A stretch of DNA of 64,000 bases from Chitinophagaceae bacterium. GTDB taxonomy: Bacteria > Bacteroidota > Bacteroidia > Chitinophagales > Chitinophagaceae. The notes below the pieces were generated by a model. That model was not told the origin of the DNA, searched no databases, and saw only the letters and a list, made by a program, of their open reading frames with translations. Position numbers and translations under genes: made by a program. The stretch covers positions 1 through 64,000 of the forward strand of contig JAHBTJ010000018.1 of assembly GCA_019638595.1 (NCBI GenBank), written 5' to 3'. Below are positions 1 through 64,000 of this stretch, one piece after another. Position 1 is the stretch's first letter. Each line of letters starts with the position of its first letter.

Positions 1-47
1 CGGGGATTTCGTATAGCAAAACCGTTGTTTCTGCAATAATAAGGTGC

Positions 48-80
48 TGCTCAAAAATGTGAATGGTACAATACCCATTC
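48..80 (-). terminator. Possible intrinsic terminator after the first gene
   Basis: On the minus strand a 6-bp stem (GAATGG / CCATTC, loop of 8) is followed by a run of five T. It lies about 25 bases past the stop of the gene at 105-620. The stem is short, so this is a weak call. The remaining bases of 1-104 show nothing else. Confidence 0.3.
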
Positions 81-104
81 TATCTTTTTTATTACCCATA
101 AGTA

Positions 105-620
105 TTATGGCGCAACGGCCCTGGTACTCACAACCGCTTCCGCTTTCTTGAACAGCATTACATAACCGCAAAGGTTCTTTTTCTGAACATTGTTGAACTG
201 TACGGGCTTTATCATATGATAATCGGACATGCGTGCGGTATAGGTATAGCTGATAATATTGCTGCCGGTTTTGCCGGTTTCTTTTTTCTGCACCATTACC
301 TGCTTTTCGTTGTAATCGTACATCTTTACCTCGTAACCCGTGGATTTGCTATCGCCGATAAATACAAACTGGTAGGCTGTTCCTTTGCTCATGGGAACAA
401 TAATGGGTATTTCATATTCGCTTTCCATGGTCATAGCCGCTTCCCGCAGTATCTGGAAACCATCTGCGGCATACACATGCTTTAAGCTATCCGCCAGCCT
501 TTGTATGGACTGGTCGTCGCAGGGGCTTACGCGAATAATATTATCATTCTGTGCAGTTGAATATAACGCAGCGGATATCAACACATTACACAGGAAGATC
601 CTGTAAAGGATACTTTTCAT
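105..620 (-). CDS. Hypothetical secreted protein, 171 aa
   Basis: A hydrophobic signal peptide (about residues 1-23, ending near STAQ) points to export to the periplasm or cell surface. The mature part is a small mixed alpha/beta protein. Its central stretch (about residues 70-130) reads like beta strands, and there is no catalytic motif that I recognise. It is monocistronic, with about 96 bases to the next gene upstream. The ATG start puts the signal peptide right at the N-terminus, which supports the start. Function is unknown. Confidence 0.75.
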   Translation of the reverse strand: MKSILYRIFLCNVLISAALYSTAQNDNIIRVSPCDDQSIQRLADSLKHVYAADGFQILREAAMTMESEYEIPIIVPMSKGTAYQFVFIGDSKSTGYEVKMYDYNEKQVMVQKKETGKTGSNIISYTYTARMSDYHMIKPVQFNNVQKKNLCGYVMLFKKAEAVVSTRAVAP

Positions 621-716
621 AGTATTTTGTTTTAACAGGGAACGAACCGTTTTACCAGGTGTGGCGCTGAATAACCAGGCGCCCGCTATTTATCAACGCA
701 AAATTGCTGCCTGAAA

Positions 717-1475
717 TTATTTTTTATGAAAATAAATAGCGTCTGCCTGTTGCAGCGGTGTTAAAACAAGATCGTTAATGCATACATGTTCCGGCAAAGT
801 AGAACAGTAATATATTACATCTGCCACATCTTCAGCGCTTAACGGCTTAAAGCCTTTATATACTCCCGATGCTTTACCGGCATCACCCTTAAACCGTACC
901 AGCGAAAATTCAGTTTCAGCGGCTCCCGGATGTATAGCGGTTACTTTAATATTATGTCTTAACAAATCTATCCGCATGCTTTTGCTTACAGCTCCTACAG
1001 CGAATTTACTTCCGCAATACACATTACCCCGCTCGTATACTTCTTTGCCGGCCACGGATCCCAGGTTGATAATATGTCCTTTCTGCCTCCCGATCATAAA
1101 AGGTAGTACAGCCCTCGATACATACAGCAATCCTTTTACATTGGTATCAATCATCGTATCCCATTCATCCAGGTCGGCATCATCAAACAGGTCGCGCCCG
1201 AGCGCCAGACCGGCATTGTTAATTAAAATATCAATCGCCCTCCATTGTCCGGGTATTGACTGCACCGCTTCAAAAACAGCTTCCCGTTTACTAACGTCAA
1301 AGGGTAATGATAATACCTTTATCCCGAACTCAGCCTGTAGCTTTTGCTCCAGCTCCGCCAGCCTTTCCGTTCTTCTGCCATTGATAATTACATTATACCC
1401 GTTTGCTGCAAATTTGAAAGCGCAGGCTTCGCCAAAACCGGAGGTAGCACCTGTTATAAATACAATTCCTTTCAT
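717..1475 (-). CDS. Short-chain dehydrogenase, YdfG-like
   Basis: A classical SDR of 252 aa, likely a cytosolic NADP-dependent oxidoreductase of the YdfG (3-hydroxy acid/serine dehydrogenase) type. Visible are the nucleotide-binding TGATSGFG motif (residues 8-15), R35-R36 after strand two (which favours NADP), the NNAG motif (87-90), catalytic Ser140 and the YCGSK active site (Tyr153, Lys157). All catalytic residues are intact and the length is typical. The upstream gap to the next gene (1476-1658) holds a degenerate repeat. The exact substrate cannot be told from sequence; the YdfG assignment is a family-level inference. Confidence 0.88.
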   Translation of the reverse strand: MKGIVFITGATSGFGEACAFKFAANGYNVIINGRRTERLAELEQKLQAEFGIKVLSLPFDVSKREAVFEAVQSIPGQWRAIDILINNAGLALGRDLFDDADLDEWDTMIDTNVKGLLYVSRAVLPFMIGRQKGHIINLGSVAGKEVYERGNVYCGSKFAVGAVSKSMRIDLLRHNIKVTAIHPGAAETEFSLVRFKGDAGKASGVYKGFKPLSAEDVADVIYYCSTLPEHVCINDLVLTPLQQADAIYFHKK

Positions 1476-1504
1476 ACTACTGTAAATAATAAAACAGTAA
1501 AGTT

Positions 1505-1658
1505 ACGGGGAGAAATGGAAAAGACAGGAAGCGTGTAGGACTGGAAGACATGGAAGAGAATAAGACCGTAAAAAAGGAAGACTGGAAGATTGCAAGACAT
1601 GTAAGAAATCTTTATCACTTTTTATTAATCTTACCCTCTTGCCATTTTACTCTCTTAC
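1505..1658. repeat. Degenerate GTAAGA/GGAAGA intergenic repeat, inverted
   Basis: This stretch repeats words such as GGAAGACTGGAAGA, GCAAGACATGTAAG and, in reverse orientation, CTTACCCTCTTGCC and ACTCTCTTAC. The two orientations could form a long imperfect hairpin. The same word family recurs at 61765-61880. It sits between the end of the adhesin gene and the start of the SDR gene, so it may act as a transcript-end structure. Confidence 0.6.
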
Positions 1659-4283
1659 CTATCGTATCAGCACCATTGTACCTTTTTTCAAAATAGTACG
1701 TCCCTGGTAGTCTACACCTTTAACCGTCCATACAAAGGTATCACTTGCCTGTTCAACGCCTTTGAACTTACCATCCCATCCTACCTCAGCATCAGAAGTA
1801 GAGAACATTAACTGGCCCCAGCGATTGTAAATTTTAAAATAATCAAACTGCTGAATGCCAACCGGCGTTGCCCTGAAGTAATCATTCAATCCATCATTAT
1901 TAGGAGTAAAGGCTGTAGCTACAAAAATATCGGGTGCGGTCCTGAAAACCCTTACCGACATTGTATCATAAGCAAAGCAACCTTCCGGTGTGCTCACTTT
2001 TACAGTATAAGTAACCTTGTCTCCCACATCCGACACAAAGGTTGCCACAGGATCAGCAATATCGGTGCTGCTCAGGAATGAACCGGGCGACCATTTATAA
2101 AACTCCGCGCCGCTGGCCTTTAATTGTAAAGGCTGATCCAGCACAGCTACCGTATCATTACCGGCAAACGCGGGCACGGGAGGAATAACCCTTACCAAAA
2201 TATCTTTATTGGTGGGCTTGGGACAGCCTAATGTATCGGTAACACTAACAGTGTAAGTAGTTGTTACACCAGGCGAAACAACCGGGTTGGTGATGGTGGA
2301 ATTATTAATGGCAGTTGCGGGCGACCAGCGATAATAAGCGCCGCCTTCGGCAAACAACTGCACCTGCTCGCCATAACAAATGGCCGTATCGTTTGAAACC
2401 CTTGCATCAGGATAGGGTACTGCCCTGATCCGGATATTATCTCTCGCAAAGCATTTACCTATATAGGAGGTAACCGTATAGGTTGTAGACGCATCCACCG
2501 GTGTGGCCAGGGGTTGTTTGGCAAAAGGATCATCTAATGTGGATGCAGGATCCCAGGTATACCTTAATCCATTGCTGAACGGGGTTAACTGCACAGGATC
2601 CGTAAGACAAATAGTAAGGTCAGGGCCAGCGTCGAGCGTTACAAAGCTTACTACGTTTACCCGCACCGTATCTGTTGAAGTACAGCCCGGAACCGTGGTA
2701 AGACTTACGGTATAGGTTGTAGTAACATCGGGACTGACCTGCACAACCGCACCGCTCAAAGGATTAATATTATAATTGGGAGACCAGGTATAAGTTCCCC
2801 GGGGACCGCTTGCAGCCAGTGATATCGTATCTATATCGCACATTAAAGTATCGTGCGGAACGCTGAGCAGGGGCTTATCTCTTACTACCAGTTGGTTGGT
2901 AACCGTACTTTTACATCCTTTGCTGTTGCTTACGGTAAGGGCTACCGTGTAAGTTCCGGAAGCAGTATAGGTATAAGGAGAACGCTGCCGGGTAGACGTA
3001 TCGTTCGAAGATGTACCATCTCCAAAATCCCAGTTCCAGGTATCAACCACCCCGTAAGTTGTTTTAGTAGTGTCGGCAAAGAAGATCGGAACATCCTTGC
3101 ATCCTTCGCTGTAAGTAAACCCCGGGAAAAAACCCGGATATACCCTGACGATTGAAGAAGCGGTATCAGAACAGTCTTCTCCACGGTTGGTAACCAGCGT
3201 GATCCTGTAAACACCCGTGTCGGGATAGGTAAACGAAGGACGCGCTAGTGTAGAGGTATCATCATTCCTGCCCACTACTCCAAAATCCCAGTAATATGTT
3301 CTGATCAGCGAGCTGCTGCTCCTGTTTTGAAAATTGACCGTAAAGCTATCGCAGCTTATATATTCGGGAGGCAACGATGCCGCTGCTATTGAACAGGAAG
3401 CAACTTTTATCTGGATGTCCTTTCTATGAACATTGATCAGCTTTCCCTGCCGGTATTCACTCACAGATACAGTAACAACATATATGCCTGCGGAAGGAGC
3501 CACTCCTGAAACCATACCGGTTTTCCTGTCGATAGTAACATTGGCGCCCATGGGAGACATAGCGCCAAAACCAAAAGAATAGGGCACAGACGAATACGGC
3601 GGGCCGGCAGGAACAGGCTGGGGATTTCCTGGAGATCCGCCAACATATGCCGCGGCAAAATTGTAGGAAAGCGAATCACCATCCCTGTCGTAGGCTCCGA
3701 AATCGTACATGAAGAAATTATCCTCGCAAACTATAACCGTATCTTTTGTTGCATAGGCGGCGCTGCTGTTCTTAGGAGCATCATCCCAGGTATCCGTACC
3801 CGGAATATCGGCAGTGTAGGTGGCTCCTGTTTGTCCCGAACCGCTTACATTCGACATGTTTTCTATACGGCAGCAACGCTGATAGGTAATTGTATATCCA
3901 TAGGGAGTAGCCGGCAAACTGGCAGTAAATATGTACACACCCACTTCGTAACAAACCGCGGGAGGATTATCAATACATTTACCGGGAGATCCTAAACGCA
4001 GGGTTTCCCTGCTGGACATATTGATAGTATAATTTTTAGTTTCGGTAGCTGTACCGGAAGCGCTTTTGGTAAATATGGAAATTGCGGCCGCAGGATCAAG
4101 CTGGGCGCCGGTTGAAAAACAATCGCGGTAAAGCCTGAGTGTGATCTGGTAATTATGGGTATTACCCGAAGACCCGGTATAAATATACGATATCTCCCCT
4201 CCCGTTATATGCCTTGCATGCAATGCAGAATAGCTAAACAGGGTTACAACCAGTACAAACCAATATTTTCTTACCTCATGCAT
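1659..4283 (-). CDS. PKD-domain adhesin with CHU_C (T9SS type B) C-terminus
   Basis: An 874-aa secreted protein with a signal peptide (about 1-23), then an N-terminal beta-rich domain starting with the HITGGEISY motif typical of large Bacteroidota surface proteins. PKD repeats follow (about 320-480, with YYWDFG and WNWDFGDG motifs), then several Ig-like repeats of the 'tttYTVSVTD' type (about 480-780). The C-terminal CHU_C domain carries FTPNNDGLNDYF, YNRWGQLMF and GWDGKFKG. CHU_C is the known secretion signal for type IX secretion type B cargo, so the protein is probably placed on or beyond the cell surface. Its start overlaps the end of the upstream hydrolase gene by 8 bases, suggesting translational coupling. 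The ligand is unknown. Confidence 0.9.
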   Translation of the reverse strand: MHEVRKYWFVLVVTLFSYSALHARHITGGEISYIYTGSSGNTHNYQITLRLYRDCFSTGAQLDPAAAISIFTKSASGTATETKNYTINMSSRETLRLGSPGKCIDNPPAVCYEVGVYIFTASLPATPYGYTITYQRCCRIENMSNVSGSGQTGATYTADIPGTDTWDDAPKNSSAAYATKDTVIVCEDNFFMYDFGAYDRDGDSLSYNFAAAYVGGSPGNPQPVPAGPPYSSVPYSFGFGAMSPMGANVTIDRKTGMVSGVAPSAGIYVVTVSVSEYRQGKLINVHRKDIQIKVASCSIAAASLPPEYISCDSFTVNFQNRSSSSLIRTYYWDFGVVGRNDDTSTLARPSFTYPDTGVYRITLVTNRGEDCSDTASSIVRVYPGFFPGFTYSEGCKDVPIFFADTTKTTYGVVDTWNWDFGDGTSSNDTSTRQRSPYTYTASGTYTVALTVSNSKGCKSTVTNQLVVRDKPLLSVPHDTLMCDIDTISLAASGPRGTYTWSPNYNINPLSGAVVQVSPDVTTTYTVSLTTVPGCTSTDTVRVNVVSFVTLDAGPDLTICLTDPVQLTPFSNGLRYTWDPASTLDDPFAKQPLATPVDASTTYTVTSYIGKCFARDNIRIRAVPYPDARVSNDTAICYGEQVQLFAEGGAYYRWSPATAINNSTITNPVVSPGVTTTYTVSVTDTLGCPKPTNKDILVRVIPPVPAFAGNDTVAVLDQPLQLKASGAEFYKWSPGSFLSSTDIADPVATFVSDVGDKVTYTVKVSTPEGCFAYDTMSVRVFRTAPDIFVATAFTPNNDGLNDYFRATPVGIQQFDYFKIYNRWGQLMFSTSDAEVGWDGKFKGVEQASDTFVWTVKGVDYQGRTILKKGTMVLIR

Positions 4284-5091
4284 CTGTTAAATAGTTGAGG
4301 AATTTCATTAAGGTTATATTAGTCTGGTCTTTCTTTTCCCACATTCCCATGTGGGCAACATTGGGTAGGATATTAATAAGAGATAATAGAGGGATGTGGC
4401 ATTGATTCAGGCTGTCTTGTAAATATACACTTTTATCCTCCTCTCCAATCATAAATAGCACAGGTTTCGATAATTTTTTTAATACACTTATCCTGTCCGG
4501 CCGCTCTATCATTGCATTGTAATATTGTACGAGTGCTTCGCTGCTAAAGTTGCCTGCACGGTCTGTCAACTTTTGAACCTCACCGGGATACTCTGCCGAA
4601 AATGCTTTGCCAAACAAATTAGGAATGGATTGTTGTAAAAACTCCTGAGCCCCATATTTTTGGATAAAAGCAATTCCCTTTTTGCGGGCTTCCACACGTT
4701 CTATTGTATCTGCATAGGCGGTTGAATGAACCAGCCCCAGTCCGTTTAACCGGCCCGGGAAATGCTCTGCAAAAGCAAGCGCTATATAGCCTCCCATGCT
4801 ATGGCCTATTACGGTACAGCTATCCGCATGCTCTTCCTCCAGGATGCATTTCATAATTTCTGCATAAGTATCCATTACTCCCTGCTGCCCGTTGAAGTTT
4901 ATAAAAGGTGATTTCCCGCTACCGGGAATGTCGGGCAAAATCAACCGGTAAGACTCTTTTAAATACTCCACCTGGTATTCCCACACCCGGCTGTCTTCTC
5001 CAAAACCATGTATCAGCATTACGGCAGAACCATTACCCGTAATGCTGTATACAACAGGACTATCTTTATACTGAATAATTTTTTCCTGCAT
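4276..5091 (-). CDS. Alpha/beta hydrolase
   Basis: A 271-aa alpha/beta-hydrolase fold enzyme without a signal peptide, so probably cytosolic. The oxyanion-hole HGFG motif is at 28-31, the nucleophile elbow GHSMGG has Ser98, and the acid (GEEDKSV, about 218-223) and the histidine (VAHMG, about 247) are all present. The family cleaves esters, lactones or C-C bonds; the substrate is not evident. The stop overlaps the start of the adhesin gene downstream, an odd partner, so the pair is probably co-transcribed without a clear shared role. Confidence 0.88.
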   Translation of the reverse strand: MQEKIIQYKDSPVVYSITGNGSAVMLIHGFGEDSRVWEYQVEYLKESYRLILPDIPGSGKSPFINFNGQQGVMDTYAEIMKCILEEEHADSCTVIGHSMGGYIALAFAEHFPGRLNGLGLVHSTAYADTIERVEARKKGIAFIQKYGAQEFLQQSIPNLFGKAFSAEYPGEVQKLTDRAGNFSSEALVQYYNAMIERPDRISVLKKLSKPVLFMIGEEDKSVYLQDSLNQCHIPLLSLINILPNVAHMGMWEKKDQTNITLMKFLNYLTDA

Positions 5092-5135
5092 ACAATTCTT
5101 TTTTAGCAGATAAAATGCCAGGGGTTGACTTCAGC

Positions 5136-6302
5136 TCAACTATTTTTATAAGCTCTGCCTCTGCCAGATACCCAGCTTCTCCAGCCTAACAGTACAACCA
5201 GGGGCAATAAACCCGTATTTAAATGCTGGGGTAAAAAAAGCCAGCTCAGAAGTAATATGCCATATAGCATTGCGGATGCCAGCCAGTATTTTTTCAGCCA
5301 TTGTTTTTTGCTGATGAGTGAAAAAGCTGCAATGGCATGAAAGGGAACGGCCCACATCAAATTAAAGTTGTTCCTGCACAATTGATGGTCCGTACCTACC
5401 CACATAAAAATAAGAAGTATCCCCAGCAATCCTGTAGCAAAAAACAATAAGAAATCAAGCGCACGAACAATGACAACCACATTTTTTGACTTACTAACGC
5501 TGAACAGAACCCACACAAGCAGCAACAGGGTAAACGCTACAAAGGGGGTGAACAATGAAACAGGAGGCTGTGTTTCATTGCCTGCATAGATTACATTCTT
5601 TTTGCCCACCAGCTTCCTGCTTCCGTTCAGGGAACTATCAAACCCTTTATAAACGTACTCAGGCAAAAACATGCTTTGTTCATTCAGAACAACTTCGTCC
5701 AGCCCGCTTCCTAATAAAATATCTATGCCCAGCTTGCTCCAGTACAAATGATTGAGGTTAAGGTCATGATAGATCATTTGCCGGAAAGTGATCTTATCCG
5801 CAGGAAGAATATTACTTATGACCAAACCGGAATCGGTATTGACCCGGATAATATCACGTACCCGCGTAGCGCAGTTATCGAAAAGAAAATCGTAGCGATA
5901 AAATTTATTTTCTTCCTTTGCATTCTCTTTCAAAGCATAGAGCAGGCGAAGTTTTTCCGCTCCCGTAAGATCCAGTTCCTGCTCAACAATGCTCCTTTGC
6001 TCAAGCTGGTAGCTATCCACAAAGCCGGTATAAGTTTCCACGCCTAAAAAATACAGCAGCTTTCCCTTTATGAAATTGATATAAAAATCAGGATCATAAA
6101 AATCAAAAGTTCCATAATTATATACCCGGTCGGAATGAGTGGTGGTATCTGTAACCCGGATAGCGCTATGTCCCCAGGTAGAATACAGGTCTTCGCCGGA
6201 TCCGCAGGTAAGTATACTGATACGTATATGCGAAGAATCCTGCTGCGAAAAGCCCGTTAACGAAAGGAAAACAGTAATAATCAGGAAGCCTATCTTTTTC
6301 AC
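5136..6302 (-). CDS. DUF4105 membrane protein (GTG start)
   Basis: A lipoprotein-N-acyltransferase-like DUF4105 protein. The N-terminal soluble part has the family marks TCGSGEDLYSTWGHSAIRV, YNYGTFDF and FLFDNCATRVRDI, with the conserved Cys/His positions of an NlpC-like fold. It is followed by four or five membrane helices (about residues 250-390). An in-frame ATG lies further upstream (6374), but the GTG at 6302 places a clean signal peptide (MKKIGFLIITVFLSLTGFSQ) at the N-terminus, so I prefer GTG. It probably sits in the inner membrane with the catalytic part in the periplasm. The reaction is not established for this protein. Confidence 0.8.
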   Translation of the reverse strand: MKKIGFLIITVFLSLTGFSQQDSSHIRISILTCGSGEDLYSTWGHSAIRVTDTTTHSDRVYNYGTFDFYDPDFYINFIKGKLLYFLGVETYTGFVDSYQLEQRSIVEQELDLTGAEKLRLLYALKENAKEENKFYRYDFLFDNCATRVRDIIRVNTDSGLVISNILPADKITFRQMIYHDLNLNHLYWSKLGIDILLGSGLDEVVLNEQSMFLPEYVYKGFDSSLNGSRKLVGKKNVIYAGNETQPPVSLFTPFVAFTLLLLVWVLFSVSKSKNVVVIVRALDFLLFFATGLLGILLIFMWVGTDHQLCRNNFNLMWAVPFHAIAAFSLISKKQWLKKYWLASAMLYGILLLSWLFLPQHLNTGLLPLVVLLGWRSWVSGRGRAYKNS

Positions 6303-6398
6303 CAGTAAAAATTTCCGGGAAGTTCGGGGAAAAAAATTAAACCGGATACTGCATTTAAAAACGGATGCATTCAAAACAATTGTACACCTGCGGGTAAT

Positions 6399-7172
6399 TT
6401 ATCTTCTCACCCGCCGGATAAATGGTTCTGAAACCACTTTTAGCTTTACCGGGTCAAAGAGCTTTATCAATAAAAACCCGGCGATAAAACCACCAATATG
6501 TGCAGCATATGCCACTCCCCCGCTTTCTTCCCCGCCTAACATGCCCAGCCCGCTTATTACCTGGAAAGCGATCCAAACACCCAGGGCGAGCACTGCCGGA
6601 ATCGAAATAATAAACCACAACAGGAAAGCATGCACTTTCCGCCCGGGAAACAGTAAAAGATAGGCGCCCAGCACTCCACTGATGGCGCCCGATGCACCCA
6701 GGCTGGGAACCAATGAATTCTGGTGAAGCATTACTGTTGAAAACACATGGCTTAAAGAAGCTATGATGCCACATACAAAATAAAAGACAAGATACCTGAA
6801 ATGCCCCAGCCTGTTCTCAATGTTATCGCCAAAAATAGCGAGGTATAACATATTACCGCCCAAATGCGCCCACCCGCCATGCATGAACATGGAAGTTATT
6901 AATGTAAAGTAAACGGGTACGGGTGTGGGTTGTAACCCCGGTACGCTAAATGTAACCCCGGTATTTACATCCACCTCCAGGTGTGGCTGTGTTACGATAT
7001 CCATGCCCGTAATAATTTCGGCAGGTACTGTAGAAAAAGCATAGGTAAAAGCCGCATCGGTTCCAAACGCCTGGAAAAAAATAAAAACAAAAATATTGAT
7101 AGCGATTAAAATATAGTTTACATACGGTGTTATGGTCCGGTCGGAATTATCGTCGCCTATTGGTAGCAGCAT
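6399..7172 (-). CDS. Rhomboid family intramembrane serine protease
   Basis: A 257-aa polytopic membrane protein of the rhomboid class, which cleaves substrates within the bilayer. The GASGAISGVLG motif has the nucleophile Ser161, the catalytic His is His225 in AAHIGGF, and the HLGGNM motif (103-108) in the second helix is present. An extracytoplasmic loop (about 50-90) is longer than in minimal bacterial rhomboids. The first residues (MLLPIGDDNS) are typical for Bacteroidota homologues. The substrate is unknown. There is no operon partner with an obvious link. Confidence 0.92.
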   Translation of the reverse strand: MLLPIGDDNSDRTITPYVNYILIAINIFVFIFFQAFGTDAAFTYAFSTVPAEIITGMDIVTQPHLEVDVNTGVTFSVPGLQPTPVPVYFTLITSMFMHGGWAHLGGNMLYLAIFGDNIENRLGHFRYLVFYFVCGIIASLSHVFSTVMLHQNSLVPSLGASGAISGVLGAYLLLFPGRKVHAFLLWFIISIPAVLALGVWIAFQVISGLGMLGGEESGGVAYAAHIGGFIAGFLLIKLFDPVKLKVVSEPFIRRVRR

Positions 7173-7217
7173 AAAGAAATATTATACCGGGAAGATAGGG
7201 AATTTCTTATGGATGGC

Positions 7218-7290
7218 GGATTTGAGATCTGAGATTTGAAATGAGCTTTCAGCAATCCAATTTAAATCTCAAATTTCAAATCTCAAATCC
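7218..7290. repeat. Inverted AAATCTCAAATTTC-type intergenic repeat
   Basis: Two arms, GGATTTGAGATCTGAGATTT (from 7218) and its near complement ending CAAATCTCAAATCC (7290), can fold into a long hairpin. The same word recurs at 20916-20944, 37983-38016, 38162-38187 and 39957-39990. It lies between two minus-strand genes. Confidence 0.7.
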
Positions 7291-7304
7291 CTGTGCCTGT
7301 AACC

Positions 7305-8642
7305 TTAAAGGATCTTCTTATCATCCGTCATAAATACACGGGTACTCACGGTATAAGTGCCGCCATTCACATCTTTGTACTTCAGGTCTACATAAAAAGC
7401 CCTGTAGCCGTTGGCAGGAAGTGCCTCCGTTATTTTGAGCGTTTTCTTATTGGAAATATTCAGATCGGAGCTGGTCCATTTGTCGTTACGAAAATCCGTA
7501 TCAGGGGAGTCCGCATGCCATACAATTACATCGGTAAGCTCGTCTTTGGTGGCCTTTATTTTTAGCTTTACACCCTTTTTGCTCACCGAAGAAGTCCAGG
7601 AACATTCAGGATAAGCGTGGTTGGTGAGTGTAGCTCCAAAGAATGCACCGAGCGCTTCAAAAGCCTGCCTGCCATCGCCCAGATTATGCCCGGCGTTAGG
7701 CACATAATGCAACAGGTTTTTGCCGGGTATATCATTCAGGTAATTTTTGATATTATCTACCACCCAATATTCATCATTGGTTCCCATAAAAATCAATTTA
7801 GGCATGGTAAGCGTTGCCCTGTACGAGTAAGGATCTACCATGGTTGTAACCGCAGCGCCGCTTTCTGTTTTGGCTCCCTGCGGAATACCCAACCTTACAT
7901 AATCTTCTATCTGCACGCTGTAATCTCCCAGGGCTTTGATCTGGTAATCAAGGCTCACCGGCATATTCAATACATCTATCACCATGGGAGCTATCGCCTG
8001 CGCACGGCTATCATTGGCACCGGTAAGCCAGGTGGTCCAGCCGCGCTTGGATGCGCCGGATACCACAAACCTGTTGACCGCATGATTCAACTGCTGCTTA
8101 GAAAACTCCTGTACCGCGTCCATCGCTTTTACAGCGCTTTTCACCATCGGGAATAATAAGGGCCATGAGTAATCACCATCCTTTTTGAAATTATGCAGCG
8201 TAAAAGAGATCAAAGCATCTTCCGTTAAACCATCATACAACGGTTGATTGGGAGTTTGACGAAGCACTGCTACAATAGCGCTGTTTTTTTCTGCCAGTGC
8301 GCTGATGCTTTTATTGAACTTGTCGTCGCGGCCATTCCAGTTCGGCATTCCATCTTTTATTGATCCGCCGGTTATAAACAATAAGGCTCCATCGTATTTA
8401 TTTTCTTTAGGAACCAGTAAAGTCAACTGGTGCGTCCAGGTATGCTCTCTCCATTTTTGGGAAGTCAGTAATAAAGCATATGCTTTTACATTGCCAATAT
8501 CATAACTGTCTTTCAGTTCCCATTTATAGGTATTATCTCCATTGTTCAGATAGCTTTTTAATGCGGTGGAAGGAGTAACCTGTGCCAACAGGCAGGTGGA
8601 AGCAAACAGAAGTAGTGCAAAAACAACAGAAACTCTTTTCAT
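7305..8642 (-). CDS. PhoPQ-activated pathogenicity-related (PqaA-like) hydrolase
   Basis: A 445-aa secreted protein with a signal peptide ending at LLAQ (about residue 20). It matches the PqaA_related family, an alpha/beta-hydrolase fold. Recognisable are the WTHQLTLLVP stretch, the nucleophile elbow SGASKRGWTTWL (about 195-206), the TNDEYW motif carrying a likely acid, and NAGHNL carrying the likely catalytic His. The length is usual for the family. It is the last gene of the SusCD locus that starts at 15845 and follows a ceramidase-like gene by 150 bases filled with repeats. Its substrate is unknown; the locus suggests an esterase or amidase acting on the imported ligand. Confidence 0.85.
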   Translation of the reverse strand: MKRVSVVFALLLFASTCLLAQVTPSTALKSYLNNGDNTYKWELKDSYDIGNVKAYALLLTSQKWREHTWTHQLTLLVPKENKYDGALLFITGGSIKDGMPNWNGRDDKFNKSISALAEKNSAIVAVLRQTPNQPLYDGLTEDALISFTLHNFKKDGDYSWPLLFPMVKSAVKAMDAVQEFSKQQLNHAVNRFVVSGASKRGWTTWLTGANDSRAQAIAPMVIDVLNMPVSLDYQIKALGDYSVQIEDYVRLGIPQGAKTESGAAVTTMVDPYSYRATLTMPKLIFMGTNDEYWVVDNIKNYLNDIPGKNLLHYVPNAGHNLGDGRQAFEALGAFFGATLTNHAYPECSWTSSVSKKGVKLKIKATKDELTDVIVWHADSPDTDFRNDKWTSSDLNISNKKTLKITEALPANGYRAFYVDLKYKDVNGGTYTVSTRVFMTDDKKIL

Positions 8643-8664
8643 TTGTATTTTTTAAGTTATTAAA

Positions 8665-8792
8665 GTGTAGGCTATGAGCCATCAGCGGTCAGTCTTGGGC
8701 AATCGGTCACAAGATAAAGGTTGCAGGTTAAGTTTCAGGTTCTTTAGTTTAGGGTTTGTTCAAACCCAAAACTATAAACTACAAACCATAAA
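8665..8792. repeat. Composite intergenic word repeats with hairpin
   Basis: Fragments of several repeat families stand next to each other: GCTATGAGCCATCAGCGG, GGTTGCAGGTTAAG, and a GTTTAG/AACTATAAACTA pair. The centre is a perfect palindrome GGGTTTG-TT-CAAACCC at 8752-8767. Similar composites occur at 20818-20945 and 38016-38190. Confidence 0.6.
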
Positions 8793-10070
8793 CTAATTCC
8801 CTTTCGGTGCCGGACTTTCATTAACCAGTTTCAAGGCCTGCTCTATATACACTTCGCCGGTCATTTCGCCTAAACTGGTGCGACTGACATATTCATATCT
8901 TTTAAAGCTGTTAAAGTCAACCTTCGTCAACATATATCCAAAGGCATCGTTGGTCAGGCCAAACAGAAACGGTTGTTTCGTTTTCATATGCCTTTTTACA
9001 TAGTACCCGATATTAGGCAACGCCTCTCCCGGTATTGTAAGTACCTGCGCGGTTCCTATATTCAGCAGGTTGAGCTGCGTTTCGGCATAATCCGTATTGG
9101 GGCTTTCGCCTGCCAGCTTCAGCGGCGAATGACTCAGGATATATTTCATGATATCCGAGTCTATAGGAAATTTTATCCTACGTGCGGTACAAAACAATGC
9201 CGGGTTGGTTTGAACGGGAGCATCGGCTATGATGCGCAGCGCTTCATCAGCCAGTAAAGTGCCTATTCTTCCGCATTCCGCCCAATGATTGGCTTCTGTC
9301 TTTTCATCAATGCGGGTATCGGCAGTTACCATACCTCCTTGTGCGCCATTCATAAAAATAGCTATACCTCCGCCCTTTGATTCTATTCTATCATACAAAG
9401 GCCCGCACAGGTCAGGACTTAAGATGCCTTGTTTAGAGCCTATTACTTCCGGGTGAATAGCATAATTTACCAGGGTAGCTACAGGCTTGCCTTTATTTTT
9501 ACCGGCAGTTGCTATAGCCTGTATCACGCCGCATCGCGGATCATATAAATCGGGCGCATAATAGTTGTAAGCGATTTTGCCTTTGGCCTCCCCTACCGCA
9601 ATTTTCAATGAAGCAGGTTCCAGCTTTTTCAGCGCTTCATTTACTGCGTCTGCTACCTGCTGCACGCACCAGTTGAGATATTTGAGATCTGCAAATGATT
9701 CTCCTTTCTCATTCGGAAAACCATACGCGTCGGGGGCACTGTGCGTATGCGTGGCGCCGATCAATATATTTTCGGGAGGAATATCTTTTATAAGCGCTCT
9801 TGACTTATTACCTAACACCGACGGCCACCCTAAATTATCTATGTTCACAATAGCCACCCTGGTATCGCCGCTTTCAAGCACAAGCGCGCGCACAAACAGA
9901 TCGCCTTGCTTAACAGTAGCCGGTTTGGGGGTACCTATTCCCCCGGAAACCGGCAGTAAAGGATCGGGTGTAATGACCCTTACTGCGGCACCGGCTTTAA
10001 AGGTTTGGGTATTAGCATTGAAACTGAAAACGGTTAAAAACAGGATGTTGATAATAATACTCTTTTTCAT
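8793..10070 (-). CDS. Neutral/alkaline ceramidase-like secreted amidase
   Basis: A 425-aa exported protein (signal peptide ends near ANTQ, about residue 22) of the neutral/alkaline non-lysosomal ceramidase N-terminal family, zinc-dependent hydrolases of amide bonds. It begins with the family signature FKAGAAVRVITP and has the zinc-site motifs GATHTHSAPD (about 105-114) and NYAIHPEVIG, plus the FMNGAQGGM loop. It is much shorter than true ceramidases (about 650-700 aa) because it lacks the C-terminal Ig-like domain. Many Bacteroidota and Planctomycetota proteins share this short form and their substrates are not known. It sits directly downstream of SusD, so it probably processes the ligand taken up there. 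Confidence 0.8.
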   Translation of the reverse strand: MKKSIIINILFLTVFSFNANTQTFKAGAAVRVITPDPLLPVSGGIGTPKPATVKQGDLFVRALVLESGDTRVAIVNIDNLGWPSVLGNKSRALIKDIPPENILIGATHTHSAPDAYGFPNEKGESFADLKYLNWCVQQVADAVNEALKKLEPASLKIAVGEAKGKIAYNYYAPDLYDPRCGVIQAIATAGKNKGKPVATLVNYAIHPEVIGSKQGILSPDLCGPLYDRIESKGGGIAIFMNGAQGGMVTADTRIDEKTEANHWAECGRIGTLLADEALRIIADAPVQTNPALFCTARRIKFPIDSDIMKYILSHSPLKLAGESPNTDYAETQLNLLNIGTAQVLTIPGEALPNIGYYVKRHMKTKQPFLFGLTNDAFGYMLTKVDFNSFKRYEYVSRTSLGEMTGEVYIEQALKLVNESPAPKGN

Positions 10071-10123
10071 CCCTATATTACGTTATTGTATAAACGAAGT
10101 TCACGATCATTCCGGTTTTCCTG

Positions 10124-11752
10124 TTACCAGGGTTTTCCTGTTCCTTGGATTATCCAGGGTTTAGACCAGGCACTGTTCGCCCCTTCTGACTGGGAATAAG
10201 ATGTTGCTTCCAGGTTCTTCATTGCAGCTTCAATATTCGTCTTATTCAAATTCCGTTCACTGATCATATAATAAAAGCGAACCGGTACAGCGGCTTTTAT
10301 TGCCATAGGCCCTGTATGTAACTCAGGAATGCCGGTTCTTTTATAATCAGCCCACGATTCAGTAGCTGCCTGCCAACTGGCAATCCATTTTTGAGTAATG
10401 ATTTGTTTTTGAGTACCATCGTACGCAACACCCGGCTCGGTTATAAAGGTTGAATACGCAGCTCCAACGCCCCAGGTTTCAAGAGATGCTTTTATGGCAT
10501 TATTGTAGTATGTTTCGGCGGTTTCAGGCAGGGACCAACCCATCCACGCCGCTTCAGCCAATATAAAATTAACTTCCGAACCCGACAAAAGTCTTGATTT
10601 CAGCAAAGGGCTATTGAATGTCCTGTACATATCGCTTAGCCAGGATACGTGAGGATTAAATGCCGCCTGGTTAACATCCGGGCTTAAATTGTATGCAGCC
10701 GGAGCTGTATAAGAAGGCGGTATTCCAACATAGTCCGGGTTCAAACTGATATCAGCCATGGTAAGTCCCTTCGTTGATAAAATATCCGGAGAAATATACC
10801 GTTTGCCATCCATAATTTGGTCGGTGCCGGCAGGAAGGTTTTCATCCAGTACGATAGGTATTTCAACCTTTTTAGCCCATACGCCCAGGCGGGGATCGTT
10901 ACCGGGCCGCATAGCCTCTACGAGGGTTTGACACATTTTTATCCTTCTGTATTCACTTTCACTCACATCGTATACAGGCGTCCAGGAGGGCATATTGGCA
11001 TCATCTGCAGCCGTTGTTATGATGGGATTGTTTGCAGGATCTCCGGCAATTTGCTCAATACCGGCTTTTGCAATAGCAGGCTCTTTTACGGAAAGCCGCA
11101 TCAGGTATCTTAAACGCAGGGAATTAGCCAGTTTTCTCCATTTAACCGGATCTCCTTTATAATAGATATCTGCAGCTTCAATAGTGCTATTGTATTCGTT
11201 CTTTTGTTTCGACAGCAGGCTGTTAGCGGTTTCCAGATCGGCCAGTATACCCAGGTAAATATCTCTTTGATTATCAAAGGCAGGAAACATATTTTCGTCG
11301 CCACCTTTATCGGCATTCAGGGCGCCGGAGTAAGGCGCATCGCCAAATAAATCTGTAATGAGTCCAAAAACCATACTCTTCATTACCAGGGATACGCCTT
11401 TTTGCAGGTCATATCCCAGTTGTTCGGCTCTTTCATACACAAACTTATTGTTCCGTAAAATATCGTAATAGGTAGACCAGTCATTACTTTGTCCCCATTC
11501 ATAATTATTATGCCCGTCGGCCCAACCATCTTTTTGGGTATGTTGCATTACCCCGGCAACATTTTGATACCCCAGGTTGGTGAAGGCCATCCCTGTTGAA
11601 GAAAGCACTCTTGTTAAAACCAGGTTGGGATTAGCTGTCTCCGGCTGAATACCATTAGGGTCTATGTTCAGGTCTGTGAGATATTTTTTACAGCCCGAAA
11701 ATAAGACCGTTAATAAAACTGCACTTATTGTTATTATTCTATTGCGTAGCAT
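10124..11752 (-). CDS. SusD/RagB-family lipoprotein
   Basis: A 542-aa outer-membrane lipoprotein that serves as the ligand-binding lid of a SusC transporter. The lipobox LLFSGC (Cys about 21) is followed by KKYLTDLNIDPNG, a start typical of the SusD-like SusD-2 group. The C-terminal half has the usual FILAEAAWMGW and WIASWQAATESWADYKRTG stretches. It starts 10 bases after the SusC stop. With SusC, the ceramidase-like and the PqaA-like gene it forms an uptake and processing locus. Confidence 0.93.
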   Translation of the reverse strand: MLRNRIITISAVLLTVLFSGCKKYLTDLNIDPNGIQPETANPNLVLTRVLSSTGMAFTNLGYQNVAGVMQHTQKDGWADGHNNYEWGQSNDWSTYYDILRNNKFVYERAEQLGYDLQKGVSLVMKSMVFGLITDLFGDAPYSGALNADKGGDENMFPAFDNQRDIYLGILADLETANSLLSKQKNEYNSTIEAADIYYKGDPVKWRKLANSLRLRYLMRLSVKEPAIAKAGIEQIAGDPANNPIITTAADDANMPSWTPVYDVSESEYRRIKMCQTLVEAMRPGNDPRLGVWAKKVEIPIVLDENLPAGTDQIMDGKRYISPDILSTKGLTMADISLNPDYVGIPPSYTAPAAYNLSPDVNQAAFNPHVSWLSDMYRTFNSPLLKSRLLSGSEVNFILAEAAWMGWSLPETAETYYNNAIKASLETWGVGAAYSTFITEPGVAYDGTQKQIITQKWIASWQAATESWADYKRTGIPELHTGPMAIKAAVPVRFYYMISERNLNKTNIEAAMKNLEATSYSQSEGANSAWSKPWIIQGTGKPW

Positions 11753-11762
11753 ATTTTACTAT

Positions 11763-14700
11763 TTAGAACGTTACACTAACTTTAAAACCAACAGGAATTA
11801 CCCAGGGGTATACATTATACCTTTCAATACCCTGGGCGAACTGCATACCACCCCGGTTATCACCTATCCTGGGTTGAAATGCATTTTCAGGATCAATATT
11901 AATTTTAGCTGCCGTCCACAGCATGATATTCCTGCTGTAAACAGATATATTCACATCCTGCATTTTCATTCTTTGGGCAATTTTCTGTGGTAGCGTATAC
12001 CCTAATGAAACTTCTCTCAGCTTCAGATAGGAAGCATCAAATGTAGCGGTACGTGTAAAAGACCAGGGCGTTGCTCCGGCCAGGGGAAGCGTTTTACTGC
12101 CGCCGGGTTGTCCAATGTTTTCACCCAGGTTCTCTACGTACTGACCCTGATCATCAAGATATACACCGGGAATAAGCACGCCGCCATAAGGCACGGTGTA
12201 AGGCCCGTAAACGAAGGGGAAGCTGTTATACTCAGGAGTAGGGCCGCCTACCAGTGGCAGGGTATTGCCATTGGGCAGGATCATCTTATCCTGGTTGGCT
12301 ACCAGGTAATCTCTCAATTCTCTACCCTGCAGGTTACCGGGATTGATCAGCTTATCGTAAGCCATCTGCGAAAGTCCTCCCTCTTCCATATACCGGTAAG
12401 TTTGCGACATGAAATCGCCGCCATTGCGCCAGTCAAACGTCAGGCTCAAACTAAAGCCCTTATAAGTAAGGGACGTTTGCGCTCCCATAATAAACCTGGG
12501 ATTATAATTCCCTACTTTATTTTTGGTATTTACGGCATCAATGCTTTGCCATTTCCCGGTATTATCCAATATGGGATAGCCGTAATACGGGCTGCTTTTA
12601 TCGGTTACCGTTACTATCTGCGCATCATATATATCGCCCATCTCATCGCCTACATAAGTCCATGATCCGCCTTTAGCTTCATTCCACAGCGTAAAATAAG
12701 GAAGCTCGTCAGACAATTCTATCAGCCTTGTTCTATTCCTGGTAAAATTCAGGTTAACATCCCAACGCAGGTTTTTATTGGCGATGGGCGTTATTCCAAA
12801 AGTCATTTCAACACCTTTGCTTCTCAGCAAACCGGCATTGATATTTTTTTGTGTATAACCGGAGGAAGGAGGTATCAATGTATTTAAAATCTGGTTTTTA
12901 TTTTCAACCATATAGTAAGTACCGGCAAAACGAAGCCTTCCGCCATACATCGTTATGTCTATCCCCCCTTCATAGGAGCGCGCAAGTTCGGGCTTTAACT
13001 GGGCATTTTGCAGTACAGCAGAAGTAGTCAACTGGGGTACCCCTGCAAATGTGCCCGCGTTTTGCAACATTGATAATAACTTATAGGGCTCGGTATCGTT
13101 ACCCACCTGTGCCACGCCACCCCTTAATTTAAACAGGTTTACGTAAGAGGGCATTCCCAGCATTTCATTGAGCAGGATGCTTAAAGAAGCTGAGGGATAA
13201 AAATATCCGGCAGCGTCAGGCAGCGTGCTGGACCAGTCATTACGCCCGGATACATCCAGAAACAGGTAGTCTTTATAACTCAGGTTCAAAAATCCGTATA
13301 AACTGTTAACGGCTTTTTCAAACCTGTAACTTGACGCAACAAGATTACCCATTGCAATATTAGAAAGAGAATAAACACCCGGGGTAATTAACCCGTTGAT
13401 GGAAGAAGTGCTTGCGTTGCTTCCATTTTGATAGCGATGGTTACCGCCGCCCGATACGGATAAATTAAAATCTTTTAAGCCCTTTTTATACGTCAGCAGA
13501 AAGTCGGCGTTATTTTCAAAATTGTTAATATTCATTAATCCATAACCACCATAAGGATCTTCAGAATAACTTCTGCCTAATTTGGTTTCGCGCTGTTCGG
13601 AAAGATTGTCTAACGAATACCGGGCCATAAACGAAAAGTCCCTGGATATTTGCCAGTCGGCTCTTATATTTCCAAACACCCTGTCTCTTACAAAGCCATT
13701 ATTGATTTCGTAGGCCAAGAAATAGGGGTTATTAAAGGTAGGCGGTTTACCGCTTGCCGCCAGCCGCGCTGCATCCTGCGATTTTTGCAGGTATCCTTCC
13801 TGCCCCGGCATCCAGTAATCTTTCATCACCCTGATGTCGGTATTGGGTGCAACCGCATAAGCCCATTGCAGCGGGTTAGCGCCTCTTTCGCCGGCCGGGC
13901 GATTGTTGGAATTATTACGGCTCAGATCCAGGTTGGTGCTTATCTTAAAATTTTTACTGGCTTTAATACCGGCTGCAATATTAAAAGTGTTCCTGAAAAG
14001 ATCGGAATTAGGCACAATGCCCTTGTTTTGCATATTAGAATAAGACAACCGGTAACTTACCAGGTTATTGTTATTAGCTACAGATACCCCGTTAATGCTG
14101 GTAATACCTGTTTCTACAAAATTTTTGACATTATTGGGATGCGACACCAACGGTGTTGCTATCTGCTTTCCATCATCTCCTACAGGGTTGTTCCATTGCA
14201 CTTCTTCATAGCCTTTATCCAGTTCGGCGCCATAGTAACCGTTTATCCAGTCCTGTACCAAAACACCGAAAGGGTTCGTAAGGGGATTGCCGCTTACAGA
14301 AACAGGAATAGCGGAAACCTGCCCGGGGCCAAATTTTGTTTGTACTTTAAGAAAACGATAAGGCTTATCGAATACGGTGTTGGTATAGGCATTTACGGTT
14401 AGCTTTTGCGCTTTCGCGCCACTTTTAGTAGTGATCAATATCACACCATTACCAGCTCTTGCACCATATAACGCAGCGGCGCTGGGGCCCTTCAAAACCG
14501 AAATATTCTCTATATCGTCGGGATTAATGCTGGAAATTGAATTGCCGTAATCTACCCGGTTATCCTTTCCATTTACCTGGCTGATATTGTTGATGGTATT
14601 ATTTAAAGGCGTTCCATCTACCACGATCAACGGTTGATTATCGTTATTCAAAGAGGTAGCTCCGCGGATCACCATACTTACCGAAGAACCTACACCGCTT

Positions 14701-15248
14701 GTCTGGTTAATGGTTACACCGGCAACTTTTCCGGCCATGGCCGTTAATATATTCTCCTGCGGCACCCTCACCATTTCCTTTCCGGCTACTTCCTCTACAG
14801 AGTAACCCAACGACTTTTTTTCCCTGGTGATGCCTAAAGCGGTAACCACAACACCGGAAAGTTCCTGGGCATCTTTTTCAAGGGTAACTGTAATATCTTT
14901 TTGTCCTTTTACAGCTACTTCTAATGTTTTATAACCCACCGAAGTAAATAGCAATACACTATTCGCATTTTTGACACTTAACGAAAATCCGCCCTGCTTA
15001 TCAGTAGTGGTGGCATTAACGGTTCCTTTCTCTGTTACAGTAACACCTACCATAATACCGTTTTCATCTCTTACCGTACCCTTTACTACAAAGTCAGCAT
15101 AAGGTAAACCCGTTTTTAAAGAGGGCGCATTATTTCTTTCAGAGGATCCGGTCGGCACATTTACATCCTTGGCGATTGATGCATTTACCACAACCAGTAA
15201 TGAAGTAAGCAAACAATATGACCTTATATTAAGGTAACATTTTCTCAT
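11763..15248 (-). CDS. SusC/RagA-family TonB-linked outer-membrane transporter
   Basis: A 1161-aa TonB-dependent receptor. In order: signal peptide (1-26), carboxypeptidase-regulatory-like domain (about 54-130, VKGTVRDENGIMVGVTV), plug domain (about 140-280, with GTPLNNTINNISQVN and the ITTKSGAKA motif), then the 22-strand barrel ending in aromatic FKVSVTF. The SusC signature VVVTALGI appears at about 134-141. Length and ends are complete, with no frameshift. It pairs with the SusD gene 10 bases downstream. A small lipoprotein gene 51 bases upstream on the same strand is probably co-transcribed. The ligand is unknown. Confidence 0.95.
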   Translation of the reverse strand: MRKCYLNIRSYCLLTSLLVVVNASIAKDVNVPTGSSERNNAPSLKTGLPYADFVVKGTVRDENGIMVGVTVTEKGTVNATTTDKQGGFSLSVKNANSVLLFTSVGYKTLEVAVKGQKDITVTLEKDAQELSGVVVTALGITREKKSLGYSVEEVAGKEMVRVPQENILTAMAGKVAGVTINQTSGVGSSVSMVIRGATSLNNDNQPLIVVDGTPLNNTINNISQVNGKDNRVDYGNSISSINPDDIENISVLKGPSAAALYGARAGNGVILITTKSGAKAQKLTVNAYTNTVFDKPYRFLKVQTKFGPGQVSAIPVSVSGNPLTNPFGVLVQDWINGYYGAELDKGYEEVQWNNPVGDDGKQIATPLVSHPNNVKNFVETGITSINGVSVANNNNLVSYRLSYSNMQNKGIVPNSDLFRNTFNIAAGIKASKNFKISTNLDLSRNNSNNRPAGERGANPLQWAYAVAPNTDIRVMKDYWMPGQEGYLQKSQDAARLAASGKPPTFNNPYFLAYEINNGFVRDRVFGNIRADWQISRDFSFMARYSLDNLSEQRETKLGRSYSEDPYGGYGLMNINNFENNADFLLTYKKGLKDFNLSVSGGGNHRYQNGSNASTSSINGLITPGVYSLSNIAMGNLVASSYRFEKAVNSLYGFLNLSYKDYLFLDVSGRNDWSSTLPDAAGYFYPSASLSILLNEMLGMPSYVNLFKLRGGVAQVGNDTEPYKLLSMLQNAGTFAGVPQLTTSAVLQNAQLKPELARSYEGGIDITMYGGRLRFAGTYYMVENKNQILNTLIPPSSGYTQKNINAGLLRSKGVEMTFGITPIANKNLRWDVNLNFTRNRTRLIELSDELPYFTLWNEAKGGSWTYVGDEMGDIYDAQIVTVTDKSSPYYGYPILDNTGKWQSIDAVNTKNKVGNYNPRFIMGAQTSLTYKGFSLSLTFDWRNGGDFMSQTYRYMEEGGLSQMAYDKLINPGNLQGRELRDYLVANQDKMILPNGNTLPLVGGPTPEYNSFPFVYGPYTVPYGGVLIPGVYLDDQGQYVENLGENIGQPGGSKTLPLAGATPWSFTRTATFDASYLKLREVSLGYTLPQKIAQRMKMQDVNISVYSRNIMLWTAAKINIDPENAFQPRIGDNRGGMQFAQGIERYNVYPWVIPVGFKVSVTF

Positions 15249-15299
15249 AACAATTCTATTGATGATTGGTTAAAATAATATGACTAAAAGACGTCTTAA

Positions 15300-15845
15300 T
15301 TATTGCTTTTCAAAAATGAGATATACAGGAACATCTGCTCCTTTGGGCGGGCTGGCCTCATAAATATTAATAGTAAAACCCAAAGATCCCAGTTTGAGAC
15401 TACCGGCATCCATCTTCTCAATCCAAACAGGTGTATCTTTATTGTCGGTTGAAACAAGATGCAATGCGGTACCATAAGCCTGCAAATTCCATGTGCCTGA
15501 ATTACCTGCTTTAGGCAGGATAAAATCGGTACTACCGGTAATGCTAAAAGTACCCTTGGCGTCAAAAGTAAAAACATTGTCTTTGGTTGCTGTGATCAGG
15601 GGGCCTGTTACCGGCAAATACCCTACTACATTGTGCAGGCTGAACCCTACCGGCAATTGTTGCCCCGCAAATGGTATGGAATAGGCCAATACAATATCTG
15701 TCTGCTTCCACGACCCCGTCAGCATGCTTTGCTTTACGATGGTCGGGTCTTCCAGCGTTTTAATATCTTCCTTATCGCAGGATGCGAACAGTAAGGACGC
15801 AATAAATAATAATACAAGGGCTTGAGATGCTTTTTTCATAAACAA
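15300..15845 (-). CDS. Lipocalin-like lipoprotein, 181 aa
   Basis: A small lipoprotein with lipobox LLFASC (Cys about 22). The mature part is rich in beta strands, with a GSWKQTDI-type motif near residue 45 and later FDAKGTFSITG and SGTWNL stretches, as in lipocalin-like and DUF4923-like proteins of Bacteroidota. It is the first gene of the SusCD unit (51 bases to SusC) and is probably an outer-membrane-attached accessory that binds a hydrophobic or sugar ligand. The family assignment is tentative. Confidence 0.65.
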   Translation of the reverse strand: MFMKKASQALVLLFIASLLFASCDKEDIKTLEDPTIVKQSMLTGSWKQTDIVLAYSIPFAGQQLPVGFSLHNVVGYLPVTGPLITATKDNVFTFDAKGTFSITGSTDFILPKAGNSGTWNLQAYGTALHLVSTDNKDTPVWIEKMDAGSLKLGSLGFTINIYEASPPKGADVPVYLIFEKQ

Positions 15846-16209
15846 ACGATCATCGGTTTTGGTGAATCTAAATAAAATGATGCAATAGCATAGTGTTATA
15901 ATTCCGGCAGGTTAGCAGCGTTAACGGGTATTATAATAATTATAATAACATACGTTCGTTATTTAAAATAAAAAACAACCGTTCTTTCCCATTCTAAATA
16001 ATTTTCAATTTTATTTAAAATCCGGGCTATGGCAAATGTTATTTTTTACAAAAAGGATAGCTTAAATTACTTTAATGGTATAACCTGCATATCCTGCGTT
16101 TTGCGCCACAGCCGCATGCCGCAATATAGAAGGCAGCACGGGGCTTGTGCCATATAATGGCATCAAACAAAGCCGGAATGCTGCATTTAGCTTAAAAAGA
16201 TTGTGAAGA
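15846..16209. other. Intergenic region upstream of the SusCD locus
   Basis: 364 bases of mostly AT-rich DNA between the ECF sigma gene and the lipoprotein gene. The promoter of the SusCD locus should be here, but no exact TAnnTTTG box was found on the minus strand. No open reading frame or RNA gene is recognisable. Confidence 0.6.
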
Positions 16210-16770
16210 TTAAAGCCGCGTATACATTTGGCGCCGGAGATTGATCATGGCGCGAAACGCCAGGTTGTTTACAGACTGGTAATTCATACAAAGCCTGGCG
16301 GCGATCTGCTCGTAGGTCAATCCTTCAAAAAAGCGAAGCCGTACTACCTGTTTCTGGCGCGAAGTAAGCTGCCGGAGCGCTTTGTTAAGCTTTGTTTTTT
16401 GTTCCGAAGCAATATCACCCGAAATAATGATATCTTCTATATTCTGCTCCTGGTGTATCCCCAAATCATTATCCATCAGCTCATTGATAACAATTTTGGT
16501 TTTAACCTTTTTAAGTATAATGCTTTTCAGCACTTTTACCAGGTATCCATAGGAGTGATTCACATCTCCTATACTGGCACGGTAATGCCATAATTCAATA
16601 AAAATCTCCTGGAGCGCGTCTTTGGCAAGCTCGCGATTATCTGTCATTTTTAAAGCTGCATGAAAAAGCCTGTCAATATAGGTATCATACAAATACCCCA
16701 GGGCTTCGGCCCGCCCTTCCTTAAGCTGTTTCCAGCAGGCAGCATCATTTTGGTAAAGAGTTTCAGGCAT
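16210..16770 (-). CDS. ECF-type RNA polymerase sigma-70 factor
   Basis: A 186-aa ECF sigma factor with region 2 (about 20-90, LYDTYIDRLFHAALKMT and AKDALQEIFIELW) and region 4 (about 125-180, LTSRQKQVVRLRFFEGLTYEQIAARL with helix-turn-helix). In Bacteroidota such factors usually pair with a FecR-type anti-sigma and a SusC with an N-terminal STN domain. No FecR gene is next to it, and the nearby SusC has no STN domain, so it is an orphan. It recruits RNA polymerase to unknown targets, possibly the SusCD locus downstream. Confidence 0.9.
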   Translation of the reverse strand: MPETLYQNDAACWKQLKEGRAEALGYLYDTYIDRLFHAALKMTDNRELAKDALQEIFIELWHYRASIGDVNHSYGYLVKVLKSIILKKVKTKIVINELMDNDLGIHQEQNIEDIIISGDIASEQKTKLNKALRQLTSRQKQVVRLRFFEGLTYEQIAARLCMNYQSVNNLAFRAMINLRRQMYTRL

Positions 16771-17147
16771 AACTGATGAATAAGCAGGTAAAAAAATTTA
16801 TTTCATTAAAAACTTTCTACTATTCTGCCGTTTTTTCAATAGTCAATGTTATCTCAAATCGAAAAAGTGACCAATAGTAATTCTTATGAAAAAAATAGCA
16901 GAAATTATGATGGGCATTTTAAAATAAACCGGCAAACCGGTACATGACTCGCAGAAAGAGATGCAAACCTATAGAAAACAACCATGCACTTATACGCTGC
17001 AGGGCAGTGTTAACCTGTATTTCATATATACATGAAAAACTAACGTAAATGTGTATCTGCCACGGGGAAAAGTTTTCATTTTTTTAGAAGATGGCGTAAA
17101 ATATACTGACAGTATAAAAGCTGCCATATTATTTGCAATGCCAGGCA
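16771..17147. other. Intergenic region with no recognisable gene
   Basis: 377 bases between the sigma factor start and the terminator of the beta-barrel gene. There is a small ACCGG-CAAA-CCGGT palindrome near 16928. Otherwise I see AT-rich sequence that should hold the sigma-gene promoter and no supported coding sequence. Confidence 0.55.
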
Positions 17148-17180
17148 ACAAAAAAACCGGAATCTGCAAAGAGACTCCGG
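17148..17180 (-). terminator. Rho-independent terminator of the beta-barrel gene
   Basis: On the minus strand, CCGGAGTC pairs with GATTCCGG (8 bp with one G-U) around an 8-base loop and is followed directly by a run of seven T. It lies about 30 bases past the stop at 17210. Confidence 0.75.
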
Positions 17181-17209
17181 CTTGCGTAACATAATAATTA
17201 AAATCGTCA

Positions 17210-17749
17210 CTAAAAAGTATACCGGGCAGAAACACCTACATTACCGGCATAGAACCTGGAATAAGTACTTAAATAGCTGTAACCATAATAATCCGGCCTT
17301 ATAATCGCAATAGTCGGCCTGAAATCCGCACTTACATTTAAAGGGATATTATTAAACTTATAATCAGCTCCACCTGTAGGGAACAAACCCAATCCAAATC
17401 CCCTCAGGTCTTCATTACTTGAAAAAGTATTATAAACAGTTGCACCACCACCAATAAACCATCTTAAGCCTTCTACATTTCCTATCGGGAAATGATGCTG
17501 ATAAGAGGCAGAGAACGACAGATGAAACTGGCTGTAGCTCGAATAAATTGCCGAGTAAGGCCTAAATCCAAGATTTAATTCAATAGCGCCAGGTTTTGTT
17601 ATGAAGGTTTTGAACGATGCAGCGGCAACATCATAATAACCACCGCCTATACGAACACCTATACCCCTCTTGTAATCACTGCCATCCTGGGCATTAACGG
17701 CTGCCATAACACATGATACCGCCCAAATAGTTAAAATCAACTTTTTCAT
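17210..17749 (-). CDS. Outer-membrane beta-barrel protein
   Basis: A small porin-like barrel of about 179 aa. The ATG at 17749 is preferred because it puts the signal peptide MKKLILTIWAVSCVMAAVNAQ first; a longer in-frame start at 17791 adds 14 polar residues before it. The mature part alternates polar and aromatic residues in about eight strands (GIGVRIGGGYYDV, AIELNLGFRPY, FHLSFSASYQHHFP) and ends in the C-terminal aromatic YTF, as expected for BAM-assembled barrels. Function is unknown. It has its own terminator. Confidence 0.8.
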   Translation of the reverse strand: MKKLILTIWAVSCVMAAVNAQDGSDYKRGIGVRIGGGYYDVAAASFKTFITKPGAIELNLGFRPYSAIYSSYSQFHLSFSASYQHHFPIGNVEGLRWFIGGGATVYNTFSSNEDLRGFGLGLFPTGGADYKFNNIPLNVSADFRPTIAIIRPDYYGYSYLSTYSRFYAGNVGVSARYTF

Positions 17750-17823
17750 TAAAACAGGTTTTAAATAATAAGATAATGTATTGAGCCGCAAATATAGTAC
17801 GCAAAAAACGTTTTACATAAAGG

Positions 17824-18402
17824 TCAGGGTATCCTTTTTACGTAAAACTCGCCATCAGTAATATCCAGCTTTACCGAAAAATCATCGTTGTACATTTTCC
17901 CCGAAAATTTTCCCTTTAAATATTTATCTGTTTGCTCCGTAAAGATCAGCCGGGCTTCCGTTTCTACCGTTGCGGGCAATGCAGGCGCAAGCTCTTCCGC
18001 CCATGTCATAAAAAATTTACCATTATCATCAAAATATCCCAGGCTCAGTAATTCCGCTTTTTGCAGGCCTGCCGACGACGCTGAAAAATTAGTATAGGTA
18101 ACATCCGTGCTGTTGGGCGAAGCGGTGGCTAAACTAATAGACATATTGTTTTTGGTGCCGACAAAATTTTCCTTCAGCCCGGAGAGTGTGCTGGCGTATT
18201 TTCCGCCGGCCAACTTGTTAAAATTACCTTCTGCATATGCTTTGTACTCTATCCGCGTGCCGTTGGCTTTAAATCTTACATAGTATTCCGAACCGGGATC
18301 TCCCTGCTCACCTCCTTTTTTGCATGATAGCAGGGAAAGCGCAACGATCAATACTCCAATGCATGCACAAACGGTCCGCGAACCCCATAAAACCTGGCTC
18401 AT
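17824..18402 (-). CDS. Hypothetical lipoprotein, 192 aa
   Basis: The lipobox LSLLSC (Cys about 27) predicts lipid attachment. The mature protein starts with a Gly-rich stretch and YYVRFKANGTRIEYK, a form seen in short Bacteroidota lipoproteins of beta-sandwich type. The C-terminal part has LKGKFSGKMYNDDFSVKLDITDGEFYVKR, which resembles repeated strands. No enzyme motif is seen. It lies 75 bases upstream of the beta-barrel start on the same strand, so the two may be co-expressed. Confidence 0.7.
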   Translation of the reverse strand: MSQVLWGSRTVCACIGVLIVALSLLSCKKGGEQGDPGSEYYVRFKANGTRIEYKAYAEGNFNKLAGGKYASTLSGLKENFVGTKNNMSISLATASPNSTDVTYTNFSASSAGLQKAELLSLGYFDDNGKFFMTWAEELAPALPATVETEARLIFTEQTDKYLKGKFSGKMYNDDFSVKLDITDGEFYVKRIP

Positions 18403-18689
18403 ATTTTTATTTAATTTCAGGATGATTGTGTTTCAGGGTTGCATCTCTATGGATGTTTTGCATAAGCCGGGCTATGCCAACAGGGTTGGGAAAGGGTTAA
18501 AACGTCAGGGATGGAGGAGATAGCTTATTACCGCACAAAATTATACTGCCGTAAGCCGGCCGCAATCACCGTTTATTTTCTGCCGGTTATAATTTATTCT
18601 TTGCCTGTATTTTCTTATTATCACTAAATCGCAGGAATATATTTACCTTACCCTGTTATTCAAAAAGCTCATTTTTAAGCCCATCCTCC

Positions 18690-20810
18690 ATGTGGAAGTA
18701 TCTTATTTTTTGCTGGATGCTCAATAGCTTGTGCCAGGCGGCAATTGCCCAGCAAACAGCCATTGATTCATTATTAACAATGCTGAGGGGCCATCCGCAG
18801 CAAGATACGGTGCGACTGAACATACTGAACGAAATAGTGTACGCATATCACAACATTGACCCTGCAAAAGGAATAGCAATGGCAGACGAGGCCATCACCC
18901 TGGCAAAAAAAATAAATAACCCGGTCAGGCTGGCCGGGTCTTATTCCAATAAGGGAGTGAATTACTGGGCAAAAGGAGATGACAGCCTGGCAATGCTCAT
19001 GTATCAAACAGCGCTTGACCTTCACCGTAAGGAAAACAACCTTCCCGGTGTTGCCCGCATGTATAATAATATAGGGCTGCTGCATTTTAACCAGTCAGAC
19101 TATTACCAGGCAATCAGCTTTCATGAAAACGCCCTCCATATTTTACAGCAACTCAAAGACACTTCACGCATAGCGGCAGCTCTCAATAATATTGGGGTAG
19201 ACTATCAATATATTTCTGACTATCCTAAAGCGCTCGGATATTTTTTAGAAGCATTGGCCATTTATGAAAAAACCGGCGATGCACAGGCGTATGGAACAGG
19301 CCTGGCCAATACACATGCCAATATTGGTATTATTTATAAAAACCTGGGTCAATATACCAATGCGCTGCAGTATCAACAAAAAGCCCTGGCTATTTATGAA
19401 CAGCTTGAAAACAAACAGGGCATTGCCAATACCTACGGCAACATAGGGGTGCTGTATGATAAGATGTTGCAAACGCAAAACGCGATTGACTATTTTATGA
19501 AGGCGCTTGCCATTAACCGGAAACTGGGCAACCAGCGTAAAATTGCCTCCGACCTGACCAACGCGGGCGTAATTTATATACAAACAAAGGAGTATGAAAA
19601 GGCCTTCGGCCTGTTGGAACAATCGCTCCGGATTTACGAACAATCGGGCGACAGGAATAACACATCGCTGGTACTGAACCAACTGGGTGAAGTGTACCTG
19701 TACGCACCAGATATTTTTTATACCCGCAAACAAAAACCGGCAAGCCAACGCTATAGCATAGCGATTGACTATAAAACAAGGGCTTTAAAAATAGCAAAAG
19801 AAATTGGCTCGCTGGACCGGCAAAGCGAAGTATTGAAAAGCCTGAGTGAATTGTACGAGCAAAAAAATGATCCCACCAGGGCGCTTGCAGCCTTTAAAGA
19901 ACATATAGCCGTGCGCGACAGTGTTATGAACGATGAAAAAAGAACCGCTATCACACGAAGAGAATCAGCTTTTGAATTTGAGAAAAAAGAAGCTGTTTTA
20001 AAGGCCACCCACGAAAAAGAAACAGCGCTTGCAAATGCTGAAATTAAGAGAGCGCGTATTATTAAGAACGCAGTAACGGCAGGTATTTTGATTGTGCTGG
20101 CCGCTTCCTCTGTGGGTTACCTGCTATACAAACGACGCAGGGACGCCGACGAAAAAAGAAAGGAAGCGGAATACAGAAGCCAGGTTGCTGATACTGAGAT
20201 GAAAGCGCTCCGCGCGCAGATGAATCCGCATTTTATTTTTAACTCACTTAATTCAATAGCCGATTATATTTCAAAAAACGACCTTCCTTCGGCCGATACT
20301 TACCTCACGAAATTTGCAAAGCTCATGCGTTTGATACTGGAACATTCGGAACAAAAGATGGTACCGCTTGAAGATGATTTACGCGCGCTGGAACTGTATA
20401 TGCAACTGGAGGCTAAACGGCTGAACGGGAAGTTCACCTATACTATATCGGTAGATGAATCGGTAGATGCATCTGCCGCACTGGTGCCCCCGCTGATATT
20501 ACAACCCTTTGTTGAAAACAGTATATGGCACGGGATAGCTAAAAAAGAAGGCCGGGGAACAATCAATATTTTCATAAAAATGCAAAACAATGAATTGTGC
20601 TGCACCATTGAAGACGATGGCGCAGGAAGAGTAAAAGAGGATACAACAGGAGATCATTCATTGGTAAAAAACAAGTCGCTGGGTATGAAAATAACCGGGG
20701 AAAGAATTGATATTTTAAACAAAGAAAATAACAGTAACGGGGGTATTGTGCTCACCGATCTTGAACAGGGCCTCCGCGCGGAAATATGCCTGCCGCTGGA
20801 AAAGATATAG
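18690..20810 (+). CDS. TPR-containing LytS-type sensor histidine kinase
   Basis: A 706-aa kinase. In order: signal peptide (1-21), six or more TPR repeats (about 50-340, e.g. ARMYNNIGLLHFNQSDYYQAISFHENALHI-like units), a coiled coil (about 410-460), one membrane helix (about 465-485), a second coiled coil, the His_kinase domain with ALRAQMNPHFIFNSLNS (phospho-acceptor His514), and an HATPase domain (LQPFVENSIWHG, DDGAGR). The arrangement implies a periplasmic TPR sensor and a cytosolic kinase. Such kinases normally sit next to a LytTR response regulator; here the next gene is a phosphodiesterase, so the kinase is an orphan. Confidence 0.93.
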   Translation: MWKYLIFCWMLNSLCQAAIAQQTAIDSLLTMLRGHPQQDTVRLNILNEIVYAYHNIDPAKGIAMADEAITLAKKINNPVRLAGSYSNKGVNYWAKGDDSLAMLMYQTALDLHRKENNLPGVARMYNNIGLLHFNQSDYYQAISFHENALHILQQLKDTSRIAAALNNIGVDYQYISDYPKALGYFLEALAIYEKTGDAQAYGTGLANTHANIGIIYKNLGQYTNALQYQQKALAIYEQLENKQGIANTYGNIGVLYDKMLQTQNAIDYFMKALAINRKLGNQRKIASDLTNAGVIYIQTKEYEKAFGLLEQSLRIYEQSGDRNNTSLVLNQLGEVYLYAPDIFYTRKQKPASQRYSIAIDYKTRALKIAKEIGSLDRQSEVLKSLSELYEQKNDPTRALAAFKEHIAVRDSVMNDEKRTAITRRESAFEFEKKEAVLKATHEKETALANAEIKRARIIKNAVTAGILIVLAASSVGYLLYKRRRDADEKRKEAEYRSQVADTEMKALRAQMNPHFIFNSLNSIADYISKNDLPSADTYLTKFAKLMRLILEHSEQKMVPLEDDLRALELYMQLEAKRLNGKFTYTISVDESVDASAALVPPLILQPFVENSIWHGIAKKEGRGTINIFIKMQNNELCCTIEDDGAGRVKEDTTGDHSLVKNKSLGMKITGERIDILNKENNSNGGIVLTDLEQGLRAEICLPLEKI

Positions 20811-20817
20811 GGTTTCA

Positions 20818-20945
20818 ACTATGGGCTATGGCTGTCAGCTATCAATGTTTGTAGTTTATAGTTTATAGTTCACACTTGTAACCTGTAACTTGCCCTCCAG
20901 CCTGCAACAGCCATCAACTCTCAAATTTCAAATCCCGAATCTGAA
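20818..20945. repeat. Composite intergenic word repeats
   Basis: Fragments in a row: GGCTATGGCTGTCAGCTATC, GTTTGTAGTTTATAGTTTAT, CTTGTAACCTGTAACTTG and CTCTCAAATTTCAAATC. Each belongs to a word family seen in other gaps of this window (8665-8792, 26216-26285, 37983-38190, 45875-45960). Confidence 0.6.
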
Positions 20946-20983
20946 TTTTTTTGCTGTCAAAAAGGATTTGTCTAGGTTTGGGG

Positions 20984-22189
20984 ATGATCTGTTTTATACG
21001 AGCTGCATTCATGATCTGCTGTTTCTTTTCATGCACCTGTCTTTGGGCGCAACCTCATGAAAAGCCCTACGTCGTAATGGTATCGCTGGATGGGTTCCGT
21101 TGGGATTATCCGCAGTTATACCATACTCCCAACCTCAACGCAATGGCCGGCGAAGGAGTAAGCGCTAAAAAGCTGCTGCCGTCTTTTCCTACCAAAACAT
21201 TTCCTAACCACTACAGCATTATAACAGGCTTATACCCCGATCATCACGGCATAACAGCTAATAAATTTTATGATCCCGCTACTCAAAAACTGTTTAGCCT
21301 GTCGGGCAAAGAAAAGCTCGATCCTTATTTTTACGGCGGACAACCACTATGGAATACAGCCGAGCAGCACGGCATCAAAACAGCTTCTTTTTATTGGGCG
21401 GGATCCGATGTTGCTATCAATGGCAGTCAGCCTTCTATCTGGAAGCACTATGACGAATCGGTCAGCTTTTCGCAAAGAATTGACAGTGTGGTACAGTGGC
21501 TGCAGCTCCCGGAAGATACCCGCCCGCACTTCATTACCCTGTACATAGAACAACCGGATAAAACCAGTCATGCTCATGGACCGGCATCCATTGAAGTTGA
21601 AAAAATGGTTACAGTAACGGATAGCCTGATAGGCGTATTACGTGGAAAGATCATGCAACTTGATATCGGGAAAAAAGTGAACCTGGTCGTTTTGTCTGAT
21701 CATGGAATGACTTCTGTGAATACTGACCGGGCTGTATCCCTCGCTGAATATATTCCTAAAAAATGGCTGGCACTGCCTGCTATGGGTAGTCCCGTAGTAG
21801 TGCTAAAAGCCGCCCCGGGGTATTACGACAGCATCCTGTCTGTTTTGCCGGTTATACCTCATGTTAAAGCATACCCATCTTCCAAAGTTCCGGCGCGCCT
21901 GCATTTTGGCAATAACCCACGGGCGCTTGATTTTACTTTGATCGCGGATATTGGCTGGAGCATCATTACCGATCCTCCTGAAAAAATACGAAAAGGCAAT
22001 CATGGATTTGATAATAAGGAGAATGATATGCATGCCATTTTTTACGCTGCCGGACCTGCCTTTAAACAGGCTTATGTGCACAAGCCATTTGAAAATATAC
22101 ATGTGTATGCCCTGCTGGCGCATATCCTGAACATTCCGGCGGAACCAACCGATGGAAGCTTCAAAAAAGTAAAGCGATTGCTGAAATAA
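20984..22189 (+). CDS. Nucleotide pyrophosphatase/phosphodiesterase (NPP family)
   Basis: An exported alkaline-phosphatase-superfamily enzyme of about 401 aa. Metal and nucleophile motifs of the NPP family are present: VSLDGFRWDY, the nucleophile Thr in LPSFPTKTFPNHYSIITG, YIEQPDKTSHAHGP, VVLSDHGM and GNHGFDN. It should hydrolyse phosphodiester or pyrophosphate bonds of nucleotides or related compounds in the periplasm. It is not a sulfatase, since the C/S-x-P-x-R motif is absent. The frame is open from a TTG at 20951; I prefer ATG 20984 (or 21011), which give a standard signal peptide ending near LWAQ. The stop is 18 bases from the convergent gene. Confidence 0.88.
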   Translation: MICFIRAAFMICCFFSCTCLWAQPHEKPYVVMVSLDGFRWDYPQLYHTPNLNAMAGEGVSAKKLLPSFPTKTFPNHYSIITGLYPDHHGITANKFYDPATQKLFSLSGKEKLDPYFYGGQPLWNTAEQHGIKTASFYWAGSDVAINGSQPSIWKHYDESVSFSQRIDSVVQWLQLPEDTRPHFITLYIEQPDKTSHAHGPASIEVEKMVTVTDSLIGVLRGKIMQLDIGKKVNLVVLSDHGMTSVNTDRAVSLAEYIPKKWLALPAMGSPVVVLKAAPGYYDSILSVLPVIPHVKAYPSSKVPARLHFGNNPRALDFTLIADIGWSIITDPPEKIRKGNHGFDNKENDMHAIFYAAGPAFKQAYVHKPFENIHVYALLAHILNIPAEPTDGSFKKVKRLLK

Positions 22190-22206
22190 TACCTGGTTAC
22201 AAATAA

Positions 22207-25206
22207 TCAGCGTGTATGCTCCTGCTTTGGCAGTAAGGCATCAAATAATATTTCTACGGGATGTTTGGCGTGCCTGCCCGTTCCGTCTTTTATTTGATGC
22301 CGGCATGAAGTACCCGATGCTGCAATAATGGTATGCTCCTTCAATTTCCGTATGGCAGGGAAAAGTACCAGCTCCCCTACCTGTTGCGATACATTGAAAT
22401 GTTCTGCTTCGTATCCGAAAGAGCCTGCCATACCGCAACAACCGGAAGGAATGACCTGCACCTGGTATTTTGAGGGAATAGAGAGCATATTTACGATAAC
22501 ATGCTGCGATGAAAGCGCTTTTTGATAGCAGTGCCCGTGCAGGACAATGGTTGCGGGCTGATCGCTGAACAAGGCCCGGTCTAAGCTTCCCTGTTCATTT
22601 TCAGCCGACAAAAACTCCTCTATCGTAAAGGTACATGCTGCCAGGTGTTTGGCTTCGGCACGTAATCCGGGGGCGGCCAGGTCAATATATTCGTCGCGCA
22701 GGGTTAATATAGCCGAAGGTTCAATGCCTACTACCGGAACATCTGCCGATACCAGGTTTGCCAATGTTTTTACATTTTCATTCGCAATACGCGCCGCCTG
22801 CTTGATCATTCCTTTAGAAAGAAAAGAGCGGCCACTTTCCAGGTGCGCAGGAATGCTTACGCAATATCCCAGCGTCTCCAGCAGCAGGATGGCTTTTTTC
22901 CCGATCTCCACATCGTAATAATTCGTGAATTCGTCGCAGAAGAAAAGCACTTTTTTATTACTTGCCTGAGGAGATGTATTTCGCCTGGAAAACCACGTTA
23001 ACAGTGTTGTTGAAGGAAGAAGCGGCATACTGCGATCCGGATGGAACCCCACCACCCTGTTAATTGTTTTGCGAATAAACGTTGTGCCAAATACCCAATT
23101 ATATATGCCGCGGAAAGCAGAAGCCAGTTTCATCTGCTTTGAGAAGTTACCGATCATGCGGCTGCGGGCAGGTATACCATGCCTGTCGTAATAGTGCTGC
23201 AGGAATTCAGCTTTCATTTTAGCAATGTCCACCCCCGAAGGACATTCTGTTTTACACCCTTTACAACTCAGGCACAGGTCCATTACTTCCTTTATTTCAT
23301 GGTAAGCGAACGCTTCCGTTCCCGGTTTACCGCCAAGCATTTGCCGGAGTATGTTGGCCCGAGCGCGGGTCGTATCTTTTTCGCTCCGGGTAGCCATATA
23401 GCTCGGGCACATCGTTCCTCCCGTCAATTCTGTTTTGCGGCAATCGCCTGAACCGGAACATTTTTCCGCCAGTCTTAACATGCCGCCCTGCCCGGAAAAA
23501 TCAAAATATGTTGTAAGCGCCTGTTCCGGCGCCGGCCCTTCCATACGCAAAAATGTATCCATGGGCGGCGTATTGGTGATCTTTCCTTTATTGAAAATAC
23601 CTGCCGGATCAAAGAGCTGCTTTACTTTTTTAAAAAGGGCATTCACTTCTTCGCCCACCACTTCTGCAATGTATTCTCCGCGCAGTCTGCCATCTCCATG
23701 TTCGCCCGAAAGCGATCCCTGGTATTTTTTTACCAGCTCTACGGTTTCCGCCAGTATCTTCCTGAATAAGATCCTTCCCTCTTTGGTTTTCAGGTTTATC
23801 ATGGGCTCCACATGCAGCTCACCCGCTCCCGCATGCGCGTAATAAGAAGCATTCACCTTGTATCTTTCCAGCATAACCTGCAAATCGTGAATATAAGCCG
23901 GCAACTCTTCAGGGGCTACCGCACAATCTTCAATAAGATTAACAGGCTGGGTATCTCCCGGCAAATTGCGCAGCAAGCCCAATCCGGCCTTCCTCACATC
24001 CCAGGCATACACAGTTGCTTCATTGTATAGTACCGGATAAGCGTACCCTAAATTTTCCAACCCTAATGCATTAACAAATGCCCCGGCTTTTTCAGCTACC
24101 GCTTCGCGGGTAAGCGCCATAAATTCCACCATCAGCAGTGCGGCCGGATCGCCTTCTATAAAAAAACAATTCTTTTTGTATTCAGGATGCTCACGGGTAA
24201 AATTCATGATGTACCTGTCTACCAGTTCGGAAGCCATTGGCTGATGGCGTAAAGCCACCATATTGGCATGAAGCGATTCCTGCAGCGTAGTGCAATGCAC
24301 GCATACCAGCGCGGTTTCCTTTGGTGGCAGGTCTATAAGCCTCAGCTTTATTTCTGTTGCAAAAACCAGCGTGCCTTCGGAGCCGGCTATGAGCTTACAC
24401 ATATTAAAAGCTGCTCCTTCCTCCGAAAAAGGAAGCATATCCAGCAAAGCATCCAGCGCATACCCTGTATTACGCCTTGTAATGCTTTTTTTAGGAAATT
24501 TTTTGCGGATCAGCAATTGATTTTCCGGGTCATTCAACAACTCGAACAAACCATTATTCACGTGCCGTAACAGCCCGGACGCTTCTGCGGGAAAAGCCTG
24601 TTCCGAAAAAACAACTTCAGAGCCATCGCTCATTAAACCATGTATCTCCAGCAAATTATTCCTTACATCGCCCCATACTATACTATGCAAACCGCAGGAA
24701 TTATTGCCCAGCATCCCTCCTATCATCGCCCTTGAGGAGGTGGAAGTTTCGGGACCAAACATCAGCCCGTATGGTTTCAGGTGCTTGTTCAGATCGTCGC
24801 GAATTACACCAGGCTGTACCCTCACCCATTTTTCAGCGGCATTTATTTCCAGTATACGATTAAAATATTTCGAAATATCTATCACTATACCGTTACCCAC
24901 TACCTGCCCTGCAAGAGAGGTACCGGCAGCACGTGGTATGAGCGTTACATGATGCTCATGAGCAAAAGCGATCAGCTTCTTAATATCGTTAATATCGCGG
25001 GGCAGCGCTACCGCTAAAGGCTTTTCCTGGTAAACAGAAGCATCTGTTGAATATGCCATCAACTGCACCGAATGTTCAACAGATCCATTATAATACAAAG
25101 GCCCGCTTAATGCGGCCGAAAGCCGGTCCAACGCGCTGTTCATAAAATCAATAGTTGTATAACTTGCCTGCGGCAAATGTAAATAACTAAAGCGTACTAC
25201 AGGCAA
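22207..25206 (-). CDS. FAD-linked oxidase with Fe-S and CCG domains (D-lactate dehydrogenase type)
   Basis: A 999-aa fused oxidoreductase. The N-terminal FAD-binding PCMH domain (about 60-290) has PRAAGTSLAGQVVG and GGMLGNNSCG, the FAD-oxidase C-terminal domain (about 300-560) has GSLSGEHGDGRLRGEY, the Fe-S domain (about 590-670) has CLSCKGCKTECPSG, and the C-terminal CCG-type domain has SGCCGMAGSFGYE. This is the layout of membrane-associated quinone-linked D-lactate or 2-hydroxyacid dehydrogenases. ATG 25206 is used, but ATG 25143 (MNSALDRLSAAL) fits the usual family start better. It diverges from the AraC gene at 25333, a possible regulator. Confidence 0.9.
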   Translation of the reverse strand: MPVVRFSYLHLPQASYTTIDFMNSALDRLSAALSGPLYYNGSVEHSVQLMAYSTDASVYQEKPLAVALPRDINDIKKLIAFAHEHHVTLIPRAAGTSLAGQVVGNGIVIDISKYFNRILEINAAEKWVRVQPGVIRDDLNKHLKPYGLMFGPETSTSSRAMIGGMLGNNSCGLHSIVWGDVRNNLLEIHGLMSDGSEVVFSEQAFPAEASGLLRHVNNGLFELLNDPENQLLIRKKFPKKSITRRNTGYALDALLDMLPFSEEGAAFNMCKLIAGSEGTLVFATEIKLRLIDLPPKETALVCVHCTTLQESLHANMVALRHQPMASELVDRYIMNFTREHPEYKKNCFFIEGDPAALLMVEFMALTREAVAEKAGAFVNALGLENLGYAYPVLYNEATVYAWDVRKAGLGLLRNLPGDTQPVNLIEDCAVAPEELPAYIHDLQVMLERYKVNASYYAHAGAGELHVEPMINLKTKEGRILFRKILAETVELVKKYQGSLSGEHGDGRLRGEYIAEVVGEEVNALFKKVKQLFDPAGIFNKGKITNTPPMDTFLRMEGPAPEQALTTYFDFSGQGGMLRLAEKCSGSGDCRKTELTGGTMCPSYMATRSEKDTTRARANILRQMLGGKPGTEAFAYHEIKEVMDLCLSCKGCKTECPSGVDIAKMKAEFLQHYYDRHGIPARSRMIGNFSKQMKLASAFRGIYNWVFGTTFIRKTINRVVGFHPDRSMPLLPSTTLLTWFSRRNTSPQASNKKVLFFCDEFTNYYDVEIGKKAILLLETLGYCVSIPAHLESGRSFLSKGMIKQAARIANENVKTLANLVSADVPVVGIEPSAILTLRDEYIDLAAPGLRAEAKHLAACTFTIEEFLSAENEQGSLDRALFSDQPATIVLHGHCYQKALSSQHVIVNMLSIPSKYQVQVIPSGCCGMAGSFGYEAEHFNVSQQVGELVLFPAIRKLKEHTIIAASGTSCRHQIKDGTGRHAKHPVEILFDALLPKQEHTR

Positions 25207-25332
25207 GCATTTGTTTCCGCCGGCAGGATGACCGTCTTCGCTTTAACAATTTATTCTACTAATTAAAAAACCAACACTATCGTTTTCTAAAAATGTGTAT
25301 ATTGAACAATATCGTGCGCTAAACAGGAAAAA

Positions 25333-26199
25333 ATGAAAGCTGTTGAAGTTAGGCTACCCAAGGAGTTCGATAAATCTTTTATTGTTTTCAGGGAAAGAGG
25401 CTGTTTTTTTCCCGTACCCTGGCATTACCACCCCGAATATGAGCTGGTGCTCGTTACCAAAAGTACAGGGCGGCGGATGGTAGGCGACCATATCGGCTAT
25501 TTTAATGAAGGAGACCTGGTACTGATGGGGCCTATGCTGCCGCATGTATGGGTGAACGACAGCGAATATATTAACGGGAACACCAAAAATGCGGCAGACG
25601 CTATTGTTGTTCAGTTCGTGGAGGATTTCCTGGGCGAGAAATTTTTGCAGATACCCGAAATTGAGGGACTTAAAAAGATACTGAAGCTATCTGTAAACGG
25701 GCTGGAAATAAAAGGCAATACCCGGAAGAATATAAACAGGCTGATGATGCAAATGCCTGATGCCAGCGGACTGCAACGCCTGAGCCTATTGTTCGCTATA
25801 TTTGACCTGCTGGCCAATACCAAAGAATATGAACTGTTGGCCAGTCCCGTGTTTGTGAACAGTACAACCCTCCACGCGTCTGACCGGTTCAATAATATCA
25901 CCGAATATATTATGCGGAACTTTGACAACGATATCAGTCTCAATCAGGTTGCCGCTGTTGCCAATATGGCTACTACTACTTTCTGTAATTTTTTTAAAGA
26001 GCATTACCGCGTAACCTTTATGGAATATGTAACAGAAATAAGAATAGGGCATGCCTGCAAACTGCTGAGCGATCCTACCAAAAACATCGTGGAAGCCGCT
26101 TATGAAAGCGGGTTTAATAACCTCGCCAATTTCAACCGTCAATTTAAAAAGCTAAAAAGCATGACCCCAACAGAGTATCGGAAAATGCTGGAGATATGA
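25333..26199 (+). CDS. AraC-family transcriptional regulator
   Basis: A 288-aa regulator with an N-terminal cupin sensor domain (about 15-110, with PWHYHPEYELVLV and GDLVLMGPMLPHVW) and a C-terminal double helix-turn-helix (about 185-288, MRNFDNDISLNQVA to FNNLANFNRQFKKLKSMTPTEYRKM). AGGAAAA stands just before ATG. The divergent FAD oxidase gene shares a 126-base spacer with it, a standard layout for local regulation. The effector is unknown. Confidence 0.92.
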   Translation: MKAVEVRLPKEFDKSFIVFRERGCFFPVPWHYHPEYELVLVTKSTGRRMVGDHIGYFNEGDLVLMGPMLPHVWVNDSEYINGNTKNAADAIVVQFVEDFLGEKFLQIPEIEGLKKILKLSVNGLEIKGNTRKNINRLMMQMPDASGLQRLSLLFAIFDLLANTKEYELLASPVFVNSTTLHASDRFNNITEYIMRNFDNDISLNQVAAVANMATTTFCNFFKEHYRVTFMEYVTEIRIGHACKLLSDPTKNIVEAAYESGFNNLANFNRQFKKLKSMTPTEYRKMLEI

Positions 26200-26215
26200 G
26201 AGGAGGGGCAGGTTG

Positions 26216-26285
26216 CAGGTTACAAGTTGCAGGTTTCGGGTTTGTAGTGTATGGTTTGACACTTGCAACCTGCAACTTGTAACAC
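26216..26285. terminator. Long hairpin between convergent genes
   Basis: A perfect 16-bp inverted repeat, TTACAAGTTGCAGGTT at 26220-26235 and its complement at 26267-26282, separated by 31 bases. It occupies nearly the whole gap between two convergent genes, so it may end transcription from both sides. The arms are of the GGTTGCAGGTT word family that occurs in other gaps. Confidence 0.6.
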
Positions 26286-26291
26286 CCTCCC

Positions 26292-27083
26292 TTATCCCAC
26301 GGTGTAGCCACCGTCTATTACGATTGACTGGCCGGTAATGCCTGCAGCCTGTTCCCCGGCGAGGAAGAGTGCAACAGCAGCAACTTCATCCGCCTGTAAC
26401 AGCCTTTTCTGCGGCACCAACGGATAGATCACTTCTTCCAGCACTTTTTCCACAGGCACTCCCCGGTTTTTGGCAAGGTCCGCCAGTTGATTCCGTACCA
26501 GCACGGTATCTACATAACCCGGGCAAACAGCATTTGCCGTTATGCCATCAGTAGCTGCTTCCAGCGCAGTCACTTTGGTCAGCCCGATCAGCCCGTGCTT
26601 GGCGCTGTTGTATGCAGCCTTACCGGCAAAGCCTATCAGTCCGTTTACAGATGCCATATTGATGATCCTGCCAAATCCCTGCCGCTTCATATAAGGTAAT
26701 GCATATTTAATAGCTATAAATGGCGCTGTCAGCATCACATCAAGCATATGCCTGAATTTTTCAACGGGAAATACCTCTATAGGCGCTATATGCTGCAATC
26801 CTGCATTGTTGATCAGTACATCAATACGGCCCAGCTTATCATATACTTCTGTAAAAACTTTTTGTATGTCCGGCTCGCTGGTCACATCGCAGGCATAACC
26901 GGAAACAGCATCCGCATTTAATGTGTTTACCACTGCATTAACCCTCTCCTTGTGCAGATCAAGTACCACTACCTGGTAGTCCGCTGTTAAAAAAGCCCGG
27001 GCAATAGCTGAACCAATCCCCCCGGCAGCGCCTGTTATGATAACAACTCGTGCATGCATGAGAACAATATTTTCTGTTTGCAA
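26292..27083 (-). CDS. 3-hydroxybutyrate dehydrogenase
   Basis: A cytosolic SDR that interconverts (R)-3-hydroxybutyrate and acetoacetate with NAD. It has the TGAAGGIG cofactor motif (17-24), Asp after strand two (VVLDLH, NAD preference), NNAGLQHIAPIEVFP, and the YNSAKHGLIGLTKV active site. The stretch ANAVCPGYVDTVLVRNQ is highly typical of bacterial BdhA/HbdH proteins. ATG 27083 is possible, but ATG 27059 (MHARVVIITG) fits the family length better. It stands just after the decayed GH31 stub and is not obviously linked to it. Confidence 0.9.
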   Translation of the reverse strand: MQTENIVLMHARVVIITGAAGGIGSAIARAFLTADYQVVVLDLHKERVNAVVNTLNADAVSGYACDVTSEPDIQKVFTEVYDKLGRIDVLINNAGLQHIAPIEVFPVEKFRHMLDVMLTAPFIAIKYALPYMKRQGFGRIINMASVNGLIGFAGKAAYNSAKHGLIGLTKVTALEAATDGITANAVCPGYVDTVLVRNQLADLAKNRGVPVEKVLEEVIYPLVPQKRLLQADEVAAVALFLAGEQAAGITGQSIVIDGGYTVG

Positions 27084-27107
27084 GATAATGCATCAGACCG
27101 TAGTATT

Positions 27108-27155
27108 GTTGCCGGAGGCAACAAGAAACAGGTATGAGGCGAGGACGCCTCATAC
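27108..27155 (-). terminator. Two adjacent hairpins at the end of the GH31 stub
   Basis: On the minus strand GTATGAGGCG-TCCT-CGCCTCATAC (27132-27155, 10-bp perfect stem) is followed by a second hairpin GTTGCC-TCC-GGCAAC (27108-27122). The stop codon of the truncated GH31 frame lies inside the first stem. They may serve as terminators or mark a recombination end. Confidence 0.5.
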
Positions 27156-27587
27156 AGCGTGAGGAACATAGAATGGTACGGGAGCATGGGTTCGTCCGTT
27201 GTCCTCGCCGCCATAGTGATCTACCTGTAATTCCTTTACCGTTCCCCTTTGCTGCACCGACTTAAAATTCAAACCTAACCCATATAACTGTTCATTTTTT
27301 TCAAGCGGAAAGGATAAAAAGGTTTTGGCGCCGGATTGTTCGCCTGTGCTTTGACGTAAGTTCTCAGGAAAAGAAATATCGCCTATTTTTTCAAGCGCGG
27401 TTGTATTGGGTTTAATACCGGCAACACGTAAGGGATCCATATTTTCCGGGATACCGGTAACCGCTTTCCATGCTCCCGGTGCGACCGGGATCCACTCCAT
27501 TTGCCGGGATTGCGCTGATACGCCTGTAATTAAACCCGGAAAAAGAACGCACACAACAATAATGAGTGAAATAACGAATTGTTTCAT
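27150..27587 (-). pseudogene. 5' fragment of a GH31 family alpha-glucosidase gene
   Basis: Only 145 codons remain of a gene usually about 700-850 codons long. A signal peptide (MKQFVISLIIVVCVL...) is followed by the N-terminal beta-sandwich of GH31 enzymes: QLYGLGLNFKSVQQRG, HYGGEDNGRTHAPVPFYV. In intact homologues the last motif continues with a serine-glycine-tyrosine stretch and then the catalytic TIM barrel. Here the frame stops right after PFYV within a 10-bp hairpin. The whole catalytic domain is missing, so it should be inactive. The first bases of the start codon touch the 48-bp direct repeat at 27587. Confidence 0.75.
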
Positions 27588-27634
27588 TCAAATAATGGTT
27601 GAAGGATTGTACGATCATCAAAGCGCTAAAGATA
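27587..27634. repeat. 48-bp direct repeat, copy 1
   Basis: Identical over 48 bases to 32679-32726 (begins TTCAAATAATGG, ends GCTAAAGATA). The copies are 5092 bases apart and face the same way. In the plus frame it encodes QIMVEGLYDHQSAKD in both copies. Copy 1 abuts the truncated GH31 start. Confidence 0.9.
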
Positions 27635-27680
27635 ACAGCAAAAATATTTTCTGCTATATTTAGTTTTCAAAACAACGAAT

Positions 27681-27812
27681 ATGCTTTTAGGATTTGACAT
27701 AGGAGACACCAAATGCGCTGTAACGCTGGGTAATGTTATTTTTCTCACTTTTGGAACATGCACGGGCGAATCTCCGGGGAATTACGCGACACTGTCGCCG
27801 GCAACAGTATAA
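27681..27812 (+). pseudogene. Internally deleted ROK-family sugar kinase remnant
   Basis: A 43-codon frame. Residues 1-18 (MLLGFDIGDTKCAVTLGN) match the N-terminal ATP-binding motif of ROK kinases (usual form DIGGTKxAV). Residues 19-27 (VIFLTFGTC) match the second ROK motif (usual form LTFGTGxGAG), which in whole proteins lies about 100 residues later. So about 300 bases are missing inside, in frame, and the rest of the gene is lost after that. GG has become GD in the first motif. The remnant diverges from the GH31 stub, which suggests a former glucoside-use pair. My reading rests on two short motifs. Confidence 0.6.
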
Positions 27813-27896
27813 GTATCAAAAAGTATAAAAAAAGGATCATTTTAGTGCGGCGAAGATTAACCTTGCAGCATTACCTTTAATACAAACTGCTTTGAT

Positions 27897-30398
27897 ATGC
27901 CTTGCAAGCTATTGTTCTTTACTATTATAGCTTTTTCACTTCATTGTAAAGCGCTTGGTAATGCGGGTAACCCAAACGAAAGAATTGTTCACGATAAAGC
28001 CCGCCACACAATTTCGATAACGGTACAAAATGGCAATCTGCAATTGTTGATTGACTACTCCGGGGGGTGTTATATTAAGCGCTTGCTGGTAAGAAATAAA
28101 AATATTTTATCCCCCGCAGGAATATTTACAGGTATAAAGAAAAATAATATTGTATATACATCGAAGGAGCTTTCAGATTCGCCGGTTGTTTCAATAAATA
28201 ATAACGTAATAAATATCAGCGGAATTAAATACGGAGCCCCTTCTGCCGGTATACAGGAATCATGGATACTAAGAGTAGAACAGGAAGATATAGCATGGGA
28301 GCTGAAAAGATCATATCCGCAAGGTTTTGAAGCGGAAGAAATGTATTACCCAAAATGGAATTTTACTGATTTATCTGTTTGGAAAGCCGGAATAATTGAT
28401 AATGGCGGAATGGTATGGTGCAAATATTTAAAGAATGTAAATGACAGCTACGGAGTACATACCGGGGGCACAACCTACTGGAATGATATTTCAGGTGATG
28501 GCTTATCGGTTCAGGGCGTGGGTTTAGCCGGGGCACAGATTGCAAGTCAGTATTCTCATAGCCCGGAGGGGGAATTTACCTGTACCCAGTTCGTAACCAA
28601 TACAACGCTCAGGCAACGTTACCACCTTAACCGGTTCGTATCAAAAAAGCCAAATGTTTTTGCTCCATTTAATGTTGAAGAAGGTGAAGTATCGGCCCGC
28701 TATACATTAAAGTATATTGATTACTTCAAACAATACGATCGTGGAGATTTGAAAGCAATTAACGCAGCCGCCGTAAGGGAACTGCTCAATACTACCGCCA
28801 GGTATGGAGTAGTGGATAATAATATTGTTGGCGGAAATGGATGGCTGACGAATTGGAAATGCCTTCATGAACCTTTTTTTGCGCAGATTGGAATTGCATT
28901 GGCCGATAGTAATTATATTAAAAACTTATCTGCTACACTCGACCAGGAACGGGATATGGCAATGCTGCCCGACGGGCGTGTACTCTCGCGCTGGCATAAT
29001 GTACCGGGAGATGAAATACCCGGCACCTATGACCCGACTACCGGTTATTATGAAGCCCAATGGGGGTATACAATAGATTCTCAAACCGGTTATGTAATCA
29101 ATGTATCTGAGCAGTTTAATAATACGGGGGATATTAACTGGCTGAAAGGACATAAAAAAAGTTGTGAGCGCGCTTTAAACTGGCTTCTCAGGAGGGATGA
29201 GAATAATAATGGAATATTTGAGATGATCAACAGGAATATCGCCGAAAAAAAAGCCAGCGATTGGATTGATATAGTGTGGGCAGGATATGAAAACGCGTTC
29301 GTGAACGCGCAGATGTATGCAGCTCTGCAAAAGTGGGCGGAATGTGAGCGTGTGCTGGGAGATGATGATTCGGCTGAAAAATACAGGCAAATTGCATTGA
29401 GGTTAAAGAATGCATTTAATAAACCCATTGAAGAAGGTGGTTTTTGGTTAGAAGAAAAAAAGCAGTATATATACTGGAGAGATGATGACGGAACCATTCA
29501 CGGTAACAACCTGGTGACCCCGGTTAATTTTATGGCTATAGCTTTTGAAATATGTGATGAGCCAAAAAGAATAAATAATATACTGGAACAAATTGAAAAA
29601 CGCACGTCCGCAGAAAAATTATTCCATTGGCCACTTTGTTTCGATTCCTTTAAAGAGGAAGAAGTACATAGTAATAATTGGCCTTTCCCCAGATATGAAA
29701 ATGGCGATATTTTTCCTACCTGGGGCTATTTAGGAATTAAGTCGTACTTAAAATATGATAAGCAGCTTGCGCTTAAATATGTCAGCAACCTTCTTCATCA
29801 ATATGAGCAGGATGGTCTTTCATCACAACGATACAGCAGAACAACCGGGAAAGGTCTCGGCTCAGATATTCTTTCCGGTATTTGTACGGGAATAACAGCT
29901 TTATATACTGACATCTATGGTATTCAACCGCGCTGGAACAGGCTCGTAATTAAACCGGGACTTAGTAAAGAACTTGATGGAACAAAGTTTTCATATCCAT
30001 TGCGGAATAATCGTTATGATATTCTGTTATATCATAATCAATATAATATTTCAGATGGGTTTCATAGTGTTACTTCAAGTAGCAGTTTTGGTATAAGTAG
30101 TATCGTTGATGAATTAAAATTTTTCCCCGGTGACCAGGATACTGTTTTTCTTTCTGTTAAAAGGCAGGATAAAAAAAATGTTTCTCTGAATATTTCGCAA
30201 TGGAATAGTGATGGCATTACATTTATAGTAAAAGATGCAGACAAATACTCCTTGGTGTTAAATGGCTTGCAACCTTCTTCCAATTTTAATGTTTTTATTG
30301 GTAAGGCAAAACAAAAAATGTTGTCAGGCCAGAATGGCGTACTTACAATAAAAGCATTGCTTAAAAAAAATACAGTTATTAAGATTGTTAAAGCCTAA
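27897..30398 (+). CDS. Secreted six-hairpin glycosidase-like protein
   Basis: An 833-aa exported protein (signal peptide about 1-21). The N-terminal beta-sandwich region (about 30-270) is followed by an alpha/alpha six-barrel region (about 280-690) with the helix-pair pattern of six-hairpin glycosidases, e.g. NGWLTNWKCLHEPFFAQIG, DWIDIVWAGYENAFVNAQMYAAL, GDIFPTWGYLGIKSYLKYD, SDILSGICTGITALYTDIYGIQP. A C-terminal beta domain follows. The layout resembles GH63/GH78/GH94-type enzymes, but I cannot place it in a numbered family. It is more AT-rich than its neighbours and on the opposite strand to them. The AraC gene after it may control it. Confidence 0.72.
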   Translation: MPCKLLFFTIIAFSLHCKALGNAGNPNERIVHDKARHTISITVQNGNLQLLIDYSGGCYIKRLLVRNKNILSPAGIFTGIKKNNIVYTSKELSDSPVVSINNNVINISGIKYGAPSAGIQESWILRVEQEDIAWELKRSYPQGFEAEEMYYPKWNFTDLSVWKAGIIDNGGMVWCKYLKNVNDSYGVHTGGTTYWNDISGDGLSVQGVGLAGAQIASQYSHSPEGEFTCTQFVTNTTLRQRYHLNRFVSKKPNVFAPFNVEEGEVSARYTLKYIDYFKQYDRGDLKAINAAAVRELLNTTARYGVVDNNIVGGNGWLTNWKCLHEPFFAQIGIALADSNYIKNLSATLDQERDMAMLPDGRVLSRWHNVPGDEIPGTYDPTTGYYEAQWGYTIDSQTGYVINVSEQFNNTGDINWLKGHKKSCERALNWLLRRDENNNGIFEMINRNIAEKKASDWIDIVWAGYENAFVNAQMYAALQKWAECERVLGDDDSAEKYRQIALRLKNAFNKPIEEGGFWLEEKKQYIYWRDDDGTIHGNNLVTPVNFMAIAFEICDEPKRINNILEQIEKRTSAEKLFHWPLCFDSFKEEEVHSNNWPFPRYENGDIFPTWGYLGIKSYLKYDKQLALKYVSNLLHQYEQDGLSSQRYSRTTGKGLGSDILSGICTGITALYTDIYGIQPRWNRLVIKPGLSKELDGTKFSYPLRNNRYDILLYHNQYNISDGFHSVTSSSSFGISSIVDELKFFPGDQDTVFLSVKRQDKKNVSLNISQWNSDGITFIVKDADKYSLVLNGLQPSSNFNVFIGKAKQKMLSGQNGVLTIKALLKKNTVIKIVKA

Positions 30399-30495
30399 TG
30401 AATGTTTTAAAGATTGGTAAAATAAATGTTGAATATATTTTTATTGTAGGTTTTTAAAGAACATTTTTGATTAAGATTAACGATAATCCGTCATT

Positions 30496-31410
30496 ATGAA
30501 TAGTAGTTTCTTCAAGTATCTTAATGTAAGCTCCATGGAGGAAAAGTGGGGGATGTACGTTACCTCTGTTGGTTATTCTAAAGTAGTGCCACACGAAGAA
30601 TATCCAAATCAGAAACATCCTCGTAGCCATGCACTTACCTGGAACAGGGGCAGAATACTGAATGACTATTATTTAGTTTTTATTTCAAAAGGCAAAGGGG
30701 TCTTCGCATCTACCCAAACGGAGCCAGAGAAGATAGAAGAAGGAACTTGCTTTTTCCTGTTTCCGGGAGTTCGCCATCGTTATAAGCCTGATATGAACTC
30801 GGGATGGGAAGAGTATTGGATAGGGTTTCATGGTTATTATATAGAACAATTAATGAAACAAAAATTTTTTAATCCTCACCAACCTTGTTTGTATATCGGT
30901 TTAAATAAAGATTTGCTGATTCTTTTCAATCAAATGCTGGATGTCGTAAAATCCTCATTGGTTGGATATGCTCAGCAAATTTCAGGTATTGCATTACAAA
31001 TTCTCGGATTAATAAATACGTTATCTGTTAATAAGCAATATAGCAGTAACCCTCTGGATAAACTTATATCCAAAGCTAAATTTATCATGCAGGAATCCAT
31101 TACTGGCACTATTGATATGCAGCATGTGGCTTATCAATTACCTATGGGATATTCTGCTTTCAGAAAGAATTTCAAAATGCTAACAGGATATTCTCCCAAT
31201 CAATATTATTTGAATTTGCGTCTTACCCGCTCAAAGGAATTGCTGGCATCAACAACATTGAGTGTTGAAGAAATTGCTGATCAAACAGGTTTTGATTCTA
31301 TATATTACTTTTCTAAAATCTTTAAAAAGAAAACAGGAGTTTCCCCTAATTTGTATCGGAGCCAAATTTTGGAGTCCCCCTTATCCTATTCTACTTTTTT
31401 AAAAAAATAG
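30496..31410 (+). CDS. AraC-family transcriptional regulator (island)
   Basis: A 304-aa regulator. The N-terminal cupin domain (about 50-110, GTCFFLFPGVRHRYKPD, EEYWIGFHG) is of the type found in sugar-responsive AraC proteins. The C-terminal two-helix-turn-helix domain (about 205-295) has STTLSVEEIADQTGFDSIYYFSKIFKKKTGVSPNLYR. It lies 97 bases after the glycosidase-like gene on the same strand and likely controls the island genes. It is the only dedicated regulator candidate near the large cluster downstream. Confidence 0.9.
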   Translation: MNSSFFKYLNVSSMEEKWGMYVTSVGYSKVVPHEEYPNQKHPRSHALTWNRGRILNDYYLVFISKGKGVFASTQTEPEKIEEGTCFFLFPGVRHRYKPDMNSGWEEYWIGFHGYYIEQLMKQKFFNPHQPCLYIGLNKDLLILFNQMLDVVKSSLVGYAQQISGIALQILGLINTLSVNKQYSSNPLDKLISKAKFIMQESITGTIDMQHVAYQLPMGYSAFRKNFKMLTGYSPNQYYLNLRLTRSKELLASTTLSVEEIADQTGFDSIYYFSKIFKKKTGVSPNLYRSQILESPLSYSTFLKK

Positions 31411-31799
31411 CAAAAAGTACAAAACCTGCTTCGTTTGGTATTACCTAAAGCGTAATGGGTATAGTAGTTTTAATGCTGCAATAGTTTTATTGAACAAAAA
31501 TTACTTGCGTATGAAGAAAGCTAAAAGTTCCATTAGTCATCATTACCCAAAGTTACCAATTCTTATTTTGTTCACTCTTAGCTTAAGTGTTTCCATTTCA
31601 CAAGATTATTTAAAATATTGGGAAGGTAGCAGATTCGGTAAATAAAACAACTTTTACAACAGGACTATTCATTTACCCACCTCCTGTAATATAAATACAT
31701 ATTAATGCACCCCCCGGGAATTAATATAGGGTTGATTTACAAAAAAGACAAAGTGATTCACCTGTTATAAGTCCAATTATTTATACAAAAAATGAGTTT
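31411..31799. other. Gap with one short truncated frame
   Basis: 389 AT-rich bases between the AraC regulator and the PhyH gene. Apart from the 44-codon frame described separately, nothing is recognisable. The PhyH promoter should be near its 3' end, but no clear box was found. Confidence 0.5.
31511..31645 (+). pseudogene. Truncated start of a secreted protein, 44 codons
   Basis: The frame starts with ATG, a basic stretch (MKKAKSSISHHYPK), a hydrophobic core (LPILILFTLSLSVSIS) and a signal-peptidase-like site before QDYLKYWEGSRFGK, then stops. It reads as a signal peptide plus a few residues of a mature protein, cut short. It may be the beginning of a lost SusC or hydrolase gene, or a real small secreted peptide. 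Too little remains to choose. Confidence 0.35.
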
Positions 31800-31800
31800 A

Positions 31801-32615
31801 TGAATACACTAATAAGAAGCGATCAAATTGAAAGCTATCAAAAAGATGGCTATTTAGTTATTGACGACTTTCTCAGCCCTGAAGAGCTTAATGTATGGCG
31901 TGAGGCCGTAACGGAAGCCATTAAGGAGCGTAATGGCCGGAAAATGCCGGGAAAGGATGTGAAAACAGGAGATGACGATGGTATTAACAAGGAGAGTGAT
32001 TACTACGGAAAAGTATTTGACCAGATGCTGAACCTTTGGCAAACCAATGAAAAAGTAAAAAAGCTGATGCTGGACGAAAAGCTGGGTAAGATGGCAGCAT
32101 CACTTGCCGGATGGCAGGGCACACGTATATGGCACGACCAGGCTTTGATAAAACGACCATGGGCAAATCCTACCTCCTGGCATCTTGATACTCCTTTTTG
32201 GTCGTTTAGCGACCGGCGGGCGCTGTCGGTTTGGGTAGCGCTTGATGATGCAACACTTGAAAACGGATGCCTTTATTTTATTCCGGGTTCGCATCACACA
32301 ACGCGTTTTGAGAACCCCGGTATTGGTAAAAATATGGATGCGATCTTTGATTGCTATCCTGAGTTCCGGGAATCAAGATCTGTTGCCGCACCCATGAAAG
32401 CAGGAAGTTGTTCTTTTCATAACGGGTTAACAATACATGGAGCAGGAGCAAATATGACCAATGGATTCAGGCGTGCGTTTACCTGTGCTTATATGCCCGA
32501 TGGCGCAGCTTTCAATGGTGTTCAAAATATCCTTACTGATGAGCAGGTAAAGATTTTGAATATTGGAGATGCTTTAAATAACGACAGGCAAAATCCATTG
32601 ATATATACATCTTAA
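31801..32615 (+). CDS. Phytanoyl-CoA dioxygenase (PhyH) family oxygenase
   Basis: A 271-aa cytosolic Fe(II)/2-oxoglutarate-dependent dioxygenase. The iron-binding triad is visible: His128 and Asp130 in SWHLDTPF and a distal His (His213 in TIHGAGAN). Arg224 or Arg225 would bind the 2-oxoglutarate carboxylate. The double-stranded beta-helix core covers about 100-235, with ALSVWVALDDAT and NGCLYFIPGSHH. It hydroxylates or oxidatively cleaves a small substrate. The last gene inside the island, it is distantly related to the PhyH gene at 45966-46721 in the main cluster, so the two may act in one pathway. Confidence 0.88.
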
Positions 32616-32880
32616 AGGACGAAGACAGGCGCCCGGGATTTTTTGGTCTTGAGAACCTTGAATTACATGCTCCGGTTCTTCAAATAATGGTTGAAGGATT
32701 GTACGATCATCAAAGCGCTAAAGATAGTAAACCATTCGCACTCAACGACTTTATAAACATTATAAGAAGTTGTATAAAGAGGATAAGGTACGGGATGCAG
32801 CATATGGGAATAGATCCTTATGCCCTATGCTTTCTCACCAACTGGTCCAGCCACCATCCACCACAAGGTTATGCCCCGTA
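32582..32880 (+). pseudogene. C-terminal gene fragment of unknown family across repeat copy 2
   Basis: A frame with no start codon upstream of the repeat runs through copy 2. It reads RRPGFFGLENLELHAPVL, then the repeat-coded QIMVEGLYDHQSAKD, then SKPFALNDFINIIRSC and YGMQHMGIDPYALCF. The composition looks like conserved protein, not noise. After about 32826 the frame runs into the antisense of the next gene. I do not recognise the family. It shows that the repeat is a piece of a former coding sequence. Confidence 0.45.
32679..32726. repeat. 48-bp direct repeat, copy 2
   Basis: Identical to 27587-27634 in the same orientation. The bases on each side of the two copies differ, so the repeat ends are sharp at 48 bp. 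Confidence 0.9.
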
Positions 32881-33614
32881 ACATAGCCAGACACATCTGA
32901 TAATAAAAAAGCTACCGGCCCTGCAATTTCATCAGCAACACCTATTCTACCCATCGGTGATTTTTTTGCAAGCCGTGCTATAAAATCAGGATAATTTTGC
33001 TGAACAGCCGGGTTGGGAAAAGGTCCCGGCGATATACAATTCACCCGTACTTGCTGCTTTGCCCAATGCACGGCGAGATATTTTGTCATTTGAATAATGC
33101 CGGCCTTACCCACGCCATATTCCAGCGGATTCTTGCTCATAGGCGCTTCGTATACCTCGTCGTTGGGAGATACCATACCGTACATGCTTGAAAACAACAC
33201 AATGCTTCCCCTACCCTTTTCAATCATGTTGTTTGCCACTTCACGGGCAAGTATAAACGTAGCGGTAAGCGCCGCGTGGTTTACCTTGTCAAAATCTTCA
33301 TCGGTAAGTTCTTCCAGCCTTTTGGAAGTAGAACCAAACGCGAGGTTGACCAAGCCATCCGGGCTACCGTAAAGCGCTACCTGCTCTTTAACGAACTCAG
33401 CAATAAAGCCCGTATCGTTAATATTGAAAGAAGCTGTTGCAACGCTATCGCTTAGCCCTGCATTATTTACAAAATCAGCAGCACGGTTTTCCATATCTAT
33501 ACATAATATCTTTGCACCGAGGTTACTTAAGAATGTAACCACTGCCTGCCCGAGGTAACCGGCTCCTCCAATCACCCAAATCAATTTGTCTTTTAATTGA
33601 AAAGCATTATTCAT
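32835..33614 (-). CDS. SDR family oxidoreductase (cluster, 3' end)
   Basis: A cytosolic NAD(P)-dependent dehydrogenase of about 259 aa. ATG 33614 (MNNAFQLKDKLIWVIGGAGYLG) is preferred over 33641 because the cofactor motif then begins at the usual distance. GGAGYLG binds the cofactor, Asp after strand two (CIDMEN) favours NAD, FSSMYG gives the catalytic Ser and EYGVGKAG gives Tyr and Lys. It begins 28 bases (with the upstream ATG, 1 base) after the alcohol dehydrogenase gene, so they share a transcript. It resembles the SDR at 36277-37056 and is likely its paralogue. Confidence 0.88.
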   Translation of the reverse strand: MNNAFQLKDKLIWVIGGAGYLGQAVVTFLSNLGAKILCIDMENRAADFVNNAGLSDSVATASFNINDTGFIAEFVKEQVALYGSPDGLVNLAFGSTSKRLEELTDEDFDKVNHAALTATFILAREVANNMIEKGRGSIVLFSSMYGMVSPNDEVYEAPMSKNPLEYGVGKAGIIQMTKYLAVHWAKQQVRVNCISPGPFPNPAVQQNYPDFIARLAKKSPMGRIGVADEIAGPVAFLLSDVSGYVTGHNLVVDGGWTSW

Positions 33615-33642
33615 ATCTGTTCTTTTTATCGGATTAAACATC

Positions 33643-34773
33643 TCAGGTAAATGATATAATCTGTCTCAGCGCAGCACCGGCAGCTAATCGCTCCACTCCT
33701 TCATTTATTTCATGCAGGCCTATGGTATGAGACAATAACCGCTCAACAGGCAACCTGCCTGACAGGTGTAAAGCAATAAATGCGGGGATATCTCTTGCAG
33801 GGATACAGCTACCTAAATAAGAGCCTTTTAAAGTCCTTTCTTCACCCACCAGCAATGCAGGAGACAAAGCAAAAGAAACAGAAGGATGAGGTAAGCCGGC
33901 GGTAACGGTAACACCCCCACGCTTTGTGGAAGCATAGGCAAAATCCAATGCTTTAACAGCGCCGGCAAATTCCACGGCAATATCCGCACCGCCACCAGTA
34001 ATATCTTTTATTTGCTGCACCGCCTCCGGGTCAGCAGGATCTAACACATAATGGGCGCCCATAGCCAGCGCCACAGTTCGTTTATCTGCATTGATATCGG
34101 CCGCTATTACTGTTGCGGCTCCACCGGCCAAAGCCCCAAGCAATGCGGCGAGCCCTACACCGCCGAGTCCCACAACAAGAACAGTTTGCCCGGCATTTAA
34201 TTTAGCGGTATTGATAACAGCGCCCACACCTGTCAACACCGCGCAACCAAACAACGCCGCGACAGCATACGAAATATCCGCATTGATCTTTACCAGGGAA
34301 CGACGCGATACTACCGCGTATTCCGCGAACGCCGATACTCCAAGATGATGCTGAAGATCGCGGAGTGAGACATTTTTCAGGCGGACACTTCCGTTCAGCA
34401 ATATGCCTTTTGTATTGGCGGCAGCGCCCGGCTCGCAGAGTGCAGGCCGTCCTGTCATACAGGGAATACAATGCCCGCAGGCCGGCACAAATGAAAAGAC
34501 AACATGATCACCAGTCTTCAGATCATCTACACCTGCACCACATTCCACTACTTCTCCGGCTGCTTCATGACCGATTACCATGGGTAGCGGTCTTGGGCGA
34601 CTGCCGTCAATTACCGATAAGTCTGAATGACATATACCCGCGGCATGTATCTTTATCAAGACTTCTTCCTGCAACGGAGCGCTCAGGTATACTTCTTCAA
34701 TTTGCAGCGGTTGAGTTTCAGTGTATGGTCTGGGCTTCCCTGTTTCATACAAAATCGCAGCCTTCATTTTCAT
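33643..34773 (-). CDS. Zinc-dependent alcohol dehydrogenase (MDR family)
   Basis: A 376-aa medium-chain dehydrogenase. Catalytic zinc ligands are Cys48 (GICHSD) and His69-Glu70 (GHEAAG); the structural zinc site has Cys99, Cys102, Cys105 and Cys113 (CGHCIPCMTGRPALC). The Rossmann motif is GLGGVG, followed by AADIN (Asp, NAD preference). It is of the class III-like type and should oxidise an alcohol or aldehyde of the pathway in the cytosol. It is tightly spaced with both neighbours (1 and 18 bases), within the long minus-strand unit. Confidence 0.92.
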   Translation of the reverse strand: MKMKAAILYETGKPRPYTETQPLQIEEVYLSAPLQEEVLIKIHAAGICHSDLSVIDGSRPRPLPMVIGHEAAGEVVECGAGVDDLKTGDHVVFSFVPACGHCIPCMTGRPALCEPGAAANTKGILLNGSVRLKNVSLRDLQHHLGVSAFAEYAVVSRRSLVKINADISYAVAALFGCAVLTGVGAVINTAKLNAGQTVLVVGLGGVGLAALLGALAGGAATVIAADINADKRTVALAMGAHYVLDPADPEAVQQIKDITGGGADIAVEFAGAVKALDFAYASTKRGGVTVTAGLPHPSVSFALSPALLVGEERTLKGSYLGSCIPARDIPAFIALHLSGRLPVERLLSHTIGLHEINEGVERLAAGAALRQIISFT

Positions 34774-34791
34774 ATGACTTATTTGATCGTG

Positions 34792-36246
34792 CTAATTGAA
34801 TTTTATTGAATACAGGTCCGCATCTTTAAGATAAAACTTTAGCCTGATCGTTTTTCCTGCCAGCGGGGAAACATCCTGCGTCCCCTTCCACAATACTATA
34901 CGGCTGATCTCGTTTCCTATCATTTCCTGGCAGTCGTTCACTTTAAATCCAGGTACCGGTTTATTTTCTTCATCCAGTATTTCAACCTTCACATAACCTG
35001 CCGCGGAGGTAGCATAATTTATTTCCAGCTCTCTTCCTTTAAATACAAAAGGCTTTGTAAGCGCTTCACCCGCCGTAAAATCAGCATGCAGGGAAGCAAA
35101 TCCATCCAACCGCAACGTATACCTTTTGATATGCGCCGTTGGCTGCGCATAGCTTTCATTAACGTATACTGACATTTCTGCTTTTCCTGTTTGCACCACA
35201 TTTAAAACAGGATAATTAGACCGCGATACCCAGTTCTCCAGTCCAATGCCGGGACGGATAAAAGATTGCATGAATGTTCTGTCGTATACATTCCCTCCCC
35301 GCGTGGTCATCAGCACCGCGTCTGAACAGTCTTTAAAATAATTGGGATTTATATCCAGGGCTTTTGCCTGCTCTTCGGAAATCACCTGGCGTTCCGGCAT
35401 AAACCTCGCTCCTATGGCAATATAAATTTGCGGAGCACGAAAATAAGGACTGGTTTGATTGGTGTACAAATGTTCAGGCGCCGTATTGCCAAAGCCCATC
35501 CTGGCCGGAGCAGTCCAACGGATAAAATCTTTTGATGTGGTTTTGCTTACCGACCGGAAACCTTTGTAATCCGTAAATCCCCCATCGCTCCAGGTACGGA
35601 AATAACAAACATACTGTTGCTCGCTCTCCGACCAGAAAGCTACATTCTGCGAATCGAAAACACCTGTTTTAAAAACGGCTGTATCTCTCCATTTTTTCCA
35701 GTGAATACCGTCTGCGGAAACAAATGCGATCAATCCCGTTTTATTGGTACCTCCCAGGGCTTTAAATTTTTCGGCCGGTTTAACGTTGGGGTTTGCATCT
35801 AAGAACGGGCTGAAATTATGCGTGGCAGGCGCTGTATTTGCCAGTATCACATTATTATTTTTTGTTCCATTCACTGTATAAATTCCCAGCGAGGGTTTGT
35901 TCCAGTGAATGCCATCGTCAGACTCCGCGTAACAGGTAACCTCATTATCATTTCCATCCTTACCGGCCTCACGGATGCCACGATAATATAACCGGTAACG
36001 ATCGTTATCTTTTATGACCGTACAATAAGCAGAGAAATTTCCTTCCCAGGGCTGGTCAAACTTCAACACCATACCTTCATTGCGGGGATAGTGCAACTGC
36101 TGCACTACGCCTGTCATTGTTTCGATGAGATACTGGTCAATGAAAAGCTCCCTGTTATTTCCCAATGGCAGGGGACCTGGAGTTTGCGCAGGCAGCAGCA
36201 GGCTTAACAATACACATACAGGTATGATCAACACCGCTTTTCGCAT
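34792..36246 (-). CDS. Secreted five-bladed-propeller glycosidase-like protein
   Basis: An exported protein of about 484 aa. ATG 36246 gives a clean signal peptide (MRKAVLIIPVCVLLSLLLPAQ). It opens with RELFIDQYLIETMTG, and carries YRLYYRG, ESDDGIHWNKP and SADGIHWKKW, the repeating blade marks of GH32/GH43/GH130-like propellers. A C-terminal beta-sandwich (about 380-484) follows. Proteins with the LFIDxYLI opening are common in Planctomycetota and Bacteroidota; I cannot give a family number or activity. It is embedded between dehydrogenase genes, which suggests that its product feeds them. Confidence 0.75.
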   Translation of the reverse strand: MRKAVLIIPVCVLLSLLLPAQTPGPLPLGNNRELFIDQYLIETMTGVVQQLHYPRNEGMVLKFDQPWEGNFSAYCTVIKDNDRYRLYYRGIREAGKDGNDNEVTCYAESDDGIHWNKPSLGIYTVNGTKNNNVILANTAPATHNFSPFLDANPNVKPAEKFKALGGTNKTGLIAFVSADGIHWKKWRDTAVFKTGVFDSQNVAFWSESEQQYVCYFRTWSDGGFTDYKGFRSVSKTTSKDFIRWTAPARMGFGNTAPEHLYTNQTSPYFRAPQIYIAIGARFMPERQVISEEQAKALDINPNYFKDCSDAVLMTTRGGNVYDRTFMQSFIRPGIGLENWVSRSNYPVLNVVQTGKAEMSVYVNESYAQPTAHIKRYTLRLDGFASLHADFTAGEALTKPFVFKGRELEINYATSAAGYVKVEILDEENKPVPGFKVNDCQEMIGNEISRIVLWKGTQDVSPLAGKTIRLKFYLKDADLYSIKFN

Positions 36247-36276
36247 GTAATGTAACAGGCACATTCAATATTATTT

Positions 36277-37056
36277 TTAAGCATACAATCCGCCGTCAAT
36301 TAAAATGTTCTCTCCGTTAATATACGCTCCCGCATCTGAAGCTAACAATACGATCAAACCTTTAATATCATCCTTGTTCGCCATCCTGCCCAGCGGAACT
36401 TTTTTGCAATAATTTTCTACAAATTTTTCCGGCTGGTTGTTGAACAACCCTCCGGGACTGATACAGTTAAAACGGGTATTCTTGCCGGCATGCGTTTTAG
36501 CCATGAAACGGGTAAGCATGATCAACCCGGCATTATGAAAGCAATAATCCGGGGCAATATCACCCATGCCCGGTATACCATCGTAGTTCGAATATATAGG
36601 TGCATACATACCCATCATAGAGCTGATATTGATCACACTGCCTCCTCCTGACCGTATTATCAGATCTGTCATCTCCCTGAGGATATCCATCATGCCGGTG
36701 GCATTCACCCGCATAGATTCATCAAACTGTTCGATAGTTCCGTTGTATCCTTTCATGGGCCGTGATACAGCATTGTTGATAAAAACATCCAGCTTACCGA
36801 ACTGCTTTATAATATTTTCCTTCAGGTTTAATACCGATGCTTTATCCGCCTGGTCTACCTGCATACCATGAACATCCCATCCTCCTGCACGGAAATCCGC
36901 TGCCGTCTTTTCTATAGCCTCCATATTACGGGAAGCAATGATCACCGTAGCGCCCGCTTCGCCCAAGCCTTCGGTGATGGAGCGGCCATAATTACCTGCG
37001 CCACCTGTAACTAATACCACCTTGTTCTTTAAACTAAACAATTGCATTACGTTCAT
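36277..37056 (-). CDS. SDR family protein with replaced catalytic lysine
   Basis: 259 aa with a normal Rossmann core (VTGGAGNYGRSI, 16-27), NNAVSRP, and catalytic Ser145/146 in ISSMMG. The active-site motif, however, reads Y171-C-F-H-N175: the lysine of YxxxK is asparagine. The aligned motif in the paralogue at 32835-33614 is YGVGK. Loss of Lys normally abolishes or strongly weakens SDR activity, so the protein may use another general base, act as a structural partner, or be non-catalytic. It is spaced 6 and 12 bases from its neighbours, clearly within the operon. Confidence 0.85.
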   Translation of the reverse strand: MNVMQLFSLKNKVVLVTGGAGNYGRSITEGLGEAGATVIIASRNMEAIEKTAADFRAGGWDVHGMQVDQADKASVLNLKENIIKQFGKLDVFINNAVSRPMKGYNGTIEQFDESMRVNATGMMDILREMTDLIIRSGGGSVINISSMMGMYAPIYSNYDGIPGMGDIAPDYCFHNAGLIMLTRFMAKTHAGKNTRFNCISPGGLFNNQPEKFVENYCKKVPLGRMANKDDIKGLIVLLASDAGAYINGENILIDGGLYA

Positions 37057-37062
37057 GCGTAA

Positions 37063-37983
37063 CTATTTTAAATGAATGACTTTTCCCCCGGAAAGCCTGC
37101 TTGTTTCCGCAGCGATCACGGTATTGATGATATTTTTTGTTATGCTGAAATCCAACCGGGGTTTTCCTTCTTTCACACTCCGCAAAAACTCTATAATATT
37201 ATCACGGAACATGGAATATGAGTTTTTTATATCCGCCATCTGCCATGCCTGTTGCCCAAAGAATGTAAGCTGAAACGTTCCTGAGATATCCATGAACAAA
37301 TGGATAGTAACAGGTAAGCCGTTTTCAAAAGTAAGGTGAACCACATCTCTTCCCTTTTCTCCAATATGCTGAACCGTTGCAACTTTTGGATCATCCAGCG
37401 TTGCAAACATCGCTTCAATCATGTGCACGCCATATTTCAGCCAGTCTTTTTTTCCAACCGCTGTAACTAATTCAAGCTTACCTAAGGTGGCAATATTCTG
37501 TTTAACAACCCTGCATTCATTAGCATAACGCATAGAGGAACAGGACATGATGAATTTACCGCTATCCTGTTGTTGGTCAAACCAATCCAGGTCTTCCTGT
37601 TTAATGGCTAAGGGCTTATCAATAAAAACGGGTATGCCCGCTTCAATAAAGGGTTTAGCCATTTCAACATGAAATTCAGCATCATCACGGGCAAGTATAA
37701 CCGCATCTACGTTGCCGATCATACCTTCCGCTCTTTCCGCTATATTTTCAATACCCGAGGAGGCAGCGATACTTTTTGAAATGGAAATATCCTGTGTCCA
37801 CACATATGTCACTTTTGCTTCAGGTAAACCGAGCGTATCTTTATTGGCATTAAGATAGGCGGTTACCCCCGGATAACCTATAGACGCAATCTCTGCCCCA
37901 TTATACTTACCATTTATAATAGATGACCATGAATAAGGATGCGCATTGCCTGCGCTCATCCCGATGATACCGACGCTTAACAT
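37063..37983 (-). CDS. Gfo/Idh/MocA-family oxidoreductase
   Basis: About 306 aa from ATG 37983 (MLSVGIIGMSAGNAHPYSW). A longer frame to 38046 exists, but its first 21 codons are only the intergenic AAATTTCAAATC-type repeat, so I reject it. The N-terminal Rossmann domain (1-125) has the nucleotide-binding GIIG motif and AGIPVFIDKPLA with the conserved EKP-like Lys. The C-terminal alpha/beta domain follows. The family oxidises or reduces sugars and cyclitols with NAD(P). The GMSAGNAHPYSW start is unusual for the family (typically GxGxxG), but is shared by a Bacteroidota subgroup. Confidence 0.85.
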   Translation of the reverse strand: MLSVGIIGMSAGNAHPYSWSSIINGKYNGAEIASIGYPGVTAYLNANKDTLGLPEAKVTYVWTQDISISKSIAASSGIENIAERAEGMIGNVDAVILARDDAEFHVEMAKPFIEAGIPVFIDKPLAIKQEDLDWFDQQQDSGKFIMSCSSMRYANECRVVKQNIATLGKLELVTAVGKKDWLKYGVHMIEAMFATLDDPKVATVQHIGEKGRDVVHLTFENGLPVTIHLFMDISGTFQLTFFGQQAWQMADIKNSYSMFRDNIIEFLRSVKEGKPRLDFSITKNIINTVIAAETSRLSGGKVIHLK

Positions 37984-38186
37984 TTGAGATTTGAAATTTA
38001 ATATTTGATATTTGAACCACGGAGGCACAAAGACACGGAGGTGCACAGAGTGGTTTGTTGTTTATGGTTTATAGTTTGTTGTTTATGTTTTTTATAGTTC
38101 TTTATTTAAAAGCTCTTGGCTAATTGCTCACGGCTCATAGCTGATAGCCGATTGCTGACGGCAAATTTCAAATCTCAAATCATAAA
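37984..38186. repeat. Composite intergenic word repeats, four families
   Basis: In order: TTTGAGATTTGAAATTTAAT, an ACGGAGGCACAAAGACACGG stretch (38018-38037), GTTTATGGTTTATAGTTTG, GCTCATAGCTGATAGCCG, and CAAATTTCAAATCTCAAATC. The first and last are inverted partners. It separates two genes of the long minus-strand unit. Confidence 0.65.
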
Positions 38187-39140
38187 TCACCTCAGCCACC
38201 CCATCTTATCCCAATACGGCAAATTCAAAAAAGCAGGATCGGGATAGGCAAGCGAACGCGCCTGCTGTAAACGACCTTTATTCATATAGTTCCCATCCGC
38301 CGCTTTTAATGATTCCAGCAGGTATGACTCTTTGTCTATACCCACCAGTACTGAAGAAACCTCCGGGAAAGACAATGCGAACTTCACTGCCGTTTCAGGA
38401 AGCGATTCCCCGTTCAGCAATAGCTGGTCGTACTCTTTTATATGCTCCTCTACCTGCTGAAGCGCCGGGTGTAAACCTGTTCCCCTGGTGCTTAATAGTC
38501 CCTTCAATAAAACAGAACGCACCACTATACCTATTCCGCTCTTTGCCGCCAACTCAAACAACGATTGCTGGCGCTGATCCATTAAGTTAAAAGGGAGCTG
38601 TATCACATTCCACACCTCAGCGTCAATGGCTTTCCGGGTCTCTTCCACACTATAAGTAGACACCCCAATGGCTCTTACCACACCGGCTTTTTTAAGCCGA
38701 AGCATTTCATCAGCAATAACCTGCCTGTCAAGTATCTCCATATCAGCCTGGTGAAGCATATACACATCAATGTAATCTGTTTGCAACGCCTGCAGGCTTT
38801 CTCTTAACGACAGGTGTACCAGGTTCCGTATCTCTGTGTCGGAAGGAAGCAATCCTTCCGCATTCCTGAAATGGCGGCATTTTGTGGCAAGTACAATATC
38901 CTGGCGGCAGTGCTTAAACGCTTTCCCCATGATACTTTCACTTACACCATACATACGGGCGGTATCAAAAAAATTGAACCCTTTTACAACAGCAGTTTGC
39001 AACAGTGTAAGAGCTTCTTTCTCAGAGATCATATCTTCTTCTCCATTCACCCCTATGCCATAAGGCAGTCCGATTTCTACTCCTCCAAATGCAATTTCCG
39101 AAACCTGTATGCCTGTATTGCCTAAATTCCTTCTTTGCAT
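38187..39140 (-). CDS. Aldo/keto reductase
   Basis: A 317-aa NADPH-dependent reductase of the AKR family, cytosolic. FFDTARMYGVSE has the catalytic Asp and Tyr, VLATKCR has the catalytic Lys, and YMLHQAD has the His. The beta/alpha-barrel is full length. It follows the aldolase gene by only 2 bases, so the two products probably act in sequence, for example reducing an aldehyde released by the aldolase. It resembles L-fucose/D-threo-aldose dehydrogenase-like members, but that is only a family-level likeness. Confidence 0.9.
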   Translation of the reverse strand: MQRRNLGNTGIQVSEIAFGGVEIGLPYGIGVNGEEDMISEKEALTLLQTAVVKGFNFFDTARMYGVSESIMGKAFKHCRQDIVLATKCRHFRNAEGLLPSDTEIRNLVHLSLRESLQALQTDYIDVYMLHQADMEILDRQVIADEMLRLKKAGVVRAIGVSTYSVEETRKAIDAEVWNVIQLPFNLMDQRQQSLFELAAKSGIGIVVRSVLLKGLLSTRGTGLHPALQQVEEHIKEYDQLLLNGESLPETAVKFALSFPEVSSVLVGIDKESYLLESLKAADGNYMNKGRLQQARSLAYPDPAFLNLPYWDKMGWLR

Positions 39141-39142
39141 TG

Positions 39143-39949
39143 CTATTGCTTTTCAATATAGGAACTGCTGCCTGCAGGTGAAGTATTATCAAACGCCTGC
39201 ATCAATGAAGCATAATAGTTTTTCAACCCTACCACATCGGCGCCTATGCTTACGAACTGGTAACCCATTGCGTTCAACTCTTTCAGGTTGGCAGGACTTC
39301 CTACCGTTCCGGCAAATTTTCCATGTTTCCTGGCAAGGGTTGCCACCCGTTTTCTTGTTTCAATCAGTAACGGGTGATCCCATACTCCCGGCGCGCCTAT
39401 CCCCTGGCTGAAATCACCGGGACCAAAAAACAACATATCATAGCCGGGTAACGCGGCAATAGCCTCCAGCTCATCCAACGGTTCCGGATCTTCGATCTGC
39501 AGCACCACAAAACGTTGCTCGTTGGCTTCCTGTAAGTATTGGAAAAAGTCTACACCGGTATATCCACCGTCTGCATTGCCTCCGTCTATCGCTCTTCTTC
39601 CTACAGGATGAAACCTTGTGTGGTATACTATTTCCTTAGCATCGGCAAGACTGAGTATATGCGGCACCATAATGCCTGTTGCATCCAGTTCCAGGGGTTT
39701 GATATAATTGTTATAAGCGCCTCTCGGAACTCTTACCAGCAGATCAGCATTATGCGCCTTTGTTGCCCAAACAGAAGCTTCCAGCGCCGACCAATCCTGG
39801 CTGATGTGCTCCTGGTCTACCCATACGCAGTCAAAGCCGGCCAGCGCCGCCATTTCGCATACCCGCGGATCTGCCAGGTTAATTTTTATACAACTCACAT
39901 TCTCACCTGCACGAAGCTTTTTTAGTACCCGGCTTTTACGCATTTCCAT
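39143..39949 (-). CDS. HpcH/HpaI-family aldolase
   Basis: A 268-aa class II (metal-dependent) aldolase that makes or breaks C-C bonds of 2-keto-3-deoxy or 4-hydroxy-2-oxo acids, releasing pyruvate. Signature stretches are DCVWVDQEHI, VLLQIEDPEP-like (VVLQIEDPEPLDELEAI, with the metal-binding Glu) and DMLFFGPGDFSQGIG. Length and motifs are complete. It points to an acid-sugar or hydroxy-keto acid intermediate in this pathway. It is followed after 2 bases by the aldo/keto reductase gene. Confidence 0.88.
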   Translation of the reverse strand: MEMRKSRVLKKLRAGENVSCIKINLADPRVCEMAALAGFDCVWVDQEHISQDWSALEASVWATKAHNADLLVRVPRGAYNNYIKPLELDATGIMVPHILSLADAKEIVYHTRFHPVGRRAIDGGNADGGYTGVDFFQYLQEANEQRFVVLQIEDPEPLDELEAIAALPGYDMLFFGPGDFSQGIGAPGVWDHPLLIETRKRVATLARKHGKFAGTVGSPANLKELNAMGYQFVSIGADVVGLKNYYASLMQAFDNTSPAGSSSYIEKQ

Positions 39950-39956
39950 AGAAAAA

Positions 39957-39990
39957 TTTGAGATTTGAAATTTCTGATTTGAGATTTACA
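39957..39990. repeat. AAATCTCAAATTTC-type repeat fragment
   Basis: ATTTGAGATTTGAAATTTCT followed by GATTTGAGATTT, the word family described at 7218-7290, in the 122-base gap after the MFS gene. Confidence 0.6.
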
Positions 39991-40071
39991 GAACGCACAT
40001 TATTTTTCATTCACTGCTTTCAAAATTAATGTATCCTGCAACCTTAACATCATCATTTTCCCTGGTTTTAC

Positions 40072-41325
40072 TTATTGTTTACTCACCGACCGTTTCAACA
40101 AATACAACGACAGCGCACCTGCCGCCAGCAGGAATGCAGCAATCCTGAACAATAAGCCAAGATCTATATTGATATCCCGGAGATACCCGCCTGCATATAT
40201 ACCTATTCCTCCAATTACAGTAGCAAAAAGATTCAGCAGTCCGTAAGCGGTTGCCCTGTATTTCTGATCTACCACCATGCAGAGTATCGGCATCATATTG
40301 CCATCTGAAAATATCCGGGTAAAAGCGTACAGCATAAAACAAGCTACCGCTATCACCAGCACAGGAGAATACCCCGCAACAAAAATAGCGGGAGCAGCAA
40401 TACACAAGCCGATCATCGGCAGCAATATCCTTGCATAGCTGTTGGAGCGGGTCCACCTGTCTGCTAAAAAACCGCCCACCAATACCCCGATGATAGAGGC
40501 TATATGGAAATAGCCTGTGGCATATACGCCTGCCATTGTTTGCGACAGGCTGAACTTTTCTTTATAGAAAGTGGGCAGCCAGCCACCGATCACCCAACCC
40601 ACAATACCGATCATGCTCCAGGTAAACAATATTTTCAGGTAGCTTTTATTGGTCATCAAATATTGGATCACTGTAAAAAATTTCGGCTTATCTCCCAGGT
40701 CTATCTTCTCAACCGCAGTTTCTGTTTGCTCAGGCTCTTTGTTATCTCTTAAACCAAATATCAGCACAACGGCATATATTATCCCGATGCCTCCTAATAC
40801 ATTAAAAGCAAAGTTCCAGGAGTGAGCCTCCGCCAGCCAGCCACCTATAAAGCCAAGGCTCTGCCCCACCATGATACCCATAATATGCACGCTGTTGGCA
40901 AAAGACCTGGTATTGCCCCTGTGATAATCCATGATCAACGCCAGTGCGGTAGGAATATAAAATGCTTCACTGATCCCCATCAAAGCCCTTGTTACAAGGA
41001 GATATTCGAAACTAGTGGCATATGCTGTTAAAAAGGTAACTCCAGACCACACCAAAAGACTCACGATAATGATCCTGCTTTTATTGAATTTATCGGCAAT
41101 AAAACCGGCAACCGGACTTAAAAAGCCATATACCCATAAAAAAACGGAAGTGAGCAAACCAAACTGCGCATCTGTCATATGTATCTCAGCCACAATAGAG
41201 CTACGCATGGTGGTGATCATCATCCTGTCGAGGTAATTCAACAGTCCCACCACGCATAGCATGGCCACTACCAGCCAGGGATAAAAGGAAGATTTATGTA
41301 TGGACGGTCCAGATTGCTGATTCAC
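40072..41325 (-). CDS. MFS transporter
   Basis: A 417-aa inner-membrane carrier with twelve predicted helices. The marks of the anion:cation symporter/hexuronate-type MFS are visible: NYLDRMMI in helix 1, the GFIADKFNKSR loop, RALMGISEAFYIP in helix 4, and a second-half loop GGFLADRWTRS. It should import a small, probably acidic solute, driven by protons or sodium. It stands upstream of the aldolase and dehydrogenase genes in the same direction. It is the only inner-membrane carrier recognised in the cluster. Upstream of it the strand changes for the Rpn gene. Confidence 0.9.
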   Translation of the reverse strand: MNQQSGPSIHKSSFYPWLVVAMLCVVGLLNYLDRMMITTMRSSIVAEIHMTDAQFGLLTSVFLWVYGFLSPVAGFIADKFNKSRIIIVSLLVWSGVTFLTAYATSFEYLLVTRALMGISEAFYIPTALALIMDYHRGNTRSFANSVHIMGIMVGQSLGFIGGWLAEAHSWNFAFNVLGGIGIIYAVVLIFGLRDNKEPEQTETAVEKIDLGDKPKFFTVIQYLMTNKSYLKILFTWSMIGIVGWVIGGWLPTFYKEKFSLSQTMAGVYATGYFHIASIIGVLVGGFLADRWTRSNSYARILLPMIGLCIAAPAIFVAGYSPVLVIAVACFMLYAFTRIFSDGNMMPILCMVVDQKYRATAYGLLNLFATVIGGIGIYAGGYLRDINIDLGLLFRIAAFLLAAGALSLYLLKRSVSKQ

Positions 41326-41554
41326 AAATTATAGTTAGTATATGTTCGGTATTATACTGATCTTTCAAATTTACTGGTATGGTGCAAAAAGGATTGTTAC
41401 TTTAATGCATAAATATGATACTTTTTTTCCGTGGTTAACGATTAGAATAAGAAATGAGGGTAAATAACCACAGGCATGTTGTGAACAGGCAATAGTGAAA
41501 AGTGAGATGAGCCCTATCAGGAAAAAGTGACCATTATTTTTTATCTTTAACCAT

Positions 41555-42505
41555 ATGACAAACACCTTAAGGAACATTGTTCCGTCAATCGGACGTTTTA
41601 TTGACCCGCTGACCGACTTTGGCTTTAAAAGGATCTTCGGCTCCGAGCCTAATAAGGATCTGCTGATCGCTTTTCTTAACGAGCTATTCAAAGGTCGAAA
41701 GGTAATAAAAGACCTCGTATATAATCCCCAGGAAAACAACGGCCCGGCTAAACATTATCGCAAAACCATTTTTGATCTTACCTGCACAGGAGACGATGGA
41801 GAAACCTTCATTATTGAGATGCAACGGGCAGAACAGCATTTTTTTACCGACAGGGCTGTTTTTTATACTGCCAGTAAATTACATGAGCAGGGACCAAAAG
41901 GGAAAAAGGATTGGGATTATAAGCTAAAGGAAGTGTACCTCATTGCCTTAATGGACTTCAACTTTGACGCTACATTGCCAGAAAAATACCTGCACCGCGT
42001 AAGGCTCGCAGAGGAAGAAACCGGGCAAACATTTTATAATAAACTGGGCCTTATATTTTTAGAGCTACCCAACTTTAACATAGGAGAAAAAGATATAAAG
42101 ACTGACCTGGAGCGTTGGTTGTACGTACTGCGCAACATGAGTAAATTTCAAAAAATTCCGGTAATTTTACATAAGCGGATATTTCAGAAGTTGTTCCACA
42201 TTTCTGAAGTATCCAATCTAAAAAAAGAAGAACATATGTTGTACGAACGAGCACTTATGGAGAAATGGGATGCGTATGCTGTAAAGAAAACAGCCAAAGA
42301 AAAATTGGAGAAAGCTATAGAGGAAGCCACAGAGAAAGCCATGGAAAAAGGCATAGTAAGAGGCATAGAAAAAGGTGCTGCGCAAAAAAGCTACGAAGTT
42401 GTAAAAAGGCTGTTGTCAGCAGGCAAATTTACCATTCCGGAAATAGCCGGTTTTGCCGGTGTGAGTGAAGATTTTGTGCGTAATGTGAAAAAAAGACGTA
42501 AATAA
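41555..42505 (+). CDS. Rpn-family PD-(D/E)XK nuclease
   Basis: A 316-aa protein of the recombination-promoting nuclease/putative transposase family. N-terminal motifs: IDPLTDFGFKRIFGSE, LNELFKGR, and the catalytic core TIFDLTCTGDDGETFIIEMQR with Asp and Glu of the nuclease fold. The C-terminal part (about 240-290) is charged and repetitive (EKAIEEATEKAMEKG). A helix-turn-helix-like end (FTIPEIAGFAGVSEDFVRNVKKR) follows. Rpn proteins cut DNA and promote recA-independent recombination; many copies occur in Bacteroidota genomes. It is the only plus-strand gene in 32835-63998 and splits an otherwise collinear unit. Confidence 0.9.
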   Translation: MTNTLRNIVPSIGRFIDPLTDFGFKRIFGSEPNKDLLIAFLNELFKGRKVIKDLVYNPQENNGPAKHYRKTIFDLTCTGDDGETFIIEMQRAEQHFFTDRAVFYTASKLHEQGPKGKKDWDYKLKEVYLIALMDFNFDATLPEKYLHRVRLAEEETGQTFYNKLGLIFLELPNFNIGEKDIKTDLERWLYVLRNMSKFQKIPVILHKRIFQKLFHISEVSNLKKEEHMLYERALMEKWDAYAVKKTAKEKLEKAIEEATEKAMEKGIVRGIEKGAAQKSYEVVKRLLSAGKFTIPEIAGFAGVSEDFVRNVKKRRK

Positions 42506-42556
42506 ACTTCAGTATTATTATGGTAGTAAGATTTACATTTAGTATTACGACGCATC

Positions 42557-44881
42557 CTATGCTAAACGGGTAAAGCCATGCTGAAAACCGTTAGCTTCTC
42601 CCTTATCAATAGCTCCGCTTTCAATACATTGCTCTATTAAATGAAGCACTTCTTCAAAGGCTTCTACGAACAGTTGCAGGTGATATTGCAGGTGCGCCTG
42701 CATCAGGTAAAAGATCCCTGACACAAGGAAGCCTCTTTCCAGCATACCGGAGATAAATAATTGTCTGGCTGCCGGTGCATAAGGAGCGGTAAAAGTAAAA
42801 CCGGGCGATGAAGGCATTCCTCCCACTACGAGCCCGCATAAAGGATATTTTCCGGCAATGGCCCGCAGCCGGTACTGTAACGCCACACCTTTTTCCCATA
42901 CAGATGCAAATACATTTTGCGCTTCCATTTTTCCTAATACCGCCAGCGCTGCGGCTGTGCCAGTACCGTCTGTCCAGTAGCTGGATGAAATGAAGCTATC
43001 GTCCGCAGCCATCATACTATCATCCTTTCCTACTATTGCTGCGAACGGGATCCCATTGCCCATCGCCTTGGCATATACAACTATATCGGGAATAACATTA
43101 TATCGGGATAACGCTCCCGGGTAACCGTAGCGCAATCCACTGGTGATCTCATCTACCACCAGCACAGCATTGCTCTTCGAGCAAATATTTTTTATTTTTT
43201 GCAGGAAATCATCTTCAGGAAATTGCGAACGCATCGGTTCCATCACCACCACGCCAAAATTATCTCCCAGCTTTTCTATGGCTTTTTCAAAAGATGCCCA
43301 ATCGTTATACCTGAACGGAACTGCAGTGCCTGCCAGTTCCCGGGGTACTCCTTTGGGTTGCAATCCCGGCAACAGGTGACCATCCAGCGCATTTGTTTCA
43401 CCAAGATTAGCGGCGAGATACCAATCGTGCCAGCCATGATAGCCGCAAAACGCAATTCCGCTTTTTCCTGAAGCAGCACGGGCTATACGCACCGCAACCG
43501 TCATTGCTTCACCGCCTGTTCGTGCATACCGGACTTTTCCCGCCCATGGATGCAATTGCAACAACTTTTCCGCAAGCTCCGATTCCTGCGGGTTTACCAA
43601 TGACGAGTATGTGCCCAACATCATCCTGCGTGTAACTGCCGCTGTTACCTCTTTATCAGCATAGCCCAATAATACGGCGCCAATGCCACCTGCGCAATCC
43701 ATGTATTTCCTTCCGTTCATATCCCACACTTCACAACCCTCGCTTCTCGAAAAAAAGACAGGCCAATCTGCATTAAATTGTTCTGCCCGTTTGGATAGTA
43801 ACCCGGTTCCACCTGATATTACCTGTTTTGCAGACCGCCACAGCCTGCGATGGTCAGATAGAGGCATAGCAATATCATCTCTTAAATGCGGCTTCAGCAG
43901 GCGCAATGCATTATTGAGAAATATATCGTTTATATCGGAACGATTTAACCCCGCATCCTCACAACTCTCTTTCAAGGCCAGGAGCGATTCAATACCGATC
44001 AAAGTCATACTGCTTTCGGCCGACGCCTGGTATTTTGCCTCTATAAGTTCCGGGTGCAGCCAGAAAAAACGGTTCCCTGTGGTAATACAACGCCCGCGCA
44101 TCTCACTTACACCAAAATCAGATCCCCACAATATTCGTTGTGGCCCCAGCATTTTCAGCGCTGCCCTGAACGATTCTGCTTCACAAATAGCAGATGTATC
44201 TACCACCACATTTTCCAGGTCGGCAATACTATATAATCCATTACGGGCATTCCGGTAATTAAAGCTGCGGGCAATATGCGCCAGTATCAATCTAACTTTC
44301 GGATAAGCTTTGCATAGTCGCCGGATCTGCTGCTGATTACCGGCATCTTCTATAGCACCTTCTTTAACTATATGCAGCATCAGCACCCCATTCATTTCAT
44401 TCAGCAGTTCCCACATCCATTCCGGGGCATATTCTGTTAAGCCCGCATTCATCGTATCCTTCCTGTTGGCATAACAGTGGTACCCTTTTATACCGCAGCA
44501 TGTGCCGGTTTTTAGCTGTCCGGCAATTTTACCAGGATCATCTGTTGGTGACACAACTATCAAAGACCTGCTGGCTGCAGTAGCATTTTGCTTTACTTCT
44601 TCCATCACCCATTTATTCATCGCATCCCGATCTGCCGAGTAGCGTGGCAATCCAAAATACAATCCATGCAATTGCTGAACCGGCATATAGCATTGTAGGC
44701 GTTCGCGATGATCCTTACATCCCAACCGGTCAAAACCATTTAAAAAAGCCCACTCTTTTTTTGGAAAGTGTGATGCATGATAGGGATGCACGTGAATATC
44801 GAAAACTTCAGCAGGAATAAAATCCTTCAGGCTTTCTGCAAGCAGGACATCTGTATGGTTGAGGTACTTTTGAAAGACCAT
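42557..44881 (-). CDS. Fusion of metal-dependent amidohydrolase and class-III aminotransferase
   Basis: A 774-aa protein joining two enzymes. Residues 1-340 are an amidohydrolase-2-type TIM barrel: FDIHVHP (His30, His32), LHIVKEG (His170), LILAHIARS (His202) and LWGSDFG (Asp255) are the metal and catalytic positions. Residues 345-774 are a class-III PLP aminotransferase of the glutamate-1-semialdehyde aminomutase group: GGTG, DCAGGIGAVLLGY, RTGGEAMTVAVRIAR, CGYHGWHDWY, DEITSGLR (Asp577), and the PLP lysine Lys605 in YAKAMGNG. Both halves look intact. It would hydrolyse or decarboxylate and then move an amino group in one cytosolic protein, implying an amino-bearing intermediate. Confidence 0.87.
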   Translation of the reverse strand: MVFQKYLNHTDVLLAESLKDFIPAEVFDIHVHPYHASHFPKKEWAFLNGFDRLGCKDHRERLQCYMPVQQLHGLYFGLPRYSADRDAMNKWVMEEVKQNATAASRSLIVVSPTDDPGKIAGQLKTGTCCGIKGYHCYANRKDTMNAGLTEYAPEWMWELLNEMNGVLMLHIVKEGAIEDAGNQQQIRRLCKAYPKVRLILAHIARSFNYRNARNGLYSIADLENVVVDTSAICEAESFRAALKMLGPQRILWGSDFGVSEMRGRCITTGNRFFWLHPELIEAKYQASAESSMTLIGIESLLALKESCEDAGLNRSDINDIFLNNALRLLKPHLRDDIAMPLSDHRRLWRSAKQVISGGTGLLSKRAEQFNADWPVFFSRSEGCEVWDMNGRKYMDCAGGIGAVLLGYADKEVTAAVTRRMMLGTYSSLVNPQESELAEKLLQLHPWAGKVRYARTGGEAMTVAVRIARAASGKSGIAFCGYHGWHDWYLAANLGETNALDGHLLPGLQPKGVPRELAGTAVPFRYNDWASFEKAIEKLGDNFGVVVMEPMRSQFPEDDFLQKIKNICSKSNAVLVVDEITSGLRYGYPGALSRYNVIPDIVVYAKAMGNGIPFAAIVGKDDSMMAADDSFISSSYWTDGTGTAAALAVLGKMEAQNVFASVWEKGVALQYRLRAIAGKYPLCGLVVGGMPSSPGFTFTAPYAPAARQLFISGMLERGFLVSGIFYLMQAHLQYHLQLFVEAFEEVLHLIEQCIESGAIDKGEANGFQHGFTRLA

Positions 44882-44894
44882 GAGCTTATTCCGG

Positions 44895-45863
44895 TTAATT
44901 GTTGACAGGTGTGCGCCCGCTAATTTTTAAAATAGCATAAGCCGCATAAGCCTGCACATCTGCATCATCCCCGGGTTTACCGGTGGGATCTGTATTGCGT
45001 AACCAGCCTGCCAAAAGAGGCAAATGCTCTTCTGTTCCTACCATCGCCAATCCTGCCGCTATATCCATTCTTATGCCTTTATCTTTTTTATTGCTGAAAG
45101 CGAGGAAACTGGTGAAAATGTTCTTATACGTGGCACTGGTCTTCACCTCCTGTGGGGCAGTAAGCAACGCAGCATTGAGAAAACTGACTTTGCCTTCCGT
45201 ATCATCCGGTAACGCCAGCACCTTATCGCTTACAACATTCCAGTCCTGTATATCAAGGCTACCGCTATGGCGCAGTACATACGCGGCTATACGTCGCTGC
45301 AACAGCTCCTCGTTTACATCCAATAACCTGCCCAGGAAATACTTTCCGGCTGCTTTAGCCGAATCCTCATTAGTACAGGCAATCGCCCAGTGCGTATAAG
45401 CACGAAAGCTTTTCACATCACTCTGAAGCCCTGCGCCGGTTGCTTCGGGGTATTGAGGCAAGGGAGACAGCTTCAGCTTTGCCATCGTTTCAATGGCATG
45501 TATCCTGTCCTTGCCGGCTGTATCTAAAAAAGCATTTACAATTTGTGTTTTATATTGAGCAGCTTCATCGCCGTTGCTCAACTGTGTAAGTACCCGCCAT
45601 ATGCCTATGCGGTATTGAGGCTTTTCACGAAAGCGCTCCAATTCTTTTAAGTATACTTCTTTAGCGCCTTCAGGATGTCCTGACCATATCAAAAATTCCG
45701 CGGCATGCACTTTTACCCATTCCTGTTGTTCATGTAAAACATTTCTCAGGGTGTTAACTGCTTCTTCCTTCAGGTCAACCGGCTGATCTTTTGTTTGGCT
45801 TTCCATTGAATGACATGCACTCATCATCAATACGATTAAAAATATTTTTGATAGTAAATTCAT
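44895..45863 (-). CDS. HEAT-like repeat lipoprotein
   Basis: About 322 aa from ATG 45863 (MNLLSKIFLIVLMMSAC); a longer frame to 45893 adds ten residues before the signal peptide. The lipobox is LMMSAC. The mature part is all helical, with repeat units such as NTLRNVLHEQQEWVKVHAAEFLIWSG, RIAAYVLRHSG, RMDIAAGLAMVG and VQAYAAYAILKISG that look like HEAT/armadillo repeats. These mostly serve as protein-binding scaffolds. No enzyme motif is seen. It sits 13 bases before the fusion gene and is probably periplasmic, bound to the envelope. Confidence 0.75.
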   Translation of the reverse strand: MNLLSKIFLIVLMMSACHSMESQTKDQPVDLKEEAVNTLRNVLHEQQEWVKVHAAEFLIWSGHPEGAKEVYLKELERFREKPQYRIGIWRVLTQLSNGDEAAQYKTQIVNAFLDTAGKDRIHAIETMAKLKLSPLPQYPEATGAGLQSDVKSFRAYTHWAIACTNEDSAKAAGKYFLGRLLDVNEELLQRRIAAYVLRHSGSLDIQDWNVVSDKVLALPDDTEGKVSFLNAALLTAPQEVKTSATYKNIFTSFLAFSNKKDKGIRMDIAAGLAMVGTEEHLPLLAGWLRNTDPTGKPGDDADVQAYAAYAILKISGRTPVNN

Positions 45864-45874
45864 AGTAACATTCA

Positions 45875-45960
45875 TACAGGTTACCGGTTGCAAGTCTCAG
45901 GTTCCAGGTTTACTTCTAACGCAAGCCTCTGATAGCTGATTGCTGACAGCCCACCGCTCA
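45875..45960. repeat. Intergenic word repeats
   Basis: GGTTACCGGTTGCAAG, TCAGGTTCCAGGTTT and GATAGCTGATTGCTGACAGC, members of the families seen at 26216-26285 and 38125-38161. It lies between two operon genes and covers the alternative 5' end of the HEAT-like gene. Confidence 0.6.
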
Positions 45961-45965
45961 TCGCA

Positions 45966-46721
45966 TTACACTTTTTCCCTTTCCTTTGCCAACTGCTCCA
46001 TATATCTTTCTTTTGTCTCTTTATCTTCTTTTGCCGATTCTCCCCAATAAATCAACCCCATCGCCTTTCTTGTCCTGTCGGCTGTTGTATTAGCGCCCGC
46101 CCTGTGAATAGTAAGTGAATGATGTACCAATAAATCACCCGGGTTAGCGGGGAATGCAATTTCATCTTTCATATCTTCTGCTGTTCCGAAATCAACGATC
46201 TGTTGTGAAAAACCGAGTGTGGTAGTGCGCCCGTGCGTACGCATACCTTTGAGATGCGAACCCTTTACGTATTTTACACAACCGTTTTCTTCATCCACTT
46301 TTTCCAGCGCTATCCACATGGTGACCGCCTGCTGGGGCTTAAGCATAAAATAGTAACCATCCTGGTGAGGAGGTGTTGCCTTACCAATCTTTGGCGGCTT
46401 ATTAAAATACTCCACTGTTTTACAAACAACATCTTCCTCCAGCAAAGCCTTAGCGATGGTTTCAAATTGACTGTCTACGGCCAGTTTTTTAAAATACGGA
46501 TCATATTTTTCAAGATCCTGCATTTGCTTCAGGGTGGCGGTATCATTTTTATCTTCGTAAAAAAAGTGATTGCCCGACATGGATGGTATTTTTTCTGCAA
46601 TGAACCGGCGCACGTTTTCGTTCAACAATGCCACTTCTTCATGTGAAAGAAAGCCCGGCAGAAATACATATCCGTCTTTATCAAAAGAGGATTTAAGGGA
46701 TTTCAGATATTGCTTATCCAT
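45966..46721 (-). CDS. Phytanoyl-CoA dioxygenase (PhyH) family oxygenase (cluster)
   Basis: A 251-aa cytosolic non-haem iron dioxygenase. Iron ligands are His119 and Asp121 (TPPHQDGYYF) and His206 (TIHRAGANTT); an Arg at about 216-218 would bind 2-oxoglutarate. The core strands carry AVTMWIALEKVDEENGCVKYVKGSHL. It is 12 bases after the DapA-family gene, so it is part of the operon. It should hydroxylate or oxidatively demethylate or deaminate a pathway intermediate. A distant paralogue lies in the island at 31801-32615. Confidence 0.9.
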   Translation of the reverse strand: MDKQYLKSLKSSFDKDGYVFLPGFLSHEEVALLNENVRRFIAEKIPSMSGNHFFYEDKNDTATLKQMQDLEKYDPYFKKLAVDSQFETIAKALLEEDVVCKTVEYFNKPPKIGKATPPHQDGYYFMLKPQQAVTMWIALEKVDEENGCVKYVKGSHLKGMRTHGRTTTLGFSQQIVDFGTAEDMKDEIAFPANPGDLLVHHSLTIHRAGANTTADRTRKAMGLIYWGESAKEDKETKERYMEQLAKEREKV

Positions 46722-46733
46722 ATAATTACAATT

Positions 46734-47675
46734 TTAAAATCGTGTTATTAATTCCGGAAGCATCTTTTTAGCCTGTTGCCTTACACTCAACGCATCGGCC
46801 TGGCTCACCCATTTATAGGGAAACCGTAGACGGGTACCGGCCTGGCTCCATCCACCTGCAAAAGCCAGTAACTTATCCAGCGCCGGATCTGAATATCCTG
46901 CTTTAGCAAAAGGGAAAATACAGTTTTCGAAAAAATCCGCTATCCTGTTCTCAATGATCAACGCCTCAGCTATATCTTCCTGCATCAATTGATACCACGC
47001 TACCGCACCCACGGGATTTAAACAGGCAATATTCGAATAAGAGCCTTTTGCAATACCTGCTTTTATTCCTGACGCCAGCCGATGCCCCTGTATAAATACG
47101 GATAAACCTTCCCCATGCACTTTCACTGCCTCTAACCAATCATCGCCTTTGGCTGCTACTTTTATTCCTATTAATGAAGGTATCTCACGTCGCAATACGG
47201 AAAAATCTTTGGGTTGCAATACTGTTTTGGAATGCCCGGGATTGTATAACACCAGAGGAGCAGGATCAGCTACCTGCGATACTTCTTTTAAAAATACGAT
47301 CTGCTCTTCGGGAGTCAACGGTAACCAATCAGGAAAAATCACCTGGAATGCCCCCGGATATAAAGATCTGCTTCTTTTGATCCTTTCCATGGAAACAACG
47401 GGGCTCATGTGACAACCACCCACCTGGAATGGAATATTGTTTCTCCTGCATTTTTCAGCCATCAATAATTGTATCCTGTCAAACTCCTGCTCCGTTTGGT
47501 TAAAAAATTCACCTGCAGTTCCGTTAGAATAAATCCCGCTGATGCCGGAGCTACAAAGAAAATCGAGCTGTTGTTCGAGACATCCGTAATCAATGCTGTT
47601 ATCAGCGTTAACCGACAATAGTATAGTACCCCAGGTACCTTTCAGGCTATCAACAGATAATATTTCCATCAACAC
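46734..47675 (-). CDS. Dihydrodipicolinate synthase (DapA/NanA) family lyase
   Basis: A 313-aa class-I aldolase or dehydratase of the DapA superfamily. The substrate-carboxylate motif reads SNGTAGEF (50-57, usual GTTGE), catalytic Tyr144 is in LVLYNP and the Schiff-base Lys172 is in IGIKVAAKG. The family includes N-acetylneuraminate lyase, 2-keto-3-deoxygluconate aldolase and dehydratases, all acting on 2-keto acids with pyruvate. With sialidase-fold genes next to it a sialic-acid lyase is tempting, but no other sialic acid genes are present, so I leave the substrate open. Spaced 12 and 15 bases from its neighbours. Confidence 0.87.
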   Translation of the reverse strand: MLMEILSVDSLKGTWGTILLSVNADNSIDYGCLEQQLDFLCSSGISGIYSNGTAGEFFNQTEQEFDRIQLLMAEKCRRNNIPFQVGGCHMSPVVSMERIKRSRSLYPGAFQVIFPDWLPLTPEEQIVFLKEVSQVADPAPLVLYNPGHSKTVLQPKDFSVLRREIPSLIGIKVAAKGDDWLEAVKVHGEGLSVFIQGHRLASGIKAGIAKGSYSNIACLNPVGAVAWYQLMQEDIAEALIIENRIADFFENCIFPFAKAGYSDPALDKLLAFAGGWSQAGTRLRFPYKWVSQADALSVRQQAKKMLPELITRF

Positions 47676-47690
47676 TCTTTACTAAAATAT

Positions 47691-48749
47691 CTATAATGTC
47701 TCTAACTCACTTATGGGTATCTGCGCCATGTAAATACTTGTTTTTGCTTCATGGCTTGAATAATAAGAAACCCACAGCTTCTTTTTGTATACTAACATTC
47801 CGGGGTAACTGGTATCACCACTCCCTCTCAACTTAATTGTCTTCAAAACTTTTCCGGTAAGATCTGTCAGTAAAATGCCGGTTGATGTTACCGCCTCATA
47901 CATGCGTGTTCCAACAATCAGCTTATTGTTGCCAAAGAATATAAAGTTGGGACCACCCAACCTGAAGTCAACATCGTGGTATTCCCAATTGTTATACGGA
48001 ATCCCGCTTTTAGCAAGTACGCCCATTTTATCTCCCGCTTCTTTTCTTACCAACACATACGCATTATCCTTATCATCGAAGCGCACCGTAGCTTCATTTG
48101 GAAGATCAGGAATATCCAACTGGGATACTTTTTCAAAATACTTACCATCGGTTGTTCTCATCAAATAAACCAGCCAGGCATCCCTTTTCAATGACGAACG
48201 GTCCCGTGCATTCTCTTTAAGCTGGTAATTGATCCCATAACCGATACCCTTGTGCCAGGTAACCCGCCAGATCCAATCCCTGGAAGGAGATATAGCCGGA
48301 TCAATAATTGACTTTTGCGGCAATGAGAACGTTTTGCCGGACGGGCTGGAGAAAGATACCATAGGATACAATTGCTCCAGGAAATTACTTTTATCAAAAG
48401 TAACACCGGCCATGACCACCATAATTCGATTATCCGGTGTAACGGATAGCTTGGGATCACGAAGATCCACTCCCTCTGTTTCAAGCAAAGCAATGCTTTC
48501 CCATTTTTTTCCATTCTTTGAAGTGAGGATCCGCACCTTCCCGTTCTTACCATTTCCGCCTGAGTGACCTGCCCCCTCCCTGAAAGAACAATAAAAGCGA
48601 TTTTTAAAGCGAATTAAATCGGTAAAAGCGTTGTGCTCTCCGGCATCCCATATTTTTGCTATTTGTATAGAATCTTTGGATGGAACGGTTTCTGCTTCAG
48701 CCACCATGCAAGCACAAAGTATAATAAAAATGATACAATATCTTTTCAT
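47691..48749 (-). CDS. Secreted sialidase-fold propeller protein (paralogue A)
   Basis: A 352-aa exported protein (signal peptide about 1-19). It has the six-bladed propeller pattern with weak Asp-box-like turns (TSKNGKKWES). The start KIWDAGEHNAFTDLIRFKNRFYCSFREG and the end PGMLVYKKKLWVSYYSSHEAKTSIYMAQIPISE match the paralogue at 49997-51034 closely. The RIP motif that carries the first catalytic Arg in true sialidases is absent (AFTDL in its place), so a sialidase activity is doubtful. The pair may bind or cleave a related glycoside in the periplasm. Confidence 0.75.
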   Translation of the reverse strand: MKRYCIIFIILCACMVAEAETVPSKDSIQIAKIWDAGEHNAFTDLIRFKNRFYCSFREGAGHSGGNGKNGKVRILTSKNGKKWESIALLETEGVDLRDPKLSVTPDNRIMVVMAGVTFDKSNFLEQLYPMVSFSSPSGKTFSLPQKSIIDPAISPSRDWIWRVTWHKGIGYGINYQLKENARDRSSLKRDAWLVYLMRTTDGKYFEKVSQLDIPDLPNEATVRFDDKDNAYVLVRKEAGDKMGVLAKSGIPYNNWEYHDVDFRLGGPNFIFFGNNKLIVGTRMYEAVTSTGILLTDLTGKVLKTIKLRGSGDTSYPGMLVYKKKLWVSYYSSHEAKTSIYMAQIPISELETL

Positions 48750-48777
48750 TATAATGCGGTTTTTTTACCGGTTCCCT

Positions 48778-49959
48778 TTATTTAATTTCTATAATAGTTC
48801 CGGCAATATGCCTTATACCATTTTCTTTATTGAAATAATATACTACCAGCACCCTGCTGTTATCCAGTTGTACCGGCCATGTATACCCGATATCGCCATT
48901 TCCTCCATCCGTCCTCAAAACCATTTCGGGCGCTGTTTTAAAATCGGTGCATTCGGCATTTAAGATGCGGGCACGTATACCAAATGGTTGATGCCTGTAC
49001 CCATAGGTAAGCAATACACGGTTATCGGGCAATCGCAAAGCGTTTAAAGGGTGCCCCTGGAAACCCATTGATTCCCATTTAAAAGTTTTGCCTCCATCTT
49101 TGGAGCGGGCGATCACTGCCTGGTCATCAAAATTAGCGGTACGCAGGAACCCGATAATATCGCCTTTAGGCGTTTCATATACTGATGCTTCATTGAATAA
49201 TACTTTTGTATCTTTAGCCACTTCACCGGTATATTCCCATGTTAAGCCCTTATCCTTAGACGTTAGTAAATGATTGGATGACTTTTTAGCGCTGTCAAAT
49301 GCCGCTACGATCCACAGTATCCTGCCGTCTTTAGCCTCGTATAAGGCGCCGCGGTTATAAGCAGGCACTTTTTGTCCGTAAGCGTTGTAGTGTATTTCAG
49401 GTTTTATATGAGGCGGATAATAAGGCCCCTGCCATGATCTGCCTCCATCAAATGATCTTACCAGGTATCCGCCCAAAAATATATAACCTCCCCCGGCTTC
49501 AAAATAAGGCTTTCTTAAATTAGGAACACCGCTCTCCCTTACCTGCTGCCAGCCATAACTGGTGCATAACAATGTGCCGTCTTTCAGTTGCAGCATACAG
49601 GGATCCTGGGATCCACCCAATGTATGCGCATAGATCAGTTCGGGATTCTTTGTCCAGTTTTCCCCATCGGTAGAGCGGACTGAAACCAGGTAACTGTTAT
49701 GATCTACGTGGTTGTTGCCCGATTCGCCGAATATCATCCTGTTGGGCGCTCTTCTGAATGCTACCAGCAGCTCTCCATCCGGCTTTTTTACTACAGACGG
49801 GAATGAACTGTAAAATGCAGTATCATGATAAATCAATACATCTTTGATTTTTTTTACTCCCGGTATACTGTCCTGCGCGGCAAAGCCGGTGGTTATGAAA
49901 AAAGAAAATAACAGTGAAGCAGTTAAAAATAATATGCGTTTATTTTTTTTCATATTCAT
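48778..49959 (-). CDS. Secreted sialidase-fold propeller protein, Asp-box type
   Basis: A 393-aa exported protein (signal peptide about 1-27). Four clear Asp boxes are seen: RSTDGENWTK, RSFDGGRSWQG, TSKDKGLTWEY and RSKDGGKTFKW. Further family-like stretches are LLVAFRRAP, GGSQDPCMLQLKDGTLL and NEASVYETPKGDIIGFLR (a possible catalytic Glu region). The RIP motif is missing (FPSVV). It is annotated best as a sialidase-family or BNR-repeat protein with unknown specificity. Its gene is flanked by the two paralogues A and B. Confidence 0.8.
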   Translation of the reverse strand: MNMKKNKRILFLTASLLFSFFITTGFAAQDSIPGVKKIKDVLIYHDTAFYSSFPSVVKKPDGELLVAFRRAPNRMIFGESGNNHVDHNSYLVSVRSTDGENWTKNPELIYAHTLGGSQDPCMLQLKDGTLLCTSYGWQQVRESGVPNLRKPYFEAGGGYIFLGGYLVRSFDGGRSWQGPYYPPHIKPEIHYNAYGQKVPAYNRGALYEAKDGRILWIVAAFDSAKKSSNHLLTSKDKGLTWEYTGEVAKDTKVLFNEASVYETPKGDIIGFLRTANFDDQAVIARSKDGGKTFKWESMGFQGHPLNALRLPDNRVLLTYGYRHQPFGIRARILNAECTDFKTAPEMVLRTDGGNGDIGYTWPVQLDNSRVLVVYYFNKENGIRHIAGTIIEIK

Positions 49960-49996
49960 ATTCTTTTCTGATATAATTGCTATTCCCGGAAATCAT

Positions 49997-51034
49997 TTAG
50001 GTATGCTCAAATTCACTCAACGGAACTTCAGCCATATATATCGAGGTTTTTCCCTCATGACTGGAGTAATACAATGCCCAAAGCTTTTTCTTATAAATCA
50101 CCAGGCCGGGATAGCTGGAATCGCCGTTGCTCGGCAAGCGAATGATCTTCTTCGCATTTCCTTTTAAATCGGTAAGAAATAAAGCAGTGCAGGTTTTTTC
50201 TTCGTGAAACCTGGAGCCGATTATCAGCTCATGATCGTTCAAAAAAATAAAATTAGGACCCCCGAGGCGCCATTTTAACGGTTGGAATGAAAAGTCCTTA
50301 TAGGGATAATCAGCGGTTGCCATTACTCCCATCTTATCCTTGCTTTCACGACGGATCAATATATACATTTTACCGGCTTTATCGAAACGGATCGTGCATT
50401 CATTGGGATTACCGTCAACAGGCAATTCTAAAACCTGTTCATATTTTTTCCCGTCGGTAGTTTTTAAAAGATGAGCCTTCCACTCGCCGCCGCGGTGTCC
50501 CGGGTAGGTTTGATACATAACACCATATCCAACGCCGTTGTTCCAGGTAACACGCCATATCCAGTCCAGCTCTCTTTTTATTACAGGGTCAATCTCCGCT
50601 TTTTCAAGCGCTGTAAATGTGTTGCCGGGTTTATCAGAATAAGAAATATAAGGCTCAAGCGACAGGTATTGATTGTCTTTCCATACTCCGGCAGCAACAG
50701 TTACCAGCATACGCCCGTCCGGCATTGCAGACAAACGTGCTTCTCTTATATCAATTCCGGGGAGATGGAGCTGTGTAATGGTTTCCCATTTTTTTAAATC
50801 TTTAGATCGAACCACTCTCACTTTACCATCGTTTTCATTGCCTACATGACTGGTACTTTCCCTGAAAGTTGCATAAAAATATTTTTTGTGCCGGAACAGA
50901 TCAGGAAACGCGTTGTGAGGAGCTTTATCCCATACTTTGGTAATGATAATTGAATCTTTTTTGCTATCATGCTTTGCGTTGGCATGTAAAAAAGCAAGCA
51001 GCAAAAAAAGAAAATAAAAGCATATTTTTTTCAT
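49997..51034 (-). CDS. Secreted sialidase-fold propeller protein (paralogue B)
   Basis: A 345-aa exported protein (signal peptide about 1-20). It is a clear paralogue of the protein at 47691-48749: the same start (WDKAPHNAFPDLFRHKKYFYATFRES), DKMGVMA, RLGGPNFIF and the same end (KKLWALYYSSHEGKTSIYMAEVPLSE). The RIP motif is absent here too. Upstream lies the 177-bp inverted-repeat element. The two copies around an Asp-box gene point to a tandem duplication followed by divergence. Confidence 0.75.
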   Translation of the reverse strand: MKKICFYFLFLLLAFLHANAKHDSKKDSIIITKVWDKAPHNAFPDLFRHKKYFYATFRESTSHVGNENDGKVRVVRSKDLKKWETITQLHLPGIDIREARLSAMPDGRMLVTVAAGVWKDNQYLSLEPYISYSDKPGNTFTALEKAEIDPVIKRELDWIWRVTWNNGVGYGVMYQTYPGHRGGEWKAHLLKTTDGKKYEQVLELPVDGNPNECTIRFDKAGKMYILIRRESKDKMGVMATADYPYKDFSFQPLKWRLGGPNFIFLNDHELIIGSRFHEEKTCTALFLTDLKGNAKKIIRLPSNGDSSYPGLVIYKKKLWALYYSSHEGKTSIYMAEVPLSEFEHT

Positions 51035-51077
51035 ATTGCATTTTTTTCCGGGACAAAGTCCCGTAAGAATATATTGA

Positions 51078-51254
51078 GTACGAAGTCAGAGACCATAAAC
51101 GTTCGAAACCTGCGAAAATGCCGCTCCTACAGAGCTTTGTCAATACGTTACTTTATAATTGCCACCAAACTTTCGCGTCTATGACGCTATAAAATTGTTG
51201 ATATGACAGCCTTCAAAATAACGTTTCGAACACTCATGGTCAGAGACTTCGTAC
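51078..51254. mobile_element. MITE-like element with 32-bp imperfect terminal inverted repeats
   Basis: The arms 51078-51109 (GTACGAAGTC...GTTCGAAAC) and 51223-51254 match as inverted repeats at 26 of 32 positions. The interior has short hairpins, such as GCGTC-TAT-GACGC (51175-51187), and words like GCCGCTCCTACAGAGC. No coding capacity. It fills the 225-base gap between two propeller genes of the operon and could act as an attenuator. It may be a dispersed repeat; I cannot count copies outside the window. Confidence 0.55.
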
Positions 51255-51259
51255 AGCAA

Positions 51260-52360
51260 TTATTTATAACGCCACACTACAGTTCCCATATGATAGCGCT
51301 GATGAACGGCATTCGCGTTAGCATAATAAACAGTCATTATGCTTCCATCCTCAAGCTGTACGCTGGCCGGATACCCGCAATCAAAGGATGCAAGATCGCT
51401 TATAATAAGCTGTGTATCGCTCCATGTTTTGCCATTGTCCTTACTGGTTTTCACTGCAACGCCGTTAAAACCTGTTTTCCTGTTCCCGAATGTCAATAGC
51501 AAATCTCCGTTCTTTAAACGTGTAATATGCCCGGGGTGCTGATTGCTTTCCGTAAGCGGACCAGCCATTTTCCAGGTTTTACCATCATCTTCACTGCTGA
51601 ACAGATCCATTGCCTGTCCTTCTTTCCAGCGCCTTGCGGCCGCTATCCATCTTCCATTGCCGGTATGAAAAAAGGCCGTTTCATTATGACCTTTGGAAAA
51701 AGCTGTGGCATCTTTTGCATCGCTGATACGCGAAAACCATTTCCAGGTCTTGCCATCATCCCCGCTCCGGAACATCGAAACTGTGTTGATTACTTTATCA
51801 TTGGACTGGTTATATGCCAGCACACGCAGGCTGCCGTCATTGGCTTTCAGTATATCTCCAAAAGGTATGTAGCTGGTAAATCCGGGTTCTGCTGCCGGAA
51901 AGTCATTTTCATTGATCTGCCATGTTTTGCCGTCATCTTTGGACCGCGATACCCATGCAGGTATGATATCAACGAGGTTAAATAAACCATCATTCTTCCC
52001 GGACTCTTTTAATGACCACCCTGATGCAATTACAACCATATCGCCATTTGTAGCCAGCCCGGCAGCAACATTCATCCGGTTGGTCATAGGTTTATGAGAA
52101 GTCGGCGTTCCTCTTTTCGTCCAGAATGCACCCCCATCCGTACTTGCCCAGCACTCCACATCCCCCTGCATTCTGCCATGACTGGGTTTATTAAAAATGC
52201 TGACAATTTGTGTCCCGTCGTTTAAAGTGGTAAGATTCGGCCACGCGCAAACATTATCAATAGAAACATAGCGTTTAAGCACTACAACAGTGTCCGCCTG
52301 TTTTGCCAATACAGGATGCAGGCTGAACAAAGACAGAAGTACCGGTAAAAGAAAGCGCAT
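51260..52360 (-). CDS. Secreted sialidase-family BNR-repeat protein, five Asp boxes
   Basis: A 366-aa exported protein (signal peptide about 1-19). Five regular Asp boxes mark the blades: ASTDGGAFWTK, RSKDDGKTWQI, RSGDDGKTWKW, SSEDDGKTWKM and TSKDNGKTWSD. GHNETAFFHTGNGRWIAAARRW provides a Glu and Arg pair as expected in sialidase active sites. The first RIP motif is lacking (CAWPN). It is the first gene after SusD (95 bases), so it is the enzyme most directly tied to the imported ligand. Confidence 0.83.
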   Translation of the reverse strand: MRFLLPVLLSLFSLHPVLAKQADTVVVLKRYVSIDNVCAWPNLTTLNDGTQIVSIFNKPSHGRMQGDVECWASTDGGAFWTKRGTPTSHKPMTNRMNVAAGLATNGDMVVIASGWSLKESGKNDGLFNLVDIIPAWVSRSKDDGKTWQINENDFPAAEPGFTSYIPFGDILKANDGSLRVLAYNQSNDKVINTVSMFRSGDDGKTWKWFSRISDAKDATAFSKGHNETAFFHTGNGRWIAAARRWKEGQAMDLFSSEDDGKTWKMAGPLTESNQHPGHITRLKNGDLLLTFGNRKTGFNGVAVKTSKDNGKTWSDTQLIISDLASFDCGYPASVQLEDGSIMTVYYANANAVHQRYHMGTVVWRYK

Positions 52361-52455
52361 ATTGTCAATTAAGTCATGTAATGATGAATCAAAGATATCT
52401 TATATACCTCTACAGTATTCCTTATTCCTTTAGCAACCAGGATCGTTGTTTATAT

Positions 52456-53931
52456 TTATTGATACCCCGGGTTCTGTTTTACTTTAGGCTCAAGACTTAA
52501 TACCGAGTTAGCAATGGGGAAAAGCTTCAGGTACTGCTTATCAGTTTGTGTTTGAAGCGTAGGAACCAGCTCAAAAGCTTTATTGAATCGCAGCAGGTCC
52601 CACCACCTTTTGCCTTCAAATGCCAATTCAAATAAACGCTCTTTTAATATAGCATCATAGTTGTCTTCCTGGCTGCCGTTCACAAACACATGGTCTGCGT
52701 AATCAGCCCCGTAAGCTCTTTTGCGCACTTCATTTATTTCATCGGAAGGATCCATACTCAATCCATTCTTTGCTTCTGCTTTCATCAGTAATACATCGGC
52801 CAGCCGGTACACTATCATATCACTTGAAAACACCCTGTTACCCCCGGTAACAATACCTGAGCCTTTTAAACAAACATTGGTATAATAAGTACTATCACCA
52901 CCTGAATCAAAAGTGTATACATCGAAGTATGTCCCGTATTTGCGGCTATCATCTTTAGTAAATTGATCTCGTACCAGGTTCGACATTACCATTAAGCCCT
53001 GACCACCACCCACAGGCAATAACAAATCTTTAGCCTGCTGGCTGATATTTGCAGGAACCGCTGAGCCGATGATCCACATATGCCAGAAATAATTACCACC
53101 TTCCAGCTCCTCAAAATGAATGTTCATGATGGTTTCTTTATTTCCCTTATTGGTATATTTAAAAAGATCGTTAAAGGCCGGCAGCAACTGCACATCTGCT
53201 GATTGAACTTCGGTGCATGCATTTAAAGCTTTTGTAAAATCAGCATCACCTCCATTCATTACCCTTGCAGTCCACAGGTATACATCTGCTTTAAGCGCAT
53301 TAACGGCAGGCTTGGACCACATACTACGTAAGTTGGGTATACTATTATCAGAAAAAAGCTGCAAGGACTTTTCAATATCATCTTTAATAAGGGCGAACAC
53401 CTCTACCTGAGCCGATCTTTCTTTTTGAGTTACTTCCGCGTCCGCACTTTCAGTAGGCTCCGTGCGTATCACAAGATCTCCCCAGGTTTTTGTCATAGCA
53501 AAATATACATAAGCCCTCATCGCATACGCCTGCGCAAGCATGTTGTTTTTAGCTGCTTCATTTTTAAAAGTAATGCCGGGCACGTATTTCAGCAACAGGT
53601 TGGCGCTGTTGATCACACGGTAATAGCCATACCAGTCGGCATGTCCGGGTGCGTCCGGCGTCATAGCATTACTAAATAAAGTATAAGTACCGCCTCCAAA
53701 AACACCACCCGTGTATATTTCACTTCTTTCATCGCCGGTAGTAAATAATGCCTCCGCAATATTCCTGAAATCAATATACATACCTACCAGCGCACCTTTG
53801 GCATCGTCTTCGGTTTTCCAGAATGAATTGGTAGTTATTACACTGGTCGGGTCTACATCCAGCGTTTTAGAGCAGGAAATTCCCGATAGGATGAGAACAA
53901 ATGATATGCTTATTTTATTAATGAGTTTCAT
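52456..53931 (-). CDS. SusD/RagB-family lipoprotein (cluster)
   Basis: A 491-aa outer-membrane lipoprotein with lipobox LSGISC (Cys about 20). The SusD-like N-terminal domain has SFWKTEDDAKGALVGMY, the TPR-like part has AYAMRAYVYFAMTKTWGDLVI, and the RagB/SusD C-terminal domain has VYRLADVLLMKAEAKN and LFELAFEGKRWWDLLRF. All marks of the classic SusD group are intact. It binds the ligand at the cell surface for the SusC transporter 18 bases upstream. Confidence 0.95.
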   Translation of the reverse strand: MKLINKISISFVLILSGISCSKTLDVDPTSVITTNSFWKTEDDAKGALVGMYIDFRNIAEALFTTGDERSEIYTGGVFGGGTYTLFSNAMTPDAPGHADWYGYYRVINSANLLLKYVPGITFKNEAAKNNMLAQAYAMRAYVYFAMTKTWGDLVIRTEPTESADAEVTQKERSAQVEVFALIKDDIEKSLQLFSDNSIPNLRSMWSKPAVNALKADVYLWTARVMNGGDADFTKALNACTEVQSADVQLLPAFNDLFKYTNKGNKETIMNIHFEELEGGNYFWHMWIIGSAVPANISQQAKDLLLPVGGGQGLMVMSNLVRDQFTKDDSRKYGTYFDVYTFDSGGDSTYYTNVCLKGSGIVTGGNRVFSSDMIVYRLADVLLMKAEAKNGLSMDPSDEINEVRKRAYGADYADHVFVNGSQEDNYDAILKERLFELAFEGKRWWDLLRFNKAFELVPTLQTQTDKQYLKLFPIANSVLSLEPKVKQNPGYQ

Positions 53932-53949
53932 GATCTTACAGGTTTAAGA

Positions 53950-56900
53950 TTATAATGTTATGCTTGCACTAAAAATCAGGTTTTTGGGCATTGGATACCG
54001 TCCGTCGTCTCTGCCGCCCTCTTCGGGGTTCAAACCATCGTATTTAGTGAAATAATAAAGATTATTAGCGGTTATATTAAATCTCAATCCACTTATTTTT
54101 ACTCTTTTCAAAAGTTGTTCAGGAACCGAATAGCTAAGCGTTACTTCCCGCAGGCATAAAAAGTCTCCTTTCTGATAGAAGATAGAATTACCTCTGTCTG
54201 TTACGCCAAAGAAATTATTCCTTTGTACCCTTTCTCCTCCCCAATAGTAACGGGATTGCTCTGCTACATCTCCCGGCTCTTTCCATGATTTTTGATATTT
54301 TTCTTTTGTGAAGCTCCCGTCGGAGTACCCGTTCATATCAAGGAACAGTTTTCCATAATTAAAGATGGTATGTCCTGTTGTATAATCCATTCTAACGTAC
54401 AGGCTTACTCCTTTATAAGAAAAAGTATTGCTGATACCACCGGTCCATGCGGGATATATATTGCCCATATATACCTGGTCCCTGCCGTCAATAATATTAT
54501 TACCGTCCGCATCATAAAATTTCACATCACCGCCATACTGCGTTTTATCAGTACCAACGATATAAGTGTAAGTGGGGCCGGAAGCCGCTTCTGCATCCGT
54601 TGCATATATAGCTACCTGCTTCAGCGTATACATATCTCCCATCCTGCCTCCTTCCTGTAAACCGCCCTTCCATACATAGTCTTTTGCTCCTTCGTCCCAA
54701 ACAAAATCACCCCCAACACGATTATTCAGCACTCCATTGGCCGGCAGCTTCAATATTTGATTCCTGATCTTTGAAGCGTTAAAAGCCAGTCGCCATTGAA
54801 AGGCAGATGTAGCAGGTAACACCCTGGCCGCAACCTCAAACTCCACTCCCGTGTTCTGCAGGCTACCGAAATTGGTAAGTATGCTTGTAAAGCCTGTTGA
54901 ACGGGGAAGTGACAAGCTTGTGATCAAATTATCTGTTCTACGCTTAAAATAATCAAACAAAAAGCTGATGCGGTTATCCAGCAAACCAAGGTCCAATCCA
55001 ATATCAAAAGTTTTAGATTGTTCCCATTTCAGATCGGGGTTGGGCAATACCGTATTTTGTATAGCCGCCTGCCCTGCATACCTTGATCCCACCGCATAAG
55101 CGCCCTGTGCCTGGAAATCGGAAAGTCCGCTGATATTACCATTCACTCCATAGCTGGCCCTCAGCTTGAGTGAGCTTAGCTCTTTCGGCATGCTACTCCA
55201 GAAATTTTCGTTATGCAGGTTCCACCCGGCTGAAACACCAGGAAAAGCTCCCCACCTGTAGTTAGCTCCCAGGTTGGATGCGCCATCATACCTGGCATTA
55301 ATGGACAATAAATACTTCTGCTTATAATCATAGTTGATCCTGCCAAAGTAACCAACTATTACCTGGTCGCTGATTGAACTGCTTACAGATGTAGGTTCGC
55401 TGGAAGCATTCAAAGTAGGAATAAGGTCGGTAGAAGCTCCTCGTCCATTAGCGCTTAAGCTGGTTTGTTGCCTGGAATAAAAAGAGAACCCTGCTTTTGC
55501 TTCAAAGTTATGAGCAGAGGCAACTGATTTTACGTACGAAAAAACCGCGTCTGCCTGGTATTGCCGCCACCTTGAATTGCTGCCACCGGCGTTACGGGTG
55601 GTCACATATGAGGCAGGTCCATTCCAAAATGCTTTTTGAAAAGAATAGCCGTCATTTGACGTATTGAACAAAGATATCTGCGGATCGAAGCTCAGTCCGG
55701 GTAAGATATTCCAACTGCTGCCCAATATAATGGTCAGGTTATCCAGCGAATTCCTGTTGATCATTGTATTCATTTGGTACAACGGATTACCAATACCGTT
55801 ATTTGTACCGGGAGCCATAGTACCATCTTCGAAATAAACTTTTCCCGTTGGCCCTAACCCTGCTGAACGATAAAATGTAACGGCTGTTGCAAAAGGAGAG
55901 TTGCGCTGACTTGAATTAGAATATAACACCTTTCCGAAAACTTTAAGATTATCCCTTACTTTAAATTCACCGTTCAGGGCAAAGCTCAAACGTTTATAGC
56001 CAGTGGTAATTACGGTTCCTACATTGTCCAGATAGCCGATACCCGCATGGAAAGTAGCCCTGTCTGTGCCACCAGACACTGAAAGGTGATGATTCTGCGA
56101 TATGCCTGTTTGATAATTGAGCGCCTGGAAATCATTATCCTCGAAAATAATTGTTTTGGTAGGATCAGCCGGATCAGGCATGCTCAGCCATCCCTCCTGC
56201 AATTTGTGCTCATTATCTGCGGTAAGGTACTGGGTGGTGAATGCTGTATTGTTTGTTAAATCATTGCCTGTTCCATAACCCATCGGAAGGGTAAGGCGCT
56301 GGATTGCTCCGTCCCTGGTTTTATCAGGCTCCTTAACAGCACTGCCCCTGTTGAGTTCGAGGTACTCCCTGGCATTTACCAGGTCGTACATATTACCTAC
56401 TTTAGAAGTAATATGATTGAAAGAATAAGCAACCTGGATTTTTCCGGGCTTTCCGGATTTTGTCGTTACGATCACTACGCCATTAGATCCGCGCGCTCCA
56501 TAAATAGCGGTGGAAGCTGCGTCTTTCAATACCTGCAGACTTTCTATTTCCTGAGAAGGAATATTACTTAGGTCGCTCCTGATAATACCGTCTACTATAT
56601 ATAAAGGCGCTGCTCCATCCGGGTTATTAATCGAAGTTCCTCCTCTTACAATTACCCTGGGCGCTGCACCGGGCTGCCCGGAAGTACTCTGCACCCGCAC
56701 CCCGGATAATGCGCCCTGCATGGCAGAAGCCAAATTTGCAAAAGGCACGTTCTCTAATACTTTTGTATCCAATTTCGTAATCGAAGTGGTCAATGCTTCT
56801 CTTGACTGCGTTCCATAACCAACTACCACCACCTCAGACAACGCATTTCCTTTTGCGCTTGACAATATAACACTCACCGTGCTTTTTCCGGCTAATGAAA

Positions 56901-57195
56901 CCTCTTTTTTTTCAAGCCCTACAAAACTTACTTCCAGCACGGCATTGAGATTGTTCACCGTAATCGTAAAGCTGCCGTCATCCTGGGTCAACGTAGAGGT
57001 AGTAGTTCCTTTTACGCTCACAGTAGCGCCGGGTAGCCCTTCACCATCTTCGTTTGTTACTTTTCCCGTAACCCTGGTTTGAGACTGTGCCAACGCAGTA
57101 CTGCATATTAAAAGCAACAACAAAGCAGAGGCTTTACCCAATAAACAGGCAGATGAAAAAATGCTGCCACAGCATTTTAGAAATTCTCGTATCAT
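53950..57195 (-). CDS. SusC/RagA-family TonB-linked outer-membrane transporter (cluster)
   Basis: About 1081 aa. The ATG at 57195 (MIREFLKCCGS, then a hydrophobic core ending at LAQSQT) is preferred; an ATG at 57255 adds 20 polar residues that would hide the signal peptide. In order: carboxypeptidase-regulatory-like domain (VTGKVTNEDGEGLPGATVSVKG), plug domain with VVVVGYGTQSREALTTSI and the IIRSDLSNIPSQEIESLQVLKDAASTAIYGARGSNGVVIVTTKSG region, and a long barrel ending LIFSASITL. No STN domain. It energises uptake of the ligand via TonB. Confidence 0.93.
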   Translation of the reverse strand: MIREFLKCCGSIFSSACLLGKASALLLLLICSTALAQSQTRVTGKVTNEDGEGLPGATVSVKGTTTSTLTQDDGSFTITVNNLNAVLEVSFVGLEKKEVSLAGKSTVSVILSSAKGNALSEVVVVGYGTQSREALTTSITKLDTKVLENVPFANLASAMQGALSGVRVQSTSGQPGAAPRVIVRGGTSINNPDGAAPLYIVDGIIRSDLSNIPSQEIESLQVLKDAASTAIYGARGSNGVVIVTTKSGKPGKIQVAYSFNHITSKVGNMYDLVNAREYLELNRGSAVKEPDKTRDGAIQRLTLPMGYGTGNDLTNNTAFTTQYLTADNEHKLQEGWLSMPDPADPTKTIIFEDNDFQALNYQTGISQNHHLSVSGGTDRATFHAGIGYLDNVGTVITTGYKRLSFALNGEFKVRDNLKVFGKVLYSNSSQRNSPFATAVTFYRSAGLGPTGKVYFEDGTMAPGTNNGIGNPLYQMNTMINRNSLDNLTIILGSSWNILPGLSFDPQISLFNTSNDGYSFQKAFWNGPASYVTTRNAGGSNSRWRQYQADAVFSYVKSVASAHNFEAKAGFSFYSRQQTSLSANGRGASTDLIPTLNASSEPTSVSSSISDQVIVGYFGRINYDYKQKYLLSINARYDGASNLGANYRWGAFPGVSAGWNLHNENFWSSMPKELSSLKLRASYGVNGNISGLSDFQAQGAYAVGSRYAGQAAIQNTVLPNPDLKWEQSKTFDIGLDLGLLDNRISFLFDYFKRRTDNLITSLSLPRSTGFTSILTNFGSLQNTGVEFEVAARVLPATSAFQWRLAFNASKIRNQILKLPANGVLNNRVGGDFVWDEGAKDYVWKGGLQEGGRMGDMYTLKQVAIYATDAEAASGPTYTYIVGTDKTQYGGDVKFYDADGNNIIDGRDQVYMGNIYPAWTGGISNTFSYKGVSLYVRMDYTTGHTIFNYGKLFLDMNGYSDGSFTKEKYQKSWKEPGDVAEQSRYYWGGERVQRNNFFGVTDRGNSIFYQKGDFLCLREVTLSYSVPEQLLKRVKISGLRFNITANNLYYFTKYDGLNPEEGGRDDGRYPMPKNLIFSASITL

Positions 57196-57255
57196 ATTCG
57201 CAGTTTTTGGTAATTTTTTAGAAAAAGGTTGATCATTAAAATATTTTTCGCTCAT

Positions 57256-57545
57256 AACGCAGGCTGAATCGTTAATAATAATTTATTTTTCAAATCTAAT
57301 TTTACTACCTGTCAAAATCTGCTACTTTTATTTACATTCTTAATACTATTTTTCAAAAAGGATTTTTCTTTTACAATCCCGGAAAGCAGGCACAGGGCAT
57401 GATTCTGTTATATGATGCAGGAAAAATTTACAGCCGCTGCATTGCAGTAGCTACCGCTGTTGAGCCAATAATTATACTAAACGAATACAGGGTATTCCTA
57501 AGTGGGGGAGCATTTTTGTATAAGAAGATATCGTTTTAGAAAATC
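57256..57545. other. Intergenic region upstream of the cluster SusC
   Basis: 290 AT-rich bases. It holds the promoter box described separately and the region after the 760-aa glycosidase-like gene start of the next unit. I see no further gene. Confidence 0.6.
57284..57312 (-). promoter_or_regulatory. Bacteroidota-type promoter for the cluster SusC
   Basis: The minus strand has TAGATTTG at 57298-57291, a perfect match to the TAnnTTTG -7 box used by the primary sigma factor in Bacteroidota. TTGACA stands 14 bases upstream of it, closer than the usual 19-21, so the -33 box is uncertain. A start near 57284 would leave a leader of about 30 bases to ATG 57255 or 90 bases to ATG 57195. Confidence 0.5.
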
Positions 57546-59828
57546 TCAGTCTTTAAAAATAGTCAGCAGGAATTGACAGTTCAATATTTTTTCTACAAGA
57601 TCCTGTACAACGTAATAATACTGGTTGGAGGCTTCATATCCTATTCTCGAATCTTCCCTGCAAATACGATACAGTTCAGCCGCAAGACTTATTTCATTTT
57701 CCAGGATAGTACGGATGTTTTGTCTGATCGTTTTACGGACAGCATCCGGAGGCTGTCTGCTCGTTAAACTGTCCCTGAAAACGATAAACCGTGCCTGGTT
57801 TACTACCGACGCGAAATGAAGGTATGCAGCAGCAGCGATGCGCTCATCAGACAGAGCAGTGTGCCTGTGCAAACCGTTTGAGATATTTTTTACCTGCCGG
57901 AAATATTCAAGCCCTTTCAGCCATCCGTCAGCTACGCTTCGGAACTGATTTATAAAAACGGAATCCGGGTATATGCCTCTCCATCCTGTAAGATCATCGT
58001 AGGGAAATCCAACCATAGTTGCCTTGTAACCGGTTGCTTTTTCGTAAAGCAGGTTTGCCGGACCATATTGCTGTGGTCCCAAATATAATGTACTTACATT
58101 GTAAGGGTATGCTTCAAATGCTTTACTGAAAGCAGTCCACGCTTCACGGGCAGCATGTACTGCGGCAGGACCGTACCTGTCTGCAGCCACACCGTCCAGC
58201 AGATCACTTCCCGCTGATCTGCCCTGGTTTAAGCAGAGGTCTGCAATGGTCATATTCGGAGAAGGATAACCGCCCAGCGACCAGCTCAGCATCAGGCCAT
58301 CCATAGCATAATTTGAAAGAGCCGATATATGTTGCTGCACCAGGTCAAAAACAGGTAACCAGGGAACAGCAGAAAGTTCCCACGAATTATTTACCTGCAC
58401 TTTAGCAAAGGTTTTAAGCCCTGCCTGCTTTGCCCATGCCCAGTGTTGGGTAGCACGCGGCCCGGGTCCGACAGCCGATAGGGAATATTCTCCAACCTTT
58501 GATTCAATCCCTCCCCTGCTGATGGGCTTGGCCCATTCGCTCACCGACATCAGGTATACCGACTTAGGTAATGCGGTGATTACATCCTGCGCCAGTCCAT
58601 GGTTGTGCCAGCCCCAATCCCATACAACTACTTTAGCATTGGGATTCCCGGCATGTACTCCTTCTTCGATAACACGATTAACGCCTGCGATAATATCAGC
58701 ATAACTGCGCTGGCTACACCGGGAGCAAAGTTCGGGATGACCATGAGAGGCGCAATTGGTAAAGTTCTCTGATGCTGTAATAGTAAGCACGCCCGCAAGC
58801 CCGGGCACATTTTTAAAAACAAAAGCCAACGATGCTCTCATCCAGTTAGTAACAGTTGTACTACTGGTGCACATAGCATAAAAACTGCCTTCCTTTGTTC
58901 CCTGCATACCGGAGCGGTTCGTAAAAAAGGAAGCGGGCATTGCCCTTGGCTCATTCATATACAGGTAAATGCCTATACCGTATTTAGCAGCCCGCTCAAC
59001 GATCTTTTTCAAATTATGTATCCGCACTTCATAACCTGCGCCGAATTCCGGGAAATCCTTACCACCGGGCGCCATCTGGTTAAGCACCGTATGCATCCAG
59101 ATACCATTCACCCCGCTCCGGGATAATTTTTCGAGCAACCCATCCGGGTAGGGGTCCCGGGATGTATCAGAAAGCGGATCACCAAAGATGCCGAAATAAG
59201 AATACACGATCCGGGGCAGGGCATTAATATCACCGACAGCCGGCTTGCTAATATTGCTGTTGAGGGAAACCCGGCTGAGCTCTTCTATGAATTTAAAACG
59301 GGGTACAGTGGCTTGCTGATGAAAATACTTGTCGGCGATCTTTTTGATCGCTGCAGCCCCGGCGACGGTTTCCGGGCCCGGTGCAACATACCTGAGCTCC
59401 CCTACCTTTGGTTTTAAGCTTCCCAGCTTAATGAAAAGAAAATCATCTTCCTTAAGCGCAACAGACAATTCATGGCTGCTCATACCCAACAGTTTCAGTA
59501 ACTGGTCATACGGCAACAAATGCCAGTTCCTCCTTATAACTGTAATGTATATGCGATTTTTGAAAGATTCATCCACCGCTATATAAGGAGGCAACCCCAT
59601 TGATACCGCTATCCGGGATATGTCTGACTCTTTACATCCTATCGCTCTGCTCATTGCATCCAGGCTTACGAGATTCCAGTTACGCCACACAAAAGCGTGT
59701 AGCCTGTCGGGGAAATGAGTTACGGGTATGGCATCGGGATATGTACCAACAGGCAGGCTGTCTGATTGTGAAAAAATTTCTTTAGAAAAGAAGATTAACA
59801 CCAAAAGCAGACAGCAAATCCTTTTCAT
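57546..59828 (-). CDS. Secreted GH20-like TIM-barrel glycosidase-like protein
   Basis: A 760-aa exported protein (signal peptide about 1-20). The N-terminal part (25-200) is mixed alpha/beta. The central TIM barrel (about 210-560) has IVYSYFGIFGDPL, GVNGIWMHTVLNQM, KKIVERAAKYGIGIYLYMNEPRA, GVLTITASENFTNCASHGHPELCSRCSQRS and AKVVVWDWGWHNHG. The order 'SExxTNCxSH ... CxxC ... VVWDWGW' resembles GH20-type beta-hexosaminidase relatives in Bacteroides. The CxxC pair may bind a metal. The C-terminal helical part resembles hexosaminidase accessory regions. Activity is inferred only. Confidence 0.7.
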   Translation of the reverse strand: MKRICCLLLVLIFFSKEIFSQSDSLPVGTYPDAIPVTHFPDRLHAFVWRNWNLVSLDAMSRAIGCKESDISRIAVSMGLPPYIAVDESFKNRIYITVIRRNWHLLPYDQLLKLLGMSSHELSVALKEDDFLFIKLGSLKPKVGELRYVAPGPETVAGAAAIKKIADKYFHQQATVPRFKFIEELSRVSLNSNISKPAVGDINALPRIVYSYFGIFGDPLSDTSRDPYPDGLLEKLSRSGVNGIWMHTVLNQMAPGGKDFPEFGAGYEVRIHNLKKIVERAAKYGIGIYLYMNEPRAMPASFFTNRSGMQGTKEGSFYAMCTSSTTVTNWMRASLAFVFKNVPGLAGVLTITASENFTNCASHGHPELCSRCSQRSYADIIAGVNRVIEEGVHAGNPNAKVVVWDWGWHNHGLAQDVITALPKSVYLMSVSEWAKPISRGGIESKVGEYSLSAVGPGPRATQHWAWAKQAGLKTFAKVQVNNSWELSAVPWLPVFDLVQQHISALSNYAMDGLMLSWSLGGYPSPNMTIADLCLNQGRSAGSDLLDGVAADRYGPAAVHAAREAWTAFSKAFEAYPYNVSTLYLGPQQYGPANLLYEKATGYKATMVGFPYDDLTGWRGIYPDSVFINQFRSVADGWLKGLEYFRQVKNISNGLHRHTALSDERIAAAAYLHFASVVNQARFIVFRDSLTSRQPPDAVRKTIRQNIRTILENEISLAAELYRICREDSRIGYEASNQYYYVVQDLVEKILNCQFLLTIFKD

Positions 59829-60120
59829 AATTTCTTTTTATCGAATATACAATTACATACTAAACAAAATAGCGGGTGCATTCCAAATTGTCGCTGCATA
59901 TTTGTCGTCCCCGCCCTTTTTATTCTATCTCCGTGCAGCAGAAAGGGGAAAAACAGTGTGACAATTATATATACCTCTCTTTACAAAAATCCCAGTTACA
60001 AAAACCAAAACACCCTTACGCGTCATTTCGATCCCGCCGGCGTGAACTTTGAATTAAAAGAATATTGCGGCGGGAGAAGCAGTCCCTTTCTATCACTTTC
60101 AATTCAATGCACCGCTGATT
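59829..60120. other. Intergenic region with repeat-like sequence
   Basis: 292 bases upstream of the GH20-like gene. It should hold its promoter, though no exact TAnnTTTG box was seen on the minus strand. At 60018-60100 a GCGTCATTTCGATCCCGCCG stretch followed by GCGGCGGGAGAAG resembles the CGTCATTTCGA intergenic repeats common in Bacteroidota. No gene is seen. Confidence 0.5.
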
Positions 60121-61749
60121 CTAGAAATACCCGCACTCTTCCACGGAACCGTATTTTAATGCAAGCTCGATCCGTTGTACGATCAGCCCGTTTGCCGGTG
60201 AAGAAAATACAATTTTATTATTGCCCTGCATGATCGCATTTGCAGGTATAATGAACGCGGTAACTTTTTGATGATCGTTCATCCCGCGCAGCTTATCATA
60301 CAAACCGGGATAACCGGTATTGGTATGCTCTAAAGGGTGATCATTTATGGATACCGAAAAGGAGTCTTTTGTACTGGTACGTATGAACAGGATCGCTTCC
60401 TGCGGCTGATCTGTATGTACATCATCGCCCACAAAGATCCCTGTCTCAGTACTTTGCTGTACGGTTAATGGCAGCGGGCTATTGGGAGTTAGATCATAAG
60501 ATGTGGCGCCATCTGAAAGCATGTATACTTTGTTCCTTTTTCTCAGCGTTTCCAGCGATCCAAGCTCCTGTAATAATTCCGGCGCGATCGTACGGCACAC
60601 CAGGGTGCCTTCTTCCGGCTGCAATTTTTGACCGGCTTCGTTGTATGCAGTTAAAAAATAATTGAAAAGATAGGCCCCGCCGGCGCCCTGAGCCATGGCA
60701 TGAGATACCATCCCCCTGTACATTCCATGCGAATAAACCTCGCGGGGGTTATAGGTACCATCGTCCAGTGATGCATATACCGGGATTTCAAAGCCTGATT
60801 GTTTTTTAAACTCCGCTACCGGCATAGCAGGCTCGCCACGCCAGTGTACACCTAACGTAACAAAATCAAGCAACCCTCTCTTTACCCACTCCTGCACTTC
60901 CAGTCCTTTCTTTTTGCAATCGCCCATGGTGGCAGGGATCCTTGCTGTCAGCAATATTTTTTTGTTATGAAGCTTACCAACAGAATCTATAATATTTTTT
61001 ACAGCCTGCACCAGCTCTGTTATTAACGGCGCATTTTTTTCAGCTTCGTCTTTTTTGAAGTACACAATAAAACGCATAAAATCCAGTTCATACCCGTCTG
61101 TGAATGCTCCGTATTTTTCAAGCTGCTCTTTTATAATATTCAATTTATATTCCCGCACTTCCGGGTGAGCAAAATCAAAAGCGCTCCTGGCATTCCAACC
61201 ACTTAGTGTGGTATCGTTCGTCCAGTACCGGGGATGCTCTTTCCAAAATTCACCGTATTGCAATGGACATCCTACGCTGGTATCTGCAAAATGCAGATCA
61301 TTCATGCGATAAGTAATAAAAGCTTCCAGTTGTTTTTCTTTGGCTCTTTTCAATGTAGCTTCTATAATGTCTGTTCCCTGCTTATCCAGCACCATGGCGT
61401 TTTCATAAAACCTGCGAAGCGTATTATAGAGTTCTGTGTTTTTCCCACAATCCAGCTTACCGTTTTTATCATCTCCCATTATACTGCCGTATTTGGAGCG
61501 ATAGTAAAAAAAGTCGCTTCCGGAACAGATCATAAAAGTAGTAACCTGAGAATGCGCGATCATATCCACATAGCTGTTAACATCCTCCAATGTTAATGGT
61601 CTTTTACCAAACCAGTTATTACCCAAAATTTCGGTACCATCGTTGTTATGGATCAAACGATGCTTTACGGCAACAGTATCCACCGCATTCTTACAAGCCG
61701 GTAAAGTAACGAGCCAGCAAAATGCAATACTATATAGCAGCTTTATCAT
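60121..61749 (-). CDS. GHL10-like TIM-barrel lipoprotein
   Basis: A 542-aa lipoprotein (lipobox VTLPAC, Cys about 19). The central barrel resembles the glycosyl-hydrolase-like family GHL10/DUF187: HSQVTTFMICSGSDFFYYRSK, AKEKQLEAFITYRMNDLHF, DFAHPEVREYKLNIIKEQLEKYG, and DGYELDFMRFI, a typical motif with an acidic pair. A C-terminal beta-sandwich (about 430-540) ends it. Substrate is unknown. It is in line with the SusCD operon but separated by 292 bases, so it may have its own promoter. Confidence 0.72.
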   Translation of the reverse strand: MIKLLYSIAFCWLVTLPACKNAVDTVAVKHRLIHNNDGTEILGNNWFGKRPLTLEDVNSYVDMIAHSQVTTFMICSGSDFFYYRSKYGSIMGDDKNGKLDCGKNTELYNTLRRFYENAMVLDKQGTDIIEATLKRAKEKQLEAFITYRMNDLHFADTSVGCPLQYGEFWKEHPRYWTNDTTLSGWNARSAFDFAHPEVREYKLNIIKEQLEKYGAFTDGYELDFMRFIVYFKKDEAEKNAPLITELVQAVKNIIDSVGKLHNKKILLTARIPATMGDCKKKGLEVQEWVKRGLLDFVTLGVHWRGEPAMPVAEFKKQSGFEIPVYASLDDGTYNPREVYSHGMYRGMVSHAMAQGAGGAYLFNYFLTAYNEAGQKLQPEEGTLVCRTIAPELLQELGSLETLRKRNKVYMLSDGATSYDLTPNSPLPLTVQQSTETGIFVGDDVHTDQPQEAILFIRTSTKDSFSVSINDHPLEHTNTGYPGLYDKLRGMNDHQKVTAFIIPANAIMQGNNKIVFSSPANGLIVQRIELALKYGSVEECGYF

Positions 61750-61764
61750 TCCTTAATATTATTT

Positions 61765-61868
61765 TAAGATGGTAAGATAGGAAAATAGTAAGACCGTAAG
61801 ACTGTAAAATAGATTGTGAGAGAAAATAAAAAATTCTTCCGGCCTTCCCGTCTTGAACTTTTGCTCTC
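61765..61868. repeat. GTAAGA/TCTTAC-type inverted intergenic repeat
   Basis: GGTAAGATAGGAAAATAGT and GACCGTAAGACTGTAAAATA on one side face CTTCCCGTCTTGAAC and CTCTCTTACGGTCTTC on the other. It is the same word family as 1505-1658 and could form an imperfect hairpin between two minus-strand genes. Confidence 0.6.
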
Positions 61869-63230
61869 TTACGGTCTTCTTCCCGCCATTTTATACAATT
61901 CATTTCTTACAATGTGCTCTCCGTCTTCCTTAACATGACTGGTCCTGCACCGCCAGGTTTCATATCCGCCCTTTTCAATTTCATGTGCAGGAGGTATATA
62001 CCCTATATAACCGTTTGCCATAGTGATGGTAAAATATTTGCCCGTATTGATCTTTTCTTTTAAAGCCAGCCCCGTTTCCGCAAAAAATTCACCACCCAGT
62101 GCGCCAATGGTGATATCACCTATCTTCAACACCTGTACAGGAAACTCAATTGTATCCGGGTATTCATTCAAAAATACCTGCTCTCTCGCGTATATTTTCA
62201 CCATAGCTTCTGCATCAGGATGGATGAGGCGATAATCTGTTTGTGCAACTATTTTTTTGGCGGTTTCTACCTCAGCAACGGAAGGTTTACGCACACCTAA
62301 AGTGACGTATTTGAATGAAGCAGATAAAGAAGGATCTGTTTGCCATTCGATGTTTTTCAAAGCTTCATATAATTTCCCTGCAAGATCCCTGCCTATCAAT
62401 TCTTTTTTCTGATGCTCCTCTTTAGGATAACGATCCGGCTGCAAGAAATCCCAGATGTTTGCTTCTCCGCTGGTGCCGTTGCTGAGCAGGGCAACAAAAT
62501 TTTCTCCTGCCTTTAAATCAGCAGTGATATGTCGTGCAAATACTGCAAAGTAATCTGCGGTTACGGTTCCATTAGCGCAATCGCCCACGTAATGCATGGA
62601 ATAATTAGCCAGCAGGCTGATCCATTCTCCCGCCATGGATTGAATAGCAATGGCACTTAACTCAGGATCAACTTCCGAAGCGCGTTTGTCAATATAAGCT
62701 TCTCCACCGGCAGGATTGGTTTTGATAATATCTAATTCACCGGTTACAGGATTAACTGCTTTATAACCCGGCTTCATATAATACCGCCTGCATACCACAT
62801 GCTCCGGAACATCCACAGCGGCAAAGCCGATTTTTGCCGGTTGTAATTTTTTTACGGCTTCTGTTACAGATTGTATGATCTTCCTGCCAAGACTTTTCCT
62901 GTACGGTAAATCGCAGGGTCCCCCCAAAAGATCAAGTATGGAGCCTGCATAGTGAGTATGCGTTGCAGCAATCAATATATTTTCAGCAGGAATATTTGTA
63001 AGCGCTGTTATTTCTTTTTTTACCTCCGTAATAAATTCCTTATCCATTGCACAGATATCAACGATCACAACAGCCAGGGTTGTACCCGCATTCCGAAGCA
63101 CCAATGCTTTTGAGTACAAAGGATCGTGGATGGTATGCGCGTAAAAAGCCACAAACTCACCGTTGATGATCGTTCCAAGCGGTGGAGTAATATCTGTTTG
63201 GGCGGCGCCGGCGGAAAAAGGATGATTCAT
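61869..63230 (-). CDS. Neutral ceramidase-like amidase without signal peptide
   Basis: A 453-aa protein of the neutral/alkaline ceramidase N-terminal family: FSAGAAQTDITPPLG at the start, ILIAATHTHYAG (zinc-site histidines), NYSMHYVGD, and LLSNGTSGEANIWDF. Unlike the related protein at 8793-10070 it has no signal peptide (MNHPFSAGAAQTDI), so it is probably cytosolic. It lacks the C-terminal domain of true ceramidases. It should cleave an amide or a related bond in an imported molecule, which fits the aminotransferase fusion in the cluster. Confidence 0.8.
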   Translation of the reverse strand: MNHPFSAGAAQTDITPPLGTIINGEFVAFYAHTIHDPLYSKALVLRNAGTTLAVVIVDICAMDKEFITEVKKEITALTNIPAENILIAATHTHYAGSILDLLGGPCDLPYRKSLGRKIIQSVTEAVKKLQPAKIGFAAVDVPEHVVCRRYYMKPGYKAVNPVTGELDIIKTNPAGGEAYIDKRASEVDPELSAIAIQSMAGEWISLLANYSMHYVGDCANGTVTADYFAVFARHITADLKAGENFVALLSNGTSGEANIWDFLQPDRYPKEEHQKKELIGRDLAGKLYEALKNIEWQTDPSLSASFKYVTLGVRKPSVAEVETAKKIVAQTDYRLIHPDAEAMVKIYAREQVFLNEYPDTIEFPVQVLKIGDITIGALGGEFFAETGLALKEKINTGKYFTITMANGYIGYIPPAHEIEKGGYETWRCRTSHVKEDGEHIVRNELYKMAGRRP

Positions 63231-63260
63231 GATATAAAAATTTAAAGCCTATCTCTCCTT

Positions 63261-63283
63261 CTCTCTTTCCAAAGGAAAGAGAG
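63261..63283. repeat. Palindrome of the CTCTCTTTCC family
   Basis: CTCTCTTTCC-AAA-GGAAAGAGAG, a perfect 10-bp stem with a 3-base loop. A related palindrome, CTCTCC-TTTGGAGAG, occurs at about 63420-63440 around the stop of the next gene. It lies between two minus-strand genes. Confidence 0.65.
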
Positions 63284-63413
63284 CGGTACTGTTGAATATA
63301 TCCAAACTTTTTGTTCTACCACATCATCAACAGAATATACCCAGGCAAGGCGTTCTCAATTCACACAACCAGGTGTATATTTATAAACCACTTTCCAACG
63401 CCGGCCCTTGTGC

Positions 63414-64000
63414 TTAGGTCTCCTCTCCTTTGGAGAGGCCGGGAGAGGCTGCACCCCATGCCCTTCTCAAAAACCGTATCCAGTTTTTGTGAAAGATATT
63501 TTCCACATCTTCTTCTTTATACCCTCGTTTTAATAATATTTCATGATACTTCTGCAGATCGGCAATAGAATTCATATCCCAGGGCGATTGCTCTGTGCCA
63601 AAATTTCCATCCAGATCGGTGCCGAAAGCAATATGTTCACTGTTGCCTGCTATCTGGCAGATATGATCCCAGTGATCTACCAGGTTTTCAAGGCGTATAT
63701 TCAGTTGCCAGGGGTCAGATACCATATCAATAAAACGGTTATCCATTGCCCAGCAATCAAGCATACCGCCTATTACCGCACCTCTTTCAATCAACAATTT
63801 TATTTGTTCGTCTGTTAGTTGCCGTTGTGTAGGCACTATTTTTCTTACGTTATGATGACTCGCCCATACAGGCCCATCATACAGATCCATTACCTGCATA
63901 AATCCTTCATCGGTGAGGTGCGTAATATCCAGTATGAGCTTTAGCTTGCTCATTTCTTTCACCAGTTCAATTCCATCCGGAGTAAGCGGCCCTTCCATTT
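63414..64000 (-). CDS. Membrane dipeptidase (peptidase M19), C-terminal part, cut by window edge
   Basis: The visible 195 codons are the C-terminal half of a renal-dipeptidase-like M19 zinc enzyme: LTPDGIELVKEMSKLKLILDITHL, PVWASHHNVRKI (metal-site His), MLDCWAMD, HIAFGTDLDGNFG (catalytic Asp) and ENIFHKNWIRFLRRA. Full proteins are about 380-420 aa, so the N-terminal half lies beyond base 64000. An internal ATG at 63998 is not the true start. The family cleaves dipeptides and some beta-lactam or amide substrates, consistent with an amide-bearing ligand for this cluster. Confidence 0.88.
   Translation of the reverse strand, partial: MEGPLTPDGIELVKEMSKLKLILDITHLTDEGFMQVMDLYDGPVWASHHNVRKIVPTQRQLTDEQIKLLIERGAVIGGMLDCWAMDNRFIDMVSDPWQLNIRLENLVDHWDHICQIAGNSEHIAFGTDLDGNFGTEQSPWDMNSIADLQKYHEILLKRGYKEEDVENIFHKNWIRFLRRAWGAASPGLSKGEET

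Follow-up and report, generated by a model that had tools for sequence, protein, structure and literature searches.

The locus lies on contig JAHBTJ010000018.1 of a Chitinophagaceae bacterium (GCA_019638595.1), of which positions 1-64,000 of the forward strand, referred to here as the window, were analyzed. A preliminary description of this DNA had recorded about 20 collinear minus-strand genes, most of them spaced by less than 40 bases. The cluster is real, but it contains 25 minus-strand genes that extend from 32835 to contig position 67826, and the run is split by a single plus-strand gene of the PD-(D/E)XK nuclease family (41555-42505; PF12784), which probably lies outside the function of the cluster. 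Gaps of less than 40 bases were found at 11 of the 21 junctions between consecutive minus-strand genes in the interval of the preliminary description, which is about half rather than most. The window end cuts the cluster within an M19 dipeptidase-family gene (63414-64000, running to 64538; PF01244), beyond which lie two 3HCDH-family genes (PF02737/PF00725), HCDH1 (64531-65508) and HCDH2 (66840-67826), and between them the class-III aminotransferase GSAM2 (65522-66853; PF00202). No dedicated regulator was found in the 25-gene cluster, and the nearest candidate noted, the gene of a histidine kinase, lies 658 bases upstream of HCDH2. The adjoining genes for SusD (52456-53931; PF07980) and the TonB-dependent receptor SusC (53950-57255; PF00593, PF07715, PF13715), co-located with carbohydrate-active genes, identify the cluster as a SusCD-type utilization locus (PUL).

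The remaining genes, all on the minus strand, encode an unusual set of enzymes, most of which had been recognized beforehand. Five oxidoreductases are present within the window, in keeping with the earlier count of four or five: the short-chain dehydrogenases SDR1 (32835-33641; PF13561/PF00106) and SDR2 (36277-37056; PF13561, with PRK09186 and the other top NCBIfam models all below cut-off), a zinc-dependent alcohol dehydrogenase (33643-34773; PF08240, PF00107), a Gfo/Idh/MocA-family oxidoreductase (37063-38046; PF01408) and an aldo/keto reductase (AKR, 38187-39140; PF00248). The last two stand with SDR2 and an HpcH/HpaI-family aldolase (39143-39949; PF03328) in a row that is conserved in other genomes. 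The expected MFS carrier (40072-41325; PF07690), DapA-family lyase/aldolase (46734-47675; PF00701), PhyH-family protein (PhyH2, 45966-46721; PF05721) and neutral-ceramidase-like protein (61869-63230; PF04734) were likewise found, as was a fusion of an Amidohydrolase_2 domain with a class-III aminotransferase (42557-44881; PF04909, PF00202), which is 774 amino acids long and free of internal stops. The fusion gene adjoins a gene for a HEAT-like protein (44895-45893), whose HEAT_2 match falls slightly below cut-off.

Of five propellers originally proposed, two reach the Pfam cut-off for BNR_2 (PF13088) and three have no Pfam match. BNR3 (48778-49959) is related to Dfer_1899 (5hx0; PDB profile E 4e-206), and BNR5 (51260-52360) has sialidase-type PDB matches. 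Neither appears to be a GH33 sialidase: inspection by eye, with FRIP-type proteins from two other loci of this genome (L160 and L162) for comparison, shows that both lack the FRIP-type arginine motif, which we take to be the classical arginine motif of that family. The secreted-looking Prop1 (34792-36264) is conserved in seven of nine Bacteroidota genomes. Its PDB matches, weak ones with a best E of 7e-4, are to structures of the GH130/GH32 type, and it is possibly a five-bladed propeller of that kind. Prop2 (47691-48749), which is also secreted-looking, and its paralogue Prop4 (49997-51034; 48% identity) have neither a Pfam match nor a meaningful PDB match, and their propeller fold is putative and not confirmed by these searches. 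The TIM-barrel glycosidase-like protein TIM1 (57546-59828) is rare, being found in 3 of 395 genomes. Its AF2 model (mean pLDDT 67.6) gave a best Foldseek match to GH138 (E 1.1e-10, TM about 0.4), followed by GH20 and, lower, by GH67/GH115 glucuronidases.

The second TIM-barrel protein, TIM2 (60121-61749), is a homologue of the GH156 exosialidase EnvSia156, which represents a recently discovered kind of sialidase, as judged from a phmmer match to 6rzd (E 2.7e-35, residues 50-447) and a profile match (E 6.8e-35). The cluster had been said to hold no recognizable classic polysaccharidase; no endo-acting one was seen, but the implied lack of a recognizable glycosidase is contradicted by TIM2. The catalytic His134 of EnvSia156 and its clamp residues Arg129, Arg202 and Asn346 align with H153, R148, R226 and N363 of TIM2. 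Among 40 GH156-like frames (30 of them distinct and aligned), the histidine and Arg202 were retained in all 40, Arg129 in 39 and Asn346 in 32, with Asp in four others and the position uncovered in four. D37 of TIM2, conserved in all 27 frames that cover it, probably corresponds to the catalytic Asp14 by spacing and profile, its position falling outside the pairwise alignment with EnvSia156. The relationship is nevertheless distant (E about 1e-35), and the setting differs: TIM2 belongs to a SusCD locus, but EnvSia156 came from a fosmid with GH29 and GH20 neighbors that is reported not to conform to a PUL (PMC6254351, PMC6811678). EnvSia156 is reported to bind Neu5Ac, Neu5Gc and KDN (PMC6811678).

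The aminotransferases were compared with characterized families. Neither the fusion (176.6 bits) nor GSAM2 (348 bits) reaches the NCBIfam cut-off for glutamate-1-semialdehyde aminomutase (HemL, 527.3); the class-III aminotransferase fold family is shared with HemL, but the cluster aminotransferase occupies a separate branch of a preliminary tree. An alignment of the fusion (34 rows, 31 distinct full-length sequences from the fetched loci and the window) conserves H30, H32, H170, H202, D255 and K605, which we take to be its site residues. Single-domain relatives of the aminotransferase half were found in 42 loci, including the two that supplied the probes (L060 and L085); NeuB/PseI is encoded in 22 of these, an SpsF-type cytidylyltransferase in 30 and PseC in 26. 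The family thus appears, from gene neighborhoods, to occur mostly in loci for biosynthesis of nonulosonic acids of the pseudaminic/legionaminic type. L060 and L085 are biosynthesis loci of the order PseB-PseC-AKR-SpsF-aminotransferase-PseG-PseI, whose aminotransferases are 41-50% identical in the tblastn listing, and in a table of the Legionella serogroup 6 O-antigen genes, a gene annotated as GSAM is listed in direct succession with PseG and an acylneuraminate cytidylyltransferase (PMC3694923). In contrast, homologues of NeuB/PseI, PseB, PseC, PseG and SpsF were found in none of 38 fusion loci, where an amidohydrolase domain is fused to the aminotransferase.

Further ties to sialic-acid metabolism were found within the same genome. 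In L160, a DapA/PhyH pair encoded beside a FRIP-type sialidase shares 49% identity with the cluster DapA and 58% with PhyH2. The MFS carrier, for which the best NCBIfam model was a D-galactonate transporter below cut-off, shows 41% identity to the carrier encoded in L162, a canonical-looking sialic-acid locus. Bacteroidetes nan loci are described as comprising NanA, NanE or AGE, NanM, NanT, NanO/NanU and GH33 (PMC3969230). The cluster resembles these loci, L162 and L160 in its SusCD pair and related MFS, DapA and PhyH proteins, but it is not a canonical nan locus: no cluster gene exceeds the NanA cut-off (DapA, 31.9-35.2 bits versus 281-382), PF04131, PF07221 and PF24996, sought for NanE/AGE epimerase and NanM, are absent from the Pfam matches of its proteins, and it adds the fusion, HpcH, HCDH, GSAM2, M19, Gfo/Idh and AKR genes. 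No NeuB was found in the window's genome, so the bacterium probably consumes rather than makes nonulosonic-type sugars.

The core genes recur across nine Bacteroidota genomes, and because both content and order recur, the grouping is more than chance. HpcH, AKR, Gfo/Idh and SDR2 are consecutive in six of the nine. The scattering in relatives that the preliminary description had named as refuting evidence was looked for in these genomes: HCDH2, HCDH1 and M19 stay together in all nine, and the fusion shares a contig with the HCDH/M19 module in six and lies on a different contig in three (G246, G247, G249). Conservation within the cluster is highest for the aminotransferase, amide-hydrolase-type and dehydrogenase genes. 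Some of these enzymes are encoded elsewhere too: HCDH2-M19 pairs were found at no fewer than five other loci of relatives at which no GH156 was seen, so this module is not specific. Relatives carry SSS-type carriers in place of the MFS protein, BNR3 and GH156 are retained as a pair in one genome (G239), and another locus (L158 of G081) combines two GH156 genes with MFS (55%), HCDH2 (53%), AKR (55%), PhyH and SSS genes. NeuB is present in three fusion-carrying genomes.

GH156 was found in 26 of 33 genomes that carry the fusion, against backgrounds of 4/244 in the family of the window's bacterium and 16/132 in the order of an Opitutaceae MAG. This co-occurrence is confounded by phylogeny, and the matched controls are weak. 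In the order-matched sample GH156 occurs in 2/3 fusion genomes versus 14/129 others (p 0.039), falling to 1/2 (p 0.22) once the genome at the centre of the sample, itself selected because it carries the fusion, is removed; in the family sample the figures are 2/3 versus 2/241 (p 6e-4), or 1/2 (p 0.025) without the window's genome. Three of the nine Bacteroidota fusion genomes (G028, G248, G249) had no GH156 match, G247 has only a distant one elsewhere, and in G246 it lies on another contig.

Judged from features that can be read in the sequences, namely the protein families, the GH156 active-site residues, the conserved residues of the fusion and the linkage of the genes, the cluster is rather likely to be a SusCD utilization locus whose target is a sugar of the nonulosonic (sialic-acid) family distinct from plain Neu5Ac. 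With two aminotransferases and several proteins of the amide-hydrolase type encoded, the substrate may be of the di-N-acyl bacterial type, perhaps a derivative of pseudaminic or legionaminic acid. The earlier proposal that the target is an acidic sugar with amide or amino substituents, and not a plain polysaccharide, is partly borne out: it fits a nonulosonic sugar, to which GH156, the MFS, DapA and PhyH relationships and the aminotransferase family point; nothing specific was found for the cyclitol and glycolipid targets also suggested.

It is unlikely that the cluster plays an accessory part in the use of ordinary sialic acids (Neu5Ac, Neu5Gc or KDN). The GH156 protein would then free these acids, NanA/AGE-type genes elsewhere, in L162, would burn them, and the extra enzymes would work on modified neighbors within the same glycan. 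The ligands of EnvSia156 and the presence of L162 agree with this, but it leaves no role for the highly conserved aminotransferase, amide-hydrolase-type and dehydrogenase genes; moreover, NanE was below cut-off in 10 of 10 genomes, and none but the window's genome showed the AGE route. Less probable still is a glycan with another acidic sugar, uronate or ulosonate (e.g. Kdo or uronic-acid side chains), attacked by a GH156 homologue of altered specificity. The distance of TIM2 from EnvSia156, the D-galactonate model of the carrier and the similarity of TIM1 to GH138, a rhamnogalacturonan II enzyme, and to glucuronidases point that way; however, TIM1 is absent from most members and matches GH138 with a TM of about 0.4, TIM2 retains the carboxylate clamp and catalytic pair (the Asp by profile and spacing), and the relatives of MFS, DapA and PhyH lie in sialic-type loci. 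These same relations would go unexplained if the target were an amide-containing glycolipid or peptide-linked compound, with the ceramidase-like and M19 proteins leading and sugar release secondary. Both genes do form part of the conserved core and again accompany HCDH genes at loci without GH156, but no gene for fatty-acid or peptide uptake is among the Pfam matches of the cluster, and such a target is very improbable.

For a nonulosonic-acid locus, we infer the substrate, the order and direction of the steps and their place in the cell as follows. The GH156 homologue, acting outside the inner membrane with the aid of BNR3 and other secreted proteins, would release the terminal acid. SusCD would import it through the outer membrane, and passage through the inner membrane would fall to the MFS carrier (an SSS-type carrier in relatives). 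Inside, the candidate sugar deacylases (the amidohydrolase half of the fusion, M19 and the ceramidase-like protein) could take off the acyl groups, and the two class-III aminotransferases, the fusion half and GSAM2, could convert the freed amines to carbonyls. The SDR, Gfo/Idh, AKR, ADH and 3HCDH-family enzymes would set the oxidation state, and the HpcH- and DapA-family aldolases would cleave the keto acid, yielding pyruvate plus an aldehyde. A fuller scheme, tentative and on balance doubtful, has a di-N-acylated bacterial nonulosonic acid of the pseudaminic/legionaminic type catabolized without NanA, NanE or NanK. The acid would be deacylated, transaminated and oxidized twice over before HpcH-type aldol cleavage, and one of the two rounds would be the work of the fused deacylase-transaminase, with an aminotransferase half derived from a family that functions in nonulosonic-acid biosynthesis.

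Bacterial flagella, capsules and LPS carry nonulosonic acids, among them pseudaminic and legionaminic acid. We know of no described bacterial pathway that consumes acids of this type. Nonulosonic acids have also been reported in the matrix of a sludge bacterium (PMC8053191). If the reading of the cluster as a nonulosonic-acid locus is true, it would name candidate genes for a pathway of this kind, place GH156 in a SusCD setting and predict a fused deacylase-transaminase, and the question would become testable in named fusion-carrying species such as Chitinophaga alhagiae and Membranihabitans marinus. The cluster may thereby offer a way to test the breakdown of sialic-acid-like bacterial sugars.

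The preliminary description saw no recognisable classic polysaccharidase in the cluster, but the protein encoded at 60121-61749 (TIM2) is a recognisable glycosidase homologue. Its profile matched a single solved structure, that of EnvSia156, an exosialidase of family GH156 (6rzd, E 6.8e-35), and a single-sequence search against EnvSia156 gave E 2.7e-35. An excerpt of PMC6811678 names Asp14 as the EnvSia156 base, His134 as the acid and Arg129, Arg202 and Asn346 as the carboxylate clamp. H153, R148, R226, R270 and N363 of TIM2 occupy the aligned EnvSia156 places, and D37, which lies beyond the pairwise alignment, corresponds to Asp14 by spacing. These places were surveyed in 40 GH156-like frames from the fetched loci (30 distinct once aligned): the histidine and the Arg202 place were kept in 40/40, the Arg129 and Arg246 places each in 39/40 and the Asn346 place in 32/40 (Asp in four, four uncovered), and the Asp14 place was Asp in all 27 frames covering it. 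In G239, a genome of the same genus without the fusion, a homologue of the BNR protein BNR3 (48778-49959 in the window) is adjacent to a GH156 homologue on two contigs of equal gene content. The BNR3-GH156 stretch and the genes beside it are shared by these contigs, C31 (L157) and C36 (L156), perhaps as an assembly duplicate. A search of 395 Bacteroidota genomes detected TIM1 (57546-59828) in three, at 50-83% identity to the window's protein. The better of its predicted models had a mean pLDDT of 67.6; its first Foldseek match was GH138 and VIA-align put other barrels first, a modelled likeness of fold that is no proof of function.

The window covers bases 1-64000 of contig C10, which is 164,830 bases long; the genome measures 7.06 Mb and has 77 SusD matches. 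Its 25 minus-strand genes, from 32835 to 67826, agree with the collinear arrangement described earlier, except that a plus-strand PD-(D/E)XK-family gene (PF12784, 41555-42505) breaks the run. An opposite-strand PF12784 gene, 81-84% identical, also sits inside the clusters at L021 and L023. The claim that most gaps are shorter than 40 bases proved too strong, applying to only 11 of 21 junctions in the stretch first described and to 14 of 24 across the full cluster. The window ends inside the gene for the dipeptidase-family protein M19, followed by HCDH1, GSAM2 (the second class-III aminotransferase) and HCDH2. Upstream of the cluster, beyond a 658-base gap, lie genes for a TPR-histidine kinase and (by eye) a metallophosphatase-like protein, then another SusCD pair.

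The aminotransferase half of the amidohydrolase/aminotransferase fusion (42557-44881) shares 28% identity with GSAM2, versus 41-50% with single-domain relatives. At 42 loci of these relatives, probes detected NeuB/PseI in 22, SpsF in 30, PseC in 26, PseB in 23, AKR in 19 and PseG in 12, with seven loci matching none of the six; the counts include L060 and L085, which were the source of the probes and so match by design. At the 38 loci assigned to the fusion class, a few of them with genes that are split or truncated, the five non-AKR probes found nothing (0/38) and AKR was found in three. NeuB, CTP_transf_3, DegT, Aldo_ket_red and Polysacc_synt_2 were confirmed by Pfam at the probe loci, and no Pfam family matched the PseG probe. 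An excerpt of PMC3694923 lists PseG, a GSAM-annotated gene and an acylneuraminate cytidylyltransferase consecutively in a Legionella O-antigen cluster, and one of PMC7371886 reports a nonulosonic-acid cluster in which an SpsF-like cytidylyltransferase and an AKR form one fused protein.

A quick tree of 88 rows, its careful search unfinished, grouped 43 single-domain rows together (SH-aLRT 96), split the family from GSAM2/HemL-type rows (support 94) and scattered the fusions, with no single clade. At L089 and L097 each half has a gene of its own and the two genes overlap, which suggests that the halves are coupled. H30, H32, H170, H202, D255 and K605 of the fusion were at least 95% conserved (34 rows, 31 distinct); we take them to be metal ligands and the PLP lysine. 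Single-domain members also occur in two non-biosynthetic-looking loci, L093 and L098, with ABC-transporter genes, a window-type DapA (40%) and PhyH-type genes (47-50%; partly cut off in L093), possibly a parallel catabolic locus. Both are alphaproteobacterial and also encode a NanA-like protein; L098 has, in addition, a BNR-like gene (by eye).

With the 774-residue fusion as bait, the full-length fusion was found in 3 of 244 genomes of the window's family (the window's genome G000, G028 and G123), and a single-domain relative in two. The best 80 of 585 relatives in a scan of named genomes span Bacteroidota, Verrucomicrobiota, Planctomycetota, Spirochaetota and others. Gene content was compared in nine Bacteroidota genomes (G000, G028, G123 and G244-G249; the short Bacteroidales contigs L034 and L042 were excluded). 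HCDH2, HCDH1 and M19 were grouped in 9/9, with GSAM2 between them in 8/9 (the G245 gap is too short to hold it). The ceramidase-like gene was present in 8/9 (the G246 contig stops past M19), and HpcH lay close to the fusion in 8/9, none being seen in 22 kb of G249. HpcH, AKR, Gfo/Idh and SDR2 were consecutive in 6/9; the sequence of G246 and of G247 runs out inside the fetched stretch, and the row was not seen in G249. SusCD, BNR3 and a gene of the Prop1 type (34792-36264 in the window) were each present in 7/9. The fusion and the HCDH/M19 module share a contig in six (G000, G028, G123, G244, G245 and G248) and lie on separate contigs, where linkage is not visible, in G246, G247 and G249. An MFS carrier was found in G000, G028, G244 and G248, and an SSS-type carrier, identified by eye save for that of G245 (PF00474), in G028, G123, G245, G246 and, fused to another domain, G247. 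HCDH2-M19 pairs recur in further loci of relatives (G028_C28, G123_C2, G244_C30, G246_C636 and G245_C54), and the module therefore has a role in more than one context or for more than one substrate; this recurrence suggests a common sub-pathway. At L110, L111, L113, L114 and L115, such pairs lie near genes for Gfo/Idh, SDR or TIM1 proteins.

GH156, scored with profile A4 at E up to 1e-10, was present in 26 of the 33 fusion genomes searched, a set lying apart from G000, G028 and G123 (scored in the family scan) and the genomes of L034, L042 and L046. The profile had no match in G028, G248 or G249. In the family scan it was found in four of 244 genomes (G000, G081, G123 and G239), that is, in two of three with the fusion (G000 and G123, not G028) versus 2/241 without (Fisher one-sided p 6e-4; p 0.025 minus G000). 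In the order of the Opitutaceae MAG G253, 16 of 132 genomes had GH156 and three the full-length fusion (G253, G680 and G705), giving 2/3 with the fusion versus 14/129 without (p 0.039; p 0.22 minus G253). The association is therefore suggestive, the cross-phylum figure being without phylogenetic correction. L158, in G081, combines two GH156 genes with MFS (55%), PhyH, HCDH2 (53%), AKR (55%), glucosamine-isomerase-family, amidohydrolase and SSS genes. G263, the genome of L038, had 25 GH156-profile matches, many on short contigs.

The window's genome also holds sialic-type loci, their SusCD genes assigned from SusD match positions, homology and by eye. L162 (contig C1) encodes SusCD, a DapA-family protein (best model N-acetylneuraminate lyase, 127 bits against a cut-off of 281), an MFS carrier, a BNR protein with BNR_assoc_N, and NanM (PF24996) and an AGE-type epimerase (PF07221), both above cut-off. 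L160 (C45:320001-340000), a second sialic-type SusCD locus, encodes SusCD, a BNR protein and a NanA-type lyase (165.7 bits, below the curated cut-off). It also has a NanM-SSS fusion, a dehydrogenase of 2-hydroxyacids, two proteins resembling PhyH, another BNR protein, which contains a FRIP sequence, and a second DapA-family protein that is of the window's type. The window's MFS carrier is 41% identical to that of L162 (E 2e-99), and PhyH2 (45966-46721) is 58% identical to an L160 PhyH. The genome has eight DapA-family places including the window's, C7:137739 lying outside the comparison; of the six proteins compared with the window's DapA, the second one of L160 was 49% identical to it and the remaining five gave no hit at E 1e-5. 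NeuB was absent from this genome; of 16 genomes that carry the fusion or are kin to such genomes, 13 lacked it and G245, G247 and G249 had one each. NanE was below cut-off in 10/10 genomes checked.

Among the titles and abstract openings listed from open-access papers, none described such a cluster or a pathway consuming pseudaminic or legionaminic acid; subscription papers and preprints could hold either. Gene counting would point to a substrate of di-N-acyl type, since the cluster's pair of class-III aminotransferases and its three proteins of amide-hydrolase type can be set against two N-acyl groups; these proteins are putative candidates for enzymes acting on a sugar.
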